This document shows, piece by piece, positions 1 through 64,000 of a stretch of 64,000 bases of DNA. The notes under the pieces were generated by a model. It saw nothing but the letters and a program-made list of their open reading frames with translations, was not told the DNA's origin and ran no database searches. A program made the translations under genes and the position numbers. How positions within the stretch are numbered: the stretch's first letter is position 1; the number at the start of each line of letters is the position of its first letter. The DNA lies in assembly GCF_035946055.1 (NCBI RefSeq), contig NZ_CP108364.1, positions 62,001 to 126,000 of the forward strand. The letters run 5' to 3'. Source of the stretch: Streptomyces sp. NBC_01341. GTDB lineage: Bacteria > Actinomycetota > Actinomycetes > Streptomycetales > Streptomycetaceae.

Positions 1-19
1 ACCGCATACGGCTGACTGG

Positions 20-325
20 TCACCGGCGCTTTCTCCGGATCTCCTGCAGGTCCATGAAGGCGCTGTCGTCCCGACCTGAGTCGAGGAACGCGTCCACTGT
101 CGGCGCGGAGGCGAGGCGAGCCTGCCAGACCTGAATGACTTCGTACAGCGCACCGAGCGAAAACGTCCGGCGTGACTCCTCGAGGGCGGCCGCCCACTCC
201 TGCTCGAAGGCCGGCACCCACCGCGTGGAGCGGCGATCGGCGCGCAGCTGGGCGAGCAGCTCGGCCGGAGCTCCTGGAGCGGGGGCGTAGGGCGTGACGG
301 GGGCGTGGTCAGGCTGCGCGCTCAT
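20..325 (-). CDS. DUF6247-like small protein, possible antitoxin
   Basis: A 101-residue soluble protein with no signal peptide. The Ala/Pro-rich N-terminus leads into a predicted helical region containing WVPAFEQEWAAALEESRR, which resembles what I recall of the DUF6247 proteins of Streptomyces. Those are often placed just upstream of a RelE/ParE-type toxin gene, so a toxin could start to the left of position 20, outside the window; that is inference. I chose the internal ATG at 325 (MSAQPDH) because the longer reading to 400 adds a low-quality Pro/Trp-rich stretch. The left end of an insertion sequence lies about 90 bp upstream, so the native promoter may be disturbed. Confidence 0.55.
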   Translation of the reverse strand: MSAQPDHAPVTPYAPAPGAPAELLAQLRADRRSTRWVPAFEQEWAAALEESRRTFSLGALYEVIQVWQARLASAPTVDAFLDSGRDDSAFMDLQEIRRKRR

Positions 326-415
326 CGGCTTGTCCCTCCCGGGAGGTTGATGCCACCACGGTACGCGCGTCGGGGGTCCGTGGATGGGGGCATGGAACAT
401 TGCGGCAGCCCCGCT

Positions 416-1459
416 CTAACGAGCTGGTGCGTGATTGCGTTTGAGACGTGGATGCCTGACCGGGGGGTTTTTGTCAGTCGGTGGTGTTGCGGTCGGAGAC
501 GAGGCCGGCGATGGCCCGGTAGGTGGCGGGCAGGTTCTCCCGGCGGTGGGTCCAGCGGACCAATTGCTTCCAGCGTTTGTGATCGGCGAGGGCGTGTTCG
601 ACGGTGATGCGCTTCGAGGAGTGCCGGTGCCGGGCTCGTAGGCGGGCTTCGAGGACCTCGGGAGGGCTGATCTTGTTTCCCTTCCTCGGCGGCGTCACCG
701 CTTGGCCGGGATGGTCGCGGCGGAGTCCGAGGTAGCCGTCGTCCAGGAGGACTTCCACGTCGGAGAAGTGCTGGAAACAGGTACCGATGCCCTCGTTGCG
801 TGCAGCGGTCGCGTCATGCATCCGCCCTGGTCGCAGGGCGTCGGTCCAGAGCGTGCGGCCCTCATGGTCGGCAACGACGGTGGCCTTCATCGTGTTCTGC
901 TTCTTCTTCCCCGAGACGAAGACACGGCGTCCGCCGCGGCCGGCCGGGGGCCGGCGGACCTGGACTTCGGTGGCGTCCAGCCGCAGCTCGATGTCTTCGG
1001 CCTGGGCGTATGCGAACACATCCGCCAAGGTCCGCAGCCGCAGGCCGGGCCGGTCCGGGACCGCACATCCCCGCTCGGCCAGCAGCCCTCGCATCTCGCC
1101 GATCGCACGGGTGATGGTAGAGCGGTCGACGTCGAACAGCAGCCCCAACGCTGCATGCGGCAAATCGTGCCGCAGATGAATCAGCGTGGCCACGAGCCGG
1201 TCGACGAACACCAGCCGATGCCGGACACCGGCTCCTGCCTCACGCTGCCTGGCCCCGCCGCGGGCTTTGTGACGACGCCCCTCGACCACCGCCTGCCAAG
1301 GGTCGGCCAACTCCTCAACCAGGTACGCGAGATGCCCCCGAGAAACCCCTGTGAACACCTGATGCGCGAGAACCGTCCGACTGACCATGATCGCCACATC
1401 CGGATCATGCCACCCACCAGCAAGAACACCTCACGCGCAATCACGCACCAGCTCGTTAG
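416..1459 (-). mobile_element. IS5-superfamily insertion sequence, apparently intact
   Basis: The element is bounded by perfect 24-bp terminal inverted repeats at 416-439 and 1436-1459; the outer end reads CTAACGAGCTGGTGCGTGAT. It holds one transposase gene filling nearly the whole element. Total length of 1,044 bp suits a single-gene IS5-type element. No long target duplication is obvious; CTAA/TTAG at the edges would allow a short TA-type target. It separates the DUF6247-like gene from the SRPBCC gene. Confidence 0.85.
474..1397 (-). CDS. IS5-family DDE transposase (Tnp_4 type)
   Basis: A 307-residue transposase. The N-terminal half has a helix-turn-helix (LPHAALGLLFDVDRSTITRA, about residues 79-98). 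The C-terminal half is a DDE_Tnp_4-like catalytic core: first Asp in LRLDATEVQVRRP, second in LLDDGYLGLRRD, and the Glu in ITVEHALADHKRWKQL. A basic stretch around FVSGKKKQNTMK follows the first Asp, as usual in this family. The reading frame is uninterrupted and the gene is centred between perfect inverted repeats, so it is probably functional. The start could be the ATG at 1397 or the one at 1388. Known family role: cut-and-paste transposition of its own element. Confidence 0.88.
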   Translation of the reverse strand: MAIMVSRTVLAHQVFTGVSRGHLAYLVEELADPWQAVVEGRRHKARGGARQREAGAGVRHRLVFVDRLVATLIHLRHDLPHAALGLLFDVDRSTITRAIGEMRGLLAERGCAVPDRPGLRLRTLADVFAYAQAEDIELRLDATEVQVRRPPAGRGGRRVFVSGKKKQNTMKATVVADHEGRTLWTDALRPGRMHDATAARNEGIGTCFQHFSDVEVLLDDGYLGLRRDHPGQAVTPPRKGNKISPPEVLEARLRARHRHSSKRITVEHALADHKRWKQLVRWTHRRENLPATYRAIAGLVSDRNTTD

Positions 1460-1530
1460 TCTCCTTGGGCTGCAGCCTCATCTGCTGGAGACGCCTGAAG
1501 AAGTTCGGATCATGAATCTGCACTGCAGTT

Positions 1531-1977
1531 CTAGGAGTTACGGCTCACGATCGAGTTGGCGTATGACGCGAGATCCTGGACCCAAACCTGCAGACGCCGT
1601 CTCCTGAGCATGTCCAGGAGAGGGAGGGTGTGTCGGTAGGTCGCTGACCAGGTGATGTCGGTGCCGCCATGGGAGGCTCGGGCCAGGTCCACAGACCCTC
1701 GATGAGAGGTGAACAGACCTGCGGTCTGTTCGTAGCTGAACCGCTGGTCGGGAATCATCTCGACGACGCGCTCGCGGCAGCACACACGCCCAGTATGGGA
1801 ACGGATGGTGCGCAGGTCATCCACGCGTGCCGGCCGGTCGACTCCCGCAGGCACATCCCACTCGATGTCGGCGTGGGCGGACCACAACGGCCAGGATTCT
1901 GCATCCAGGAGCGCCGCGTAGACGATGGCGGCAGACGCCGATGAGTGCGAAGAAGCAGTAACAGCGAGGGACGACAC
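1531..1977 (-). CDS. SRPBCC (START/polyketide cyclase-like) family protein
   Basis: A 148-residue soluble protein. The N-terminus (SSASAAIVYAALLDAESWPLWS) is the usual first strand and helix of the SRPBCC fold, in which a hydrophobic cavity binds lipids or aromatic ligands. The middle (RERVVEMIPDQRFSYEQ) and the C-terminal helix (RLQVWVQDLASYANSIV) fit the same fold and length. The ligand cannot be inferred. The gene is boxed in between two insertion sequences, and its 5' end is about 45 bp from the left end of the ISAzo13 element, so the original upstream region is gone. No partner gene is visible. Confidence 0.75.
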   Translation of the reverse strand: MSSLAVTASSHSSASAAIVYAALLDAESWPLWSAHADIEWDVPAGVDRPARVDDLRTIRSHTGRVCCRERVVEMIPDQRFSYEQTAGLFTSHRGSVDLARASHGGTDITWSATYRHTLPLLDMLRRRRLQVWVQDLASYANSIVSRNS

Positions 1978-2022
1978 CCCAACAAGGGTAGACCGCGTCT
2001 CACCATGATCGTGTTACGAGCT

Positions 2023-3780
2023 CTAAGGGCTTGCCGGGAATCAACACGTCGGTTTGATCTTGGTCGTGTCGAGGTCGAGGAACCTCGCGATGTCGACTGG
2101 TGTGCGGAATCGGGCGGTCGAGGCAGGGATGTGAATGCCGTGGGCTTTCAGGAGGGGGCGGACGTCTTTCGCTGCGCGACTGATGGTCATGGCGGTGGTG
2201 TTGAAGAGCTGCCCCAGGAGGTCCATGGTTGCGAGTTTTCGCAGGTGAAGCACGGTGACCAGGACCCGGTCGGCTGAGGTGAGCTTGGCCTTGGCACCGG
2301 TGCCGGGGGCCACCAGGCGCTCGTGGCCCCGGCGTGCGCGGAGCACTTGTTCGCGTTGGTCCTCCATCGCTGGTGTCAATGAGTCGATGAGTTCGCTGAG
2401 CTGTCGGCGGGCCATCCCGGTCAGTTCCGGGTCCTGGAGTGAATGCCGCGTGAGGTGAGTCGGTCTGCTCGCCAGGGCCTCGCCCGGTGTGCTGCTGGCG
2501 GTCGCCGTGTCCATCGGATGCTGGGGGTGGAGGGTGTAGTTCCAGTCGCCGTGGAAGCGATGGCGGTTGATGGGCAGGGCGGCGATCTCGTCGTCGCTGA
2601 CGCGGATGCCGGTGGGGTACTCGCCGCTGTCGAGTTCGGCATGCACGGTGAGACCGGTGCGGCTGGTGGTCGCGGCGATGGTCTGAATCATGACTTCGTG
2701 GCTGGTCAGGGGTCTGCCTCGCCAGTTCATGGTGATGTGGGAGAACAGCCGGTGCTCGATCTTGTTCCACTTAGAGGTTCCGGGCGGCAGATGACACACC
2801 GTGATTTCAAGGCCGGTCTCTGCAGCGAGGTCGGCGAGGTGGACCTTCCAGCCGCGGGTGCGGTAGCCGTTGGAGCCCCCGCCGTCAGCGGTGATCAGCA
2901 GCCGGCGGGCACGGGCATAGTCGTGTCGGCCGCGAGCCTGCCACCAGCGTCGGATCGAGGCGACGGCGAACGCCGCCGTGTCGTGATCGGTGCCGATGCT
3001 GACCCAGCCGGTGTTCGCTGCCATGTCATAGATCCCGTACGGAATCGCCTTCTCGGCCTGGCCTGGGAAGTCGTGGGTCTTGACCCTGACGGGTTGCCCT
3101 GCGGGCTGCCATTCGTGCCCGGCGTTCTTGTAGTCGCCGATCAGTTCCTTCTTCTTGCTGTCCACACTGATCACCGGGTCACCGGCGTCCCTGTGATCTC
3201 GTGCCCGCTCGTTGAGGTAGCGGAACTGGGCATCCCTGTCGGGGTGCTGAGCACCCTCGATGGTCTTGGCGTTGGCCTGCAGACTGAAGCCTTCCTCCCG
3301 CAGCAGGCCGGCGACCGTGTCGGCGGAGACCCGATGGCCCTGCCGGGTCAGCTCCGCTGCCAGCTTCCGGGTCGACTTCGTCGTCCACCGCAGCGGCGAC
3401 ATCGGGTCGCCCCGCTCGTCGGGCTCGACCAACCCAAGCAAAGCCGGCCGCAGCCCGGGATCAAGGTCCGCTGCCCTCTTCCGGCCCCCACCAGGACGAC
3501 GAACTCGCCCCAACAACACCTGACCAGACTCCAGTTCGGCCACTCCGCGCGAGACTGTGCCCTCCCGAACCCCGGCCGCGGCGGCAACGAGTCTGATCCC
3601 ACCGTGCCCCAGCGAAGTGCTTCCGCCCCTATGGCCAGCCGACGCTGACGCTCATCGAGATACGGCAACAACACCTGGAACTTCGCCGCCAGGACATCCT
3701 CGGCCCCCTCCGGTCTCCCCATACCAGAACAACGAGGCCGACAGCTGGAAGCCACGACTTGATTCCCGGCAAGCCCTTAG
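2023..3780 (-). mobile_element. ISAzo13-family insertion sequence, transposase frameshifted
   Basis: Perfect 22-bp terminal inverted repeats at 2023-2044 and 3759-3780 (outer sequence CTAAGGGCTTGCCGGGAATC) bound a 1.76-kb element with a single long transposase gene. The transposase stop codon lies inside the left inverted repeat. The last three bases of the right end are shared with the left end of the next element, so the second element landed exactly at the edge of this one. Confidence 0.85.
2041..3722 (-). pseudogene. ISAzo13-family transposase, one-base frameshift near the N-terminus
   Basis: The N-terminus (MGRPEGAEDVLAAKFQVLLP at 3722) is in one frame. The rest (GIRLVAAAAGVREGTV onward) is in another. 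The switch lies about 3615-3630, where one missing base would restore a join between the two halves. The downstream frame keeps the catalytic region: VISVDSKKKELIG (first Asp), LLITADGGGSNGYR (second Asp), and KWNKIEHRLFSH (Glu). A C-terminal extension of about 160 residues after the typical HGDWNYTLHP segment contains a second HTH-like region (LLGQLFNTTAMTISRAAK). Unless the shift is programmed or a sequencing error, the element cannot make a full transposase. The shortened frame from the ATG at 3543 lacks the DNA-binding N-terminus. Confidence 0.75.
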
Positions 3781-3833
3781 GAGCTGTCCGGCCGATCATG
3801 TGACTGTCGCCTGGTCTGCTCGTTGTTTCCGTT

Positions 3834-4777
3834 ATGGGGCAGGGAGAACGTGGCGATCTGTCGGACGCCGAGTGGGAGCGGCTGCGGCCGTTCCTGCCGG
3901 TGAGCAACGGTCGGTGTGGGCGGTGGCGTGATCATCGACAGGTGATCGACGGGATTCTTCACCGGGTTCGGACCGGGGTTCACTGGCGTGATCTGCCAGA
4001 GCGGTTCGGGCCGTGGAAGACGGTCTACGAGTGCCATCGGCTTTGGTCTGCCGACGGAACCTGGGAACGGCTGCTGCAGCAGGTCCAGGCCGCGGCCGAC
4101 GCGGCAGGGGAGATCGACTGGGACGTCTCGGTGGACTCCACCATCGTGCGCGCGCACCAGCACGCGGCCGGCGCCCGCATCGATCCCCCACCGGCTCTTG
4201 CCGGCTCAAAGGGGGACGAGTCGTTGGAACACCAGGACGAAACTCCGTGGCAGAGCCTCGGCGGCCGGCTGGTGGAGGTGGTGCGGGAGGCGAGGGCCTG
4301 GGTCGTTCGCGTGGCGGCTTCACCAGCAAGATCCACCTGAGCGCGGACGGCCGCTGCCGCCCGCTGTCCCTGATCGTCACGCCGGGGCAGCGAGCCGACT
4401 GCACCCAGTTCATACCGGTGCTGGAGAAGATCCGGGTCCTCCGGCTCGGACCTGGCAGGCCCCGCAAGAAACCCGACAGCATCGCAGCCGACAAGGCATA
4501 CAGCAACGGCCCTTGCCGCCAGCATCTGCGACGGCGCGCCATCCACCACACGATCCCGGAGAAGGCCGACAGCCAGGCCGCCCGCCTGCGCAAAGGATCG
4601 CAAGGTGGCCGGCCGCCGGGGTTCAGCGAGGAGCGGTACAAGAAGCGCAACACCGTCGAGAGGGCCATCAACAGGCTAAAGAACTCCTGCGCCGTCGCGA
4701 CCCGTTACGACAAGCGCGGCTACGTCTTCCTCGGCACCGTCACCGCAGCCGCACTCTTCATCTGGCTGCGCACCTGA
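3834..4777 (+). CDS. IS5-family transposase made by frameshift (orfA/orfB)
   Basis: Two overlapping frames together encode one IS427-type transposase. The first (3834-4340, 168 residues) has the N-terminal DUF4096-like domain (LSDAEWERLRPFLP, GVHWRDLPERFGPW) and the first catalytic Asp in DVSVDSTIVRAHQH. The second, shifted by -1 relative to the first, carries RSRGGFTSKIHL, the second Asp in IAADKAYSN, and the Glu region RNTVERAINRLKNSCAVATR. The join is near 4290 in a G-rich stretch. Programmed -1 frameshifting is known for this IS group, so the arrangement is probably normal rather than damage. The first frame alone would give an inactive N-terminal protein. Confidence 0.8.
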
Positions 4778-4792
4778 CCGGGTGCCAGGAGC

Positions 4793-5095
4793 TCAACTCA
4801 CCGAGGCGCCCGGCGCCAACCCCAAGCCCGCTGCCGCGAGGAAGTCCTCAAGGCTGATGACGCCGTTGCCGCTGCCGTCGTCCCATTCGATCAGGAGCCC
4901 GGAGAGGCCCTCGTTCCAAGACGCCGGCGTGTCAGCGTCGTCCTCAGGGCCGGGATGCCACTCGACGCAGCCCTCACCATGCCGGTATCGGAGATACAGG
5001 TACTGGCCGTCCGCCGTCCAGGCATCCCACTGCGACGGGTATGCGGAGCACGTCTGCACAACCCGCCTCAGCTTCCCACCCTCATCCGTACTCAT
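4793..5095 (-). CDS. Hypothetical protein carried inside the IS5-type element
   Basis: A 100-residue protein of unknown function, with no signal peptide or membrane segment. It has a Trp/Tyr-rich core (PSQWDAWTADGQYLYLRYRH, then EWHPGPEDD) and an acidic C-terminus ending in an EF-hand-like or loop motif (WDDGSGNGVISLEDFLAAAG). Similar short hypothetical proteins are familiar from Streptomyces genomes, but I know no role for them. I chose the ATG at 5095 (MSTDEGG); an upstream ATG at 5173 is also possible. It is convergent with the transposase, 15 bp from it, and lies within the terminal inverted repeats, so it may travel with the element. Confidence 0.55.
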   Translation of the reverse strand: MSTDEGGKLRRVVQTCSAYPSQWDAWTADGQYLYLRYRHGEGCVEWHPGPEDDADTPASWNEGLSGLLIEWDDGSGNGVISLEDFLAAAGLGLAPGASVS

Positions 5096-5208
5096 CCGAC
5101 GATGGTCGCGCAGCACCAGGTGTCCAGCAATCGACTTCAGACCGTCGCTACAGGCTCCCCAAGCAGCAGCCATACGCACGCCATCAATGATCGGCCGGAC
5201 AGCTCCTA

Positions 5209-6014
5209 GGGCATGGTGCGGAGGAGCGTCCAACGAGGGACCCACCCCGCACACCACCCCCACCGCGAACTGGCCCGTGCTGCCCCTCCGAGCACCCTCA
5301 GCAGGGTGGTCGGGGGTGCGGGGGCAGAGCACCCACTGTCTTGACCTGAAAACGTCGATCCATGCTGTGCCATGACTTCGCGAGCTCGTACATTCGGCCT
5401 GTTCAATCGTGTACTGCCGAGTGTCTGTATCTGGCCTGGGAGTCGACAAGGGCTGATTGAGCTGCCCATCTGTCGTCATCCTGCAAGCTCCGAACAGCTA
5501 GCGGCTCCGGATGGCCTGGTACCCACGGTCACGTGCGTCACCAGTTCCCACCTCCGTCCCCCCACGTATCACCGGCCTCGACGCGCGTCGCTCCTTGGAC
5601 GCGCCTGCCTTGGAGGAAGGTCTACCGTTAGAAGGGGACTGCGCAACTACCCTTTCCCACAGTCAATTTGATGCCGCAAAGCGACTTACATCACCTTGAT
5701 AATTCCATGGGTGACAGGCCGTCATTCTTTGGCTTCCCCTGCATCTGACGATAGGTCAGTTCTGGACGATCGCACGCAAGCGATCGCGAAGGAGCACTGC
5801 GATTTTTTGGCGGCCCCGACTGCCACCTTGTCGGGATTCGATAGATGCCATCGCGGATCCAGAGCGACAAGCGGTCCAATCTGTCTACTTCTAGCCACTC
5901 ATTACACCATCCGTCTGACCTGCACTTACTCGCCACGGCGTGACACACGTCACCATTGACCGAAGCCGATCCACCCGCACATATTTACAATCATAAAGAT
6001 CATGTAAGCGTAGG
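5209..6014. other. Intergenic region upstream of the LamG gene
   Basis: No convincing gene on either strand; the open frames lack Streptomyces codon bias. The part nearest the LamG gene is noticeably more AT-rich (for example around 5690-5720 and 5980-6010), which fits a promoter region, but I cannot point to a secure -35/-10 pair. Confidence 0.5.
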
Positions 6015-9000
6015 GTGAGATTTGTGAAAATTGGAGTGTGGCGCTCTACGCGCCACAGAGTCGGCCTGTTGGCCGCTGCGACGATCGTCATCGCGGCATT
6101 GCCACCTCTGACCGACGGAGCGTCAGCTGCACCACAGCCAGAAGCCGCAGCAGCTTTGACGCCGGAATCTGAGGCAGCGGCGCGCGCGGGCGAGACAGGA
6201 AAGCCCGTAGAGGTCGACGAAGCCCGCAGTGAGACCTCGCAGACCTTCGCCAACCCGGACGGTACGTTCACGCAGACAATGAACGCCGCACCGGTGCGAG
6301 CCCGTGGAGGCAATGGTTCGTGGGCGGCGATCGACACGACTCTTGAGCGCACAGCGGGCGGTCGTATCGAAGCACGCTCGACGACCGCCCAGGTCTCCTT
6401 CTCCGGCGGTGGGCCAGGCAGCGCCATGGTCAACTTGCAAAGGGACGGCAAGTCCCTGACCTTCGGGTGGCCTGATGCGCTGCCTGAGCCGACGCTCGAC
6501 TCGGATGCCGCGACGTACGCAGAAGTTCTGCCAGGCGTGGACCTGCAGCTCACTGCGACCAGCACGGGCTTCTCCCAGGTCCTTGTCGTCAAGACAGCGA
6601 AGGCCGCCGAGAACCCCGAGCTTGAGCGGCTACGGATGGCCGTAGCGGCCACGGGGGTTCGTATGCTGCCGGGGGATGGTGGCGGCCTGCGCTTCGTCGA
6701 TGGCGATGGGGCCAAGGTCTTCGAGGCCCCCGCTGGCAACATGTGGGACTCGGCTGGAGATATCACCCCGGTCGCCAAGGCCCAGAGCGGTGCTCGCGCA
6801 GCTCAGCACGCCATGGCTGAAGGCGAGGAGTCCGCCGCAAATCAAGCCAACCCGGAAGCTGCGTCTCAGGGCCCAAGCAGCGGCGACAACACAGCGACGC
6901 TGCCAGTGAAGATCACGGACGGCGGCGTGGAGATTGCGCCTGACCTGGAGCTTCTACGTGGTTCGGATACCGTCTTCCCCGTCTATGTCGACCCTCCAGT
7001 CTCGGCTCTGGTGCGGTCCGACTGGACAGCGCTGTCCTCGGATGGTGACAAGTTCTGGGAGTTCAAGGGCGACAAGGGCACCGGGTACTGCAAGGACTAC
7101 GCCGGCTACCTGTGCTCATCCACGCCGTACAGGCAACGTCTGTTCTTCGAGTACCCGCTTGCCTCTCTGTACGGCAAGAAGGTCGTGGACGCGACGTTCT
7201 CCGCGTACCAGACCTGGTCGTTCACCTGTACACCACGTTGGTACGACCTGAGCCTCCTGGAATACAGGAGCGCCGGGATCTCCTCTACCACTACGTGGGG
7301 ATCACAGGCGGCCAAGGTTGATCTGATGGGTGACCGAAACGTCGCAAATGGGAGGGGATCGCTGTGTAGCCCGTCCCAGCCTTCAGACTGGGTGGACTTC
7401 AGCGACAACGTGAAGGACCCGGATGAGGCGAACGAGAACCTCACCCCGACCGTCCAGCAGTACATCACAGACAAGAAATCTCAGATCACCTTCGCGCTGA
7501 ATCCGCACGACGAGGATTCGACTGCGTCATGGGCCCGATTCCGAGACGACGCCAAGCTGTCTGTGACGTACGTGTCCCCGCCGAACACGCCGTCAGGAGC
7601 CTCTCTGGGAGTCAGGCAGGGCACTACTGGCACCAAATGCGGTACTGCGACCGCCCCGTTCGTCACCAGCGATACCACCCCTCAGGTCCTTGCACCCGTA
7701 GGTTCATCGGACGGTGCGCAAGCGCAGTTGCGCTCCCAATTCGAGGTGTGGAAAGAGGGCGCGACTGCGAAGACGTGGGGGGTGAGTTCGCCGAGTACCA
7801 CGTGGGCGGCGCCTTCGATCCGCGGTGCGGACACAAGCGCGCTAGCGGGTCAGACTCTGTACAAGATGCGGGCCCGAACCGAGGCCTACTACAAGACGGA
7901 CCGTGGGGTCACCGGGTCGTTGCTGTCGAGCTGGTCAACTTGGTGCTACTTCAAGGTAGATACCGACAGCCCGCCCGAGCCGCTGATCAGCAGCAAGGAT
8001 CCGAACCTCTACCAGCCCTCGGAGACGCATCCCGCATCCGGTGGCGTGGGAACCAAGGGCACCTTTACCTTCACTCCGGGTGACACGAACCCCTCTACCC
8101 CTGCGATTGACTCCGACGTGGTTTCCTACCGCTACCGGCTGAACAGCAATGCCATTTCTCCTCCCATCACGGTGCCGGTGGGCACGGCCAAGGACGTCGA
8201 TATCACGCCCGACCAGCCCGGTGAGAACGTGATCCGGGTGTGGGGTTACGACGCGGCGGGTCATTCGTCGCTGGAGGGCGAGTACCGGTTCAGGGTGGCC
8301 GGTGCCGAGACGCCTTCCGGTATCTGGCATCTGGACAACGACGGCACGGACAGCGCCACTGCCACACAGCATCCTCTGGTGCCAGCTGGCTCAGCCGCGT
8401 TCGTATCGACGGCTCGTGTCGGCTCTCACGCGCTCAGGTTGAACGGCACCACTGCCTATGCGGCCACGAGTGCGTCGCCTCTGGATACTTCCAAGTCCTT
8501 CACGGTCTCGGCGTGGGTAAGGATTGGTGACGTTTCCCGCAGCCAGACCATTCTGTCGCAAGAGGCACCAACGCTGTCGGCTTTTGCTCTGCACTACTCA
8601 TTCAGCTTGAAGAAGTGGGCGTTCTCACGCTACGCAAGCGACATCGCCGCACCTACGTCCGCTCGTTCGGTATCCGATGCGTCGCCTGTCCCTAACGTGT
8701 GGACTCACCTGACCGGGGTCTACGATGCGGGCGCTCAGACGGTGCAGCTGTATGTCAACGGCAGGGCCCAAGGTGCACCAGTCGCCTTCACCACCCCGTG
8801 GGAGGCCACCGGCCCGATGCAGGTGGGCCGTTTCCATAGCAGTACGGGCTATGTGGAGCCGTTCGTCGGCGATGTGGATGACATTCACAGCTGGTCTCGG
8901 GCTCTGAGCGAAGATGAGGCCGTCGCACACGCGCGGGCCGAGGACACCGATGACAGCGATGGGACGGCCGGCGCGCCCGTCACGGCAAAGGTCGGTGACT

Positions 9001-9740
9001 GGGACGCCACGGACCCCGCCAGGGCCACCGGCACCACCATCGCCGACGCTTCCGCCTATAACCGTGCCATGTCACTGACCGGCGCCACGCTCGGCATCGA
9101 CCCGCAGTCGCTGATCGACCAGGAAATCGATCCGAGTATCCCCTCTCGCCAGGTCATGGCACTGAGCGGCAGTGCCAGTAGTGCGGCCGGGCCCGGTCCG
9201 GTGGTGGACGAGACGGGATCCTTCACCGCCACGGTGTGGGCCCGAGTCGACGGCACCAAGCTCACAGACACGTCCAAAGCCCATACGATTCAGGTTCTCG
9301 GCACGCCGGGCACAACGCAGTCCTCCTGGGGCGTGTGGTACGAGCAGCCAGCAGGAAGCAGCGTCGGGCGCTGGGTATTCGGACGCACGAACAAGGACGC
9401 AGCCAGCCCGGCCACGATCACGGTCGAATCCGGTGCGGCCTCCAAGGACGAGTGGGTGCGTCTGACCGCTGTCTACGATGCGCAGCAGCAGGCCAAGGAC
9501 TCTGCAGGCCAGAGCCAACAGGGGGCCCTCTTCCTGTATGTCGACGCTCAGCGCTTCAGCGACGAGGACGGCGAAGTCTTCGACACCCCCTGGCAGGCGG
9601 TCGGCAAGCTCAACGTCGGCCGTACCTGGAAGGACGGTCTGGCCCAGAACTACTTCCCCGGCTGGGTAGCCGGCATCCGTGTCTGGGCGGGCGCCATGGA
9701 CGAGACCACGGTCGGCGACCTGTACTACGCCGAGCAGTAG
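6015..9740 (+). CDS. Secreted double-LamG domain protein
   Basis: A 1,241-residue exported protein. The GTG start gives a signal peptide (RHRVGLLAAATIVIAALP, cleavage near GASAAP); a GTG nine bases downstream is an alternative. Residues about 60-300 form a beta-rich region often seen N-terminal to DNRLRE/RHS-type proteins (SWAAIDTTLERTAGGRI, FGWPDALPEPTL, YAEVLPGVDLQL). About 320-520 is a DNRLRE-like jelly-roll. Two LamG/concanavalin-like modules follow: about 770-985 (SFTVSAWVRIGDVSRSQTI, VWTHLTGVYDAGAQTVQLYV) and about 1000-1240 (SFTATVWARVDG, EWVRLTAVYDAQQQ). LamG domains usually bind carbohydrate or protein at the surface. It sits just upstream of the RHS toxin gene on the same strand; such pairs recur in Streptomyces, so a joint cell-surface role is plausible. 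A hairpin lies between the two. Confidence 0.85.
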   Translation: MRFVKIGVWRSTRHRVGLLAAATIVIAALPPLTDGASAAPQPEAAAALTPESEAAARAGETGKPVEVDEARSETSQTFANPDGTFTQTMNAAPVRARGGNGSWAAIDTTLERTAGGRIEARSTTAQVSFSGGGPGSAMVNLQRDGKSLTFGWPDALPEPTLDSDAATYAEVLPGVDLQLTATSTGFSQVLVVKTAKAAENPELERLRMAVAATGVRMLPGDGGGLRFVDGDGAKVFEAPAGNMWDSAGDITPVAKAQSGARAAQHAMAEGEESAANQANPEAASQGPSSGDNTATLPVKITDGGVEIAPDLELLRGSDTVFPVYVDPPVSALVRSDWTALSSDGDKFWEFKGDKGTGYCKDYAGYLCSSTPYRQRLFFEYPLASLYGKKVVDATFSAYQTWSFTCTPRWYDLSLLEYRSAGISSTTTWGSQAAKVDLMGDRNVANGRGSLCSPSQPSDWVDFSDNVKDPDEANENLTPTVQQYITDKKSQITFALNPHDEDSTASWARFRDDAKLSVTYVSPPNTPSGASLGVRQGTTGTKCGTATAPFVTSDTTPQVLAPVGSSDGAQAQLRSQFEVWKEGATAKTWGVSSPSTTWAAPSIRGADTSALAGQTLYKMRARTEAYYKTDRGVTGSLLSSWSTWCYFKVDTDSPPEPLISSKDPNLYQPSETHPASGGVGTKGTFTFTPGDTNPSTPAIDSDVVSYRYRLNSNAISPPITVPVGTAKDVDITPDQPGENVIRVWGYDAAGHSSLEGEYRFRVAGAETPSGIWHLDNDGTDSATATQHPLVPAGSAAFVSTARVGSHALRLNGTTAYAATSASPLDTSKSFTVSAWVRIGDVSRSQTILSQEAPTLSAFALHYSFSLKKWAFSRYASDIAAPTSARSVSDASPVPNVWTHLTGVYDAGAQTVQLYVNGRAQGAPVAFTTPWEATGPMQVGRFHSSTGYVEPFVGDVDDIHSWSRALSEDEAVAHARAEDTDDSDGTAGAPVTAKVGDWDATDPARATGTTIADASAYNRAMSLTGATLGIDPQSLIDQEIDPSIPSRQVMALSGSASSAAGPGPVVDETGSFTATVWARVDGTKLTDTSKAHTIQVLGTPGTTQSSWGVWYEQPAGSSVGRWVFGRTNKDAASPATITVESGAASKDEWVRLTAVYDAQQQAKDSAGQSQQGALFLYVDAQRFSDEDGEVFDTPWQAVGKLNVGRTWKDGLAQNYFPGWVAGIRVWAGAMDETTVGDLYYAEQ

Positions 9741-9786
9741 ACCTCCGCTCCCCAACTGCCCTTCTCCGACCGGTCTACTGAGGAGG

Positions 9787-9814
9787 CCGGCGCTCTTTGG
9801 TAACGGAGCGCCGG
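9787..9814 (+). terminator. Hairpin between the LamG and RHS genes
   Basis: A perfect 9-bp inverted repeat (CCGGCGCTC and its complement) with a 10-base loop follows the LamG stop codon by 46 bp. No long T-run follows, which is common for Streptomyces terminators. Confidence 0.55.
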
Positions 9815-9836
9815 GCTCCCGCAGGACGTTTCTGGC

Positions 9837-12800
9837 ATGCCCCTGAAGTTGAGGGGTCCCAATTCAAGCAAGGATGCACACACCGTGACCTCCCCTACCC
9901 GTGGCAGACGAGCCGCGGGCGTTTCGCGCTGGATTCAGCGCGGCGCCCTGGCCGTCGCCCTCGCCTGCCTACCGCAGGTCGTCATACCCGCGGGGTACGA
10001 CTCGTTCACTGCCGCAGCAGCCAGCCACCGGGACTTCCCCAGCCCACCCAAGGACCGCATCGACAAGGTTCTGCCCTTCACGAAGAAGACATCCCACGCT
10101 CCGGCGGACAAGGCACGCCCTGCGGCTGCTGACACGGCTACGCGGTTGAAGAACACGCGGTGGCCGGATGCGGCAAGCGCAAGTCTCAGACTGCCTGCCG
10201 TGGGCGCGAAGTCGGTGCGTGCTGGAAGCTTGCCCATAGCCCTCTCAACAGCTGCCACCCCCCGTCGTGGTAAGCAGGCGTCAGGGTTGCAGGTGGCGCC
10301 GAGCCTCGCGCCTTCGGTAGAGACCAAGGTGAAGCTTCTGGGGCACGGCGCCGCGCAGAAGGTGGGCCTCAACGGGCTCCTGTTCACTGTGGATCCCGCC
10401 GAGCAGCTGCCCAGCGGCCAGGAACTGCGGGTCTCTCTCGATTATTCGTCGTTCGCCTCGGCCTATGGCGGCTCCTACGGCTCGCGCCTCAAGCTCATGC
10501 AGATGCCAGCGTGTGCGCTGACCACTCCTGCCAAGGCGACTTGCCTGACGCCGAAGGGCCTGGGGTCGAAGAACAGCACCGAGGACCAGGTGGTGACCGC
10601 CACTGTTCCGAGAGCAGCGGCTATGAGCGCCGCTGTCGGCGTCCAGCCCATGGTGTTCGCGGCGGTAGCTGCTGCAAGCTCTGCGGGTGGCGACTTCAGC
10701 GCCACGCCTTTGTCGCAGTCCGCTTCGTGGGACGGCGGAGGTAGCACAGGAGCCTTCACGTGGAACTACCCGCTGCGGGTCCCCCCTGCCACCGCGGGCC
10801 CTGAGCCGCTCGTCAACATCGGTTACGACTCCGGCAGCGTGGACGGGCGCACAGGCTCGGAGAACAACCAGACCTCCGTCGTCGGTGAAGGCTTTTCGAT
10901 CACCGAGTCCTATATGGAGCGCAAGTATGGCTCCTGCAAGGACGACGGCCAGTCGGGCAAGGGCGACCTGTGCTGGAAGTACGACAACGCCACGCTCGTC
11001 CTCAACGGCAAGGCCAGTGAGCTCGTCAAGGCCTGCACAACCGACTCCGCCTGCCGTGCCGACGAAAAGTCTCAGAACGCCAGCACAAACTGGCGGCTGA
11101 AGGGCGACGATGCTTCACGCGTCGAGCGTCTGACCGATACCTCGCTAGATAACGGCGACGCGAACGGTGAGTACTGGAAGGTCACCACTGGTGACGGCAC
11201 CCAGTACTTCTTCGGGAAGCACAAGCTGAAGAGCGACAACAGCCGTGTTACGAACTCCGTCTGGACCGTACCGGTGTTCGGGGACGACAGCGGCGAGCCG
11301 TGCAATGCCTCGACCTTCACTGCCTCTTCCTGCATGCAGGCCTGGCGTTGGAACCTCGACTATGTCGTCGACACCCACGGCAATGCCAGCACCTACTGGT
11401 ACACCAAGGAATCGAACAACTACGCCAAGAACGCCACGACCGGCACCAGCACCGGCTACACCCGCGGCGGCTACCTCGACCGCATCGAGTACGGTCTGCG
11501 CACGGACAGCCTGCTCAGCAAGCCGGCTTCCCAGCGTGTCACATTCACTTACGCCGAACGCTGCGTCGTCACGGACGGCTGCGGCAGTTTGACCGACGCT
11601 ACGAAGAAAAACTGGCCCGATGTTCCGTTCGACCAGATCTGTGCTGACGGCAAGGCGTGCCCGCTCCTGATCAGCCCGACCTTCTTCACTCGCAAGCGGC
11701 TGACGGATGTCACTACCTCGGTATGGAAGGGCACGGGTACCGGAGCCGGCGCTGAGACTGACTTCCGCTCCGTGGACGGCTGGCACTTCGAACAGTCCTT
11801 CCCTGCTTCTGGTGATGTCAGCCAGCCCTCGCTGTGGCTGGAGTCGATTCAGAACACGGGCAAGGCGGGAACATCGGTCTCTCTGCCCAAGGTGACCTTC
11901 GGCGGCATTCAGAAGTCCAACCGCGTTGACAGCCCCAATGACGACATCGCTCCCTTCATCAAATGGCGTGTGCGGACCATCAAGTCCGAGACCGGGTCGC
12001 TCATCACCGTCAACTACTCCGACGTCCAGTGCGTCCGCGGCACCCTCATGCCGGTAGCGGAGGACAAGAATGACCTGCGCTGCTACCCCGTCTACTGGGC
12101 CAGTGACGGCGGCGAGCCGACCCTGGACTGGTTCCACAAGTACGTCGTCGAGTCCGTCTTCCAGGACGAGACCACGGCCGGCGGCCGCACCATCGAGACG
12201 TACAACACCTACGGCGTCGACGACCGCGGCGCGGGATGGGGGTACAGCGACGACGAGGGCCTGAGCAAGGACAAGTACCGCACCTGGGCACAATGGCGCG
12301 GCTACGCCAAGGTCACCACCACCACCGGTGACGCCACCGGCCCCCGGACCATGCAGACCGACCTCTTCATGCGCGGTCTGGACGGCGAAAAAGAAAAGGA
12401 CGGCACCCCCAGAGACGAGAAGACCACCGACTCCACCGGAAAGGTCCTCGAGGACTCTCGCCAGTACGCAGGATTCCTCCGCGAAAGCACCACGTTCGAC
12501 GGTGCCACCGTCGTGGGCACGACTATCAACGACCCCTGGTCACAGCGCACCGCCTCACACGCCTACACCTGGGGCACGACCGAAGCCTGGTTCGTCAATA
12601 CCGCGACCGCTCACAAACGGGAGCGACAGCCAGACGGCACGTACCGAACCCAGTCGTCCACCACAACCTTCGACACCACCTACGGCAGTCCCATCAGCAT
12701 CGCTGACGCAGGCGACGACGCGGCTATTGGTGACGAGACCTGCACCAAGACGACCTACGTCCACAACACCGACGCCTGGTTGATCAGCCTCCCGTCCCGC

Positions 12801-15800
12801 GTCGAGTCCTACGCAGTCGCATGCGGCACTACGCCACAGCTGCCCAAGGACACCATCTCCGACACTACGACCGCATACGACAACCAGCCGATCGGCAGCG
12901 CACCTACTGCGGGCGACGCCACAGCGATGGCCCGGCTCAAGAGCTACACCGCCGGCCGTCCCGACTACCAACCCCTGGCCACCAATACCTACGACGCTCT
13001 CGGGCGCCTCGCCAGCACAACGGACGTCCTCAACCGAACCACCACCACCACGTACACCCCGCCACCCAGCGGATACGGCCCGGTCACCGGAAGCGTAGTG
13101 ACTGACCCCAAGGGCTACACCGTCACGAGCACCATCGACCCCGCATGGGGCTCGGTCACCAAAGCCGTAGACGTCAACGGATCCACCACCGAATACTCAT
13201 TCGACGCCCTCGGCCGCCTCACCGCCGTCTGGCAGCCAGACCGCGTGCGCGCCCTCGGCGACACGGCCAGCATCGAGTACGAGTACAGCGTCAGCAACAC
13301 CGTGGCCTCATGGGTACGCACCGGCACGATTAAGGCCGACAGCAAGACCTATGACAACAGCTACGAAATTTTCGACTCACTGCTGCGATCACGCCAGCAG
13401 CAGGTAGCTTCGCCTTCCGGTGGCAGGGTGATCTCCGAATCCCTGTACGACGACCGTGGACTCGCTACCATCACGAACACTGATGTCCACGACGAGACCT
13501 CACCGGTAGGCGCACTCGCCAGCACCCTGCCCGGTTCTGTCCCCGCCTCCACGGAAACCGTTGTCGACGGAGCCGGCCGCGCCACCGAATCGATATTCCG
13601 GGTCTACGACCAGGAGAAGTGGCGCACCAAGACGGCAAACCTAGGCGACCGGGTGGCCACCACCGCCGCCGATGGCGGTTCGGGGACTCTGACCGTCACC
13701 AACGGCAGAGGCCAGGTGACCGAGCGGCGTGAATACGCCGGTCCCAAGCCGGAAGGCAACGACTACACGAAGACCACTTACACCTACTGGCCTACCGGCC
13801 AGGTCAAGACCATGACTGGCCCTGATCAGTCAGTCTGGACCTACACCTACGACCTGCGCGGCCGGCTGACCGAACAGACGGACCCCGACTCCGGCAGGAC
13901 CAAGACGTCGTACGACGACGCCGACCAAGTCCTGTCCACCACCGATGCCCGCGACAAAACCGTCGTGTTTGACTACGACGCACTGGGTCGCACCATCGGC
14001 ACCTGGGACGGCATCAAGGACAACGCCCACCAGCTGACACGCCTCACCTATGACAGCGTGCCCAACGGGAAGGGGCTGCCCGCCGCTTCGGTTCGCTACG
14101 TCGGCGGTGTAGGCCAGACCGGGAGCAGGGTCTACTCGGACCAAGTGGTCAAGTACGACGGCCTTTATCGCGCAACCGAGTCGAAGACTGTACTTGCGGC
14201 AACAGACCCTCTCGTCGTCGCGGGTGCCCCCAGCTCCTACACCACCAACCAGATCTTCAACGCCGACGGCAGCACGCAGAGCGTACGTCTTCCGGCGGCT
14301 GGCGGTCTGCCTGGCGAGACGGTCGCCTACGGGCACAACGCTCTCGGCATGGTCACCTCGGTCAAGGGCGACACCGACTACATTCGGTCGGTGGGCTACT
14401 CGCCGCTCGGCGACGTAGAAGAGACCCTGCTCGGCACCTCCTCTGCGGCCAAGCGGATGCAGATCCTCAACAGCTACGAGAGCGGCACCAGGCGGCTAGC
14501 CAACTCCCGCTCGCTGGACGACACCAACCCCGGCAACACCAGCGACGTCAACTACACCTACGACGACAGCGGAAACGTCACCTCGGTCAAGGACAAGGCC
14601 ACCTCTGACGCCCAGTGCTTCGCCTACGACGGACACAAGCGGCTGACGCAAGCATGGACTCCGGCAGACACCGCCTGCACAGCCGCACCCGCGGCGAATA
14701 ATCTGGGGGGCCCCGCCCCTTACTGGACCAGCTGGACGTACACCGCAGCCGGCCTGCGAGACACCCAGACTGCCCACTCATCCAGCGGCACCACCGTCAC
14801 CACCCACAACTACCCCGAGGTCTCCAGCACCGGCGCGGGCCAGCCCCACACCCTCACAAGCCGCACCACGTCCGGAGCCACCAGCAGCTACACCTACGAT
14901 AAAAGCGGCAACACCGAATCCAGGCCGGGTTCGAAAAGCACTCAAAACCTGGTTTGGGATGTCGAAGGACACCTTGCGTCACTCACAGAGGACGGTAAGA
15001 CAACCACCTACCTCTACAGCGCAACAGGCGAGCTCCTCATCCGCAGCGGCCCCACCGAGGCAGTCCTCTACCTTGGCGGTCAAGAAGTCCACTACGACAC
15101 AACCACCAAGCAGTTCACCGGCCAGCGCTCCTACAGTGCTGGCAACGGGTCCGCAGTACGGACCAACACCGGCTTGAGCTGGAAAGTCTCAGACCACCAC
15201 AACACCGCCTCACTCGTCGTCGACGCCACCACACAGAAGCTCACCCGCCGCTACACCGCACCGTTCGGCGAGACTCGCGGAACCAAGCCCCAGGCATGGC
15301 CCGACGACAAAACGTTCCTCGGTAAGCCACAAGACACAAACACGCAACTGACGCACGTCGGCGCACGCGAGTACGACACAGACACCGGCCGTTTCATCAG
15401 CGTCGACCCGATCCTCGCTCCCGAGGACCACGAGTCACTCAACGGCTATGCCTATGCCAACAACACACCCGTCACCCTCGCCGACCCGACCGGCCTTCGG
15501 CCCGACGGCGCATGCGGCGGCTCTGGCACATGCATCGTCGGCCACACCAAGTCAGGCGACGAAAAGTACGAGACCTGGACCTACAACGGCGGCGGCGGCT
15601 GGTCCTGGGGCTGGTCTGCAGTAAACAACCAGAACTACACGTACCAGAACAGACAGTACTCACTCACCACTTACACCTCCTACAACAGGAAATCTGGCTA
15701 CACCAAGGCTGTCAGCCTCAAGGTCGGACCCAAAAAGCCGCCGGAGAAGAAGCACTGGGCCATGGGAACGGGTCCCGGAGCTCTCGATCAAGGGTCGACT

Positions 15801-16346
15801 ACCGCCGCCATGCCGGATCTTCCGTGCGCGGTCGACGACGGGCTGTGCGATGTGCGGAATGCTCTCTTCAAAGTTGGAGTAGCCTCCGGCATGACCGGTG
15901 GTTCACTCGGATTCTTCGGGCTAAGAGGGAGCAGCATTGAACGTAAGTTCGGTGTGCCACAAGGCATCAGCTCTAGTCAATTCTCAAAAATATCGTCCAT
16001 GCTACGGGAACGGGGTGTAGGCGATATCGGCAAGCTATCTGTGCAGGGTAGTCGAGCATCTCAGCACGTCACAGATGGTTCGGACTTGGACATCGCAGTC
16101 CTCGTCCCTCCGCGTAAGTTCGACAGAATGATCGCAGAGTCTTTTGGTACACCGAACTCCGGGTCTTCACGCGATAAGACTCGAATTCACGCGATCAGAG
16201 TAGGGAAGATCACCGCTGGAGACGTTAAACCACGCCTCAGTAAAGTGCGGGATGCCCTGCAGGAGACACTCGGCGTGAAGGTAGACCTTTCCGTTATTAA
16301 GATCGGAGGAGAATTTGATGATGGCCCATACATCGACATCAGATGA
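9837..16346 (+). CDS. RHS/YD-repeat polymorphic toxin with nucleotidyltransferase-fold C-terminus
   Basis: A 2,169-residue exported RHS protein. A signal-peptide-like segment (GALAVALACLPQVVIPAG) lies near the N-terminus; the GTG at about 9885, preceded by AAGGA, is an alternative start. A large beta-rich region is followed, from roughly residue 1040, by many YD repeats (for example TYDLRGRLTEQTDPDSGR, VFDYDALGRTIGTWDG). The RHS core ends near residue 1,890 with REYDTDTGRFISVDP and LADPTGL, the usual border between shell and toxin. The variable C-terminus has GSRA and then GSDLDIAVLVPP (about residues 2,070-2,095), with a further Asp in VKVDLSVIK. This is the GS...DxD pattern of the nucleotidyltransferase superfamily, so it may act by NMP transfer to RNA or protein (inferred). 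The downstream gene overlaps its 3' end. Confidence 0.88.
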   Translation: MPLKLRGPNSSKDAHTVTSPTRGRRAAGVSRWIQRGALAVALACLPQVVIPAGYDSFTAAAASHRDFPSPPKDRIDKVLPFTKKTSHAPADKARPAAADTATRLKNTRWPDAASASLRLPAVGAKSVRAGSLPIALSTAATPRRGKQASGLQVAPSLAPSVETKVKLLGHGAAQKVGLNGLLFTVDPAEQLPSGQELRVSLDYSSFASAYGGSYGSRLKLMQMPACALTTPAKATCLTPKGLGSKNSTEDQVVTATVPRAAAMSAAVGVQPMVFAAVAAASSAGGDFSATPLSQSASWDGGGSTGAFTWNYPLRVPPATAGPEPLVNIGYDSGSVDGRTGSENNQTSVVGEGFSITESYMERKYGSCKDDGQSGKGDLCWKYDNATLVLNGKASELVKACTTDSACRADEKSQNASTNWRLKGDDASRVERLTDTSLDNGDANGEYWKVTTGDGTQYFFGKHKLKSDNSRVTNSVWTVPVFGDDSGEPCNASTFTASSCMQAWRWNLDYVVDTHGNASTYWYTKESNNYAKNATTGTSTGYTRGGYLDRIEYGLRTDSLLSKPASQRVTFTYAERCVVTDGCGSLTDATKKNWPDVPFDQICADGKACPLLISPTFFTRKRLTDVTTSVWKGTGTGAGAETDFRSVDGWHFEQSFPASGDVSQPSLWLESIQNTGKAGTSVSLPKVTFGGIQKSNRVDSPNDDIAPFIKWRVRTIKSETGSLITVNYSDVQCVRGTLMPVAEDKNDLRCYPVYWASDGGEPTLDWFHKYVVESVFQDETTAGGRTIETYNTYGVDDRGAGWGYSDDEGLSKDKYRTWAQWRGYAKVTTTTGDATGPRTMQTDLFMRGLDGEKEKDGTPRDEKTTDSTGKVLEDSRQYAGFLRESTTFDGATVVGTTINDPWSQRTASHAYTWGTTEAWFVNTATAHKRERQPDGTYRTQSSTTTFDTTYGSPISIADAGDDAAIGDETCTKTTYVHNTDAWLISLPSRVESYAVACGTTPQLPKDTISDTTTAYDNQPIGSAPTAGDATAMARLKSYTAGRPDYQPLATNTYDALGRLASTTDVLNRTTTTTYTPPPSGYGPVTGSVVTDPKGYTVTSTIDPAWGSVTKAVDVNGSTTEYSFDALGRLTAVWQPDRVRALGDTASIEYEYSVSNTVASWVRTGTIKADSKTYDNSYEIFDSLLRSRQQQVASPSGGRVISESLYDDRGLATITNTDVHDETSPVGALASTLPGSVPASTETVVDGAGRATESIFRVYDQEKWRTKTANLGDRVATTAADGGSGTLTVTNGRGQVTERREYAGPKPEGNDYTKTTYTYWPTGQVKTMTGPDQSVWTYTYDLRGRLTEQTDPDSGRTKTSYDDADQVLSTTDARDKTVVFDYDALGRTIGTWDGIKDNAHQLTRLTYDSVPNGKGLPAASVRYVGGVGQTGSRVYSDQVVKYDGLYRATESKTVLAATDPLVVAGAPSSYTTNQIFNADGSTQSVRLPAAGGLPGETVAYGHNALGMVTSVKGDTDYIRSVGYSPLGDVEETLLGTSSAAKRMQILNSYESGTRRLANSRSLDDTNPGNTSDVNYTYDDSGNVTSVKDKATSDAQCFAYDGHKRLTQAWTPADTACTAAPAANNLGGPAPYWTSWTYTAAGLRDTQTAHSSSGTTVTTHNYPEVSSTGAGQPHTLTSRTTSGATSSYTYDKSGNTESRPGSKSTQNLVWDVEGHLASLTEDGKTTTYLYSATGELLIRSGPTEAVLYLGGQEVHYDTTTKQFTGQRSYSAGNGSAVRTNTGLSWKVSDHHNTASLVVDATTQKLTRRYTAPFGETRGTKPQAWPDDKTFLGKPQDTNTQLTHVGAREYDTDTGRFISVDPILAPEDHESLNGYAYANNTPVTLADPTGLRPDGACGGSGTCIVGHTKSGDEKYETWTYNGGGGWSWGWSAVNNQNYTYQNRQYSLTTYTSYNRKSGYTKAVSLKVGPKKPPEKKHWAMGTGPGALDQGSTTAAMPDLPCAVDDGLCDVRNALFKVGVASGMTGGSLGFFGLRGSSIERKFGVPQGISSSQFSKISSMLRERGVGDIGKLSVQGSRASQHVTDGSDLDIAVLVPPRKFDRMIAESFGTPNSGSSRDKTRIHAIRVGKITAGDVKPRLSKVRDALQETLGVKVDLSVIKIGGEFDDGPYIDIR
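16305..16310 (+). promoter_or_regulatory. Ribosome binding site of the putative immunity gene
   Basis: GGAGGA lies inside the last codons of the RHS toxin gene, 7 bases before the ATG at 16318. It decides the start between TTG 16315, ATG 16318 and ATG 16321. Confidence 0.7.
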
Positions 16347-16710
16347 GACAGGCGACGAGAAGTACGAATACTGCAGAATTTACGTCTCGCTGAGCCGAGC
16401 ACGGACGCTCGGACTGCTGGCAGACGTCTTTCGGACGCCCTTTTCACGGTTCGGTCACGCCGAAGATCCTGAAGGCCTTACAGTCGATATCCGCGATAAC
16501 GAGGACTCTGACGCACGGACTACCGGGTCAGATTTCATCACGTGGCCGACCACCGTGGAACTGGAGCTGAACTCCGATGTCGATTCCGCAGTGATAATCG
16601 CCAAGGCATCAAACCTCCTGCATGTCATCTGGGGTTCAGGTGGAAAGGCCGTAGCCGCGTGCGATTTCGAAGACGAACTACCCTGGAGCGGCGGTATCTC
16701 GCGTCTCTGA
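16318..16710 (+). CDS. Putative immunity protein to the RHS nucleotidyltransferase toxin
   Basis: A 130-residue acidic, cytoplasmic-looking protein with no signal or membrane segment. I do not recognise the family. It contains strands and helices around RIYVSLSRARTLGLLADVFR, TVELELNSDVDSAVIIAKAS and HVIWGSGGKAVAACDF. Position is the main evidence: it begins within the toxin gene, overlapping its last 29 bases, on the same strand, with a good ribosome binding site. This is the standard layout of polymorphic toxin-immunity pairs, in which the small downstream protein binds the toxin tip and protects the producer. The overlap implies coupled translation. Alternative: an unrelated small gene. Confidence 0.7.
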   Translation: MMAHTSTSDETGDEKYEYCRIYVSLSRARTLGLLADVFRTPFSRFGHAEDPEGLTVDIRDNEDSDARTTGSDFITWPTTVELELNSDVDSAVIIAKASNLLHVIWGSGGKAVAACDFEDELPWSGGISRL

Positions 16711-16874
16711 CAGACACTCGCTGACGTCGATGCTGCCCTCCTACGGGTAGCACTGACACGCAGGCGCGCGCGAAGCCCAAAGCGTAGGGTCAGCTGTCCC
16801 CTTAGCTTCTAGTGGTTGTCACAACACCCGATGGACTTCGATATCCGCAAGGTGCGGACGACCGCTCAGGGGAC

Positions 16875-17170
16875 GTGAAGCTGCGCCGGGAGCGGAAGGC
16901 GTACTCACGGCTCGTGATGCAGTGGGGATACAGCAGCACGGAAGCCTGCCGGATCGTCGGTGTTGACCGGCGGAGCGGCAACAAGTGGCGTGACGGGCGC
17001 AGCGCCGACCGTATACAGAAGGCGGCACCACCAATTTCCGCGGTGGTGCCGCCTTCCGGCGCATTCAGGCTGTGTGAGGGCGAGCAGATCCACATCGCGG
17101 ACCGGCTGCGGGAGAAGGCCGTCGTGAGAGAGATCGTCGCGGAGATGGGCCGCAGTCCGTCCACTCGACA
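16875..17170 (+). pseudogene. IS30-family transposase, N-terminal remnant
   Basis: The frame reads LRRERKAYSRLVMQWGYSST, an HTH (ACRIVGVDRRSGNKWRDGRS) and then HIADRLREKAVVREIVAEMG followed by RSPST. This matches the paired N-terminal HTH region of IS30 transposases. After PSTR the match ends where VSREI would be expected, and the DDE core is absent. The remnant abuts the broken end of the DNA ligase gene, so this element or its deletion may have removed the ligase 3' end. Confidence 0.7.
17021..17053. repeat. Perfect 12-bp hairpin inside the IS30 remnant
   Basis: GGCGGCACCACC at 17021-17032 is exactly complementary to 17042-17053, with a 9-base loop and TT after it. It could form a strong RNA hairpin or terminator within the transposase frame. 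Confidence 0.6.
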
Positions 17171-17180
17171 TCCCCCAGCC

Positions 17181-17622
17181 TCACACCGCAGACGCCCGCT
17201 CATGTCGGAGGAGGACCTGAGGGCGACGGAGGGAGCCGGTGATCCCGCCGATGATCGCTTCTGTCGTGGCGCGGCGGCGGACCTTGTACCAGGATCCACG
17301 AACGCCCGGGCGGTACCGCCCGGCCCGGCACTTCACGACGACGCCCTCAACACCCGGGACGTCGGTCCATTCGGTCAGCCACTCCTGCACGACGGCGAGG
17401 TCGGTGGTCGACGGGCGCAGCGTCCACAGCGGCGTCAGCCGATGGTCGGCGAACAGCGCCTCGAGGATCTCTCGGCGCCGCCACAGGGGATCGTCCAGAA
17501 GCTCCCGCCAGTCGACTTGGAGGACGTCGAAGGCGATGAAGTGCGCGGGCAGTTCGGCAGCCAGGACCTTGGCCTGGCGGACGGCGGTCGCCCGGCGCTG
17601 CAAGGCGGTGAAGCTGAGCTGG
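17181..17622 (-). pseudogene. ATP-dependent DNA ligase, central/C-terminal fragment
   Basis: The frame carries LSFTALQRRATAV, the motif III region (LPAHFIAFDVLQVDWRELL), motif IV (GVEGVVVKC) and motif V (GSWYKVRRR), then TTEAIIGGITGSLRRPQVL. This is the adenylation domain of the LigC/LigD-type ATP-dependent ligases of Streptomyces. Motif I with the catalytic lysine is missing here but is found in the matching fragment at 20892-21169. The C-terminal OB domain is cut off after RPQVL, next to the IS30 remnant. Upstream of QLSFT the frame continues into unrelated inserted sequence. The gene therefore cannot make an active ligase. Confidence 0.85.
17617..17622. repeat. Left copy of the AGCTGG repeat at the ligase insertion junction
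   Basis: AGCTGG occurs here and at 20892-20897. Removing one copy and the 3,269 bases between them rejoins the ligase frame as ...GQL-SFTALQRR. It is therefore a direct repeat bracketing the inserted segment. Confidence 0.7.
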
Positions 17623-17699
17623 TCTAGGATCCGCGATTCGGCGAGCATTTCCGCGTGATCATGAGCAGTCACTACGTTCAGTAGCTGCCGGCCCCTTGG

Positions 17700-18085
17700 A
17701 CCGCTCGACGCTCCCCGCGAACGCTCGTTGCCATTCACGACTGCTTCCCCGGACAGTTCGTCCACCTCGAGCGAACCGACCTCGATCGCAGCAAAGGTCG
17801 ACTACGCCTGCTTCGGGCAGGACGCATAGACCACATCGTCTACCTCGACGCCTTCGCCCTGCGCCTGGCCACATCATGGGGACTTCAGCACCACCACCGC
17901 TGGCCCGACAGCTCCAACCCCACCTCTTCGTCAACCCCAACACCGCCGTCGACGATTCCATCCCGCCCAATAGCGGCGCCGCCGTCCAAGTGATCTTCCA
18001 GCGAGTCGGCCTTCCCAGTCGGCCGCCTGCGCGTGGACCGCATCGTGGACGAAGGCCGCCACGGCACCGACCCCATCCGGCTGGT
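17700..18085 (+). pseudogene. Integrase/tyrosine recombinase-like remnant
   Basis: One frame reads AIHDCFPGQFVHLERTDLD, HIVYLDAFALRLATSWG, HHHRWPDSSNPHLFVNP and VIFQRVGLP. After a frameshift the next frame reads GRLRVDRIVDEGRHGTDPIR. These stretches match the order of segments I recall in Streptomyces site-specific integrase-like proteins (WP.T.NPHLFV, then LR.DRILDEA). The catalytic C-terminal Arg/Tyr region is not recognisable. It lies at the left junction of the segment that splits the ligase gene, which suggests that segment arrived as part of an integrated element. Confidence 0.6.
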
Positions 18086-18344
18086 GTGTCCCCCACTCCC
18101 CTTGCTGCCGTCGAGAACGAGACGGGTGGTTCGCGGTCAGCGGAGAAGCTGCCGATGCCGGTACGGGAGAATCGGACATATGGGCCAAGGGTGACAGTCA
18201 CCCGATTGGCCGGTCAGGATTCTTTCGCGCCGTCAGACTCTGGGACGGAAGGCGCCGGTGGGGCGTGGGTATGGGCGAGACGGGGTGGGCGTGACCGAGC
18301 GCGGTAGAGTCGACCGTGCCTTTCCGGGTGAGACGGGGCTGGGC

Positions 18345-19160
18345 GTGACGGACCACGGTGTCCCGCACGCCCGCCCGGCCACGAAGGACCGGCCGGGCGG
18401 GCAACAGTACGGCGACGAGCTGCGGCAGGACGACAGGCCGGTGCGTCCGGTGCCGCGACACGTAGCCTGCGTGATGGACGGCAACGGCCGCTGGGCGCAG
18501 CGGCGTTCGCTTCCCCGGACAGCGGGCCACCGGGCTGCGGAGACGACCGTCATCGACATCATCGAGGCGGCCCGGGCCGCCGGTGTCGAGTGGCTCAGCC
18601 TGTACGCCTTCTCCACCGAGAACTGGAACCGCCCGGGCACAGAGGTCGACTATCTGATGCGCTTGGTCCGCCGAGTCGTGCGGAAGCATGCGCCGTTGCT
18701 GCTGGCCCGTGGCATCCGCTGTCGCTTCCTCGGGGTCGCCGACCCGCGTATCCCCCGTGAACTGGCCCGAGATTTCGACGATCTGGCTGCGCTGACCGCC
18801 GACAACCGCGGGATGACGCTGACCGTGGCCTTCGACCACGGCGGGCGCCGGGACATCGTGGAGGCCGCAAGATCGCTCATCCGCAGCAAGACGCCCGCTG
18901 ATGAGGTGACCGAGCGGCTCTTCGCGGACCACCTGCCGTTTCCCGACACCCCCAACGTGGACCTCGTCATCCGCACCTCCGGCGAACAGCGCATCTCCAA
19001 CTTCATGCTCTGGCAGGTTGCCTACGCCGAGTGGATCTTCCCCGAGGTGCTCTGGCCGGACTTCCGAGCCCCCGAGTTCCTCGCGTGCCTACATACCTAC
19101 CGGCGCCGCGACCGCCGCTTCGGCGGCGTGCCGCCCCGGACGAACGGAGACCCATCATGA
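18345..19160 (+). CDS. Cis-prenyltransferase (UppS-like isoprenyl diphosphate synthase)
   Basis: About 271 residues. All signature motifs are present: VACVMDGNGRWAQRR (catalytic Asp), GHRAA, LYAFSTENWNRP, AFDHGGRRDIVEAA and DLVIRTSGEQRISNF near the C-terminus. The enzyme condenses isopentenyl diphosphate onto an allylic starter with cis geometry, giving undecaprenyl-like or shorter cis-prenyl diphosphates. The GTG at 18345 starts just before a variable linker; a GTG at 18258 would add 29 poorly conserved residues. The stop codon overlaps the next start codon (ATGA), so translation is coupled to the MpaB-like gene. It lies inside the DNA that interrupts the ligase gene, so it is probably an accessory copy for a specialised lipid or terpenoid rather than the housekeeping enzyme. 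Confidence 0.88.
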   Translation: MTDHGVPHARPATKDRPGGQQYGDELRQDDRPVRPVPRHVACVMDGNGRWAQRRSLPRTAGHRAAETTVIDIIEAARAAGVEWLSLYAFSTENWNRPGTEVDYLMRLVRRVVRKHAPLLLARGIRCRFLGVADPRIPRELARDFDDLAALTADNRGMTLTVAFDHGGRRDIVEAARSLIRSKTPADEVTERLFADHLPFPDTPNVDLVIRTSGEQRISNFMLWQVAYAEWIFPEVLWPDFRAPEFLACLHTYRRRDRRFGGVPPRTNGDPS

Positions 19161-20626
19161 CCGCCGAAGCCACGGACACGGCTGACGAGGCACCCTTGTT
19201 CGGCCCGGAATCGCAGTTCAGCGCCTTCTTCGACGACCCGCGCTGGGCGCTGGCCATGATCCGCGCCACCGTGTTGGAGGCCGCTCACCCGCAGATCGGC
19301 GCTGCCCTCGTCGACAACTCCACCTTCGTCGCCCACCCCTGGCGCCGGCTGCGCAACACCTTCCTCAGCATGCGGCGCATGTTCGGCACCGACTTGGCGG
19401 AGCGCGAACGGGAAGCCGCCCGGCTCAACCGGCTGCACGCCCGCATGAGCGGCTCCGACTCCCGCGGCCGCGCCTACGACGCGATGGACCGCGCGACCCG
19501 GGCCTGGGTGGTCGCCACCCTCTTCGAGAGCGCCGTCACCATGTGCCGGCTGAGCGGCCAGCCGCTCGACCAGGACACGATGGAGCGGATGTACGCCGAA
19601 TACCGCACGTTCCTCGCCGCGCTCGACGGCGACGCCGCAGAACTCCCCGAGGACCTGAACGACTTCTGGCGATACTTCGACCGGGTCGTCGAAAACGAGC
19701 TCGAGAACACCGAAGCGGCTCGCGTCATCCTCTACCGGCTCTTCGACCACTTGCCCGCCCCGGCACTGCTCGACGGCGCGCCGACGCTGTGGGCGGCCGG
19801 CCGGGCCGTCGCCGGCCCGCTCCTCGGCGCGATCACCGTCGCCTCACTCCCCGAGCCGTACCGGCGCAGGGCCGGGCTGCCGGAGATGCCCGGTGCCCAG
19901 ACCCTCATGCAGGGGGCCTACCTCACCGCCGGACTCGCCCGCTTCCTACCCGAGGGCTGGATCAGCGCCGAAAGCATCATCGAAGTCCTCTCCCTCTCGC
20001 CTGGCAGCGACGACCCCCGCGCCCGCACCGTGGCCGCTCTGCGCGCCCGCATGAAGCGGACGTCGGCCCTGCTCCGTCTCCTCACACCACTGGGCGGCGA
20101 CGCCGGCCCCGGCCTGGACCCGGCGCCTTCCGCGGGCACGGGAGAGGGCCGACGCTCGGCGGGAGAGTTCTTCCGCCAGGTGCTGGACCAGACGGGCGAC
20201 GGCTACCTCGACTGGCCTGACCTCGCCGCCATGGCCCGCGAACTGTCCACCCGCCTCGACCTGGACGAGCCCGAGGAGACCCGGCTCTACGACGCCTTCG
20301 CCGCCTGGTGGCGCGAGCTCCAGGCTGCCCTCGACACGGACGGCGACGGCCGCGTCAGCGCCGACGAGTACGCCGCCGCCATCCCCTCCCTCGCCGGACC
20401 CGCGCTCATCCGCGTCGCGGAGGTGCTCTTCGACGCCACCGACAAGGACGGAAGTGGGAGCATCGAAGCCGACGAGTACCGGACCCTCTTCCGCACCGCC
20501 TTCCACCGCGACATCACCGCCACCGACGGCGCCTACGGCCGGAGCACCTTCGTGGGTGACTTCCTCTCCTTCATGTCGGGCCGCCGCACGAGCACTCCGT
20601 ACGACCCCCTTCTCGCCGACGCCTAA
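19157..20626 (+). CDS. MpaB-family (DUF2236) oxygenase fused to EF-hands
   Basis: 489 residues. Residues about 15-310 match the oxygenase MpaB / rubber oxygenase family (PESQFSAFFDDPRWALAMIR at the start, EAAHPQIGAALVDNS, NRLHARMSG with conserved His residues that could ligate heme, RAWVVATLFESAV). The C-terminal third has three EF-hand-like calcium loops: DQTGDGYLDW from residue 344, DTDGDGRVSADE from 393 and DKDGSGSIEADE from 429. The last two are canonical. Family members cleave or oxidise isoprenoid chains, for example rubber oxygenase and the mycophenolate enzyme MpaB. ATGA coupling to a cis-prenyltransferase suggests that it acts on that enzyme's product, with calcium control through the EF-hands; both are inferences. 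Confidence 0.82.
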   Translation: MTAEATDTADEAPLFGPESQFSAFFDDPRWALAMIRATVLEAAHPQIGAALVDNSTFVAHPWRRLRNTFLSMRRMFGTDLAEREREAARLNRLHARMSGSDSRGRAYDAMDRATRAWVVATLFESAVTMCRLSGQPLDQDTMERMYAEYRTFLAALDGDAAELPEDLNDFWRYFDRVVENELENTEAARVILYRLFDHLPAPALLDGAPTLWAAGRAVAGPLLGAITVASLPEPYRRRAGLPEMPGAQTLMQGAYLTAGLARFLPEGWISAESIIEVLSLSPGSDDPRARTVAALRARMKRTSALLRLLTPLGGDAGPGLDPAPSAGTGEGRRSAGEFFRQVLDQTGDGYLDWPDLAAMARELSTRLDLDEPEETRLYDAFAAWWRELQAALDTDGDGRVSADEYAAAIPSLAGPALIRVAEVLFDATDKDGSGSIEADEYRTLFRTAFHRDITATDGAYGRSTFVGDFLSFMSGRRTSTPYDPLLADA

Positions 20627-20891
20627 CGAACTCGTGCACGTGTCGGCCACGGCTACACGCTCTTGCCCCCACGTCCGGACTTGCGGCTCAGGTGCCCGCG
20701 AAACTTCCGCGAGCGGCAGGGCCTCCTCAACACGCTCTTCCCATCGGCAATCTGGGGGTTGGTCAGTTCCTGCCGCCGTGGGCTCCACACCGGGACATCC
20801 TGCTCATGATCAACACCCCCGAGCAGCGCTCACGACACGCGGAATCCGACGTTTCCGCAGGACGCAGTGCTCACGGAACCGCGGTCCCTAC
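20627..20891. other. 3' flank of the MpaB gene up to the insertion junction
   Basis: About 260 bases without a supported gene. This is the right-hand end of the segment inserted into the ligase gene. Confidence 0.45.
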
Positions 20892-20897
20892 AGCTGG
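20892..20897. repeat. Right copy of the AGCTGG repeat at the ligase insertion junction
   Basis: Matches 17617-17622 and marks the right edge of the 3.3-kb segment inserted in the ligase gene. Confidence 0.7.
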
Positions 20898-21169
20898 CCC
20901 TCTTCGAGTACGGCAAGTTCGCCATCGAGGACCAGACCGCGGGGCAGCTGCCCGGCCGCGGCAACCAGATCGGGGAAACACGCCTGGTACATCGCTCCGC
21001 GACGCGTCTGCAGCACCACAGGCTGCCCGTCCTCGACCGGCGTGAACAGCGGACACCGGAATCCATCGAACTTGGGATCGATGAGCATGCCCCCTGGCAT
21101 CGCTCCAGGGAGGGGGATGGTCTCGGGTGCCTGGGCGAGCATGGGCTCCACGGGAGGTCGCAGCACCAT
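20892..21169 (-). pseudogene. ATP-dependent DNA ligase, N-terminal fragment
   Basis: The frame begins MVLRPPVEPMLAQAPETIP, continues with motif I (LIDPKFDGFR, in which the Lys is the adenylated residue), VVLQTRRGAMYQACFPDLVA and motif Ia/II region LPRGLVLDGELAVLEEGQL, then stops within a few codons. It is the missing 5' part of the ligase fragment at 17181-17622. Both pieces share AGCTGG at the break, and the protein reads through perfectly when the intervening 3.3 kb is removed. The start codon and upstream region look intact, so a truncated protein of about 90 residues could still be made. Confidence 0.85.
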
Positions 21170-21203
21170 GCGGGGCTCCTTCCCGTGGCCGGTCCGGGGC
21201 TGG

Positions 21204-21389
21204 TCAGGTGTCCGGGTGGGCGTCCGTTTTCAGGGCCCATGCGCTGCCGGGGCAGCCTGCCGGGAAGGGTGGGAAGCGGTGGCCCTTCACGTCGGTGCTC
21301 CAGTGGTGGGCCGCTCCGCAGTCACACTCGTAGATCCCGCTCTCGGGGACGATCTCGCCCGGGTGCCATGTCGTCTGCGCGTCACTCAT
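21204..21389 (-). CDS. Small Cys-containing hypothetical protein (YjzC-like)
   Basis: A 61-residue protein starting MSDAQTTWHPGEIVPESGIY. The pattern ESGIYECDCGAAHHWSTD followed by KGHRFPPFPAGCPGSAW resembles short Streptomyces proteins with a zinc-ribbon-like PxSGxYxC...FPPC layout. Three cysteines and two adjacent histidines could bind a metal. It lies just upstream of the ligase fragment on the same strand with a 34-bp gap. Function unknown. The longer frame to 21449 adds an unlikely Arg-rich leader. Confidence 0.55.
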   Translation of the reverse strand: MSDAQTTWHPGEIVPESGIYECDCGAAHHWSTDVKGHRFPPFPAGCPGSAWALKTDAHPDT

Positions 21390-21694
21390 ACCTTCTGGTG
21401 TACGTCTCCGCGTGACCGGCCGCGACTCAGGACGTCGTCGGCCCCTCACGGCAGTAGCGGCTCCGCCTGCGGGCCGGTAGCCGTCCCACTATGGGCCCGT
21501 GCAGACGCCCGGAGATGAATTACCTGCGGTACTCCGGGGTCCCGCAGGTCCAGACACTGCGCGCTGAGCACCTGACCCACGACGACGCCCGGCCCCCAGA
21601 GAAGGGCCTCGGAGGTCGGGCACCGTCGTCGTGCTGTCAGGCTGCCTTCCCCAGCCCAAGGCCAGGGTGGCTGCGGCCCAAAGGTCACCCAGGG

Positions 21695-22432
21695 CTACGG
21701 GGCGGGCTCGTAGGTGACGGTGGTGCCGGCACAGTCCTCGGCCGCGCCGAGCAGGGCCTGTCGCTCGGCGTCATCCACAGCCAGGTCCCAGCGGAGCTTC
21801 GTTCCTACCCAGGTCGCGGCGTAGGCGCAGTGGTAGGACGCGTCCGTGGGCATCCACTGGGCGGGGTCCTTGTCGCTCTTGGACCGGTTGGAGGCCGCGG
21901 AGACCGCGATCAGCGTGTCCGGGCTGTCCTGGTCGTTGGCGTACGCCTCGCGCCGCTCTGCGCTCCACGGTGTCTGCTCTGAGTCGAAGACTTCGGCGAG
22001 CGGCACGAAATGGTCGACGTCCAGCCGCCCGGCGTCCGTCACCACCAGGTTGTCGTACGCGCTGCGCCAGGAGCCACCGGTGAGCTTGCAGCCGGCCGTG
22101 ACCTCGGGCGCGTTCACGGCCTCGGAGAGGATGACCTCGCGACGGGTGTCGCAGCCGTCCGTGGCGTTCAGGCCGCGGTTCCAGTGCTTGTACAGGGTCC
22201 GCTGGTAGCCCGCCCGGTGCTCCTCGGCGACCGGGAGCCGGTCGATGGCCTCGAACAGTCGCAGCGATGCCCGGGCGCCAGGGGCACCGTCAGGGGTCTG
22301 CGCCGGGGCGTAGGAGGTGAAGGGGAGTTCTTCCACCGGCAGGGGGCCGGCGGCGGCGGCGGGCGAGGCGAGCAGAGGCAGGACGGCGAGGGCGAGCGCG
22401 GGAAGGCCGCGTCGCAGCAGGGAGATCATCAC
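21695..22432 (-). CDS. Secreted HNH-family nuclease (DUF1524/GmrSD C-terminal-like)
   Basis: 245 residues with a clear signal peptide (LLRRGLPALALAVLPLLASP, cleavage near AAAAGP). The nuclease core is the HNH-type segment RLDVDHFVPLAEVFDSEQ, preceded by CKLTGGSWRSAYDN and followed by REAYANDQDSPDTLIAVSAA and NRSKSDKDPAQWMPTDASYH. The Asp-His pair and downstream Asn/His/Lys residues are those used by ββα-metal nucleases. Such secreted Streptomyces nucleases degrade extracellular DNA for nutrient recovery or competition. Two Cys pairs may form disulfides. It stands alone. Confidence 0.87.
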   Translation of the reverse strand: MMISLLRRGLPALALAVLPLLASPAAAAGPLPVEELPFTSYAPAQTPDGAPGARASLRLFEAIDRLPVAEEHRAGYQRTLYKHWNRGLNATDGCDTRREVILSEAVNAPEVTAGCKLTGGSWRSAYDNLVVTDAGRLDVDHFVPLAEVFDSEQTPWSAERREAYANDQDSPDTLIAVSAASNRSKSDKDPAQWMPTDASYHCAYAATWVGTKLRWDLAVDDAERQALLGAAEDCAGTTVTYEPAP

Positions 22433-22665
22433 GAGACGTGGTGTAGCAGCCGCCCCCTGCCCGGCGGTTGGGCAATGACGCTACGTCACCCGATCGCGAC
22501 ACCGGTTCACCTGAAGAAACGGAACACCCGAACACCCGCTGAGAAGGAGCATTCCAGGGGGTGGCTCCGTCTGGGTGACATGTCGTTTCCGTGTTCGTTC
22601 CGGGGCGTTGAACGGCCGGACGTGATCTTTCCTGACGCGTCATCCAGAGATCCTCGGGAGTAGTC

Positions 22666-22902
22666 ATGCGGATGCGCTCTGCCCTCACCGCGTCCGTCCT
22701 CGCTGCTGGCATCCTGCTCGGTGGCGCCGGCGCCGCCCTCGCCGACGACGATGGCGGGCTCATCCGGGGCACCGGCTCGCAGGGCGCCGAGCGGTCCGCC
22801 GACAAGTCGTTCGCCGGTGTCATCGACCACGTCGGACCGGTCTGGCACGACAACAGCAAGAGCGAGAGCAAGTGGGACCGCTTCACGTTCCTCGGTCTCT
22901 GA
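22666..22902 (+). CDS. Small secreted protein
   Basis: A 78-residue precursor: signal peptide MRMRSALTASVLAAGILLGG with cleavage near ALA-DD, leaving a mature peptide of about 50 residues rich in Asp, Ser, Lys and Trp (VIDHVGPVWHDNSKSESKWD). No cysteines in the mature part. I do not recognise the family; similar short exported peptides are common in Streptomyces. A strong hairpin follows, so it is probably monocistronic. Confidence 0.6.
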   Translation: MRMRSALTASVLAAGILLGGAGAALADDDGGLIRGTGSQGAERSADKSFAGVIDHVGPVWHDNSKSESKWDRFTFLGL

Positions 22903-22954
22903 CACATCGGCCCGGCAACTACCGGGTGGAGCACCGGGCCACCAGCGACGGTGC

Positions 22955-22985
22955 GGGGGCGGTCGACATCACGTCGGCCGCCCCC
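22955..22985 (+). terminator. Strong hairpin after the small secreted protein gene
   Basis: A 13-bp stem (GGGGGCGGTCGAC against its near-complement, one G-U pair) with a 5-base loop, followed by TTCCCGTTCC. It lies 53 bp after the stop codon and suits an intrinsic terminator. Confidence 0.65.
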
Positions 22986-23246
22986 TTCCCGTTCCCCGCC
23001 CGCACAACGGCCGTCGTTCCACTTCGACATTCACAGGCCGAGTGACACCAGCTGCGGCCGGAAACCGTCGACAGATGCTGTTCTTAAGCATCGGGGCCCG
23101 GGGTGCCGCCAGCGGTGGTGGTGTCCGAGGCGCACACCGTCACCGAAAGCAGCGAGCCCCGGCAGCCGGGTCTGGTGCCGAGTGCGGGGCCGTCGTCCGC
23201 GTATGCGAGCCCCGGCGCCAGGAGGCCCGCCACGCCGCCGCGCGCC
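22986..23246. other. Non-coding stretch between two small secreted-protein loci
   Basis: No supported gene on either strand; open frames here are short and lack codon bias. Confidence 0.4.
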
Positions 23247-23606
23247 TCAGCACGTGCGTGCCCCATCCGGTACGTAGTCGGTCACTATCCAGCCGTTCGG
23301 CCACTTCTCCGCCGTCGCCGTCGCGACGTAGCGGCGCGGCTGTTTCGTCGGGAGGGGAAGGACCTTGTTAGTGCGGGTGTCTGTGGTCTGCCACTTCGAC
23401 AGGTCGACGCAGTCCTCGATCGTCGCGGTCGGCAGCTTCGCGACCGCGTCGAGCGAGGTCACCTTCGCGTCGTGTCCGAGCTCGCCCCGGATCACGGTGC
23501 GCTGTTCCTTCATGTGGGCCAGATCCGAACGGAACTTCGACAGCGCGTCGGTGCTTGCGTAGTTCTCCAGGTCGGTGCCCTTGGCAACGGCCTTCCCGTT
23601 CGAAGT
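23247..23606 (-). pseudogene. 5'-truncated Streptomyces secreted/lipoprotein remnant
   Basis: The frame begins right after an in-frame TGA with VTSNGKAVAKGTDLENYAST, then DALSKFRSDLAHMKEQRTVI, VTSLDAVAKLPTATIEDCVD and ends EKWPNGWIVTDYVPDGARTC. This is the C-terminal half of a common Streptomyces exported protein of unknown function whose members end in a Cys and usually carry a lipoprotein signal. The N-terminal signal region is missing, and the next gene begins right upstream. An internal ATG at 23513 could give an 88-residue protein, but I read the locus as a remnant. Confidence 0.6.
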
Positions 23607-23616
23607 TACTCATCGG

Positions 23617-24807
23617 TCACCCGGTCTGTCCAGAGTCCGAGTCTGTGATCCAGCGCCCTTCGGCGGAGTCGTGCACGTACGCCGGCCTCCCCTTGGTCCC
23701 GCTCGTGCGGAACGGCTTCCCGCCGTCCGTGATCCGCACCGTCCCCGTACGGCCCCCGGCGCTCCACTCCAGCTCCAGGTACCAGCGGCAGTCGCAGCCC
23801 GCCGCCCGCGCGGAGACCAGCAGCTCCTCGGGGTCGGAGGAGGTGACCTTGTACGGGAAGGAGACGGCCGGGATCTTCCGGACCTTTGCGCCGGAGGCGT
23901 CAAGGCCGTCGACGGGCCTCGCGAGCGGGCGCGGCCGGTCGAGGTCCACGGCGAAGTGGCGCGGGGTGACGGCGCCGCCACAGCCGTTGTCCATCCGGTA
24001 CGCGTTCCACTGCAGCGGCGCGGCGCGGTCGACCACGCGCACGTGCAGGGCATGGAGGACGACGGCGTCGGACGGCGACCGGCCCTGGACCGTAATCCGC
24101 ACCAGCGCCTCCCCGCCGTGCACGGCACCGTGCGTCCCGGCCCACGCCCCGGAGTCGGCCGCGACCGGCGGCGGGGCGACCGCGCGGGGGGCCCGGTCCA
24201 CGAGGTAGGTGTGCCCGCAGCCGCCCTCCCAGAGCTGGGAACCGATGCTCCAGGTGAAGGGGAGGGGGGCCGCGGTCCGCCCCGGAGCGGTGGAAGCGGG
24301 AGCGGGTGCGGAAGCCGTACGGGTGGGGTGGCCGAGCAGGATGGCGGCGAGGGCGAGCACGACGAGGGCGACGGCAGCAGCGACGAGGAGGGGAGCGGGG
24401 GCGCCACGACGGGGGCGGGCGCGGGGCGCCCCCGGCGCGGTCGGGTCCGGGGCGGGGCCGGGGCCTGGTTCCGGCGCGGACGGTACCGGGTTCGATTCCG
24501 GCGCGGCCGACACGGCCGGCACAGGTGCGGGCGCGGGCGAGGTCGTGGCCGCTCGGCGGCGGGCGCGGTCCGCCTCCGTCCAGGCCGCCTCCAGGGCCCG
24601 CCGTTCCTCCTCGTCCGCCCCGCACAGCAGGGCGAGGCGGTCGACCACGGCGAACTCCTCCGGGACGGTCGCGCCCGAGCAGTAGCGGTGGAGGGTGGAC
24701 GCGCTGACGCTCAGCCGCCGGCCCAGCGCCTCGTAACTCCTCCCGTCCCGCGCCTTCAGCGCGCGCACGAGCCCCGCGAACTCCTCGACGGCGGCGTCCT
24801 TCGGCAT
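23617..24807 (-). CDS. Membrane-anchored HTH protein (Xre-like N-terminus, extracytoplasmic C-terminus)
   Basis: 396 residues from the ATG at 24807 (MPKDAAVEEF). Residues about 5-60 form an Xre-like HTH (SYEALGRRLSVSASTLHRYC then SGATVPEEFAVVDRLALLCG). A long Ala/Pro linker precedes one membrane helix (LLVAAAVALVVLALAAILLG), and then a C-terminal domain with four or more Cys (GSQLWEGGCGHTYLV, MDNGCGGAVTPRHFAVDL, AAGCDCRWYLELEW). The layout, cytoplasmic DNA-binding domain, one membrane helix and a disulfide-type outer domain, suggests a one-component sensor that transmits an envelope signal to transcription. It is divergent from the secreted protein gene at 24975, a possible target (inferred). 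Confidence 0.8.
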   Translation of the reverse strand: MPKDAAVEEFAGLVRALKARDGRSYEALGRRLSVSASTLHRYCSGATVPEEFAVVDRLALLCGADEEERRALEAAWTEADRARRRAATTSPAPAPVPAVSAAPESNPVPSAPEPGPGPAPDPTAPGAPRARPRRGAPAPLLVAAAVALVVLALAAILLGHPTRTASAPAPASTAPGRTAAPLPFTWSIGSQLWEGGCGHTYLVDRAPRAVAPPPVAADSGAWAGTHGAVHGGEALVRITVQGRSPSDAVVLHALHVRVVDRAAPLQWNAYRMDNGCGGAVTPRHFAVDLDRPRPLARPVDGLDASGAKVRKIPAVSFPYKVTSSDPEELLVSARAAGCDCRWYLELEWSAGGRTGTVRITDGGKPFRTSGTKGRPAYVHDSAEGRWITDSDSGQTG

Positions 24808-24974
24808 TCCATCCCCCTCGACCTTGCGTCCCATCCTTCACGTCCTTGCACGTCAGCGGGGGTGGAATGGTTCCGGGACGGCTGGTGGGCGCGTGATCGT
24901 TGCAACCGGCGGGCGCCGGCCCCACGCTGGTTGAGCACTGACCCAACGAACAACCCGACGGGGGATCCACCACC

Positions 24975-25580
24975 ATGAACAAGCTCCGCACCGCACTCGC
25001 CACCGCAGCCGCTGCCGCACTGGGCCTCGCGGCCCTCGCCACAGCCCCGGCGCAGGCCGCTGCCCAGCCCGCCTTCCTCGCCGCCTCCCAGATGCCGCCG
25101 TCGTCGACGCCGTGGACCGCCACCCAGGTCTTCACCGGCGTTCCGGAGAACGGCGGCGTCCTCTGCACCCCGTACAAGATCCCGGCGCAGAACACCCGCT
25201 ACCGCGAGTTCAGCACCGAGCTCGACACCAACGGCGTCCAGGTCACCACCGTCGCCCCTACCGAGGCCGACGCCGTGAAGCTGGTCGACACCCTCCGCGG
25301 GGCCCTCGCCGGCTGCGGCCCCCTGCTGGAGCAGCAGAACCCGGGCCTGCAGGCCGTCAGCGCCTCCCACGGCAAGCTCGCCGTCGAGGAGGGCGCCTGG
25401 GTCTACAGCCTGGACACCGCCGACCCGCAGATCGGCATCTCCGACATCCACCTGTTCTCCGTCGGCCGCGACGGCCGCACCGTCACCCTCGTCCGCTGGG
25501 GCCAGATGGGCGACCTCGAGGACGCCCCGCTGACCGCCTTCCGCACCACGACGAAGACCGCCGTCAACAAGCTCCACTGA
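24975..25580 (+). CDS. Secreted protein of unknown function (sensor-domain-like)
   Basis: 201 residues with a signal peptide (LATAAAAALGLAALATAPAQ, cleavage near AQAAA). The mature part has two Cys (VLCTPYKIP, LAGCGPLLE) that could form one disulfide, and a mixed alpha/beta pattern reminiscent of PknH-like or DUF-type extracellular sensor domains (YREFSTELDTNGVQVTTVAP, EADAVKLVDTLRGALAGCG, TVTLVRWGQMGDLEDAPL). GGGG and GGATCC lie just upstream of the ATG. It is transcribed away from the HTH regulator and is followed by a strong terminator hairpin. Confidence 0.75.
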   Translation: MNKLRTALATAAAAALGLAALATAPAQAAAQPAFLAASQMPPSSTPWTATQVFTGVPENGGVLCTPYKIPAQNTRYREFSTELDTNGVQVTTVAPTEADAVKLVDTLRGALAGCGPLLEQQNPGLQAVSASHGKLAVEEGAWVYSLDTADPQIGISDIHLFSVGRDGRTVTLVRWGQMGDLEDAPLTAFRTTTKTAVNKLH

Positions 25581-25612
25581 CCCGGAGGCTCCCCCGAGGG
25601 CTGACCACAGCT

Positions 25613-25651
25613 CGACAGCGGCGCGGCCGGAACCCGGGCGCGCCGCTGTCG
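25613..25651 (+). terminator. Strong terminator hairpin after the secreted protein gene
   Basis: A perfect 13-bp stem (CGACAGCGGCGCG and its complement) with a 13-base loop, 33 bp after the stop codon. Confidence 0.75.
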
Positions 25652-25840
25652 TGCCCACCTGCTCCGCCGGCGGCGACCACTTCCTGCTACCGCAGACTCG
25701 CCAGATGAGATGGTCTCTTAAGAGATCACCGAAGCCAGCGGGGGGCGACGAGTTCGGGTGAACTCGCCCTTCGACCCGTGACGGCGTGGGTGGCCAGGTG
25801 CGTTGAGCCGTCCATGCAACGGATGATCATTTCTGCCGCC

Positions 25841-25882
25841 CTAGTAGTGCTTGGTCATGTGCGATCCGTGACGGCGTGTCTT
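25841..25882. repeat. Solitary left end of an IS701-like element
   Basis: CTAGTAGTGCTTGGTCATGT and the following 22 bases match, with three differences, the inverted complement of the right end of the IS701 element at 28120-28161. Sequence similarity fades soon after. The stretch from 25883 to 26110 holds no recognisable gene. It is either a truncated second copy or the outer end of a larger unit that includes the lipoprotein gene. Confidence 0.7.
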
Positions 25883-26110
25883 CTTGGTCGGTCGTTCGTT
25901 GATCGGGCCAGCCATGATCGTGCGCAGGACCGTCGTGTCGGCGTCGCCGTTGGCAGGTCGGCCAATTTGACGCACCATGATCGATTCCTCGGTAGCGTTC
26001 ACACGACACGAAATGCCTGTGGGACGAGGCAGATGTACTCGACGCGCAGCAAGGACTAGCGCACAGGCAGATGTCCCGATGGCAACGAGGAGAGGGCGGG
26101 TGCTTCATCC

Positions 26111-26716
26111 ATGAAGAACGCATTAGCGGTCGTGACGCTGGCGGTTTCCCTTGCGGTGGCGGGGTGCACAGAAGCCGAAGGTGGCCAAGACTCCCGGCCA
26201 CCGCAAGCGGTGAGTCAGGCACCGGGGGAGGCTGGCGCCTCGGACCCGGCGCTTCGGCAGATCGGCCAGACCGTCACGCTCAGCGACGATGAAGGTCGCC
26301 CCATGCAAATCACACTCACCGGCATTGCCTACCGGGATGCCTTCGCCAAGGACAAGACGCTTCCCTTGAACGGGAAGTACGCGCTGGCCGTCGCCTTCAC
26401 CATGAAATCTGCGACGGGCGGGACCCTTGGTCAGCAGACGGACAACCACATCAAGTGGGCGCGGGGTCCGGAGATGGCCGAAGCCTGGGACTACACCGAT
26501 GCGCCTTGGCAGGGCTGCATCGATGCCTTCACCCCCTATGCGACGGTCAAGGCCAATGACGAGTACAGGGCCATCACCGACCTCAACGTGCCCGTGAAGG
26601 GTGGAAAGCTGTTGATCGAGGACCACTACGGCAGCATTGCCCGATGGGCTCTGCCGGAGGCGGATACGGGTACCGGCACAGAACCTGCAACGAAGTTCAC
26701 CACCCAGAACTGCTAG
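26111..26716 (+). CDS. Lipoprotein of unknown function
   Basis: 201 residues with a lipoprotein signal (ALAVVTLAVSLAVAGCTE; lipobox Cys in LAVAGC). The mature domain (IGQTVTLSDDEGRPMQITLT, GKYALAVAFTMKSATGGTLG, GKLLIEDHYGSIARWALP) has the beta-sandwich pattern of DUF4352-like exported proteins, and two further Cys that may pair. The stop codon TAG is part of the CTAG at the left edge of the IS701 element, so the original C-terminus may have been slightly different before insertion. GAGGAG lies upstream but rather far (about 19 bases) from the ATG. Confidence 0.72.
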   Translation: MKNALAVVTLAVSLAVAGCTEAEGGQDSRPPQAVSQAPGEAGASDPALRQIGQTVTLSDDEGRPMQITLTGIAYRDAFAKDKTLPLNGKYALAVAFTMKSATGGTLGQQTDNHIKWARGPEMAEAWDYTDAPWQGCIDAFTPYATVKANDEYRAITDLNVPVKGGKLLIEDHYGSIARWALPEADTGTGTEPATKFTTQNC

Positions 26717-28161
26717 CAGGGCGTGGTCACGTCGGTGCGGGATCTGGTAAGTCGCGGTGACAGGTAGGGCAGGCGCCGGTCCAGGTCGCGAGGAGTAGCT
26801 GCAGCTCGCGGACGACTCGGTAGAGGCTCAGGCCGGCGCCGTCTCTTTTAGGGATCGGGTCAGTCGCTGGAGGGTGCAGAAGGCGTGGGCGACCGAGACG
26901 AGGGTGACGTGGTGGTGCCAGCCTGGCCAGCTGCGGCCTTCGAAGTGGGCCAGGCCGAGCGCCTGTTTCATCTCGCGGTAGTCGTTCTCGATGCGCCAGC
27001 GGAGCTTAGCGGTGCGCACGAGGACGGGCAGCGGGGTGGTCTCGGGCAGGTTGGAGAGCCAGAACTGCACGGGCTCGTTCTGGTCGGCGGGCCATTCGGC
27101 CAGCAGCCAGCGGACCGGAAGCTCGGCGGTGGCCGCGGCCTTGCGGATCTCACGTCCGGCGGGCCGGATCCGCAGGGCCACGAAGCGCGAGTACATGCGC
27201 TTGAACCCGCTGCGGCCGCTGCCCGGCCGTGATCCCTCCCTCCACTGCACCGGCCGCGCGGACGCTTTGCCGGCCGCGATGACCAGGCTCTTCACTCGCT
27301 GGGCCGGCTCGGGGTAGGCAGGAACCGGATGCGGGCCGCGGCCGGAGTAGGCAGGTGTGCACGGCTGTGCGTCTTCGGGTTGTGCGGTGGTCGTAGTCGA
27401 GATGCCCACCACGTAGTCGAGACCTCGTTCTTCCAGGCCGAGCCGGAAGGCGGCGGTGTCCCCGTAGCCGCCGTCGGCGATGACCTGGGGCACCTCGATG
27501 CCCCAGGACCGCGTCTCGTCGATCATGTCGAGAGCCAGCTGCCACTTCTCGACATGGCCCACCTGGGCAGGGATGGCGCAACCCTCACGGCGGGCCACTT
27601 TGGCCGGATCGGCCTTGGGCGAGGCGGGATCCCAGCTCCCGGGCAGGAACAGACGCCAGTTCACCGCCGCGGAGGCTCCGTTGGAAGCCAGGTGGAGCGA
27701 GACTCCGGCCTGGCAGTTGGTGACCTTGCCCGCGGTGCCGGTGTACTGCCGGGTCACGCACGCCGACGCGTCCCCGTCCTTGAGGAATCCGGTGTCATCG
27801 ATGACCAGCGCGGTGGGTTTGATGACCGGCTGCATGCGCCAGGCCAGCCGGGCCCGCACATGCGCCGCATCCCACGGGCTGGAGGTGACGAAGTGGGCCA
27901 GGGCCTGCCGGTTCCCGTCCTCGCCCAGGCGGGCGGCCATCGGTTCTACCGACTTGCGCCCGCCGTCCAGCAACAGACCCCGCAGATAGACCCCGCCCCA
28001 CCGACGCTGATCCGACCGCGCGAACGGCTCGAACATCTCCGCCGCGAAGTCCTCCAGATCGCACCGGACCGCAGCCAACTCCTCACTCAGCACACCCGGT
28101 CAACGACACGACGATCAAGAAGACACGCCATCACGAACCGCACATGACCAAGCACTACTAG
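26713..28161 (-). mobile_element. IS701-family insertion sequence
   Basis: CTAG occurs at both edges (26713-26716 and 28158-28161), the CTAG target duplication known for IS701-type elements. Just inside, the ends read CAGGGCGTGGTCACGT and, on the complement, TAGTGCTTGGTCATGT: imperfect inverted repeats. One transposase fills the element, and total length of about 1.45 kb is normal for the family. Confidence 0.8.
26828..28093 (-). CDS. IS701-family transposase
   Basis: 421 residues from a GTG start. The DDE catalytic core is present: TALVIDDTGFLKDG (first Asp), VPQVIADGGYGDTAAF (second Asp) and LRWRIENDYREMKQALGLAH (Glu within the YREMK signature). WGGVYLRGLLLDGGRKSVEP at the N-terminus and the SWPGWHHHVTLVSVAHAF C-terminus are typical of Streptomyces IS701 transposases (often annotated DDE_5, SrIS-type). 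The frame is intact and the element is complete, so it may be active. It points toward the lipoprotein gene and may read antisense into it. Confidence 0.9.
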   Translation of the reverse strand: MLSEELAAVRCDLEDFAAEMFEPFARSDQRRWGGVYLRGLLLDGGRKSVEPMAARLGEDGNRQALAHFVTSSPWDAAHVRARLAWRMQPVIKPTALVIDDTGFLKDGDASACVTRQYTGTAGKVTNCQAGVSLHLASNGASAAVNWRLFLPGSWDPASPKADPAKVARREGCAIPAQVGHVEKWQLALDMIDETRSWGIEVPQVIADGGYGDTAAFRLGLEERGLDYVVGISTTTTAQPEDAQPCTPAYSGRGPHPVPAYPEPAQRVKSLVIAAGKASARPVQWREGSRPGSGRSGFKRMYSRFVALRIRPAGREIRKAAATAELPVRWLLAEWPADQNEPVQFWLSNLPETTPLPVLVRTAKLRWRIENDYREMKQALGLAHFEGRSWPGWHHHVTLVSVAHAFCTLQRLTRSLKETAPA

Positions 28162-28390
28162 CGGGCGCACTCCGTTGCGGTCGAATGACTGCAAGCTTCG
28201 CGGCGATCCCGGTTAGGGTCCGCGTCCACGTGGGTCCGCCCGTGGTGGCGTCCGGATCAAAGCCCCGGTGCAACCACCCTTATTTCACGGAACGACGTTG
28301 CTGTCAAGGGTGGTTAACCAAGGAGAGGGTCCTGCCGAGACGGCAGTTTGCGCAACTCGGTTGACTGCTGGCAGCAGGCGTAGATGGAAG

Positions 28391-29638
28391 TCAGCCGCTA
28401 TGCGTTGTATAGATCTTCTCACCCAGCATGAGAGGTGCGTCGGCCGGTCCCTTGATGTAGGGACCCCGCCAGATGAGGCGGTGTTCCTGAGTGGATGGGT
28501 ACCACTGGCGCACCTTGTGCATTCGCACGGGCCATCGGTGGTGGTAGGTCCTCACCTGCTTGCCACGTGTCTCTGGAGTCCGCTGATCCGGTATCTGCCG
28601 GACCAGCCGCACCACCCGGATGTCGGGGTCGTGGGGGTGGCCTATCGACCGGGGGCCCTCTGGCGCCGGAAATGTGGGGGCCGTGGTCGTGATGCCTTGG
28701 GCGACAAGACGCCAGAAGGCAAACATGTAGCGGCAGGCGAAGTCGTCACTTGGGTCCTCTACGCGGCCGCCGGCCCACTCTCCGATGTCGGCAACCGGTT
28801 CAGAGCGCCAAACGGATGCTTGAGTGAGAGCGGCCTGGAGTTCCTTGTGCTTTTGCGTCAGCAGCTCAGGGGAGGGCTCACTCGCCATGCTGCCTGGGCG
28901 GTCGCCACGCATCCCGTACATACCGTCGGGGACGAGTCGGGGCAGGGGGTGGCCGGAGACGCGGGCTTGAGTCACCGCAGCACGCCAGTCGTCGGGCTGT
29001 ACGGGACCGTCGCGGTCCATGAAAGTGCTGATGCGGACGCCGGCATACTGCGCGGTGGGCAGGATCTGGTGCTGGGTCGTGAACTGCCAGCCATAGGCGA
29101 GAGTGTCGGACTGGGACCCGGTGCGGTTCACGCACACAACGGGCTCGGGTAAGACGAGCAGGCCGGTGGGAGTGACAACGTCCCGGTCACGGGAGAGCAG
29201 GGTGAGGTCGCCAGGTTCGATGGTGGCGGCCGCCGCCATCACAGCGGCGTGAGCAGAGGGAGAAATGACCATCAGCTCGGCTGATCGCAGGACACGCACA
29301 TCCTGGGCCAGCTGCCATTCCGCGGCCGTGTCCGGGCCGGATGGCCACGGTGGACGCATGCCGAGCTTGCCCAGGATCATCGAACAGGCCAGGTCCCACT
29401 CGGAGCCCTTGGGCGCGTCACTGTTGAGGAGCACCTGGTGCATGTCGCTGAGTACGTTGCTGAGGTTGGAGCTCACCATGACGCGTACCCAGGGGTTGCC
29501 CGGCAAGAGCCTTAGTGTGTCCGCCCTTATGGCTGACGCCTTCGCCGCTGCCTTGGTCGCGGTCCATTCGCCTTGGTGATCACGGTTACGTGCCTTCTTA
29601 CCCCGGCTAGCCCGCCCCACCGCTGCCCCCTCCGTCAA
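28391..29638 (-). CDS. Conserved hypothetical protein of a mobile-element module
   Basis: 415 residues, no signal peptide or membrane segment. It starts with a basic segment (GRASRGKKARNRDHQG), contains a long alpha/beta region (NPWVRVMVSSNLSNVLSDMH, LLSRDRDVVTPTGLLVLPEP) and ends with a striking His/Trp/Arg-rich tail (TYHHRWPVRMHKVRQWYP, RLIWRGPYIKGP). I recall this type of tail in hypothetical proteins of Streptomyces integrative and plasmid elements but know no function. It is the last gene of a minus-strand set with the polymerase-like and HTH proteins, separated from the latter by 162 bp. Confidence 0.65.
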   Translation of the reverse strand: MTEGAAVGRASRGKKARNRDHQGEWTATKAAAKASAIRADTLRLLPGNPWVRVMVSSNLSNVLSDMHQVLLNSDAPKGSEWDLACSMILGKLGMRPPWPSGPDTAAEWQLAQDVRVLRSAELMVISPSAHAAVMAAAATIEPGDLTLLSRDRDVVTPTGLLVLPEPVVCVNRTGSQSDTLAYGWQFTTQHQILPTAQYAGVRISTFMDRDGPVQPDDWRAAVTQARVSGHPLPRLVPDGMYGMRGDRPGSMASEPSPELLTQKHKELQAALTQASVWRSEPVADIGEWAGGRVEDPSDDFACRYMFAFWRLVAQGITTTAPTFPAPEGPRSIGHPHDPDIRVVRLVRQIPDQRTPETRGKQVRTYHHRWPVRMHKVRQWYPSTQEHRLIWRGPYIKGPADAPLMLGEKIYTTHSG

Positions 29639-29800
29639 CTGCCCGGAGAGCTACCCCAGCCGTTTATCGGCGACACCTCGTACACAGCGTCTCGGCCGCC
29701 CGCTGCACCCCCGGGCCGGAGATCGCTCCTGGGCGATCTCACGCGTCAGACCCCGTCGGCTCTCCCTCGTCGCGCACCAGCGCCGTTCCCCTTGTGCTGT

Positions 29801-30376
29801 TCAGGCTGCCCAGCCGATGGAGGAGACGTTGCTGTACGCGTCGTAGTCCGAGCCGAGGTCCTGGATGATGTCATCCCAGATGGCGTCGAGTTCCTGAACG
29901 TCATCACCAATCCATGCATCGACAGCGCGGTCCCAGATACCGCGGACGTTGATGCTGCGGCTGGCCACGTCACGCTGGTGTTTGCGCTCGACCCCGGACT
30001 GGTCAACCGGGTTGATCTCCACACGGGTACCGCGCCCGTCGTTGTTCAGGCGGTGCTTGAGGTCGGTTGCCACGTTGCGGCGCCGCAGATCCCAGTACGC
30101 GGCGTCCAGCCGGGTCCGGTTAGCCTTGTTCGGGGTGCGCTCCTCCGCGAGCCAGGCCATCAGGGTGCGCGGGGAAACGTGGATACCGGCCCGGTCCATG
30201 GCCTCGTATCCGGCATCGGTCTTGGTGAGATAGCGCAGGCGGGCGGAAAGCCCGCGGTCGCTGTCCACGGGTGAGGCGATGCCGGTGACCATGTTCTCGA
30301 TCGCCGCACCCAACGCGTCGGCACCCGGCACCCCGTGGGCGTTGAACATGCCCAGGTCCATCCAGCGGCCCGCCAT
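29801..30376 (-). CDS. HTH protein, distantly Tpg-like (possible terminal/replication protein)
   Basis: 191 residues. An HTH is visible in the middle (IHVSPRTLMAWLAEERTPNK), followed by RLDAAYWDLRRRNVATDLKH and RGTRVEINP. The order, HTH then a helix rich in Arg/Tyr then GxxVEI, resembles the Streptomyces telomere terminal protein Tpg (VSxRTVxRY, then GxIVID). The resemblance is weak and judged from memory. The C-terminus is acidic (DVQELDAIWDDIIQDLGSDY). Its ATG overlaps the stop of the polymerase-like gene by one base (TGATG), so the two are translationally coupled. Alternative: a plain mobile-element transcription regulator. Confidence 0.55.
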   Translation of the reverse strand: MAGRWMDLGMFNAHGVPGADALGAAIENMVTGIASPVDSDRGLSARLRYLTKTDAGYEAMDRAGIHVSPRTLMAWLAEERTPNKANRTRLDAAYWDLRRRNVATDLKHRLNNDGRGTRVEINPVDQSGVERKHQRDVASRSINVRGIWDRAVDAWIGDDVQELDAIWDDIIQDLGSDYDAYSNVSSIGWAA

Positions 30377-31254
30377 CAGATGGTCACCCGGCCGACGGTG
30401 TACTCACCGGACGCCTTGGCATCCCCGTGCTTGACCTTCATCTGCGCCACGCCGCGGCCCTCGGGGAAGACCTGGCGCCAGTCGCCCGTCAGATGGAGTT
30501 CGTCGGTGCCCATCATGCTGACGACATCCAGGCCCGCCTGGTGGGCCTTGAAAGCCTTGCCCCACAGGTTCGCGTAGGCCTGGGAGTGGATGATGTGCAT
30601 CCAGTCCGGGCGCACCATCTCCCGGTTGTGGACAGACTCCCCCATCGTCGAGATGAACTTGGAGTACATCGCCTTGACGTACTCCAAGGTCAGGGTGTCG
30701 TCCTGGTCGATGGCCGTCTCCCGCGCGGCGGACAGCGTCTTACGCAAGGCGTCCAGGAAGTTCTCCGTCGCACCCGAGGTCCACGACTCATGAATGACCG
30801 GGGGCTCGACCAGGGCGTACTTCGGGCCTGAGAGGCGCTGCAGGAGGCGGAGGGTGGCGTTGGTGACCCACAGGGCGCCGGGCTCGTCGCGGTCGCCGAT
30901 CGGGTCCGGCAGGTGCGGGTGCTCCCAAGGAGCGGGGGTGATCAGGTGCACCCCGGACCGCTTCGGTTCGACACCGTCCATGCCGGTGCTGTGCTCAAGC
31001 TTGCCGATCGGCAGCCAGCACTTCAGGGCCGACAGGTAGGCGGCGTTCACGTCGAGGGCGGTGACCTTGATGTCGCCGGGGGCCTTGAGGGAGTAGCCGG
31101 GGTGGTGGAAGCGGGGCCGGGCTTCCCAGATCTGGTCGGGGTCCTTCTTGGAGGGCTTCTTCAGGATGTCCGGATGGGCGGGGTAGGCGGTGTAGTCGTA
31201 ACGGGCGGTCGCCCTGGTCTCGTTGAACAGGTGCATGCTCTTCGTGCGGTTCAT
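30376..31254 (-). CDS. Protein with phi29-like family B DNA polymerase palm motifs
   Basis: 292 residues. Three blocks fall in the order expected for a protein-primed family B polymerase palm: ALDVNAAYLSAL (compare motif A DxNxxYP), YVKAMYSKFIST (compare motif B NSxYGKF) and MMGTDELHL (compare motif C DTDSxHL). The motif A Asp and the second motif C Asp, the main metal ligands, are present; the first motif C Asp is Gly. No exonuclease domain is seen, and the protein is about half the length of phi29 polymerase. The start is set by ATGA overlap with the upstream replication-relaxation pseudogene. It may be a compact polymerase, a primase-like relative, or an inactive derivative. Confidence in the coding gene is high; in polymerase ancestry, moderate. 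Confidence 0.6.
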   Translation of the reverse strand: MNRTKSMHLFNETRATARYDYTAYPAHPDILKKPSKKDPDQIWEARPRFHHPGYSLKAPGDIKVTALDVNAAYLSALKCWLPIGKLEHSTGMDGVEPKRSGVHLITPAPWEHPHLPDPIGDRDEPGALWVTNATLRLLQRLSGPKYALVEPPVIHESWTSGATENFLDALRKTLSAARETAIDQDDTLTLEYVKAMYSKFISTMGESVHNREMVRPDWMHIIHSQAYANLWGKAFKAHQAGLDVVSMMGTDELHLTGDWRQVFPEGRGVAQMKVKHGDAKASGEYTVGRVTI

Positions 31255-31500
31255 GGCCGCGTCGGGGCTGACGTTCTTCTGAAGACCAGGGCCAAGGGCG
31301 GGTAGCCGTCGCGGGGTGAGTCGTCCCACCGGATCGACTAGAACGCCACGTCCACACCGTGGTGGTCCTTCACGGTGCGCTGGAAGAACCGGCGGTAGTT
31401 CTCGACCTTCCTCGCGACCACAGCGGCGGGTTCGGTGTGCTTGTCGACCTCGCTGCCCTCAACCGCCGGAGCGCCGATCAGCAACAGGTGCGGAGTGTCA
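31251..31500 (-). pseudogene. Replication-relaxation family protein, C-terminal remnant
   Basis: The frame reads LLLIGAPAVEGSEVDKHTEP, VARKVENYRRFFQRTVKDHH, then GVDVAF followed by an in-frame TAG where Trp is normal, and continues SIRWDDSPRDGYPPLALVF to a TGA. The pattern EVD..TEP...VAxKVExYRRFFQRTVKD is the signature I recall for Streptomyces replication-relaxation proteins, found next to conjugative and replication genes. The N-terminal wHTH part is absent, replaced by the neighbouring secreted-protein gene. Its final TGA overlaps the ATG of the polymerase-like gene. Confidence 0.68.
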
Positions 31501-31851
31501 GCACTTTCCGGACCAGCTGGGCCTGACATGGGCGTCAACGATCGGGTTGGGGTCACCGATGTGGTTCCGCGAGTAGTTCCCCGAGAGCTCCCAGTCCTTA
31601 CCGGCACTGTCCCGCGGACAAAGGACCCGGCCGGTGTTGTTACGCACTGAGTGCCACGAACCGTAGTGCACGTGGACCCCGCCGCCGTCATTTTCCGTGG
31701 CGTTGATGATCTCCGTGCCACCTGTGAAGTCGTAGTCCGAGTAGAACGTCGCGGTGGCAGCCGCCGGAGCCGCCACCGCCTGTGTCGTTCCCACAGCTGC
31801 GCCCGAGAGCAGCAGTGCAGTACCCGCCAGAACAGCGCTCATACGCCTCAT
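31498..31851 (-). CDS. Small secreted protein (peptidase inhibitor I36-like fold)
   Basis: 117 residues: signal peptide MRRMSAVLAGTALLLSGAAV with cleavage near AVAAPA, mature part ATFYSDYDFTGGTEIINATE, then VHVHYGSWHSVRNNTGRVLC. The short Greek-key-like pattern (F/Y-x-x-x-Y/F-x-G) suggests the beta/gamma-crystallin or I36 peptidase-inhibitor class common among secreted Streptomyces proteins. Two Cys may form a disulfide. AGAGAGG lies 8 bases before the ATG at 31851, which decides that start over the one at 31923. Confidence 0.68.
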   Translation of the reverse strand: MRRMSAVLAGTALLLSGAAVGTTQAVAAPAAATATFYSDYDFTGGTEIINATENDGGGVHVHYGSWHSVRNNTGRVLCPRDSAGKDWELSGNYSRNHIGDPNPIVDAHVRPSWSGKC

Positions 31852-31929
31852 GGAAACACCTCTCTTGTCTGAGCCGACCTCCCGGTCAGCCTTCACTTCC
31901 TGAAGCGAGAGAAGCGCCCACAAAGATCA

Positions 31930-32500
31930 CACGCATGCTCGAATGCGACTCAAGTTGTGCTATTTTTGCGTCAGTTGTGAATTATGCCTGGTTCGACTGC
32001 TGACCAGCGAAAACACGCCACGGTACTCGGGCGGCTCCTCACGAACTCCAAGAACCGCGGTCCCAAGCTCACCACCGCGCGGCGCTCGGGCTGGAGTGGG
32101 CGGCCTGAACGGTCAACGCGGCGTCGGTTCCGTGCGATGCCGAGTCAGTCACGGTTGTCAATTTGGGCCGGCACTCAAGGCCTGGCGCCGATGGGGCTTC
32201 GGCGCGCAGGAGTCCGGCCCGCTCCTCCAGCCGTCCCGCGAGCCCGCGCTGAACGTCGGCAGGCTCTGGTAGCCGCGTCGCTGTACTTCGTAGCCCGCCC
32301 CGGCACCGTAGATCCGCGCACGCCGCTATGAGCGGCCAACACGACCCCCGCCATGCGAGGGGGTCACTTCCCGGCCACACCTTCGCAAATGATGCCTGTC
32401 GCGCCCCAAGGCGCTGCATGATCGATCATCCGGCAGGGGTTCTCCTTCAACCCTTCAAGAGTCCGCGTACACTCCTGGCCGACACCGGAAGGACACGCCC
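31930..32500. other. Intergenic region with AT-rich promoter-like part
   Basis: The first 70 bases are markedly AT-rich (around TTGTGCTATTTTTGCGTC) and probably hold the promoter of the minus-strand secreted protein. The rest shows no supported gene. Confidence 0.45.
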
Positions 32501-32740
32501 ATGACCGATCCGACGACTTCCGACCAGCTCGCCGACAATGCCGCAGAGGTGCTGCACGGCCTCAACCACACGGGCTGCGGCCAGCCAACCGTCCAGTACG
32601 CAGTTCTCACAGCCGCCGTGCTGCTGCATCACGTGGCCGACGCCACCGAAACCGGGCACCGCGTCGACCCGTACGTGCTGCGCAGCATCGCCCACGACCT
32701 CGCTCAGATCGCCGATCGCGCCGCGCCCACCCGACACTGA
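32501..32740 (+). CDS. Small hypothetical protein
   Basis: 79 residues, helical, soluble: LADNAAEVLHGLNHTGC, VQYAVLTAAVLLHHVADATE and DPYVLRSIAHDLAQIADRAA. Codon bias is good and a weak ribosome binding site (GGAAGGA) lies about 10 bases upstream. I recall such short proteins in Streptomyces with no assigned role. No coupled neighbour. Confidence 0.6.
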   Translation: MTDPTTSDQLADNAAEVLHGLNHTGCGQPTVQYAVLTAAVLLHHVADATETGHRVDPYVLRSIAHDLAQIADRAAPTRH

Positions 32741-33827
32741 CCCACAATGTCCTCGCGAGTGAAAGGCTGGGCTGGTGACCCCGACAACGGACGCGAAAAA
32801 AGCCCCCCCAAGGCCCCCTGCTGAGCAGGCACCCTATCAGCCAAGATCTTTAAGTCACTGGCATTGATACTGACCTCGTAGTTTCATGACGGTCCGCCGG
32901 CGGAGTCGGTAGACCGATTTCGTGCCGGGGGCTGAGGTCGGGCAGGCACGGGGCCCGAGTGTCTCGCCTCGGGGTGGCGCCGGGTTCCACTGCTCCGGGT
33001 GTTGAAGTCCTGCCGTAGGAAGGGGGAATCCCCGCCCGCGCTCCACGACGGTGGCCGGTTCACCGAAACCCGCGCATCGGAGTTCACCGCCGACGTCCGC
33101 GAGGTCCAGGTCGTCACTGACCCCACCACGCCCCTGACCTGCCACGGTGAGCTTTTCGTGGTGAGTAGCCCCTGCGGCCGTGGTGAGCTTTCCGGTCGGC
33201 CACTCACCACGACAAATCCTCGACACTGGGAACTTCCCTTGTCGAATCCTCCCTTACGGTGCGGTGCGTAGAAGGTCGAAGCGACAGCGGTACGGGGGGG
33301 CGCCCGCGGCGCGCAGGTGCCCGGGGCGGGAGCTCCGTCGCCGGTGCCGGACACCAGCCTCCCGCCCCGGGCCCCGACACCCTCCCACACGCGGCGGCGC
33401 TCAGCGGACGGGGAGGGGCCGGACCGCGGGGACACCTGGCCCTCGAGAGCGCTCGTCGCGTGGAGCGCGGCGCGGTCGCCGGTCGCTCCGGCGCCTTGAC
33501 CGGGCCGGAATCGACGTGGCACCCAGGCGCCCGCGGTGAGCGGCATGCGTGGGGCCCTACCTATGCCGACACTTTTACCGGCGCTACGACCGATAGCTTC
33601 CGGGAACCGACTTCTGCATAACTGCAGGTCAGACAACGTTTTGCGTGTAGTGAGTGCTCAGACCTCCGCTTGCCCCCTGGCCTGCCCGCTCTGGGATATG
33701 GAGGTGGGTGGCTGGGTCTATGGTCGCAGGGAAGCCGGGCACTGCTGCGCTGGCCTCAGAAGGGCTCTGCGCCGGTCTGTCGGGCGCCGCAGTGAGCAGG
33801 TGCTCGCCATACGGATAGAGTCACCCG
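32741..33827. other. Gene-poor kilobase with an 11-bp inverted repeat
   Basis: No frame on either strand has convincing codon bias or family features. An inverted repeat, TCGTGGTGAGT at 33156-33166 and its complement at 33202-33212, encloses further GGTGAGC copies and may be the end of a decayed element. Confidence 0.4.
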
Positions 33828-34073
33828 ATGCTTGGAAACATGGGTCCCCTTGAGCTGCTGATTTTTGTGCCAGTGGCGTTTCTTCTCCTGTGTGTGCCTG
33901 CGATCGTTGCCTACCGCAGGAAGGTGGAGCGCCTGTGGCTGGTCATCGTGGTCAGCCTGATCGGCGGTTCCACGGGTCTGCTCTGGTTCGTGGCTCTGTA
34001 CATGGCCATGACGATGCGAACGCGCACGGACGGCGTCACACCGCTCAACGTCTCCGGGCCCACCGCTGGCTAG
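33828..34073 (+). CDS. Superinfection-immunity-like small membrane protein
   Basis: 81 residues with two membrane helices (LLIFVPVAFLLLCVPAIVAY and LVIVVSLIGGSTGLLWFVAL) joined by a short basic loop (RRKVERLW), then a polar tail. VPAIVAYRR...SLIGGSTGLLWFVALYMA fits the Imm_superinfect family named after the phage T4 Imm protein, which blocks entry of a second phage's DNA. In actinobacteria the family is widespread and a defence role is not established. The start could be the ATG at 33828 or that at 33840 (MGPLELLIF). It stands alone. Confidence 0.68.
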   Translation: MLGNMGPLELLIFVPVAFLLLCVPAIVAYRRKVERLWLVIVVSLIGGSTGLLWFVALYMAMTMRTRTDGVTPLNVSGPTAG

Positions 34074-34264
34074 AGGCGCGGACCGTTGCGGCTGGCCGCC
34101 GTGCGGCCGCCTGCCCCAACCATCCGCGGTTGCCCAGCAACACCGGTTCAGCCCCGGCTCGACGCTGCGACGGCCCGGTGGGCGCCGCGGCGACCAGGCA
34201 CTGCAGGAAAGGGCGTCCGCTAACCGTTCCTCATCCGTGAGCAGGAGGGAGCCTTGGACCCACT

Positions 34265-34387
34265 GCCCTCGTGGCCCTGGCGGTGCAGCTCGCGCCAGAC
34301 CTTTCTGTCCCCGCAGACACGGAAGTTGGTCTCGTAGACCTCGGTGATCAGCCCCTTGAGGACGGTGTCGCGGACCTGCCGGTTGGC
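34265..34387 (-). pseudogene. IS3-family transposase fragment
   Basis: The frame reads VLKGLITEVYETNFRVCGDR and KVWRELHRQGHE, matching the N-terminal part of IS3-type orfB (I.EV...N..VYGARKVWRELHRQG). Only about 40 codons remain, directly fused in frame to the ggt scrap. Confidence 0.65.
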
Positions 34388-34548
34388 GGGAGCGAAGGAG
34401 AAGTCGGTCAGCTCGCTGTTGAGCAGGAAGCCCCGCCCGGGCACGGTGATGGCGCTGCCGCCAGTCGATTCAATCGTCAGCGTGTACGCGACGACGTTGC
34501 CCCACTTGTCGGCTGTCGTCAGGCGGGTGGTGTTCTCGCCCTCAAAAT
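34388..34548 (-). pseudogene. Gamma-glutamyltransferase (ggt) fragment
   Basis: About 54 codons: ENTTRLTTADKWGNVVAYTL, TIESTGGSAITVPGRGFLLN and SELTDFSFAPA. This is the segment of Ggt that follows the catalytic Thr at the small-subunit start. Both flanks are missing: upstream it meets the truncated large gene on the other strand, downstream it runs into IS3 sequence. Confidence 0.75.
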
Positions 34549-34555
34549 GCGGTGA

Positions 34556-36052
34556 CCTGGGAACTGCGGCGCAACCACCAGCCTCGGCCTGCGCACCCTG
34601 GTCAACGCGGGTCCCCGAAGGCACACAGCCTTCCACTTCGTCCACCGCTCCTGGCTCGGCCCCCGTCTTGTCGAGGTGGCGCTCGTCGCGCGGCCGGCCC
34701 CCGGACACGACCTCTCCGCACGCCGTGGCAAGCGGGTGACGACGACCTCCGGCATGGACAACGTGTTCGGCCACTCCCACGGCGACGGCACCGCCCTGGA
34801 GGTGCCGGGCGCCACCAGGATCAGCAGCACCCGGACCATCAGCAGGCAGGTCGACTTCGCGCCGCTCGGCGAAAGCAACGGCGAGCAGGCCAGGATCACG
34901 CTGAGTCTGGCACGGCAGAGCAACCGTTCGGACGTCCAGAGCTCCAGCCGTGAACTGCGTTCCTGGCAGCGCACGTTCGGCAACACCAGCGAGTTTCCCG
35001 TGCCCTACGAGTACGAGGTACGGGTCTCCTCACGCCCGCTGACCGAGTCACTGGTCGGACGTCTCGCCGATCTGATCGGCAGCGGGCTGGACCTGGCATC
35101 CGTATTCGTCCTGCCCCTGCGATCGATCGGACTCTTCCCCGCGTCCCGCATCGGGCGCCGGGAGGTGGAACCGGCCACTGCCGTGCTGCGGTTCAACGCC
35201 TCGGAGACACCGGACCAAGGGGAACGGCGCGCCGCGACCATCCCGCCTGCCGTCTTCACGACCAATCCATCCGCTCCCCGCCCGACGCCGCCCCCCGGCG
35301 GAGTGGCCGTGGAGATGGAGGTCCCAGCAGACCTGCGTGTCCTGCTGTCCGGCCCGGCCTGGGTGCCCGCACGGCCGATCGAGATCTACGACTTCGGTGG
35401 CATGGACGAACTCAGGGACGCACTGCGAGCCGTCGACCCCTCGCTGAAGGACACCTCCAGGCCCCAGACCACCACGTCGGCCGAAGGCATGCTCATCCGG
35501 CTGACGTCGCTGGCGCAGAGCAACCGACCGACCCCGCTGGAGCCTGCGGCCGTTGCCCCGTTCCTCGGCCACCCGGGCGGCACCGGCGTGTCGTTGAAGA
35601 TCACTCTCTACTCACCGCGCGCGGAGGTGACCAGCAAGGACACCGCCATCGACCGGATCGAGCTCTCGGCGGACGGCTTCCAGACACAGGCGGACAACAC
35701 CATCGCGCCGAGCCTCGGTTACAACCATTCCTCACGGTACGGCTCAGCTGACCGCGGCGGACCGACCGTCCCGGTCGCGGGCGACCGCGCCATGCTCGGC
35801 CAGAACGCAAGCGCCTCCAGCCAGCGCCGCGAACTGCTGCGGTTCGGCACACCGATGGCCAACGCCAAGGGCGAAGGCCTGGACGGCCACCGCGTCCGCG
35901 CCGTGGCACTGGTAGAGGTCCACGGCCCCAGCGGCACGCGCTGGGTCGCCGGAGACCTCCTGCTCCGCACAACCGAGACGCCTCCCGGAGCGGGGCGGTC
36001 GGATCGGACGGGCCGGAGCGAACAGACCAATGAAGCCGGAAAGGCCCTGTGA
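34556..36052 (+). pseudogene. 5'-truncated large surface/effector-type protein
   Basis: An open frame of about 498 codons with good codon bias but no plausible start: it opens directly after a stop at the ggt junction with NCGATTSLGLRTLVNAGP, and the first ATG (34676) is internal. The content is beta-rich and repetitive (VFGHSHGDGTALEVPG, LGESNGEQARITLSLARQSN, EFPVPYEYEVRVSSRPLTE, LGHPGGTGVSLKITLY). I associate such stretches with C-terminal parts of very long Streptomyces WXG100-linked proteins, but cannot name the family. It ends with a Ser/Thr/Arg tail. It is probably what is left of another giant gene. Confidence 0.5.
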
Positions 36053-36218
36053 GCTCCAGCCCCCGCCCGGCCATGCCGTACCTCGGAAGGACCCGGCATG
36101 GCATCCGTGCGGGCGGCCGACCGCGCCTCCTGGCGGCGCGGGGTGCGGTCGGCAAAGTCGCGCCAGGACATCAGAAGGGCATGCGCACCGGGCGACGGCC
36201 CACGGATCCCCACAGCGA

Positions 36219-36812
36219 TCAATAGCCGAAGTTCTGTGTCCACCAGTGGCCTGGTGAGCCGATGTGGACGCCCACCCCGATGGAGCCAAAGTCACCATGC
36301 AGAATGTTCGCTCGATGGCCGGGGCTGTTCATCCATGCCACCATGACCGCGGCTGCCTGCTGCTGCCCCATGGCGATGTTCTCGCCTCCCGGCCGAGGGT
36401 GAGCATGCCTTGTCATGCGGTCTGCGGGAGAACTCCCGTCAGGTGAGAGGTGGGCGAAAAACCCCCTCCTCGCCATGTCCTCGCTGTGGGCCCTGGCCGA
36501 GCTGCGCAGGCGTGCGTCCTCCTTCAAAAGCGGCAGGCCATGGCGCCGACGTTCCTGATTGACCAACGCCACCACGGAACTCTCAAGGTTCCGTTGCAGA
36601 CGCGCGCCTCCCGGAGCCACCGAGGCGGCGCCGGGTCCGGACGGGTCCTGGCCCACAATGAACCTAAGGCCGGGGCCGTCATCCCACTGGGAATCCCACT
36701 CCTCGTCAGCGCTCTCCACCTGCGGCCCGGGCAGTTGCGGCAGCACTGCCCGCTTCCGCGGTGCTGGCGTATGCGGACTTGCCTTGCGGCGCTGCCGCTG
36801 CTTCTTCGGCAC
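36219..36812 (-). CDS. CAP/SCP-domain protein
   Basis: 197 residues. A basic/Pro-rich N-terminus (MPKKQRQRRKASPH) precedes a CAP domain: VVALVNQERRRHGLPLLKED, ARAHSEDMARRGFFAHLSPD, GGENIAMGQQQAAAVMVAWM, NSPGHRANILHGDFGSIGVG. The His/Glu residues of the CAP cavity are present (AHSED, AHLSP, GGENI, SPGHR). No clear signal peptide is seen, unlike most bacterial CAP proteins, which are exported and linked to envelope or sporulation functions. It converges on the truncated gene to its left. Confidence 0.85.
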   Translation of the reverse strand: MPKKQRQRRKASPHTPAPRKRAVLPQLPGPQVESADEEWDSQWDDGPGLRFIVGQDPSGPGAASVAPGGARLQRNLESSVVALVNQERRRHGLPLLKEDARLRSSARAHSEDMARRGFFAHLSPDGSSPADRMTRHAHPRPGGENIAMGQQQAAAVMVAWMNSPGHRANILHGDFGSIGVGVHIGSPGHWWTQNFGY

Positions 36813-36951
36813 AGATGCCCCTCATCTCCCTGGTTCGACGCACGTGTTCACGAACCGGACCTCACTTATGCGCAAACTCTAGGCGCGAGCTCCGCGGATC
36901 ACCGCTTCAGACTTGTGGCCAGGTTGGACCCCGACCGCGGCGGGACGATCC

Positions 36952-36975
36952 GCCGTTCCGGCATTCCGGAACGGC
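36952..36975. repeat. 10-bp inverted repeat upstream of the IS256 remnant
   Basis: GCCGTTCCGG, a 4-base loop and its exact complement. It could be a terminator, an operator, or part of the lost end of the IS256 element. Confidence 0.5.
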
Positions 36976-37034
36976 CGGGTGCGGTTCCGGGAGTGTCCAA
37001 TGATCGGCGGATCCGATGATCAAGGAGACGCCAG

Positions 37035-37672
<638 letters not shown>

Positions 37673-37714
37673 ACGGTTGAGCGGTTCGTGCCGACCGTTC
37701 GCAATCATGTACCG

Positions 37715-37955
37715 CGTGCTCTCGTGATGTGCTTCTGGAGCTGTGTCCGTACCGGCCCGCGTTGCTCACTGAGGAGGTCGAGCGACGGCCCGGCAAGGTG
37801 GTGTTGAGGACGCGCATGCGGGCGAAGAGCGGGACCTGCCGGTGTGGTCAGAGTTCTGCTCGGGTGCACGGCCGGTACGTACGCAAGCTGCGTGACGTCG
37901 CCGGGGGCGGGCTCGGCCAGGTGATGGGGTTACGCATACGCGCAGCGATGGGCCA
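37715..37955 (+). pseudogene. ISL3-family transposase N-terminal remnant
   Basis: The frame reads LLELCPYRPALLTEEVERRP, VVLRTRMRAKSGTCRCGQSS and ARVHGRYVRKLRDVAGGG, the N-terminal zinc-finger part of ISL3 transposases (C.CG..S.RVH.RY.R.L.D). CRCG stands where CPxCG is usual. The remainder is absent. Confidence 0.65.
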
Positions 37956-38422
37956 CTCTCGGGTTACGAGGGCCGCGAGTAGGCCATGCGGCTCGTGCCA
38001 CGCGCCCACGGGGAAGTGGTGCGCGTGGCGTGGGCGGTGGGCGCGCAGCGTGCCGGGCGGGACTGAGCGGAGCGAGCCGGCCTCCGCTCCATGCGCAGCG
38101 CGAGCGGGGGGAGCTCAGCGACCCGGGTTCTTGACGCGGGCGGATGACTGACCTTCCATGAGACCCGGGCCGACACCTGGCGACACACCCCAGCAGGTGA
38201 CGTGCCGCCAGGTGTTTCCAGGGAGCTTGGACAGGAGACACAAGATCGAGTAAAAGTGGTCTCGAGTTGCTCACTGCGGCAGGCCTGGCAACCACTAAGT
38301 ACGTCACCTGCCGACTCAACAGCTGTTAAGACCCGGTTCCGTTGCCGGAGTCCGGGAGTTCGCCCGTGCGGCTACCTGCGCCAGGCACGCCGAGGGCGTC
38401 GAAACAAGATGGGGATCTATTC
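37956..38422. other. Intergenic region upstream of the LAxTG surface protein
   Basis: No supported gene. It contains GC-rich direct sequence of no clear type and presumably the promoter of the surface-protein gene near its right end. Confidence 0.4.
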
Positions 38423-39355
38423 ATGTTTGCAGCACGTCATGGGGTCCTGCGGGCCCTCATGACCACCACCACGGCCGTGCTGGCCGTGACCGCGATAGGC
38501 GCGACCACGGCACACGCTGACGGCCACCGGACCCGCGGGTCCGACCACACCAGGTATCAGTCCACCCCGACCGCGGGCAAAAATGACGCCGCCTTCTGCC
38601 AGTTCTCGCCCGACGGCGACACCTGGATGTCGGCGGCCGAGTACAGGACCAACGCGCTGAGGACCGGCACCGACGGGACGGTACAGATCGGTGTGCGTGG
38701 GATCCGGAGGGATCACCCGTGCACGGTCTCACTCGCCTCCTACGGAGCCCACGGGGCGACCTGGCAGACGTCCGGCAAGCAGGCGTTCCAGGACTTCGAC
38801 ACCGTCACTGTCGGCCGCCACGAGCATGCCACGCTCGACATCACTGTGCCCGCCCCTGAATGCTTCGCTCAGGTCGACCTTTACGTGGGTAACACCAAAC
38901 ACGACGGCAAGAGCGGCGACCTTCCCGAAGGACCCAACCACCCGGTATTCGGCGACAACCTTATCGCCGCCTGGCACGGGGGAACGCGCACCTGCGAGGC
39001 CGCGCCCACCAAGCCCCCGGCGACGGCTCCGGCGACGACACCCCCGGCTACGGCTCCGGCGACCACACCGCCCGCCACAGCACCCGCAACCACACCGCCG
39101 GCCACGACGACTGCCCCGGCGACCACGCCGCCGGCCACGACCACGGCTCCGGCGACCACGCCGCCAGCCACTACCCCGGCGTCCTCCACGGCAGCGGCCG
39201 CACCGAGCACATCGGACAGTGGAAACGGCTCGCTCGCCCACACCGGCAGCAGCAACGCCGTCCCTGTGGCGGCCGGCACAGCAGCAGTCCTTCTTGCCCT
39301 GGGAGGCGGCCTGTTCGTTACCGCACGCCGCCGCAAGGTCGCCCGCGAGCACTGA
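38423..39355 (+). CDS. Sortase-anchored (LAxTG) surface protein
   Basis: 310 residues. Signal peptide LRALMTTTTAVLAVTAIGAT with cleavage near AHADG; a globular domain of about 170 residues with Cys residues in FCQFSPDG, HPCTVSLAS, ECFAQVDLY and RTCEAAP; a stalk of PATTP-type repeats (residues about 200-260); then the sorting signal LAHTG, a membrane helix (AAGTAAVLLALGGGLFVTA) and the basic tail RRRKVAREH. LAxTG is the motif used by class E sortases of Streptomyces, which attach proteins such as long chaplins to peptidoglycan. The globular domain is unrecognised. I chose the ATG at 38423 because the earlier in-frame ATG adds a leader incompatible with a signal peptide. Confidence 0.82.
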   Translation: MFAARHGVLRALMTTTTAVLAVTAIGATTAHADGHRTRGSDHTRYQSTPTAGKNDAAFCQFSPDGDTWMSAAEYRTNALRTGTDGTVQIGVRGIRRDHPCTVSLASYGAHGATWQTSGKQAFQDFDTVTVGRHEHATLDITVPAPECFAQVDLYVGNTKHDGKSGDLPEGPNHPVFGDNLIAAWHGGTRTCEAAPTKPPATAPATTPPATAPATTPPATAPATTPPATTTAPATTPPATTTAPATTPPATTPASSTAAAAPSTSDSGNGSLAHTGSSNAVPVAAGTAAVLLALGGGLFVTARRRKVAREH

Positions 39356-39582
39356 TGACGACCGCCCGGCCCAAGGCGAAACACCTTTGGACTGTTGGCT
39401 GAACCGGTGCAGGTTCGCCCCGCTGCGCAGTCGCGCAGCGGGGCGAAGCGCTGTGGGCCCGGAGGGTTGCGGGGCTCATGGTCTGCGACAGCTCGGAAAC
39501 CGCTACCGGCCCACCTTCAGGACGAGGAAGAAAGGCACACACGCCGACGGGCACCACGCCGGCAACGGCAGACGCGGCTCCG
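39356..39582. other. 3' flank of the surface protein gene
   Basis: No supported gene. A GC-rich inverted repeat (CCCCGCTGCGC at 39418 and GCGCAGCGGGG at 39432) may terminate the surface-protein transcript. Confidence 0.45.
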
Positions 39583-39741
39583 CTCCGTGGACCCGGAGAT
39601 CCACGACTCGTGGACCTCCGGGGCATCCGCGAGAACATACTTCGGTCCGGACAGGCACTCCAGGTGGCGGAGGCTGACGCTAGCGACCCACACGACGCCG
39701 GGCCTGCCGCGGTCGCCGACCGAGTCCGGCAGGTCCGGGTG
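39583..39741 (-). pseudogene. Scrap of a second polymerase-like gene
   Basis: The frame reads PDLPDSVGDRGRPGVVWVAS, LRHLECLSGPKYVLADAPEV and HESWISGSTE. It is clearly homologous to HLPDPIGDRDEPGALWVTN, LSGPKYALVEPPVIHESW of the protein encoded at 30376-31254. Only the segment between motifs A and B is left. Confidence 0.75.
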
Positions 39742-40307
39742 CCTCGAACACCTCTCCGTCAAACCACTGAGCCACGTTGACGAGGAAGGTACGGGGGTGC
39801 TCGGCCGGCGGGCGCGGATTTCAGCAGGCGGTCGAACTCGCTGGAATGACGGAGCGGTTCACCGGCCGCCGGGGAGGGCGGGTCGGGTGTTGGCTCCGTG
39901 ACCGGGCGTCTTGTTTCATCCCGGGGCCGGGTTTCAGCAGCGCGATCTCCGCAGGTGGCACGGGTACCCGTTCGTCAGGTGTGGACGGTACTTGGCGCGG
40001 GGGCCGTGCGGCGGGTTACGGGCGCAGAGAGCCGAGTTGGTGCGGCCCGCATCCTGGACCGTTCACATGTGCCCGGCTGGGGTTGGGTACTCTGCCTGTT
40101 TGACACGTAAAGGAATCAGCGGTGGCGGTCGGTTTATATGGCAGCCGCGGGCCTCGGTAACTGACCACAGTGCGGCAGCCTTCCGCCACCGTCGCTGGGT
40201 GTGCTGCAGGCAGGTGTCGCGGGGCGCGCTGAAGGGTGTTTCAGCTGGCTGGAGGAGGAAGACGTGTGGGGTTCGGATGAGGGTGGCGCGCCGGCGGTGA
40301 TCGGCTG
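39742..40307. other. Region upstream of the type VII-like operon
   Basis: No supported gene on either strand. The promoter of the three-gene operon is expected here, but no secure elements were identified. Confidence 0.4.
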
Positions 40308-40802
40308 ATGGGTGAGGGGAGCCCGCTGGGCGGTGGGGAACTCTTCGATTCGTCTGTGGGGATCGAGTCGATGCAGCAGCGCATCGCTCAGGCGATGGCG
40401 GAGTTGGAGAATGTTCAGAACGGGGTGGCGAAGGCTGAGGCGGAGCTTCGGGCGGCGTCGGTGACGGTGCGGTCGAGGGACCGTGCGGTCGAGGTCACGG
40501 TCGGGTCGCAGGGTGAGTTGACGGGGTTGGTGTTCCTGGAGGGCAAGCAGCGCACGATGGCTGCGGGTGAACTCGCGGCCAGTGTGCTGGAGGCTGCCGG
40601 GCGTGCCCGTACGCAGATGTCGCGTCGTGTGATGAAGAAGCTCCAGCCGTTCACCGAGTCCGGTGGCGCGGTCCCTGGGTTCCCCGGTATCGAGGTCGAC
40701 TGGGAGCGGATCTTCGGGCCCGGGGTGCGGGACGGGTCGGGCGGCGGGCGCAGGCGGGACAGTAAGTTGCAGGATGAGATCGGCGAGGATGCGGAGGACT
40801 GA
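40308..40802 (+). CDS. YbaB/EbfC-family protein
   Basis: 164 residues. After a short leader comes the YbaB/EbfC pattern: a long helix with coiled-coil character (SMQQRIAQAMAELENVQNG), strands ASVTVRSRDRAVEVTVGSQ and ELTGLVFL, then the helix AAGELAASVLEAAGRARTQM. The polar C-terminal tail of about 60 residues is extra compared with the roughly 110-residue housekeeping protein. The family binds DNA as dimers, but diverged actinobacterial copies encoded beside WXG100 genes may instead act with secretion substrates. It is the first gene of an operon: 3 bp separate it from the WXG100-like gene. Confidence 0.8.
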   Translation: MGEGSPLGGGELFDSSVGIESMQQRIAQAMAELENVQNGVAKAEAELRAASVTVRSRDRAVEVTVGSQGELTGLVFLEGKQRTMAAGELAASVLEAAGRARTQMSRRVMKKLQPFTESGGAVPGFPGIEVDWERIFGPGVRDGSGGGRRRDSKLQDEIGEDAED

Positions 40803-40805
40803 GTC

Positions 40806-41144
40806 ATGCCTTCTGGGGAATACACAGCAAATCCTACGGAGCTTCAGATTGCGACCTCAAGTATCGAGGAGCTTTCCAGGATGATCAGTCGTGCTACGGC
40901 CCGGTTTGTCAGCGGGCAGCGTGCAACCGCTGATTGGTATGGCTGGGATGACGATTTCGCGAAGGAGATAGGGCCGAAGACGGAACAGGAGAACCGGACT
41001 GTGATAGCGACGGGGGAGTCACTCGAGGCAGCCGTGTATGCGGTGACTCACGGCACACTTGCCAACCTCGAGAACATCAACCGGACTCAGGGCGCGAATA
41101 TCGAGGCCATCAAGGACGAATCCAAGAAGACCGGACGGCACTGA
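40806..41144 (+). CDS. WXG100/ESX-like small secretion partner
   Basis: 112 residues, all helical, with a central W-x-G turn (ADWYGWDDDF) between two long helices (LQIATSSIEELSRMISRATA and VIATGESLEAAVYAVTHGT). This is the helix-WxG-helix hairpin of EsxA/EsxB-type type VII secretion substrates, though the region between is longer and more acidic than usual. GGAGG lies 8 bases before the ATG. It is placed between the YbaB-like gene and the giant gene with gaps of 3 and 6 bp, so it is probably the co-secreted partner or chaperone of the giant protein. Confidence 0.78.
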   Translation: MPSGEYTANPTELQIATSSIEELSRMISRATARFVSGQRATADWYGWDDDFAKEIGPKTEQENRTVIATGESLEAAVYAVTHGTLANLENINRTQGANIEAIKDESKKTGRH

Positions 41145-41150
41145 TCAGCC

Positions 41151-42240
41151 ATGGCCATTGAGGCAAGCGAGGACCTGAACAACACCTTCTGGGCGCTCAC
41201 CGGCCTGAGGATGCCGTACGCCAACGAGGACAAGGCGCTCCGGAGCGCCATTCCGCTCAATGGCCTGGCAAATGATGTACTCAAAGCCAACGAGTACATC
41301 AGTGGCACACTCCTCGGCGCGGCCCGCGCTTTGCCCCCGCAGGTCGGGAACGCTTACCTCAAGGCCGTGAGTCTGCTTGTGGACGACGGCGGTACGAACC
41401 ATCTGAAAAATTTTGCGGATCAGTTGATGGAGATTGCTGACGGCCGCAGGAAGACGGCGATGAACATCGTCGAGGGCAAGGTGCAGCTCATAGCCGAAGT
41501 CGTGCGGCTGATCCTCGAGCTTCTGGTTCTTACCGTGCTGTCCGTCTTCTCGGGCGGTGCCTCCGCGGGCGATATAGCAATTGCCAAGGCGGCGACGCGT
41601 CTGCGGATTCTGACGATTCTCGATCTGTTGATCAAGCGGACGCATCTCATGCCCTCGGTGAGTGAGGCGTTCGAGGAGGCGTTCACGACCTTCGCGGTCC
41701 GGCTGTCGCTGATCGCGGGCGGCCCGGACGGCCTGAGGCCGAAGGGCATCGACTGGGGTGCGATCGGCAAGGACGGTCTTTTCGGTGCACTCGGAGGCGC
41801 GTTCTCGCATGCGCTGCCCGGCATGGAGAACAAGCTCAAGAATCTTCTGAAGACGTTCGACGAGCATTCCACCTTCGACAGCAAGAACCTGGTCCAGGAT
41901 GTGACCAAGAAGTTGGACGGTCCGGGTCTGTCCGGGGCCGGCAGGAACGTGCCGGATCGTTCCGTCAGGGACGCGGGCACGCTGACCGGCGGGAACGGTC
42001 TCTCCCACGCCCTGGGCAACGTGACCAGTGCTGGTGGCGGGGCGGTGAGGACCTTCACGTACGAGGGGCTTTCCGAGACTCTGGCCGAGTTCCTGGGCAC
42101 CGGTCTGTTCGACGGGAAGTGGGCATGGAGCTGGGCAACCATGCTCGGTGCCGGCACGAGCAGTGTGGTGACGCAGGGACTGTTCCTGGGCGTGGGCCTG
42201 GGCGCGGGCGCGCTCTTCGCGAGCAAGTTCAATTTCGGCA
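41151..42240 (+). other. Giant protein: N-terminal CpnT/WXG100-like membrane region
   Basis: Residues 1-363. It begins NNTFWALTGLRMPYANEDKA and has helical segments (FADQLMEIADGRRKTAMNIV). Two hydrophobic stretches, VVRLILELLVLTVLSVFSGG and VTQGLFLGVGLGAGALFA, could insert in or cross a membrane. The layout matches the N-terminal domain of CpnT-like actinobacterial toxins that are routed by type VII secretion. Confidence 0.65.
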
Positions 42241-45200
42241 ATATCGCCAGTGTGCTGAACGCGGGCGTGAACGCGCCGGCGGGTGCGGGCGCCACGACCG
42301 GGAACCCTGCGGGCGCCCACGGGGTGCCGGCGGGAGCCGGTGGCCCGGGGGTGGTGTCCCCGGCGGGAGGCGGCAACGTCAACGTCAAACCGGTGAAGCA
42401 GCAGGACTTCTCCGGCCTTTCCACCTTCACACCGGGGGCCGGCACCGGCAGGCCCGATGTCACCACGGTCAGCTCCGACACCCACATGCCCGGCACGGGC
42501 GGCACGACCCATCCTGCGGGCGGCACGACGAGTCCTGCCGGTTCACCCATCGGTGCGGGCGCCCCTACGGCCACCCCGGGCCGCCCCGTCACCAGCAGCA
42601 CCGGCCCGGCGGGCGAACAGCCGCACACCCTCCAGCAGCCCGACAGCGGTGAACACAACGAGGGCGAGGCCGAGACCGGACCGGCCCACCAGGTCCCCGC
42701 CGGCAGCGGACACACACCGGGCAGCTCCGTCACCTCACCGGCCGGCAGCACGCACACGCCGACAACACCGTCCAGGCCCACCACCTCCCCACTCGACACG
42801 ACCGACACCACCGACGCGACGGGCACCACCGACACGACCGACACCACCGACGCGACGGGCACCACCGACGTGACGGGCACGACCGGTTCGACGGGTACGA
42901 CGGGTGCCTCTGATGCGGCTGGCACGGCACCGGCTGCGGCGCATGACGGCTCCACACCTGTTCAGCCGTCCGGTTCCCCGGCCGGCGGCCACCAGCAGAC
43001 ACCGACCACGTCCTCGGCCACACCCACATCCACACCCACGTCCACGTCCACACCCCCGGCCTCGGTCTCGGGGCCGGTCACCGGTGCGCAGGCAAGTCCG
43101 GCAGCCGCCGACGCCGCGGGCAGCGGCTCCCACAACCCGGCCGGCACCACCCAGCCCACCACAGCCGCGGCTCAGCGGACAGCGGACGATTCACCGATCA
43201 CGTCACGTGAGGCCCACCAGGCCGAACACGACGTCTGGCAGCGGCTCTTCGCAACGCCGTCCGACGACCATCAGGCACTTATCGACGAACTCGCCGCGCA
43301 GCGGGGTGGCATCGCGCCGACCCAGCGGGAGATCGACCTGCGCCAGGGCGTCCACAGCCAACTCGGCGCGCTGCCCGGTGTGATGGTGACGCTGGAGGAC
43401 GGGGCGGGCTTCGGCCAGCACGCGGCCGCGGCGACGCTGATCAACTCGCTGAACGCGCTGGGCTATCCGGGCCGGTTCACGCTCGCGGCACCCGACACGG
43501 TGGCGGACCGCCTGGTCTCCCTGATACCCGCACACCTCGGACCGCGCATCGACCGCCACCCGACGGACGCACCGGACACGACAGGGCAGGCCGGTCTCCA
43601 GGCGAACGACGGGAGCGAACTGCCGGGCGACTGGCTGACATCGCTCCACGACCGGGGCCCACACGGCCTGCAGGGCTGGGCACAGCTGCACGACGCCGAC
43701 GACGCCCTGTCCGCCCTCGCCACGCTCCCCCCGACCACCGGCGGCGGTCTGCGCCTGGACCCGGGCCCGCTGCGACAGCTCTCCGCCGTCCTGGACAGGG
43801 ACCAGCTCACCACGATCCTCGGTCCCGCAGCCACCCTGAAGCAGGTCGCCGGCCACCACGGGGGCGACCCCTTGTACTCCGGCAACCCGCAGCCGGACGC
43901 GACAGCTCTCACGATCAGCCCCGACCAGCTGACCCGTCTGCGGGCCGCCGTCACCGCCTACCGCGACGAGCAGATCGCAGCCGTTCAGAACGCCGCGGCA
44001 CAGACACCGGCCCTGACACCCGACCAGGTCGTGTTCCTCGCCGACACGATCCGCCGGTCGCTACGGCCCGAAACCCGCCTGCACACCACCTTCGGCACAC
44101 CGAACGCACAGCCCCGCAGCACACAGGAGGAGCAGGCCGGCCCACTCTCCTACTCCGCACAGTCGGTGGAGCCGGAACTGTCGCCGAGCGTGCCCACGGT
44201 CTCCACACGCGACGCCATCGGCGCCACCGGTCCGACACCCCGCCCGGTCACCAGCACCCCGCTCACCACATCCACCGACCCGGCCATCAATACCGACACC
44301 GACACGGATACCGACACGGACGCCGGCACCGAGCCCCCGGACGACGAGTCGATCTCCGGTGACACCCTCGTCGACGACAACAGCGACGACCGGGACGACC
44401 GTGACAACAAGGGAGACAAGAACGCGGCCGGGAAGGAGGACCACCTCAAGCGGTGGCTCCACAGCCTCACCGCTCCGAGCCCGGAGGCGGACAGCCCGCT
44501 CGCTTCAGCATTCGGGAAGACGCCGCCCTTCAACGTGCCCGCACAAGACATCACCGTCCAGATGCTCAGCAGCATCGACACCAACCAACGGATCGACGAG
44601 CGGGTCGGCGACGACTCGGATGACGCGGACACACTTGATTCGGGCAAATCGGTTTACGAAGACGCATTGGATTCGTTCCCGGACGACCCGACTGCCGAGA
44701 CTCGGTCCAGCCACCAGGAACAGCCGGCTGACGTAGCCGCCGAAACGCCCGTAAGCCGCGCCGACATTGATCGGAACCTGGATGAGGAGGTCCGATTCAC
44801 AGGGATCCTGCGCCCGGAATCGCAGGATGATCGGCAGCAAGCGCCACCTGAGCCGATCTACTTGATGGGTAGGGGGATCGGACGCGACAGAGAGACGCAG
44901 TTCGAGTGGTCGAGCGTATCCGAACATTCGAGTACCCGTGCAGTGAACTATCGCCCTTTGCCGCCTCCGGCGGTTGTGGAAGGAGTGGCGGAGTCCGATG
45001 CCGGCGCGCTGGGGGATGCGGAGATCATTCCGACCTGGTTCCGGCAGTCGGCGGTCCCCGGGCAGCCGCGTAGTGCCGTGGTTCAGAGGGTGGATGCGGC
45101 AGTGCGCAGTTGGATGGCCGGCAGCCGTACCAGTGGTGACCGATCAGGGAACCGACAGCAGTTGCGCACCATCATTGAGGCTTTGGAGGCGTGGAACGGC

Positions 45201-48200
45201 AAACCCGACCGGAGCATCCGAAGCGAGGCGGCGAGCCGGCTGCTGGCACACGTCCGAGCGCAGCACGCGTGGTGGGACGATGCCAGCTCATTTGACCCGG
45301 TGCTGCCGTCGGCCATCGCGCCGCCTGCGGCGAACGAGCTGGTGCGGGACCTGCCTTTGATGACGCCGAGGGAGCGTGCTCAGACGCTGGACTCGTTGAG
45401 CACGGAAAACCGGCGTTGGCTGGCACGGAACGGCGTGTTCGTTGACGCGCTTCATGAGGCCCTGCCGGCGGGTGAGTTCGCTGCCACCGGGGCTCGGCTG
45501 CTGGTGGAAGTCCCCGAGGGGAGCGAGGAGCCCGCGTCGGCCCGTCACGAGGCTCATGCTCAGATCAGCCGCCTGCTCCAGGACGGCGTTACAGCGGCCC
45601 GGCTGCTCAAAGCAGGCGCGCGCGTGGTCATCGTGCCCCGCGATGTCTCCATGACGTCCCTTCCGCTGTTCCATGAACTGCGCGGCGGCACTTCGGCTGT
45701 TGCATCCGGGCAGGGCCGCGGTTTCGACGCCACGCGCGGACTCGGAGGGCGGTCAACTGCTGTCACGGAGGAGAACCTGCTCGGGGCCAGCACACGGATC
45801 GCCCCCAGCTACCCCGACGGCTACTCGACTACCACTCACGAATTCGCCCACGCCATTCACTGGTACGCGCTGACGCCGGAGGACCTGGCAGCCATCGATG
45901 CCAGCTACCGGAACCGGTATCGAAGAGGTATAGGAGCTGAATGGCCGGACGGGACCACCCAGGCGAACGATAAGGGGAATCGAATTGAAAACTACTCATC
46001 CTCCAACGTCGAAGAATATTTTGCGCAGCTGACCAACGCCTACCTGGGCACGAATCACGGCACAGACCCCTACAGTGGCCAACAGCGCAACAACGGCTCC
46101 GAGTGGGTTCGGGCCAACGTAAGTGAGCTCGTGCCGTTGCTGGAGCGGCTTTACGGTTCAGATCCCATGGCCATCCACCGTGAACAGGCCAATCCCGTCA
46201 ATGCCACCCGTGCCGACAAGGAGATGTACGACAGCTACCGGGACTTTATGGAGCAGGTCGACGAGTCATCGGCGAATGTTGCTACGCCGGATCATCTGAC
46301 GCATGAATCACCTGAAACAGGGCCTGGAGCGTCCGTTTCGCACAAAGAGACTGCTCATCATCTCCCCATGCCCCCGAGCGCAGAAAACAATTCTGTTTCT
46401 GCCTGGTCCGCGCAGATACGCTTTTCTGAAGCGGCAAAGGTATTCGAAGAGCGGTTGGGGCGTTATCTGGTACAGCGACCCGAGTCCCTGGTGGCCACTC
46501 GACAGGCGGTCCAGGTGATTTGGGAAACCTTGGAGAAGGGGCATCCACAGCTTCTTCCGCTTCTGGGGGCGCAAGGCAACGACTGGGGCGCTGGAAATGT
46601 CGGAAACAATGTGAGCACGCTCAGGAACGTGGTTCGGTCGGGGAACCTGCGCGAATTGTCCGCAATGCTTTTCTATGCGGTTTCCTCAGATGCCTTGGCC
46701 GAGGTGATCGATCCACCTTCGTATGACGATTTTCCGGAAATTGGAAAAGAGCGCGCCTGGCGTCGAAAATTTGATGTGGAGAACCTTCCCAAGTCGCTCA
46801 GGCCGCAACATGTCGTTCCTCCGCTAAGTGCAGCCGAGCGAAAAATAGCAATCAGAAAGGACAAATCCGGAAAGGAGTTCGTGGCGTGGCTACCGGCAAC
46901 CGTTAAAATGGATCTTCCGGTGCAGGCCCCCTTGCACCAGAGCGGGCAGACGACCGGGGCCCTCGTGGCCACGGGAACTTCTGGCTCAATGGCATTTACT
47001 CTGGAGGCGCTATGGCGCCTGCAGCAGCACAGTGGCCGGGTATTCGATTTGCAGGAAATTCGCCTGGGTCTTATCGGGCATGCGCTCGCAGCAAAGCATC
47101 ACACCCTTCACGAATTGCTGCGGTCCGCGCAAATGTGGGACGAAGCGCACGGAGAAACAGTTTCATATGTGAACGAGTGGAGTCGCTACCGGCACATCCC
47201 TCCGCTGACCGAAGAGGAATTGCGCGCCTATGTCGCCGCAGGCGGCTTGTTCCCCGACGAGATCGCACTAGGGGTTAGGTCGCCGCAAGTTCACGACGTC
47301 CCAGCCACTGGAGCAGAAGCTCTCACGGCGCTGGGTATCGATCCCGCCTCGTGGGATGCGCATCTGAACGCCACCGCTCCCGCCGGAGGGCCGGTGACGC
47401 GACCCGGCGAGAGGCTGCGCCTCTGGTCACAATGGTGGCAGGCGAGCCGACGGGTTGAAATGATCGACGCGGAGGAAGCTCTGCGCCAACAAAGCCATGG
47501 CCCTGACGGTCAAACACTGGACAGGCAAACCGAGTCCGATTCTTCACGGGTCACGCACGCAGCCGAACGTGCTCGGAAGCAGAGAGACAGCGCGGCTCAA
47601 GCACTGCAGCGACTGGGCCACGACCCGCACACACTGACGGCCCAGTTCGAGGCATGGGTCACCGAACAGCAGTCACATGCACAGCGCGCACGAGGCGCTC
47701 ACACCTCCCGTACATTTCGCTATCGTCCTCTGCCTCCCTCGGCGCTTACGGAGGACCAACAGAAGCAGCCGCATGAATCTCAGACACCAGCGGTGGGACC
47801 GTTTGGTCATCAGGCTGCTGTCCACCAAAGCAAGGTGGAGCAGAGTTCAGTTCACCCTGTGGAGGTGGGGCGGGCGGAGGTAGTTCCGCCGCCGGCGGAG
47901 GTTGTGGCCTGGGCCGGTAATAGTGCTGGCCTGCCCATGCGTGCGTTTGAAGTGCGGCGGGTCTCGCTTGGGGACGGGCAGTTTGTGAGCGTCGTGGTGG
48001 TGCGGGTGGTGTTCGCTCCGCAGGAGGACGCTGACGGCGTTTCGCCGAGCGCGGAGGATGTGCTGGAGGTGGCGGCACGGGCCCAGCGCGGGATCACTAG
48101 GTTTTTCAATGGTGGTTTGCGGCTGCCGAGCGGGGACCGCCTGCAGGTGACGCTGCAAGCGGTGGACGATGCCGCACACGCGCATCATGTGGTCAAGCTC

Positions 48201-51200
48201 TACACAGCGGTGAAGCGCACAACAAGCAACGCCTGGCCTGCGAACGTGCAAGCGTTCGTGGCGGCGCATGAGATCGGCCATCTGATCGGGTTGCGGGATG
48301 AGTACCGGGAGGCGGCATACGGTCCGCGGCCGGTGTACGACGACGGTGCCCTGATGGTCGGGTTCTTGGTGGACCAGCAGGGGCGTGCGCTGCTCGACGA
48401 GGACCGGCTGCCCAAGCCTGCGGGCCACAGCCGTATGACTGTGGCGCCCCGGCACTTGCGTCAGCTGGGTGCGGCTGTGGACCAGGCGCTGGGCGTGGCA
48501 CGGCCGCGGATCGATGGTGAGACGGCGTTTGCGACGGAGGACGCCATAGCTCCCAGGTCGGACGGGCTGCCTGCCAGGGCGCACTTTTCGCTGGAGGTCC
48601 GTCAGGCCGTCCTGTACGGGGACACGCGAACAGGACGGGCAGGTGCGCTGCCCTCCCGGGGAATATCTGCTCGCCCGCGGCGCGAGCCGGAATGGATGAA
48701 CGAGAACAACACCTTCAGCGCCATCTCGCCGCTGCCCGGCGCGGGTGAGGAAACCACCCGGGTCGCTCCGGTCGCCGGGGACATCGTGGCGCCGTTTCGG
48801 CTGCGGCGGCAGATGATGTTTCCCGAGTACTGGACGGAGGATGACGCGGTCTACGCCGCCGAGCAGAGCTACCTCCACGCACTGCGCGGCAACAACGTAA
48901 CCGTCGTTCCGGGACGTGACCACATCTACACGTGGGTGGGCGAATACGGCGGAGTGCGCATCGAGGGCGAGCTCCGCGGAGACGTCTTCACCAGTTTTCG
49001 GCTTGCGCAAGATCAGTCGGGGCTGAAGGTGCCGCCCTACCTGCCGGCACCTGTACAGATTCCGCGGCCGATTGCGGGCCCGGCGTTCGGGCATCGTGTT
49101 GAGGACATCGCGGCCTACGGAGACCGCGTCAGCCGGACCGGTGCACATCATCGCCTGCCCGCAAGGAACGCCTTCGGCCGCGGCGTGCATGCGAAAACTG
49201 TCGAGACGCTCAACAACGGTACTCACGCGGCTGATGTCTACTTCCTTGATCCGGAGCTCGGCCCGCGCGACGTGCTTGCCGAACTTCCGAGCAGGTGGCG
49301 GTTGCACACTGCGGGCAAGTCCACGGTCTTGTTCCCTGAGGCATGGACACCGCAGCAGGTTCTCGACAATGTCGAGCAGGCGCACCTTCAGGCGGTGACC
49401 TCCGAGCGCACCAGGCTCCTGGACAACGGCGCCTACCATTGGGTCGGTGATTCCAACGGGGTAAGAATTGAGGGCCTGGTCAGAAACGGCCAGTACGTCG
49501 CCTACCGGCCTACAGCGCACCAGCCGTACACCGACTGGCCATCAAAGCAGCAGCCCGTCGCGGTGACACCCCTGGCCCCTCTGACCGGAACTGACCACGT
49601 CAAAATGCAACGCGTGCTGTTTCCCAATGGACAGCACGCCCTTCAGTTCGCGGTCTACGTTCACCTGGACCTCGAACCAGGCGCAGACGCCGCTGCAGCA
49701 GCCGCCATCTGGCGCCTGCTGCAGCTGGGCGCCAACATGTGGACCAAGCCCCGCTCGAACAGCGGGACTCTGGTCAGGTTCGGATTGGTAAGAGTTCAGC
49801 AGCCCGGTCCGACCGCGGTGTCCCTACCCATCGGCCCGGAAAACCTCTCGGCCGAACAGATCGCACGATTCTTGACGGATCTCTTCCCCGTGAAATCGGA
49901 CCAACGGTCCATTGAGGAGCTGACGCAGTCACTCATCGCCAAGGATCCCGACCCCCTGTGGATGGCGCCGACCGGTAGCGTCACGGACACAAAGATGACA
50001 GGAACCGCGTTCCGAAAGAACCTTCAGAACTGGCTGCTCAGGACCGACGTTCTGGTCGGTCCAACCACACTGAGTGCATACGACCCGACCGATTCCAATA
50101 CCGCGGAACAGCATGCTCCCACCCTGCTGGAAGTCGCCGATGTGCAAAAAGCATTCGCTCCCGGTCTGGAACCTGTCATGAGCCAGGGCCTCCCGCGGAA
50201 CTGGACCCGCGATGATCTGCTCGCTGCCGCATACACGACGTACGTCTACCGCGCGTCAGCGAACGCACGGTTCAAGGTCCTCCCGCAGGACCCGGACACG
50301 GACACCTCGGTCGTACAGGGCCTATTCCGCGACGTCGCGGTAGAAATCACCATCAGAGGCGAACAGAAACAGATTGTCGCCGTCCTCGGGACAACAGCGT
50401 CCCCCGGATCCGCCGAAGCACCCTCTCCGCAGGGGCAGGGTAAATCACCAGCCGCCACGGACACGGGTATAGGTATGCCCGGTATGAGTACCCTGCCCAC
50501 CACAACCCCCATCGGCCAGACCCCCACCAGCCCCGACGCCAGCCCGGAACGCCTCGCCCGACTGCAAGCCGCCCTGGACACGCACCGGCCGAGCACCCCG
50601 GACACCCCCCGTCCCGGCGCCCGGCCCACCGCCCCGGGCTCCCTGGCCTCCCCGGAGTCCACGACCGGGAATGACGAGAGCGCGACGCCACCGCCCGGGC
50701 ACAATCCCGGCAACGACGCGGTGTCCTTCGATCACAGCAGACGTGGGGGCTCGTCCTGGCGTGGGGAGTCTTCGGCCCGCGTCATCGGGGAGATGGCCGG
50801 GCAGGCAGCACGCGCGGCCGCGGACATGGAGGCCACCCGACTCGCTCAGACAGGGCCGGTCCCCGGACCCGCCTGGGGACAGTACTGCCTCCGCCTGATC
50901 GAGGACCTCGCGAACCGCCTGACCGGCCGGATCCGAACCGGCCGCACCGCTGATGACCTCACCCTCCACGCCGGCGAACCCGCACGCCGACACCTCAACA
51001 TCCCCACCGACCTGTGGCACCCCGTCACCGACTACACCACCCTCACCCACACCCTGGCCCAGACCCCACCCGGCACCCTCGCCTACCTCATCACCGGCCG
51101 CCCCTCACACATCGGCCACGCCGCCGCCATCGCCCACACCACCGACCACGGCCTCATCCTCATCAACCCCACCACCCCCGGCCACCACACCCTCACCCCC

Positions 51201-54200
51201 CTCACCACCACCAGCGATCGCAACAGCAGCACCCAAGGCAGTGGTGTGCGCGGGGCGGCAGGCACCGGCACACAGCACACCGACGGCAAAACCATGCCCG
51301 ACACCGTGGACGGACTCACGCCTGGCGCCCTGCTCGCGGACCACCTGCCCGCCCCCGTCCACAGCCGCGTCCTCATCACCGGCCCCGACGGCCACCTGAT
51401 CACCCCCACCCCCCAACCCACCACCACCCCCACCATCCAGGCCCTCACCGACCCCACCCACCCCCACACCGGAAAATTCGCTCCCATACAGCACGGCGAC
51501 GCGGAAAGGCTGAGAGATTATATCAACGCCTCAAAGGAAGGAGGCCGCACCCGCGATAAAATTGGCGCTGAGCTGTTCACGCGCAGCCGCAGCAGCGGCG
51601 ATATCACAACTCTGGTCAAGGGGCTGGAGGAATACCCTGCCCGCTATCGGACCTGGAACAAAGAGGGCACCACCTATTACAGGTTGATCATCGATCCGGA
51701 CACCAATAAGGAATACCAGATGCCGGCGGGCGCCATAGATGCGCGAGATCTGGATGGTACCGCCCAGCCCCAGCTCGTTGTCGACCCCGCGGTCCTGGCT
51801 AAGGTGAAAACCGCTGTTGACAATGCAGGGGCGAACGGCATCCCCCTCCATGATTTTAATGGCATCTTGTCCAAGAAGAATAGGAAGTACGCCACTGCCG
51901 CGGTGCAAGCGTTGATTGACACTGGCGACTATCGAAAGGTCAAGCAGGGCAAGGGTTTCTTGATTCAGCTGATTGACGCTCCCGATACGCAGCCTCAAGC
52001 ACCCGATCCATCAACCCTGCAGCGGCTCGCGGATTCCCTCGAGGTGGCGGGAGAGAAGGGCATGTCACGATCGGATATCCTCAAAACACTGCCACGCCGT
52101 TACGCCGACAAGGTGCGGGTGAACGCTCTGCTGGGGGGATTGGGGGGGGCTCCGGGTCTGTACCGGACGTGGAAGGTGAAGCCACCCAGCAGGGGCCTCG
52201 TCGCTGAGTTCTATGGTCCGGCGGGTCCGCCGGTGGGGCCGGAGTACCCGGCGCCCGCGAATGGCAGTGGTGTGCGGGTGCTGGGTGACCCGTGGGATGT
52301 GGGGCTGGTGACGTCGGCCCGGAGCCACTGGCTGAGCACGCCCGAGGGGCGGACGCCGACCGTTGTACAGATGCGCACGGCTGTCGCCGACCACCTCGAG
52401 GAGCTGCACACCGGGCACGACCCCCAGGGCTCCCATGTGTGGCAGGCCCTGGAACACGCTCTCCTGAAGGAACCCTCCGCGAACTGGTCGTCGAGCAGTG
52501 ACGAGGCCCAGATACAGGACGACCGGGCGCGGCTGATCGCCGAGATTCGCAGCGGGGAGCGGACACCGGCCGCATGGGTCGCCATCGGGCACCTCGCCCC
52601 CACCCTTTTCCCTTCCGCCGCGCCGGCCCCGGCCGCCACGTCATCCAGCACACTGGGCAACACGCTTGGGCCCGTGGGCGGACCGCAGGCCGCTGCGGTC
52701 ATACCCGGTCACGTGCCGGGCACGTGGCCGGGGATGGTGCCTTCGCCGGTCGCCCAGGACTCCTGGCGTCTGGGTTCTTCGTCAGGTGGGCATGGCGGAG
52801 GAGTCGACGATCCGGCTGGTGTGGAACAGGCCGCTGAGGGCATGGGGGATTGGCAGGGCCGCTCGCTGGGAGCGGGTACCTCGCCGATGACCGAGGCCGA
52901 TCAGCCGGTTGCGGGGGTTTGGCCCGGGGAGGATCCCTCAGCGTGGTATGCGTCGGGTGATGCGCGGGAGGGGATGGTGACCCCCGGTCCGGACGCGGCG
53001 TACTCGCCGCTCGTGGATCAGGGACCTGCGGAGCGCGGAGAGCCCGTGGAGGCGCCGGGTGACCCGCGGGGCGGGCTGTGGTCGGGTCATGATCTGTCCG
53101 CGGGTCCGGTCAGCGAGTACCTGGACGGGGTCAACGCGCATCTGGTGGGCCCGCCGGCGGGGCCGGGGTACCCACCGCCTGCGGGTGGCAGTGATGCGCG
53201 GGTGTTGGGTGATCCGTGGGATGTGGGGCTGGTGACCTGGGCCCAGGGCCAGTGGCTGAGTACGCCCGAGGGGCGGACGCCGACCCTTGCGCAGATGCGC
53301 ACGGCTGTGGCCGACCACCTCGAGGAGCTGCACACCGGGCACGACCCCCAGGGCTCCCATGTGTGGCTGGCCCTGGAACACGCCCTCCTGAACCAACCCC
53401 TCGCGAACTGGTCGTCGAGCAGTGACGAGGCCCAGATACAGGAGGACCGGGCACGACTGATCACCGAGATCCGTGACGGGGCACGGACACCGGCCGCATG
53501 GGTCGCCATCGGGCACCTCGCCCCCACCCATTTCCCTTCCGCCGCGCCGGCCCCGGCCGCCACGTCATCCAGCACACTGAGCAACGCGCTCGGGCCCGTG
53601 GGCGGACCGCAGGCCGCTGCGGTCACACCTGGCCACGCGCCGGGCACCTGGCCGGGGATGGTGTCCCCGCCGGCTTTCCAGGGAGACGTCTGGCCTCCGG
53701 GCGATGATGCGGCTGCTGGATTCACCCACGAAGACCCCGACTCGATGCCCGGCATCCTGCCCGAACCCGGACAGGAACCCGGGCAGGAACCCGGTGATCA
53801 GATTTCCGGCATGGGTGCGTTCCCCTTCCGGACGGCGGGTAATGTCCCCGCCCCGAACGCGAACGACCCCATGACAAGCGGTGACCCGTTCCCCAACCCG
53901 GCCCAGAAAGTCCAGTGGCACGGCCTGGAAGACGCCCTCGCGCGCACCTGGTTCACGCCGGACGAAGTGGCCTCGATAAAACCGCTGCCCGAAAAACCGC
54001 TGCCCGAGTTCGGGACCAGTGACCAGGCCACCTCCCCCACAGGCGCGTTCCCGTCCCAGACGGGTAATGTCCACGCCCCGCACACGGACGACCCCATGAC
54101 AGGCAGTGACCCGTTCCCCGAACCGGTCTACCAGCAGGGCCAGTGGAACGGCCCGGACGACGCCGCCGCGGTGACAGGGCCGGGCAATGCACCGGAAAAC

Positions 54201-57200
54201 CTGGCAGCCCAGTGGTGGTGGCCAGGGCAGTCTCAGGTATTCATGGCCACACTCGACCCCACCTTCGACACCAAACTGCGGAACGTCCTCCAAGAAGCCG
54301 TCGGCTTCGCCCTCAACGACCCGAACACCAGCGCACAACACCTCACCCGACTGCAAGCAGCCCTCGGCACACACCAGCCCGCTGCCTCCGCGGAGCGCGG
54401 TTCAGGTACCCGGGAACGTGTCGAGCTCGCACAGCGGGACTGGACGGGACAGGTGGCGGAGGTGGCCGCGCGAGGTGAGTACGTCGAGCTGCGGGGCGGG
54501 GCCCGTCGGAGTCCGCGTGGTGGGATGACGGGCGGTGTTCCGGGTCTTGAGCTGGCTGTGGAGTCGCGTAACCCGCGGATCTGGGACCGGCCGGGTCTGC
54601 TGCGGGAAATCGGGCAGGTCGTAGCGGCCGGCCACGGTGGAATGCCGGGGTCTGCGGGACTGTCCCCGCACGAGATGTCCGAACAGGAGTGTCTGATCCT
54701 GCTGCAGTCGCTGCGGGACAGCCTCTTCCCTCAGGGCATCGCCCCTGCGCGGGCCGTCGATGACAGCGTCCTGGACGGCCGCACTCAGGAAGGCCCGCTC
54801 GCGCTGGGTCCGGGTTGGCGCACCGTCGCTTCCTTCGACCGGATCACAGAGGCACTCGCCGCCGCCGGCCCCGGCACCGCCGCCTTCGTGCTCGCCCGGC
54901 GCTCCTCGGGCAGGGGGCACGCGTTCGCCGCCTATGCGCTTCCCGGCACGAGCGACGGCGGGATCCGGGAAGACGTGTCCCCGACGGAGATCGTCTGGAT
55001 CGACCTCACCGCCGGTGGCGACCGTCAACTGGCCGCACGTCCCCCCGGCATGGCACCCCTCGAGGCACGCGCGGTCATCATCGACAAAAACGCCCGCGTC
55101 GCGGCTGGCGCACTCCCGGAACACATCGAATCCACCTCGGTACAGGCACTCATCGATCCCGCCGGCACGCACCAGTACGGCGCCCTGGGAATCGAGGTGG
55201 AGTTCCACCAAGACCTCGGACTGAAAAGCCCGGACGCCCCAGATGTCTATGGGCAGGTCATCGCGACCCACACTTCCGGCGCGGATCTTACGTTCGACGC
55301 GCGGCGGTTCTGGCGAAGTGGCGATTCTCTGTACATGACCTGGGATGATGCATATAGAGCAGGCCATGCGGAACCGATAGCAGAGGATCACCACATCCCG
55401 GAGTTTGTTTCTGCTCCTGCCTCCATACTCCCCGGGGAGACACGCACCCTGGATTTGAAGGCCACGAAAATACTTCTGGAATCGACGCGCAGACACCTGA
55501 ACGTCACCGAGGCGAAAACACTCGGAGAGATCCTCCACGGCCGGGACGGATGGAGCGTGGAGCCGCACCTCATGTCTCATGTCATTCATCCCGCCCCGGC
55601 AGGTGGCGACGGGGAAAATCTCTACACTCAGATGACGGTCGGCTTGCCGGTCGACGGTTTCCTCTCCCTGCTCCACCTGAACGACGCGCGCACAGATGGT
55701 ATGGCATATGACCTTCTCGACCTTTCGCGCGGGTTCGGCAGGATATATGCTGAAAAGTTCGTGTCAGGATTTTACGGCTACGATATTCCCGATTCCGGAA
55801 TATATTTGCTGACATCGGACCGGCTGGTGCGAGAGGTCTGGGGATACGGCTGGCTGGCCTTCAATCATGCCGCAGCCTTGTTCCTGTCTGCCGTAAACCA
55901 TCGCCGTTTGGCGAAGAACTGGGTTCCCACTGCCTCGAGGAACCCTCTCGGGGAATTGCACGCAGCCCTCCATCCGGCAGTGCAGGACTTCTTCGAACGA
56001 GAATACGGCAACATCGAACAGAATTTCGTACGAGTCATTACTGGACTTGCCGAGAAATACCAAGACCACGAAATAGAATCTCCGATCGACCAACTTCTCT
56101 ATATTCCGATCGGAGATGAAGGGAATTTCACCCCGAGGGATTATCTCGCTTTTGCTTTCAGGGGGAATAACAGTGGCCGTCCCGTCAGTCAGCGAGACGC
56201 CATCGGGATGAGACTGGATCCTCTGTACGACCGGCTCGAAATGCAGGACGGAATTCCACTGGCACTGCTGGAACTCCGGCAATTCGGATCAAAGGCAGGG
56301 CTCGTTTCCTCTCGTCAGAGGAACCAATATCTCCGTGAAGTGTCCGATAATGTGCGGCAGTCCTTCCTGAATCATCGGCAGGAGGCGACCACGGATCACC
56401 TCGGCGAGATGGCAAAAAGAATTCTCTCCCACCCCGACGTGTCCCAGATCGCCCCCCTTCTCAAGATCATCCCGCGCATGGTGGTAGCCGGCCCACCGGG
56501 CACCCCCGAGACCACCCACAGCGACCAGACGCTGTTCCTCGCGCGGTCACTCGACGAGTTCACTCAGAACCGGCCCTTGCCCGCCCGCGCAATTGAAGAG
56601 CTCAATGTTCTGTCCGCCACGATCCAGAAATTGCTTTCGGAGGGAGTATCGGACCTCGCAGACCCCGAGGTCCGCGCAGGATTGATCAGGGCCATCCAAG
56701 CCGTTTACCGTCTCAGCACACCACACCGGACAGAAATCCATAGGCCAACGGAACAGACCGTCCACCCGTCATTTTATCCGGGTGGCCCACGGGGCGGTCA
56801 GGCGTCGCACAGGTCTGGTCTTTTCTATCCGCAGGGTGGCCAAAATCCGTGGAACCGGCCGGGCGGCTCGCGCGATACCGGTCTGGATCCAACAGGGCTG
56901 CCCCTGGGCCATCGCATCACCGTGGAGGGACCAGAGGCCCGCTCTGTCGTCACCGTCCCGCACACGCCCACTCGCCCCATGGGAGACGCGAAGGGGAAAC
57001 AGCAGCCGGCCTGGACCCGCTTCGAACTGTCCGATCCCTCCCGGCCGCACGCCCAGTTCGGCTATGACGTCAGCGACACCGGAGAGATCCACTACTCCCA
57101 CCACGACGACAGCGACGGCAACGGCGACGGTGAGGGGGTGACCCGTCTGTCCGCGGACGGCTGGACGGCCTACGGAGACGACTTCCTCCACCTCGACCAC

Positions 57201-60200
57201 GGAGTAATACTGCGAGGCGATACCGGCTGGATCGGCCGCATCGACAACTGGGACACCCTGCACCCCACCCTGGACACCCCCGAACCCACCCACACACTCC
57301 GCAGCGACGGCCACACCCTGCACATCACCCCCCACACCACACACACCGGCCCCACCCTCCGCCTCCCCCTGACCCCCACAACCACCACCACACAGCCATC
57401 GGCCCGCAACCTCCCCCGGGCCCCCGAGACCGCCACCAGCCACCAACCGCAACACCAGCCGGACGGTGACAACACCAGCACCCCGCCCACGGAGCCGACC
57501 ACCGGCATCGTCGCGGACGTCACCGGACCCCGCACCGACGTAACCACAGCGGTGGCCTTCGAATCGTTGGCGGTCATACCTTCCGACGACGGCACTGACG
57601 GTCAATTCCTCCACGTCGACCCACAATCGGCTCCCCCGCACCTTCAGACCACCGAGCCCGGACAGGTAGTGACCGAGGGGGCCGCTCGTTTTGAGAGCGG
57701 CGTCGGCCTCACCCGTGCCCCTGAGCTGACACAGGAACTGAAGGCACGCCTGCACGACGATCGTGTCCGCTCCGCGCTGATCGTCCGGTCCGATGTGGAA
57801 GGCCTCGCCTACGACAGCCGTCTGGACATCACCTGGTATCTCAACCCGCGGGCTGAGATACCCCTCCGCGAGGTAGGCCTGAACGACCAGGACACGATCC
57901 GCCTCGTCCTGGCCAAACCCGCCATCGACCCCGGACTGGCCACAAGCCTGCGCCGGCACCACGATTTGTCGGCGGAATCCGCGCAGCAGAGCCCGACACC
58001 CGTAGCAGCTCACGACGACGGGCAAAGCGCACCCCATCCGGGCATCGACGACCTCCTCGATGACGTCGACCATGCCGCGGACGACCGGGCCGCGTTCACA
58101 CCAGATGCGGACACGGAACGTTCCCACGCCGACATACCGACACCCTCCACACGCATAGACGCGGACCCCGCCAACACGCCGCGTGGAACGCACGGGACAC
58201 CGCCACTCGCCATGGGGACAGGAAATCGTGCGCCAGAGCGCCGGATGATGGCGCCCCAGCGGCGCGTTGGCGCGCTGCGCAGGGAGTGGCCGCAGGGCGC
58301 CGATCCGGTGCAGCATGTACAGGGTGCTGGTCCGGGCATCGTGCATGTGCATCGGTACTCCGGCGTAGGTGATCCCAGACTCTCCGAGATCGCCGGGATC
58401 ATCCTTGACGCGAGTACCTGGGTCAGCCGGGCAGGTCACCCCAAGCCCGAGATCAAAGTCATCGGATATACGGAGCAGAACTCTTCCGAGAACGAGGCGG
58501 CCATCAGGAATGCCGGGATGCGCGCAGAGCTCGTTTACGCGGCCCTGAGCTCCCTGCTCTCCGAAGGCTGGGAACGCAATATATCTCTCCGGGCGTTCCA
58601 GGACAAAGCATTCGACATATCGGTGGAGGTCCGGTCGGCCGCGGAAGGCGGCGTGAATGTCGAGGTTCTGTACCTTCGGACAGAATCAGAGCGCCCGAGG
58701 CCGGCGACCGCTGCTCTCGCTTCGACATCCGCCGTCCGGGCGACGCACCGCACTCGACCCGGACACGCTACGCAAGAACCGCCGTTGCGGACGGAGTCGG
58801 ATGTGTGGAAGGAGCGGATCCTTCAAGACTTCGGCGTATCCGTGAATTCGAAGACCGTGGCCGAGGCTGTCAACACGGCCTATTCGACGAACGTGAGCAA
58901 GCCACTTAAGTGGGATGCTTCTTCCCTGTCGCAGGTCCACGCGGCATTGAATCACTATAGGCCGATCATTGACAGGCAGCGCGCTGCCAAGAGCGGTGGC
59001 AAGCTGGGAATCAAAAAGATCGGCTTCCTGTCGACCTTCCCCGGCGAAGAGATTGAAAATTTCCGTACTGCCGGCATTCATTTCGATTCCGTGGTTGCTC
59101 TCTTCTCGACCGCACGCAAGATTCTGGCAGGCCGTGACCAGTCCGCTTACCGGCCGGACGGGATTAAGTGGGTAACGACCCACGAAATAGCCCATTCCGA
59201 TATGTTTGATGATGCGCTGCAGGAGTTCATCGAGCAGTTCCGCCAGCGGAAAGACAGTTCACTGGTGACTGCGGAAGATGGCATCACGGAAACTCCGGAA
59301 AGTGATTTCCGGGAGTCGATCAGATGGTTCCTGCGGGATCCCGAAAGGTTGAGGACATTGTGGCCCCGGCGCGCACGGGCGATCGATAGGCTGATCGGAC
59401 CCGGCCCTGGGCCGGCGTTGCGGACCGGTGAGACCCGGACTGCCGGAGCGCGGCGCATCGCGGCGGAACTGGCCGCCTACCTCCCCTGGTTTACCCGCAT
59501 GGTCGGCGAGTGGGACGAGAACGGCCACCGGACCACCTATGAAGAGGCGATCAGCGAATACGCCCAAACGTCCCCGAGGGAGGATTTCGCCGAAACTGCG
59601 ACACACTACTTCAACGACAGGGAATACCTGCGTGAGTATGCGCCGCAACGTGCCGCGTTCTTCGATCGTCTGGTGAAGTCCTGGGAGTCCTGGGCTGAGC
59701 CATCCACAAGCCACACGGCACACAACCGGGCAGCAGCCTCCCGCACGCCCCGCCACATGATGGTCAAGCAGGCCACGGAACATGTCACCGAGGCACACGC
59801 CGGGCGGCAGGGACAGATCGGCCCGCGGGGTATGGACCAGGTTCAGGATGGCCACGAGGCTGACGAGTTCGCGTCAGCCACAGATGGGCCGATAGATCGG
59901 AACGTGGTCTCCCCGGCGGATACCGGTGGGGTGCGCGTGGCCGCTGGGACGGCGATGACCTCGCCCTCGCAGGAGGGCGCCGGGTACGGGCCCGGCGGCG
60001 TGCGGCCCGAGCCGGTGCGGGAGTCTGCGCACGACAGCCTTGTCGTGCGTGAGGGACCGGCCCGTTTCCCTGGGGCGGGCGAGTCCGCCGAGATCGTTTA
60101 CGGCGGTGGTCTTACGGCCGTCGTCGAGTTCGCTTCCGATGGGGTCGCCCTGCCCCTCGTGGCCGCGGACGACGTGTCGCAGGACGGGCCCGCGGGAGTG

Positions 60201-63200
60201 GAACCCGCCACAGGGCAGGCAGCCACTCCTGCCTCGCCTGCCCACGAAGCCGGCGAAGGCAAGACAGCCGCCGGCCCTACCCAGATCCCTCACACGGGGT
60301 CAGCGTCCGCGCAGACCGGGGAGGTGCCCGGTGGCAGGGGCCGCACACAGGGTTCGTCCGCCGTCGAGACCGTGCCGCGCGGCGAGGCGACGGGCCCTGA
60401 ACAGGAATCCCCCGCCGGCCTCGCCGCCGGTACCGGCGACCCGCACAGCGACGATGGCACAGCGCCTGGCAGCACGATCGGCGTCGCGCGTGCTCTCGAG
60501 CAGGCCGAGAACTTGTACCAGTCGGTCAATCTCGCACTGCCGAAGAGCGAGCGGCCGGTGTCGCGAGAGGTGGTGGAGCAAATTCGCCGGGAGCTGGTTG
60601 AGAAGGCCGGGGGTTCGCTGGGGCGGATCAATACGCGGGCACTGGCAACGGACATCGCCGCACGCGTCCTTGGCCGCGAGCTGCCGCGCATGCGTGCCGG
60701 TGTCGGGGCCGCCATGCTGCCGCTGGACGAAGATCAGCGGGAGCGCTACCAGGTGGTGCATCCGGACATGGAAGGGTTCGTGTTCCGGCCCAGGGTTGAG
60801 GCGATCGTGGCGGACAACGAGGTGCATCACGCGCTGACAGGAAAGCGGAAGGAAGGCGTCTTCCCAAGGCTGTCCGTGAACCTCATGCAGCGTTATGCCG
60901 GCCGTGTGTTCCGCGAGACGCAAGAGTTGCTGGAGCGGTATGCGGGGGTGGTTTCCGACCGTGTGGGCCCCGAGATGCTGCGGGAAGCGCGCGCGTCGAA
61001 ATCACTTGACAGCGAACTGGAGCGGTTCCCGGAGCTCGCCTCGTTCCACCATCAGCGTCCAGGCAGTTCGCAGACGCTGACGCCCATCAAAGATAAGGGG
61101 CGCACGTATTACCGGGACACGAACATCCCCTTCGATGAGATGACGGAGTGGGCGTTCGAGGTGGGCGGTACCGCGGTGAGCGTGCACACCGATCCCACCG
61201 AGCCCGAGCAGCTGACCCAGCAGCGGATCGAGCAGTTGGAAGACGCGGTGAGCCGGGTCCAGGACGCCGGCTTCTCGGTCCCGGCCATACGCGTCTACCT
61301 GCCCAAATACGCCCAACCGATCGCAGCCCTCTCCGGCGAGGACACCCAGGTCGACAAGAAGGCGCCCAAGGACTGGAACGCAGACGGGCAGTTCTTCCAG
61401 CCTGACATGCTCGTCCTCTCCCCCCGCCTCCTCGCCTCCAGCGCCCCCACGCGTGAGGCCGACGGGACTTTCACACATCTGGACTCGCAGTTCGCCGACT
61501 CCGGGATGGCGACCATCATCCACGAGCTCGGGCACTTCCTGCACCACACGCAAAATCCGTCACACTTCTACGACACCACCACCGCCACCGAACTGCTGGA
61601 CAAGAAACCCGCCCGAGCGCTGTCCGCCTACGCTACGGACCCCCTAGAATTTCCCGCAGAAGCCTTCCTCGCACTGGTCATGGGAAGGCCCCTGACCCCC
61701 GAACAAGACGCCCTCTACACGGCACTGGGCGGCCCCCGCCCCACAGGACCACTGCGCCCGCCACCCCGGCCACCCCTCAACGCCGACCAACTGCGCGACC
61801 TCACCGATGCCGTCAACTCCCAGCTACGCCGCCGCAGACTGCCCGACATCACCACCCCTTGGGTCGCGGAAAACTATCCACGCCTGCGCATCGACCTCAC
61901 ATGGAGCTACCCGGGCCTGACCGCGGCCGCACTCGCGGACATCCGCCAGTACGGACACATCGCCCGCATGCACGGTGGCGCACCCGACACCACGACAACC
62001 CGCGCCCACAACACAGCCACACACCCCGCCGATCAGACACCTGGGGCCGGGCCCTCCGGCCTCCACACGGACAAGGGCAAGGCCCGCCAGACACAACAAG
62101 CCCCCGAACCCAGCCTTGAAAGCGGGCACCCCACCCAGAGCGGCACACACCACGCCACACAAACCGGTCCGTCTCCCGCGGCGATCACCACCGCCCTTCC
62201 GGCCCCGCCGACAGGCACCGGAGAGGAAGCGCGACCGTCTGTGCCTGCGGGCCGCGACGACACATCTGGTGCGCGGACTTCACCGGTCCGACCCGCCTCA
62301 CCCGGTGAAGCCGTACCCGCCTCGCAAGCCCCCGCGGATCCCGGGACCGCACGAACCGGCCCCATGCACCAGACCACCGAGCCCGGACAGGTGGCCGCCG
62401 AGGGGGCCGCTCGTTTTGAGGGCGGCGTCGGCCTCTCCCGTGACTCTGAGCTGACACAGGAACTGAAGGCACGCCTGCACGACGATCCTGTCCGCTCCGC
62501 GCTCATCGTCCGGTCCGATCTGGAGGGCCTCGCCTACGACAGCCGTCTGGACATCACCTGGGACCTCAACCCGCGGGCTGAGATACCCCTCCGCGAGGTA
62601 GGCCTGAACGACCAGGACACGATCCGCCTCGTCCTGGCCAAACCCGCCATCGACCCCGGCCTGGCCACAAGCCTGCGCCGGCACCACGATTTGTCGGCGG
62701 AATCCGCGCAGCAGAGCCCGACACCCGTAGCAGCTCACGACGACGGGCAAAGCGCACCCCATCCGGGCATCGACGACCTCCTCAAGAAGGTTGACCAGAC
62801 CCCGGAGGGCCGGCCCACTTCCCGTTCCCCCCGTGCCCCGGTCCCAGGGCCACGGCGAAGTCGCGTGAACGCGGCCGTCGGCCCGGACGCGCCGGCGGCC
62901 GCAGAGGGGCTGGGGGGTGAACTGTCTATCGATGTAGCGCCAGCCGTGGACTACAAGCTTGTGCACCCCGGAGACCAGGACTTTGTTGTGGAGAGCAACC
63001 TCGGTGAGGTGGTCTGGAACTTTTCGAACACAGAACCTCATCGAAGGTTTCTTGAGGGGCTCGTTGCTGACGAGCCGACCCGGATCGTTCCGCTGTGGGA
63101 ATGGCAGCTGGAAAACACCGCAAGTACCTATGTTTCCACGACACGCAACAGCGACCTTTGGTACGGCGCACGGCGCTACAGGTATAAAGTCGAAACTTCA

Positions 63201-64000
63201 ATGAATGCCGACGCCCGAGGGATTGACGCCAATGCGACAATCCAGCGACAGCGAAACGCCGGTATCCTTCCGGTGAAAGCTGTCGAAGAATATGATGAGT
63301 ATTCAGAATTCACCGAAGAGGAGGAGGTTTCGTTCACAGGGATGATTCAGCCGGGCGCCTTTGTTAGCGTTTATGACAGAAAGCACAATAGGACTGGCAA
63401 GTGGAATTCAGAACTGGGTGATGTTGAGTGGATTGATGGTGCGCATGACGGTGCGAGATCATTTGAAGGGATCAATTCAGATGTCGCGCCAAATCTCCCG
63501 CTCCAGGAATCCGATGGCGATCGCATGCCTGCATCCACCGGATTGAACGACGCGGCTCGGCTCGCTCCCGTCAGCTCGATATTGGAAGAGCATCATTCTG
63601 CTGCTGAATTCGCCCGGGGCGCGGGCGAGGTGGTATCGGATCGATGGATTCCTTATGGGGCGAATAAAAGGAATGGCCAGCCGGCCGGCCAGGAGGCTTT
63701 TAGCTTCACGCGGAGCGTGAGTGGCAGGTTGCGGGTGCTCCGGTTGCCTCAATCGGGTGAACGGTTGCAGGTAGGATATGCATGGATATGGCATGGAGGT
63801 GCTTCCCCAGCCGCAGACGTCCTGTCCATGACACGCCGAATTCACTTGCGCGGTAATGGTGTGAGTCGGGAGCAGATTTCCGATGTTGAAGCGCGAGTAA
63901 AACGCGGCTTGGATGATCTGATAAATCGACGCGGCTACCGATTGCCCGCTCTGCAGCCAAATGTCGTGTTCGGCCCGCAGTGGCCGGGGCCAATTCTGCG
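41151..64000 (+). CDS. Giant multi-domain type VII-linked effector/polymorphic toxin (3' end outside window)
   Basis: One reading frame runs from the ATG without any stop to the edge: 7,616 complete codons, more than 0.8 MDa, still open. The N-terminal region (residues 1 to about 365) is CpnT/WXG100-like with two hydrophobic segments. Then, separated by Pro/Thr/Gly- or Asp-rich linkers, come modules listed individually below: four HExxH metallopeptidase-like units, two papain-like Cys/His units, an EndoU-like duplication, three winged-helix-like units, an amidoligase-like region, an OmpA-like segment and internal duplications. I met only two Cys codons. Similar giants with YbaB and WXG100 neighbours occur in Streptomyces, and I recall the label 'lonely Cys domain-containing protein' for some. 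Likely role: secreted weapon or processed polyprotein (inferred). The start lacks a strong ribosome binding site and is probably coupled to the preceding gene. Confidence 0.93.
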   Translation, partial: MAIEASEDLNNTFWALTGLRMPYANEDKALRSAIPLNGLANDVLKANEYISGTLLGAARALPPQVGNAYLKAVSLLVDDGGTNHLKNFADQLMEIADGRRKTAMNIVEGKVQLIAEVVRLILELLVLTVLSVFSGGASAGDIAIAKAATRLRILTILDLLIKRTHLMPSVSEAFEEAFTTFAVRLSLIAGGPDGLRPKGIDWGAIGKDGLFGALGGAFSHALPGMENKLKNLLKTFDEHSTFDSKNLVQDVTKKLDGPGLSGAGRNVPDRSVRDAGTLTGGNGLSHALGNVTSAGGGAVRTFTYEGLSETLAEFLGTGLFDGKWAWSWATMLGAGTSSVVTQGLFLGVGLGAGALFASKFNFGNIASVLNAGVNAPAGAGATTGNPAGAHGVPAGAGGPGVVSPAGGGNVNVKPVKQQDFSGLSTFTPGAGTGRPDVTTVSSDTHMPGTGGTTHPAGGTTSPAGSPIGAGAPTATPGRPVTSSTGPAGEQPHTLQQPDSGEHNEGEAETGPAHQVPAGSGHTPGSSVTSPAGSTHTPTTPSRPTTSPLDTTDTTDATGTTDTTDTTDATGTTDVTGTTGSTGTTGASDAAGTAPAAAHDGSTPVQPSGSPAGGHQQTPTTSSATPTSTPTSTSTPPASVSGPVTGAQASPAAADAAGSGSHNPAGTTQPTTAAAQRTADDSPITSREAHQAEHDVWQRLFATPSDDHQALIDELAAQRGGIAPTQREIDLRQGVHSQLGALPGVMVTLEDGAGFGQHAAAATLINSLNALGYPGRFTLAAPDTVADRLVSLIPAHLGPRIDRHPTDAPDTTGQAGLQANDGSELPGDWLTSLHDRGPHGLQGWAQLHDADDALSALATLPPTTGGGLRLDPGPLRQLSAVLDRDQLTTILGPAATLKQVAGHHGGDPLYSGNPQPDATALTISPDQLTRLRAAVTAYRDEQIAAVQNAAAQTPALTPDQVVFLADTIRRSLRPETRLHTTFGTPNAQPRSTQEEQAGPLSYSAQSVEPELSPSVPTVSTRDAIGATGPTPRPVTSTPLTTSTDPAINTDTDTDTDTDAGTEPPDDESISGDTLVDDNSDDRDDRDNKGDKNAAGKEDHLKRWLHSLTAPSPEADSPLASAFGKTPPFNVPAQDITVQMLSSIDTNQRIDERVGDDSDDADTLDSGKSVYEDALDSFPDDPTAETRSSHQEQPADVAAETPVSRADIDRNLDEEVRFTGILRPESQDDRQQAPPEPIYLMGRGIGRDRETQFEWSSVSEHSSTRAVNYRPLPPPAVVEGVAESDAGALGDAEIIPTWFRQSAVPGQPRSAVVQRVDAAVRSWMAGSRTSGDRSGNRQQLRTIIEALEAWNGKPDRSIRSEAASRLLAHVRAQHAWWDDASSFDPVLPSAIAPPAANELVRDLPLMTPRERAQTLDSLSTENRRWLARNGVFVDALHEALPAGEFAATGARLLVEVPEGSEEPASARHEAHAQISRLLQDGVTAARLLKAGARVVIVPRDVSMTSLPLFHELRGGTSAVASGQGRGFDATRGLGGRSTAVTEENLLGASTRIAPSYPDGYSTTTHEFAHAIHWYALTPEDLAAIDASYRNRYRRGIGAEWPDGTTQANDKGNRIENYSSSNVEEYFAQLTNAYLGTNHGTDPYSGQQRNNGSEWVRANVSELVPLLERLYGSDPMAIHREQANPVNATRADKEMYDSYRDFMEQVDESSANVATPDHLTHESPETGPGASVSHKETAHHLPMPPSAENNSVSAWSAQIRFSEAAKVFEERLGRYLVQRPESLVATRQAVQVIWETLEKGHPQLLPLLGAQGNDWGAGNVGNNVSTLRNVVRSGNLRELSAMLFYAVSSDALAEVIDPPSYDDFPEIGKERAWRRKFDVENLPKSLRPQHVVPPLSAAERKIAIRKDKSGKEFVAWLPATVKMDLPVQAPLHQSGQTTGALVATGTSGSMAFTLEALWRLQQHSGRVFDLQEIRLGLIGHALAAKHHTLHELLRSAQMWDEAHGETVSYVNEWSRYRHIPPLTEEELRAYVAAGGLFPDEIALGVRSPQVHDVPATGAEALTALGIDPASWDAHLNATAPAGGPVTRPGERLRLWSQWWQASRRVEMIDAEEALRQQSHGPDGQTLDRQTESDSSRVTHAAERARKQRDSAAQALQRLGHDPHTLTAQFEAWVTEQQSHAQRARGAHTSRTFRYRPLPPSALTEDQQKQPHESQTPAVGPFGHQAAVHQSKVEQSSVHPVEVGRAEVVPPPAEVVAWAGNSAGLPMRAFEVRRVSLGDGQFVSVVVVRVVFAPQEDADGVSPSAEDVLEVAARAQRGITRFFNGGLRLPSGDRLQVTLQAVDDAAHAHHVVKLYTAVKRTTSNAWPANVQAFVAAHEIGHLIGLRDEYREAAYGPRPVYDDGALMVGFLVDQQGRALLDEDRLPKPAGHSRMTVAPRHLRQLGAAVDQALGVARPRIDGETAFATEDAIAPRSDGLPARAHFSLEVRQAVLYGDTRTGRAGALPSRGISARPRREPEWMNENNTFSAISPLPGAGEETTRVAPVAGDIVAPFRLRRQMMFPEYWTEDDAVYAAEQSYLHALRGNNVTVVPGRDHIYTWVGEYGGVRIEGELRGDVFTSFRLAQDQSGLKVPPYLPAPVQIPRPIAGPAFGHRVEDIAAYGDRVSRTGAHHRLPARNAFGRGVHAKTVETLNNGTHAADVYFLDPELGPRDVLAELPSRWRLHTAGKSTVLFPEAWTPQQVLDNVEQAHLQAVTSERTRLLDNGAYHWVGDSNGVRIEGLVRNGQYVAYRPTAHQPYTDWPSKQQPVAVTPLAPLTGTDHVKMQRVLFPNGQHALQFAVYVHLDLEPGADAAAAAAIWRLLQLGANMWTKPRSNSGTLVRFGLVRVQQPGPTAVSLPIGPENLSAEQIARFLTDLFPVKSDQRSIEELTQSLIAKDPDPLWMAPTGSVTDTKMTGTAFRKNLQNWLLRTDVLVGPTTLSAYDPTDSNTAEQHAPTLLEVADVQKAFAPGLEPVMSQGLPRNWTRDDLLAAAYTTYVYRASANARFKVLPQDPDTDTSVVQGLFRDVAVEITIRGEQKQIVAVLGTTASPGSAEAPSPQGQGKSPAATDTGIGMPGMSTLPTTTPIGQTPTSPDASPERLARLQAALDTHRPSTPDTPRPGARPTAPGSLASPESTTGNDESATPPPGHNPGNDAVSFDHSRRGGSSWRGESSARVIGEMAGQAARAAADMEATRLAQTGPVPGPAWGQYCLRLIEDLANRLTGRIRTGRTADDLTLHAGEPARRHLNIPTDLWHPVTDYTTLTHTLAQTPPGTLAYLITGRPSHIGHAAAIAHTTDHGLILINPTTPGHHTLTPLTTTSDRNSSTQGSGVRGAAGTGTQHTDGKTMPDTVDGLTPGALLADHLPAPVHSRVLITGPDGHLITPTPQPTTTPTIQALTDPTHPHTGKFAPIQHGDAERLRDYINASKEGGRTRDKIGAELFTRSRSSGDITTLVKGLEEYPARYRTWNKEGTTYYRLIIDPDTNKEYQMPAGAIDARDLDGTAQPQLVVDPAVLAKVKTAVDNAGANGIPLHDFNGILSKKNRKYATAAVQALIDTGDYRKVKQGKGFLIQLIDAPDTQPQAPDPSTLQRLADSLEVAGEKGMSRSDILKTLPRRYADKVRVNALLGGLGGAPGLYRTWKVKPPSRGLVAEFYGPAGPPVGPEYPAPANGSGVRVLGDPWDVGLVTSARSHWLSTPEGRTPTVVQMRTAVADHLEELHTGHDPQGSHVWQALEHALLKEPSANWSSSSDEAQIQDDRARLIAEIRSGERTPAAWVAIGHLAPTLFPSAAPAPAATSSSTLGNTLGPVGGPQAAAVIPGHVPGTWPGMVPSPVAQDSWRLGSSSGGHGGGVDDPAGVEQAAEGMGDWQGRSLGAGTSPMTEADQPVAGVWPGEDPSAWYASGDAREGMVTPGPDAAYSPLVDQGPAERGEPVEAPGDPRGGLWSGHDLSAGPVSEYLDGVNAHLVGPPAGPGYPPPAGGSDARVLGDPWDVGLVTWAQGQWLSTPEGRTPTLAQMRTAVADHLEELHTGHDPQGSHVWLALEHALLNQPLANWSSSSDEAQIQEDRARLITEIRDGARTPAAWVAIGHLAPTHFPSAAPAPAATSSSTLSNALGPVGGPQAAAVTPGHAPGTWPGMVSPPAFQGDVWPPGDDAAAGFTHEDPDSMPGILPEPGQEPGQEPGDQISGMGAFPFRTAGNVPAPNANDPMTSGDPFPNPAQKVQWHGLEDALARTWFTPDEVASIKPLPEKPLPEFGTSDQATSPTGAFPSQTGNVHAPHTDDPMTGSDPFPEPVYQQGQWNGPDDAAAVTGPGNAPENLAAQWWWPGQSQVFMATLDPTFDTKLRNVLQEAVGFALNDPNTSAQHLTRLQAALGTHQPAASAERGSGTRERVELAQRDWTGQVAEVAARGEYVELRGGARRSPRGGMTGGVPGLELAVESRNPRIWDRPGLLREIGQVVAAGHGGMPGSAGLSPHEMSEQECLILLQSLRDSLFPQGIAPARAVDDSVLDGRTQEGPLALGPGWRTVASFDRITEALAAAGPGTAAFVLARRSSGRGHAFAAYALPGTSDGGIREDVSPTEIVWIDLTAGGDRQLAARPPGMAPLEARAVIIDKNARVAAGALPEHIESTSVQALIDPAGTHQYGALGIEVEFHQDLGLKSPDAPDVYGQVIATHTSGADLTFDARRFWRSGDSLYMTWDDAYRAGHAEPIAEDHHIPEFVSAPASILPGETRTLDLKATKILLESTRRHLNVTEAKTLGEILHGRDGWSVEPHLMSHVIHPAPAGGDGENLYTQMTVGLPVDGFLSLLHLNDARTDGMAYDLLDLSRGFGRIYAEKFVSGFYGYDIPDSGIYLLTSDRLVREVWGYGWLAFNHAAALFLSAVNHRRLAKNWVPTASRNPLGELHAALHPAVQDFFEREYGNIEQNFVRVITGLAEKYQDHEIESPIDQLLYIPIGDEGNFTPRDYLAFAFRGNNSGRPVSQRDAIGMRLDPLYDRLEMQDGIPLALLELRQFGSKAGLVSSRQRNQYLREVSDNVRQSFLNHRQEATTDHLGEMAKRILSHPDVSQIAPLLKIIPRMVVAGPPGTPETTHSDQTLFLARSLDEFTQNRPLPARAIEELNVLSATIQKLLSEGVSDLADPEVRAGLIRAIQAVYRLSTPHRTEIHRPTEQTVHPSFYPGGPRGGQASHRSGLFYPQGGQNPWNRPGGSRDTGLDPTGLPLGHRITVEGPEARSVVTVPHTPTRPMGDAKGKQQPAWTRFELSDPSRPHAQFGYDVSDTGEIHYSHHDDSDGNGDGEGVTRLSADGWTAYGDDFLHLDHGVILRGDTGWIGRIDNWDTLHPTLDTPEPTHTLRSDGHTLHITPHTTHTGPTLRLPLTPTTTTTQPSARNLPRAPETATSHQPQHQPDGDNTSTPPTEPTTGIVADVTGPRTDVTTAVAFESLAVIPSDDGTDGQFLHVDPQSAPPHLQTTEPGQVVTEGAARFESGVGLTRAPELTQELKARLHDDRVRSALIVRSDVEGLAYDSRLDITWYLNPRAEIPLREVGLNDQDTIRLVLAKPAIDPGLATSLRRHHDLSAESAQQSPTPVAAHDDGQSAPHPGIDDLLDDVDHAADDRAAFTPDADTERSHADIPTPSTRIDADPANTPRGTHGTPPLAMGTGNRAPERRMMAPQRRVGALRREWPQGADPVQHVQGAGPGIVHVHRYSGVGDPRLSEIAGIILDASTWVSRAGHPKPEIKVIGYTEQNSSENEAAIRNAGMRAELVYAALSSLLSEGWERNISLRAFQDKAFDISVEVRSAAEGGVNVEVLYLRTESERPRPATAALASTSAVRATHRTRPGHATQEPPLRTESDVWKERILQDFGVSVNSKTVAEAVNTAYSTNVSKPLKWDASSLSQVHAALNHYRPIIDRQRAAKSGGKLGIKKIGFLSTFPGEEIENFRTAGIHFDSVVALFSTARKILAGRDQSAYRPDGIKWVTTHEIAHSDMFDDALQEFIEQFRQRKDSSLVTAEDGITETPESDFRESIRWFLRDPERLRTLWPRRARAIDRLIGPGPGPALRTGETRTAGARRIAAELAAYLPWFTRMVGEWDENGHRTTYEEAISEYAQTSPREDFAETATHYFNDREYLREYAPQRAAFFDRLVKSWESWAEPSTSHTAHNRAAASRTPRHMMVKQATEHVTEAHAGRQGQIGPRGMDQVQDGHEADEFASATDGPIDRNVVSPADTGGVRVAAGTAMTSPSQEGAGYGPGGVRPEPVRESAHDSLVVREGPARFPGAGESAEIVYGGGLTAVVEFASDGVALPLVAADDVSQDGPAGVEPATGQAATPASPAHEAGEGKTAAGPTQIPHTGSASAQTGEVPGGRGRTQGSSAVETVPRGEATGPEQESPAGLAAGTGDPHSDDGTAPGSTIGVARALEQAENLYQSVNLALPKSERPVSREVVEQIRRELVEKAGGSLGRINTRALATDIAARVLGRELPRMRAGVGAAMLPLDEDQRERYQVVHPDMEGFVFRPRVEAIVADNEVHHALTGKRKEGVFPRLSVNLMQRYAGRVFRETQELLERYAGVVSDRVGPEMLREARASKSLDSELERFPELASFHHQRPGSSQTLTPIKDKGRTYYRDTNIPFDEMTEWAFEVGGTAVSVHTDPTEPEQLTQQRIEQLEDAVSRVQDAGFSVPAIRVYLPKYAQPIAALSGEDTQVDKKAPKDWNADGQFFQPDMLVLSPRLLASSAPTREADGTFTHLDSQFADSGMATIIHELGHFLHHTQNPSHFYDTTTATELLDKKPARALSAYATDPLEFPAEAFLALVMGRPLTPEQDALYTALGGPRPTGPLRPPPRPPLNADQLRDLTDAVNSQLRRRRLPDITTPWVAENYPRLRIDLTWSYPGLTAAALADIRQYGHIARMHGGAPDTTTTRAHNTATHPADQTPGAGPSGLHTDKGKARQTQQAPEPSLESGHPTQSGTHHATQTGPSPAAITTALPAPPTGTGEEARPSVPAGRDDTSGARTSPVRPASPGEAVPASQAPADPGTARTGPMHQTTEPGQVAAEGAARFEGGVGLSRDSELTQELKARLHDDPVRSALIVRSDLEGLAYDSRLDITWDLNPRAEIPLREVGLNDQDTIRLVLAKPAIDPGLATSLRRHHDLSAESAQQSPTPVAAHDDGQSAPHPGIDDLLKKVDQTPEGRPTSRSPRAPVPGPRRSRVNAAVGPDAPAAAEGLGGELSIDVAPAVDYKLVHPGDQDFVVESNLGEVVWNFSNTEPHRRFLEGLVADEPTRIVPLWEWQLENTASTYVSTTRNSDLWYGARRYRYKVETSMNADARGIDANATIQRQRNAGILPVKAVEEYDEYSEFTEEEEVSFTGMIQPGAFVSVYDRKHNRTGKWNSELGDVEWIDGAHDGARSFEGINSDVAPNLPLQESDGDRMPASTGLNDAARLAPVSSILEEHHSAAEFARGAGEVVSDRWIPYGANKRNGQPAGQEAFSFTRSVSGRLRVLRLPQSGERLQVGYAWIWHGGASPAADVLSMTRRIHLRGNGVSREQISDVEARVKRGLDDLINRRGYRLPALQPNVVFGPQWPGPIL
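42250..43200 (+). other. Giant protein: low-complexity linker with Thr-Asp repeats
   Basis: About 315 residues rich in Gly, Pro, Ala, Thr. Around 42790-42905 it is a near-tandem repeat of TTDTTDATG units. Probably flexible and extended. Confidence 0.8.
43200..44110 (+). other. Giant protein: unrecognised folded region
   Basis: About 300 residues with regular secondary structure, for example PGVMVTLEDGAGFGQHAAAA and NALGYPGRFTLAAPDTVADR. The glycine-rich GAGFGQH loop followed by a helix could be a nucleotide- or sugar-binding turn, but I cannot name a family. A long Asp/Glu-rich linker follows to about 44980. Confidence 0.4.
44990..46260 (+). other. Giant protein: metallopeptidase module 1 (HEFAH)
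   Basis: The zinc motif HEFAH is at 45837-45851 (residues 1563-1567). A Glu-rich helix VEEYFAQLTNAYLG follows 58 residues later and could give the third ligand. The HExxH ... EEYFA arrangement resembles anthrax lethal factor-like (ATLF/M34) peptidases. It is preceded by the linker motif YRPLPPPA. Confidence 0.68.
46390..47280 (+). other. Giant protein: unrecognised region with GTSGS and HHTLHELL motifs
   Basis: About 295 residues. VATGTSGSMAFTLEALWRLQ is followed by IRLGLIGHALAAKHHTLHEL. I recall this pairing, a GTSG turn followed by LALIG....DHSLHEIL, from other bacterial polymorphic toxins, without knowing an activity. Confidence 0.45.
47890..48560 (+). other. Giant protein: metallopeptidase module 2, metzincin-like (HEIGHLIGLRD)
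   Basis: HEIGHLIGLRD starts at 48267 (residue 2373): HExxHxxGxxD, the form in which Asp is the third zinc ligand, known from the Streptomyces snapalysin family. About 50 residues later HSRMTVAPRHL could be the Met-turn. A linker YRPLPPSA again precedes the module. Confidence 0.7.
48800..49530 (+). other. Giant protein: duplicated EndoU-like segment
   Basis: Two copies of a pattern FP..WT...V......A...A, W.G...GVRIEG, Y/F-R-P/L: first FPEYWTEDDAVYAAEQSY with YGGVRIEGELRGDVF, then FPEAWTPQQVLDNVEQAH with SNGVRIEGLVRNGQYVAYRP. This resembles the C-terminal half of bacterial EndoU RNase toxins (GVxIEGYxxxG). Catalytic His residues are not securely identified. Confidence 0.45.
50850..51190 (+). 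other. Giant protein: papain-like module 1 (Cys 3246, His 3323)
   Basis: GQYCLRLIEDLANRL carries the Cys (50886-50888), then PGTLAYLITGRP, SHIGHAAAIAH with the His (51117-51119) and LILINPTTPG with an Asn in the third position. Spacing and order fit papain-like toxin folds (Tox-PL/deamidase type). The third residue is Asn rather than Asp. Confidence 0.6.
51492..52205 (+). other. Giant protein: three tandem winged-helix-like units
   Basis: Three units of about 70 residues each: ERLRDYINASKEGGRTRDKI with YRTWNKEGTTYYRL; VKTAVDNAGANGIPLHDFNG with YRKVKQGKGFLIQL; LADSLEVAGEKGMSRSDILK with LYRTWKVKPPSRG. Each has the helix, turn, helix, two-stranded wing order of a winged helix. Confidence 0.5.
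52216..52741 (+). repeat. Giant protein: internal repeat B, copy 1
   Basis: A 526-bp segment repeated 924 bp downstream in the same frame. It encodes GDPWDVGLVT, LSTPEGRTPT, TAVADHLEELHTGHDPQGSH and PAAWVAIGHLAPT. Confidence 0.85.
53140..53665 (+). repeat. Giant protein: internal repeat B, copy 2
   Basis: Second copy, offset exactly 924 bp (308 codons) with no net insertions; differences are scattered substitutions, several altering residues. Confidence 0.85.
54390..55080 (+). other. Giant protein: papain-like module 2 (Cys 4514, His 4590, Asp 4618)
   Basis: EQECLILLQSLRDSLFP contains the Cys (54690-54692), GRGHAFAAYALPG the His (54918-54920) and IVWIDLTAGG the Asp (55002-55004). C...GHAFAA...WIDL is the canonical order for Tox-PL/papain-like deamidase or protease toxins. 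This is the second and last Cys I met. Confidence 0.68.
55170..56290 (+). other. Giant protein: amidoligase-like region
   Basis: GALGIEVEFHQDLG at about 55180-55220 matches the FGxEIEF signature of COG2-type/glutamine-synthetase-fold amidoligases. The region ends with LALLELRQFG near 56288, like the late EFR motif of that family. Between lie PHLMSHVIHP and YTQMTVGLP-type strands. An acting amidoligase would join amines to carboxyl groups; unproven. Confidence 0.5.
57645..58058 (+). repeat. Giant protein: internal repeat A, copy 1
   Basis: A 414-bp segment repeated 4,725 bp later in frame. It encodes ELTQELKARLHDD, SRLDITW and REVGLNDQDTIRLVLAKPAI, then LRRHHDLSAE. Differences cluster at the 5' end; the last 200 bp are nearly identical. 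Confidence 0.9.
58320..58690 (+). other. Giant protein: OmpA-like segment
   Basis: ILDASTWVSRAGHPKPEIKV, then IGYTEQNSSENEAAIRNAGM and RAELVYAALSSLL follow the OmpA C-terminal order (V.G.TD......N..LS..RA..V...L). The family binds peptidoglycan. The usual Asp is Glu, and Gram-positive examples are few, so this is tentative. Confidence 0.4.
58790..59700 (+). other. Giant protein: metallopeptidase module 3 (HEIAH)
   Basis: HEIAH at 59181-59195 (residues 6011-6015) in IKWVTTHEIAHSDMFDDA. A Glu in REDFAETATHYF lies 137 residues later and fits a gluzincin-type third ligand. Residues before the motif (DSVVALFSTARKIL) form the edge strand usual for such peptidases. Confidence 0.65.
60470..61700 (+). 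other. Giant protein: metallopeptidase module 4 (HELGH)
   Basis: HELGH at 61521-61535 (residues 6791-6795) in MATIIHELGHFLHHTQN. EFPAEAFLALVMG gives a Glu 46 residues later. The upstream part contains a long helical region (ALEQAENLYQSVNLALPKSE) and IRVYLPKYAQPIAALSG. The ATLF-like arrangement recalls module 1. Confidence 0.68.
62370..62783 (+). repeat. Giant protein: internal repeat A, copy 2
   Basis: Second copy of the 414-bp unit, in the same frame, no indels. What follows (62784 to the edge) is a new region with LVHPGDQDFVVESNLGEVVW and WEWQLENTAS, unrecognised. Confidence 0.9.

Follow-up and report, generated by a model that had tools for sequence, protein, structure and literature searches.

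A cysteine-poor Streptomyces protein of 7,979 residues, likely a multi-domain toxin exported by type VII secretion

The LXG/WXG polymorphic toxins that Gram-positive bacteria export by type VII secretion (T7SS) join a helical N-terminal domain to a variable toxin body, with small partner genes upstream. The stretch of Streptomyces sp. NBC_01341 DNA analysed here (64,000 nucleotides; the window) holds a giant frame, A, whose product shares with these toxins a head predicted to be helical, upstream small genes and a variable body; unlike them, with their one C-terminal toxin, it is far longer, carries many enzyme-like modules and has no recognised immunity gene. Scabin of Streptomyces scabies is an ADP-ribosyltransferase (ART) that targets DNA. 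The last module of A (aa 7818–7979, outside the window) is Scabin-like (profile match at E 1.7e-9) and shows the R-S-E signature as R, STT and ExE, but unlike Scabin it ends a giant chain, and an inner copy is without the Arg. A further module, ~16–17% identical to the Pro-Pro endopeptidase (PPEP) PPEP-1, is predicted to resemble PPEP-1/2/3 and anthrax lethal factor in fold, and differs from them in sitting inside a giant. Giant multi-toxin actinobacterial proteins combining ALF-like, caspase, ART and other domains were described in 2012 (Zhang et al., PMC3482391), the longest in the passages concerned reaching 13,652 aa (e.g. SACTE_5178). As judged from its sequence, with several toxin-type domains in one very long chain, A belongs to this class; it agrees with those passages in size, in its Streptomyces host and in uniting anthrax-LF-like metallopeptidase and ART domains, and caspase- and OTU-like peptidase motifs are present in its sister giant B and in other giants, whereas A itself is without a caspase-like Cys. 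A fixed T7SS locus, Cys loss and a duplicated head do not feature in the passages of PMC3482391 on the giants, SACTE_5178 being compared by its description. We consider it likely that A is one chain of about ten enzyme-like modules behind a predicted helical head, exported through T7SS as a multi-domain polymorphic toxin, a reading that draws on the intact frame, the head shared with B at a T7SS locus, the shuffling of modules and the near-absence of Cys, more than half of which lie in thiol-protease-like contexts.

The ATG at 41151 opens frame A, and a reading-frame check found no stop up to 64000. Reading the same contig onward, as the original prediction had advised, placed the stop codon at 65090 in window numbering (genome 127090), which bears out the single unbroken frame that had been claimed and gives a protein of 7,979 aa and 0.856 MDa, across whose codons ~198 chance stops would be expected at the base composition of the frame. 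When the frame was divided into 32 blocks of 250 codons, no codon position exceeded the third in GC in 25 of them; the others begin at 1751, 2001 and 5501 or are the final four (7001–7979), whose coding nature follows from homology to other giants. Five HExxH motifs are present (HEFAH 1563, HEIGH 2373, HEIAH 6011, HELGH 6791 and, just beyond the window, HEIVH 7662), whereas 500 shuffles of the residues gave 0.48 on average and never more than 4. The claims that this is real coding sequence with motif-bearing modules, that it contains two Cys/His units (C3246 and C4514) and that it carries two in-frame duplications (aa 3709–3860/4017–4168, with 37 of 456 bases differing, and, in repeat M11, aa 5525–5640/7100–7215, with 12 of 348) were all upheld, as was that of several different hydrolase-type modules, here confirmed as several different enzyme-like modules. 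A was searched in 10 overlapping pieces, and neither Pfam nor NCBIfam matched PKS or NRPS domains (KS/AT/ACP or C/A/T) at E ≤ 0.01; a megasynthase identity was rejected on that ground.

Table 1. Features of frame A and its immediate neighbours, in window coordinates.
Feature	Position	Strand	Basis
YbaB-like protein, 164 aa, candidate export chaperone	40308..40802	+	Pfam PF02575, 39.3 bits (cut-off 25.5)
112-aa WXG100-sized protein, candidate partner	40806..41144	+	size and position; tblastn relatives before some giants
Block shared with B head	40242..44338	+	95.9% identity, 4,190 columns, against genome 1636375-1632201
Giant frame A	41151..64000, on to 65090	+	open reading frame, 7,979 aa
Head domain aa 1-350, predicted helical, WXG100_2-like	41151..42200	+	PF25547 below cut-off, alignment, weak AF2 model
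Module M1 aa 680-1030	43188..44240	+	relatives in other giants
HEFAH module aa 1385-1715, predicted PPEP / anthrax-LF-like zinc peptidase fold	45303..46295	+	predicted model
Module M3 aa 1739-2045	46365..47285	+	in 7/36 giants including A
HEIGH zincin-like module aa 2255-2450	47913..48500	+	in 22/36 giants including A
EndoU-like module aa 2657-2782	49119..49496	+	PF14436, 56.2 bits (cut-off 25.3)
Papain-like module 1, aa 3243-3334 (C3246, GHA)	50877..51152	+	alignment profile, E 3.1e-9
In-frame duplication copy 1, aa 3709-3860	52275..52730	+	sequence comparison within A
In-frame duplication copy 2, aa 4017-4168	53199..53654	+	sequence comparison within A
Papain-like, glutamine-deamidase-like module 2 (C4514), aa 4500-5100	54648..56450	+	PF15644, 22.4 bits (under cut-off 24.1)
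Module M10 aa 5211-5379	56781..57287	+	in 10/36 giants including A
Repeat M11 copy 1, aa 5500-5658	57648..58124	+	sequence comparison
HEIAH zincin-like module aa 5900-6180	58848..59690	+	weak PF15887 under cut-off; relative in B
HELGH zincin-like module aa 6526-6856	60726..61718	+	relatives in B and G133
Repeat M11 copy 2, aa 7075-7220	62373..62810	+	sequence comparison
Inner Scabin-like ADP-ribosyltransferase module aa 7261-7440	62931..63470	+	sequence; Arg of R-S-E not conserved
HEIVH zincin-like module aa 7476-7740	63576..64000, on past window edge	+	motif and relatives

The head of A scored 23.3 bits against PF25547 (WXG100_2) and did not reach the cut-off of 27; its AF2 model is helical but weak (pLDDT 48.8), too weak for a structure search. 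Module M1 recurs entire in B and in part (~aa 680–820) in sister giant C and in G075, G091, G109 and G177; a search of PDB sequences with aa 679–1033 gave only a designed protein (E 0.61) and no useful structure match. The HEFAH module is predicted from its model to fold as a PPEP, an HExxH zincin, and its alignment likewise retrieved only a designed protein (E 0.088) from PDB sequences. The HEIGH module matched PF00413 weakly, under cut-off, and the HEIAH part drew an unrelated PDB sequence (E 0.64) and no useful structure match. No PDB sequence matched the EndoU-like module or the deamidase-like alignment. In module 2, ~400 aligned residues lie behind the C4514 part, and the Cys and GHA are invariant in 5/5; a deamidase-like module also occurs elsewhere in the genome (C1:3252887-3253423), within another frame of 2,584 codons. 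NCBIfam gave A only matches under cut-off: the terminal ADP-ribosyltransferase (36.7 versus 250 bits), a weak M6 metalloprotease and one chance-like match.

The number of peptidase-like modules raises the question of whether the chain cuts itself. A polyprotein exported whole, in which peptidases of the chain, chiefly the PPEP-like module, cut Pro-rich linkers to free the toxins, would suit the predicted fold of the HEFAH module, the five HExxH motifs with the two papain-like modules, and the placement of the only two PLPP sites of A, both YRPLPPxA, at aa 1269 and 2193, flanking the stretch from PPEP to M3. These two sites were noticed after the fact, however, and PLPP proved no more typical of PPEP-bearing giants (12 sites versus 6.3 ± 2.4 in shuffles; 10 proteins) than of those without PPEP (23 versus 14.6 ± 3.9; 26 proteins), so that this linker test lent no support to self-cutting, and we regard a polyprotein as somewhat unlikely. 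The proposal of a type VII-secreted multi-warhead effector or a polyprotein accordingly stands in its T7SS link and its several enzyme-like modules, whereas one linker test did not favour its self-cutting part.

With the head of A as query, two further giants with a related start were found in the genome, B and C, both open throughout. B has 14,872 aa and is read from genome position 1635463 to 1590845; C, counted from its probable ATG, has 8,511 aa and ends at 1759143. In a linker of B, aa 6969–7036 hold five KPLPSLPE repeats at 15-residue spacing. The block shared by A and B ends in a Thr/Asp-rich linker, and beyond 44338 the two have only small related pieces in common; this pattern makes A a duplicated head on a different body of ~6,900 residues, or the reverse. 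The N-terminus is thus kept while the body is exchanged, and modules are shuffled among giants. The YbaB-like and 112-aa genes are the final two before both A and B. Upstream of B these are accompanied by EccB (358.7 bits), two small Esx-type proteins (19.7 and 40.4 bits, both under the WXG100 cut-off of 44.85), a 159-aa protein and an AAWKG-family protein (249.8 bits); farther out lie an EccA/SpoVK-type ATPase, above both cut-offs with the SpoVK score higher, and a mycosin-like protease (194.7 bits, under the cut-off of 278.75). The C locus encodes EccB, EccD and an EccA/SpoVK-type ATPase, all above cut-off, and EccC is encoded 9–10 kb away from where B and C start; in the whole genome, four EccC genes score above cut-off. 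Around A, only the YbaB-like and 112-aa genes and an AAWKG tail are left of such a locus, and no T7SS machine genes were found adjoining it. The originally proposed T7SS link through YbaB-like and WXG100-like genes is nevertheless well supported, the head family standing in T7SS loci and the YbaB-like protein exceeding its Pfam cut-off; the WXG100-like gene holds up in size and in its position directly before A and B, but it matched no family in Pfam or NCBIfam.

Downstream of A lie a 141-aa gene and a DUF7336 gene, two small genes in which Pfam and NCBIfam matched no known immunity family; two transposase genes (7687-8454 and 9259-10284 of locus L004) enclose the DUF7336 gene (8570-8923). The absence of upstream T7SS genes, the downstream transposases and the near-identity of the head to that of B (2 of the first 300 codons differ, both residue-changing), as after recent copying or conversion, would fit A as a silent orphan copy, a store from which modules could recombine into B as the active locus. 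We think this unlikely, given that the 7,979-codon frame is intact and keeps its own YbaB-like and WXG100-sized genes; the divergence of A and B over 1,051 codons (dN 0.016, dS 0.031), too shallow to prove constraint, is weak evidence in either direction.

The head of A was matched in 44 of 199 genomes of the genus (own included), and 49 distinct related frames were collected there, three of them from the own genome; 26 reach at least 5,000 codons and seven at least 10,000, the longest having 17,018. The notion that a giant which is neither PKS nor NRPS is exceptional did not survive these numbers, or the fact that the class is published. An EccB-like gene lies within 10 kb upstream in 35 of the 40 relatives' loci that were read (out of 46; those of G183:C182, G032, G113, G178, G135 and G126 were left out), so that these loci, B and C stand in T7SS surroundings and A is tied to them only via descent of its head. 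Among the five loci with no EccB-like gene, two (L038 and L060) hold the second giant of a tandem pair, two (L056 and L069) start at a contig end 2–3 kb ahead of the giant, and in L062 the 9.4 kb read upstream held none. The tandem giants are those of G141 (L038/L039) and G167 (L060/L061), the second in each being without T7SS genes directly upstream. YbaB relatives occur in 38 of the 40 loci, and tblastn placed relatives of the 112-aa protein upstream of part of the giants. Across the phylum, 6 of 396 genomes (own included; 3 of 236 genera) match the head, one with a frame of 19,630 codons. When a named collection was scanned with one pattern, 56 loci were retrieved, every one titled Streptomyces save one [Kitasatospora] papulosa and one 'Actinobacteria bacterium'. 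Absence of any homologue with the same architecture had been named as grounds for doubt; the whole module order of A indeed recurs in none of 35 other giants, while its modules recur shuffled. In one database relative (P0010), a WXG100-like head, EndoU and Scabin-like domains share a single protein.

Studies cited in PMC8401907 link the ESX system of S. scabies and S. coelicolor to sporulation and development, and the giants could accordingly be developmental or surface proteins acting on the envelope of the producer rather than on rivals. Scabin-like, EndoU-like and deamidase-like domains are toxin types, however, the body varies among giants while the head is kept, and the head is confined to that minority of genus genomes, all of which makes a developmental role improbable. 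There is practically no chance that frame A is an assembly or frame artefact, a reading refuted by its single contig in a 99.98% complete assembly and by same-head frames of at least 5,000 codons in 22 other genomes among the 199, as well as in named database proteins.

Cysteine is scarce throughout the giants: 3 of 7,979 residues in A, 7 of 14,872 in B and 4 of 8,511 in C. Across 36 giants (A, B, C and 33 relatives, 11 of which are incomplete at stretch ends, with starts trimmed by rule) there are 152 Cys in 278,327 residues, or 0.055%, and 14 database giants have 42 in 75,329, compared with 0.81% in 46 local ORFs chosen by a GC3 filter that may include false ones. In the giants, Trp (1.33% versus 1.63%) and Met (1.16% versus 1.69%) are reduced only a little. 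The AAWKG-like proteins are at 0.028% (38 loci) and EccB at 0.93% (35 loci); all six cargo-side small genes of the B locus are without Cys, and the small locus genes of the relatives, with crudely set starts, are mixed at 0.12–0.85%. PPEP modules within giants contain 0.062% Cys (11 modules), and separate PPEP relatives 0.59% in 38 not named Streptomyces or Lentzea, many of them without any name, versus 0.086% in 10 so named. Three crude motif rules were applied, a caspase-like HG...C, an OTU-like one and a papain-like C...GHA; by these, 82 of the 152 Cys pass as thiol-protease-like, versus 7.8% of 20,000 random positions and 7.4% of 16,440 Ser positions, although the passing residues are not independent, related giants sharing modules, and some passes are doubtful, as with a CASC pair (G067, G049). 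Of the three Cys of A, C3246 and C4514 pass as the Cys of papain-like Cys-His pairs and C7670 fails. Fifteen of the 70 failing residues belong to an outlier, G122 (L071/L163/L164), with 22 Cys in 14,570 codons; the 19,630-codon frame of G133 (L166-L169) has two Cys only, each followed by GHA as in a papain-type pair. The term 'lonely Cys domain', an annotation name, was not found in open-licence literature.

On the preferred reading of A as a T7SS-exported toxin, the head, perhaps escorted by the YbaB-like and WXG100-sized proteins, would lead the chain into the EccB/C/D machine, whose genes stand elsewhere in the genome; mycobacterial EspL, which is YbaB-like, offers a parallel for such an escort. 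The chain would pass as an unfolded thread, the loss of Cys avoiding disulfides during passage and outside, after which the modules would regain their folds and attack the proteins and nucleic acids of competing or predatory organisms; such an arsenal may diversify as the head is copied onto new bodies. To call the giants T7SS substrates is to argue from their loci and composition rather than from membership of a family. Several findings run against parts of this reading: for export of A, the sub-threshold head with its poor model and the lack of adjoining machine genes; for toxicity, the changed Arg of the inner ADP-ribosyltransferase and the two small downstream genes that match no known immunity family; and for the role of Cys, the residues that fail the rules and the small locus genes of relatives, which are not uniformly Cys-poor. 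In its strongest form the reading has the Streptomyces T7SS exporting single-chain weapons of megadalton size in an unfolded, thread-like state; this passage would have removed Cys from all cargo of the class save at catalytic nucleophiles, the remaining Cys would mark active sites, and a built-in Pro-Pro protease would cut the chain into warheads after export. This form seems doubtful to us. The giants, very long for bacteria as they are, would set a new limit for the T7SS machine if it does pass a chain of 0.9–2 MDa. The Cys rule is directly testable; with it, export route and active sites would be predictable from nothing but the sequence, and further Streptomyces T7SS cargo could be looked for. 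The combination of a constant T7SS address, a copied head and this rule is apparently new, a search of open-licence literature having found no prior description of the T7SS operon of the giants or of the Cys rule.

Directly after another EccC gene (307372) lies a 3,716-codon frame with three Cys (C1:311447-322595; L179), possibly a T7SS cargo with a different head. The window also encodes another polymorphic toxin type, a 2,169-aa Rhs/YD-repeat protein (9837-16346; SpvB, RHS repeats, Rhs core) with 1.06% Cys, directly preceded by a gene for a 1,241-aa protein with LamG/concanavalin-like domains (6015-9740).
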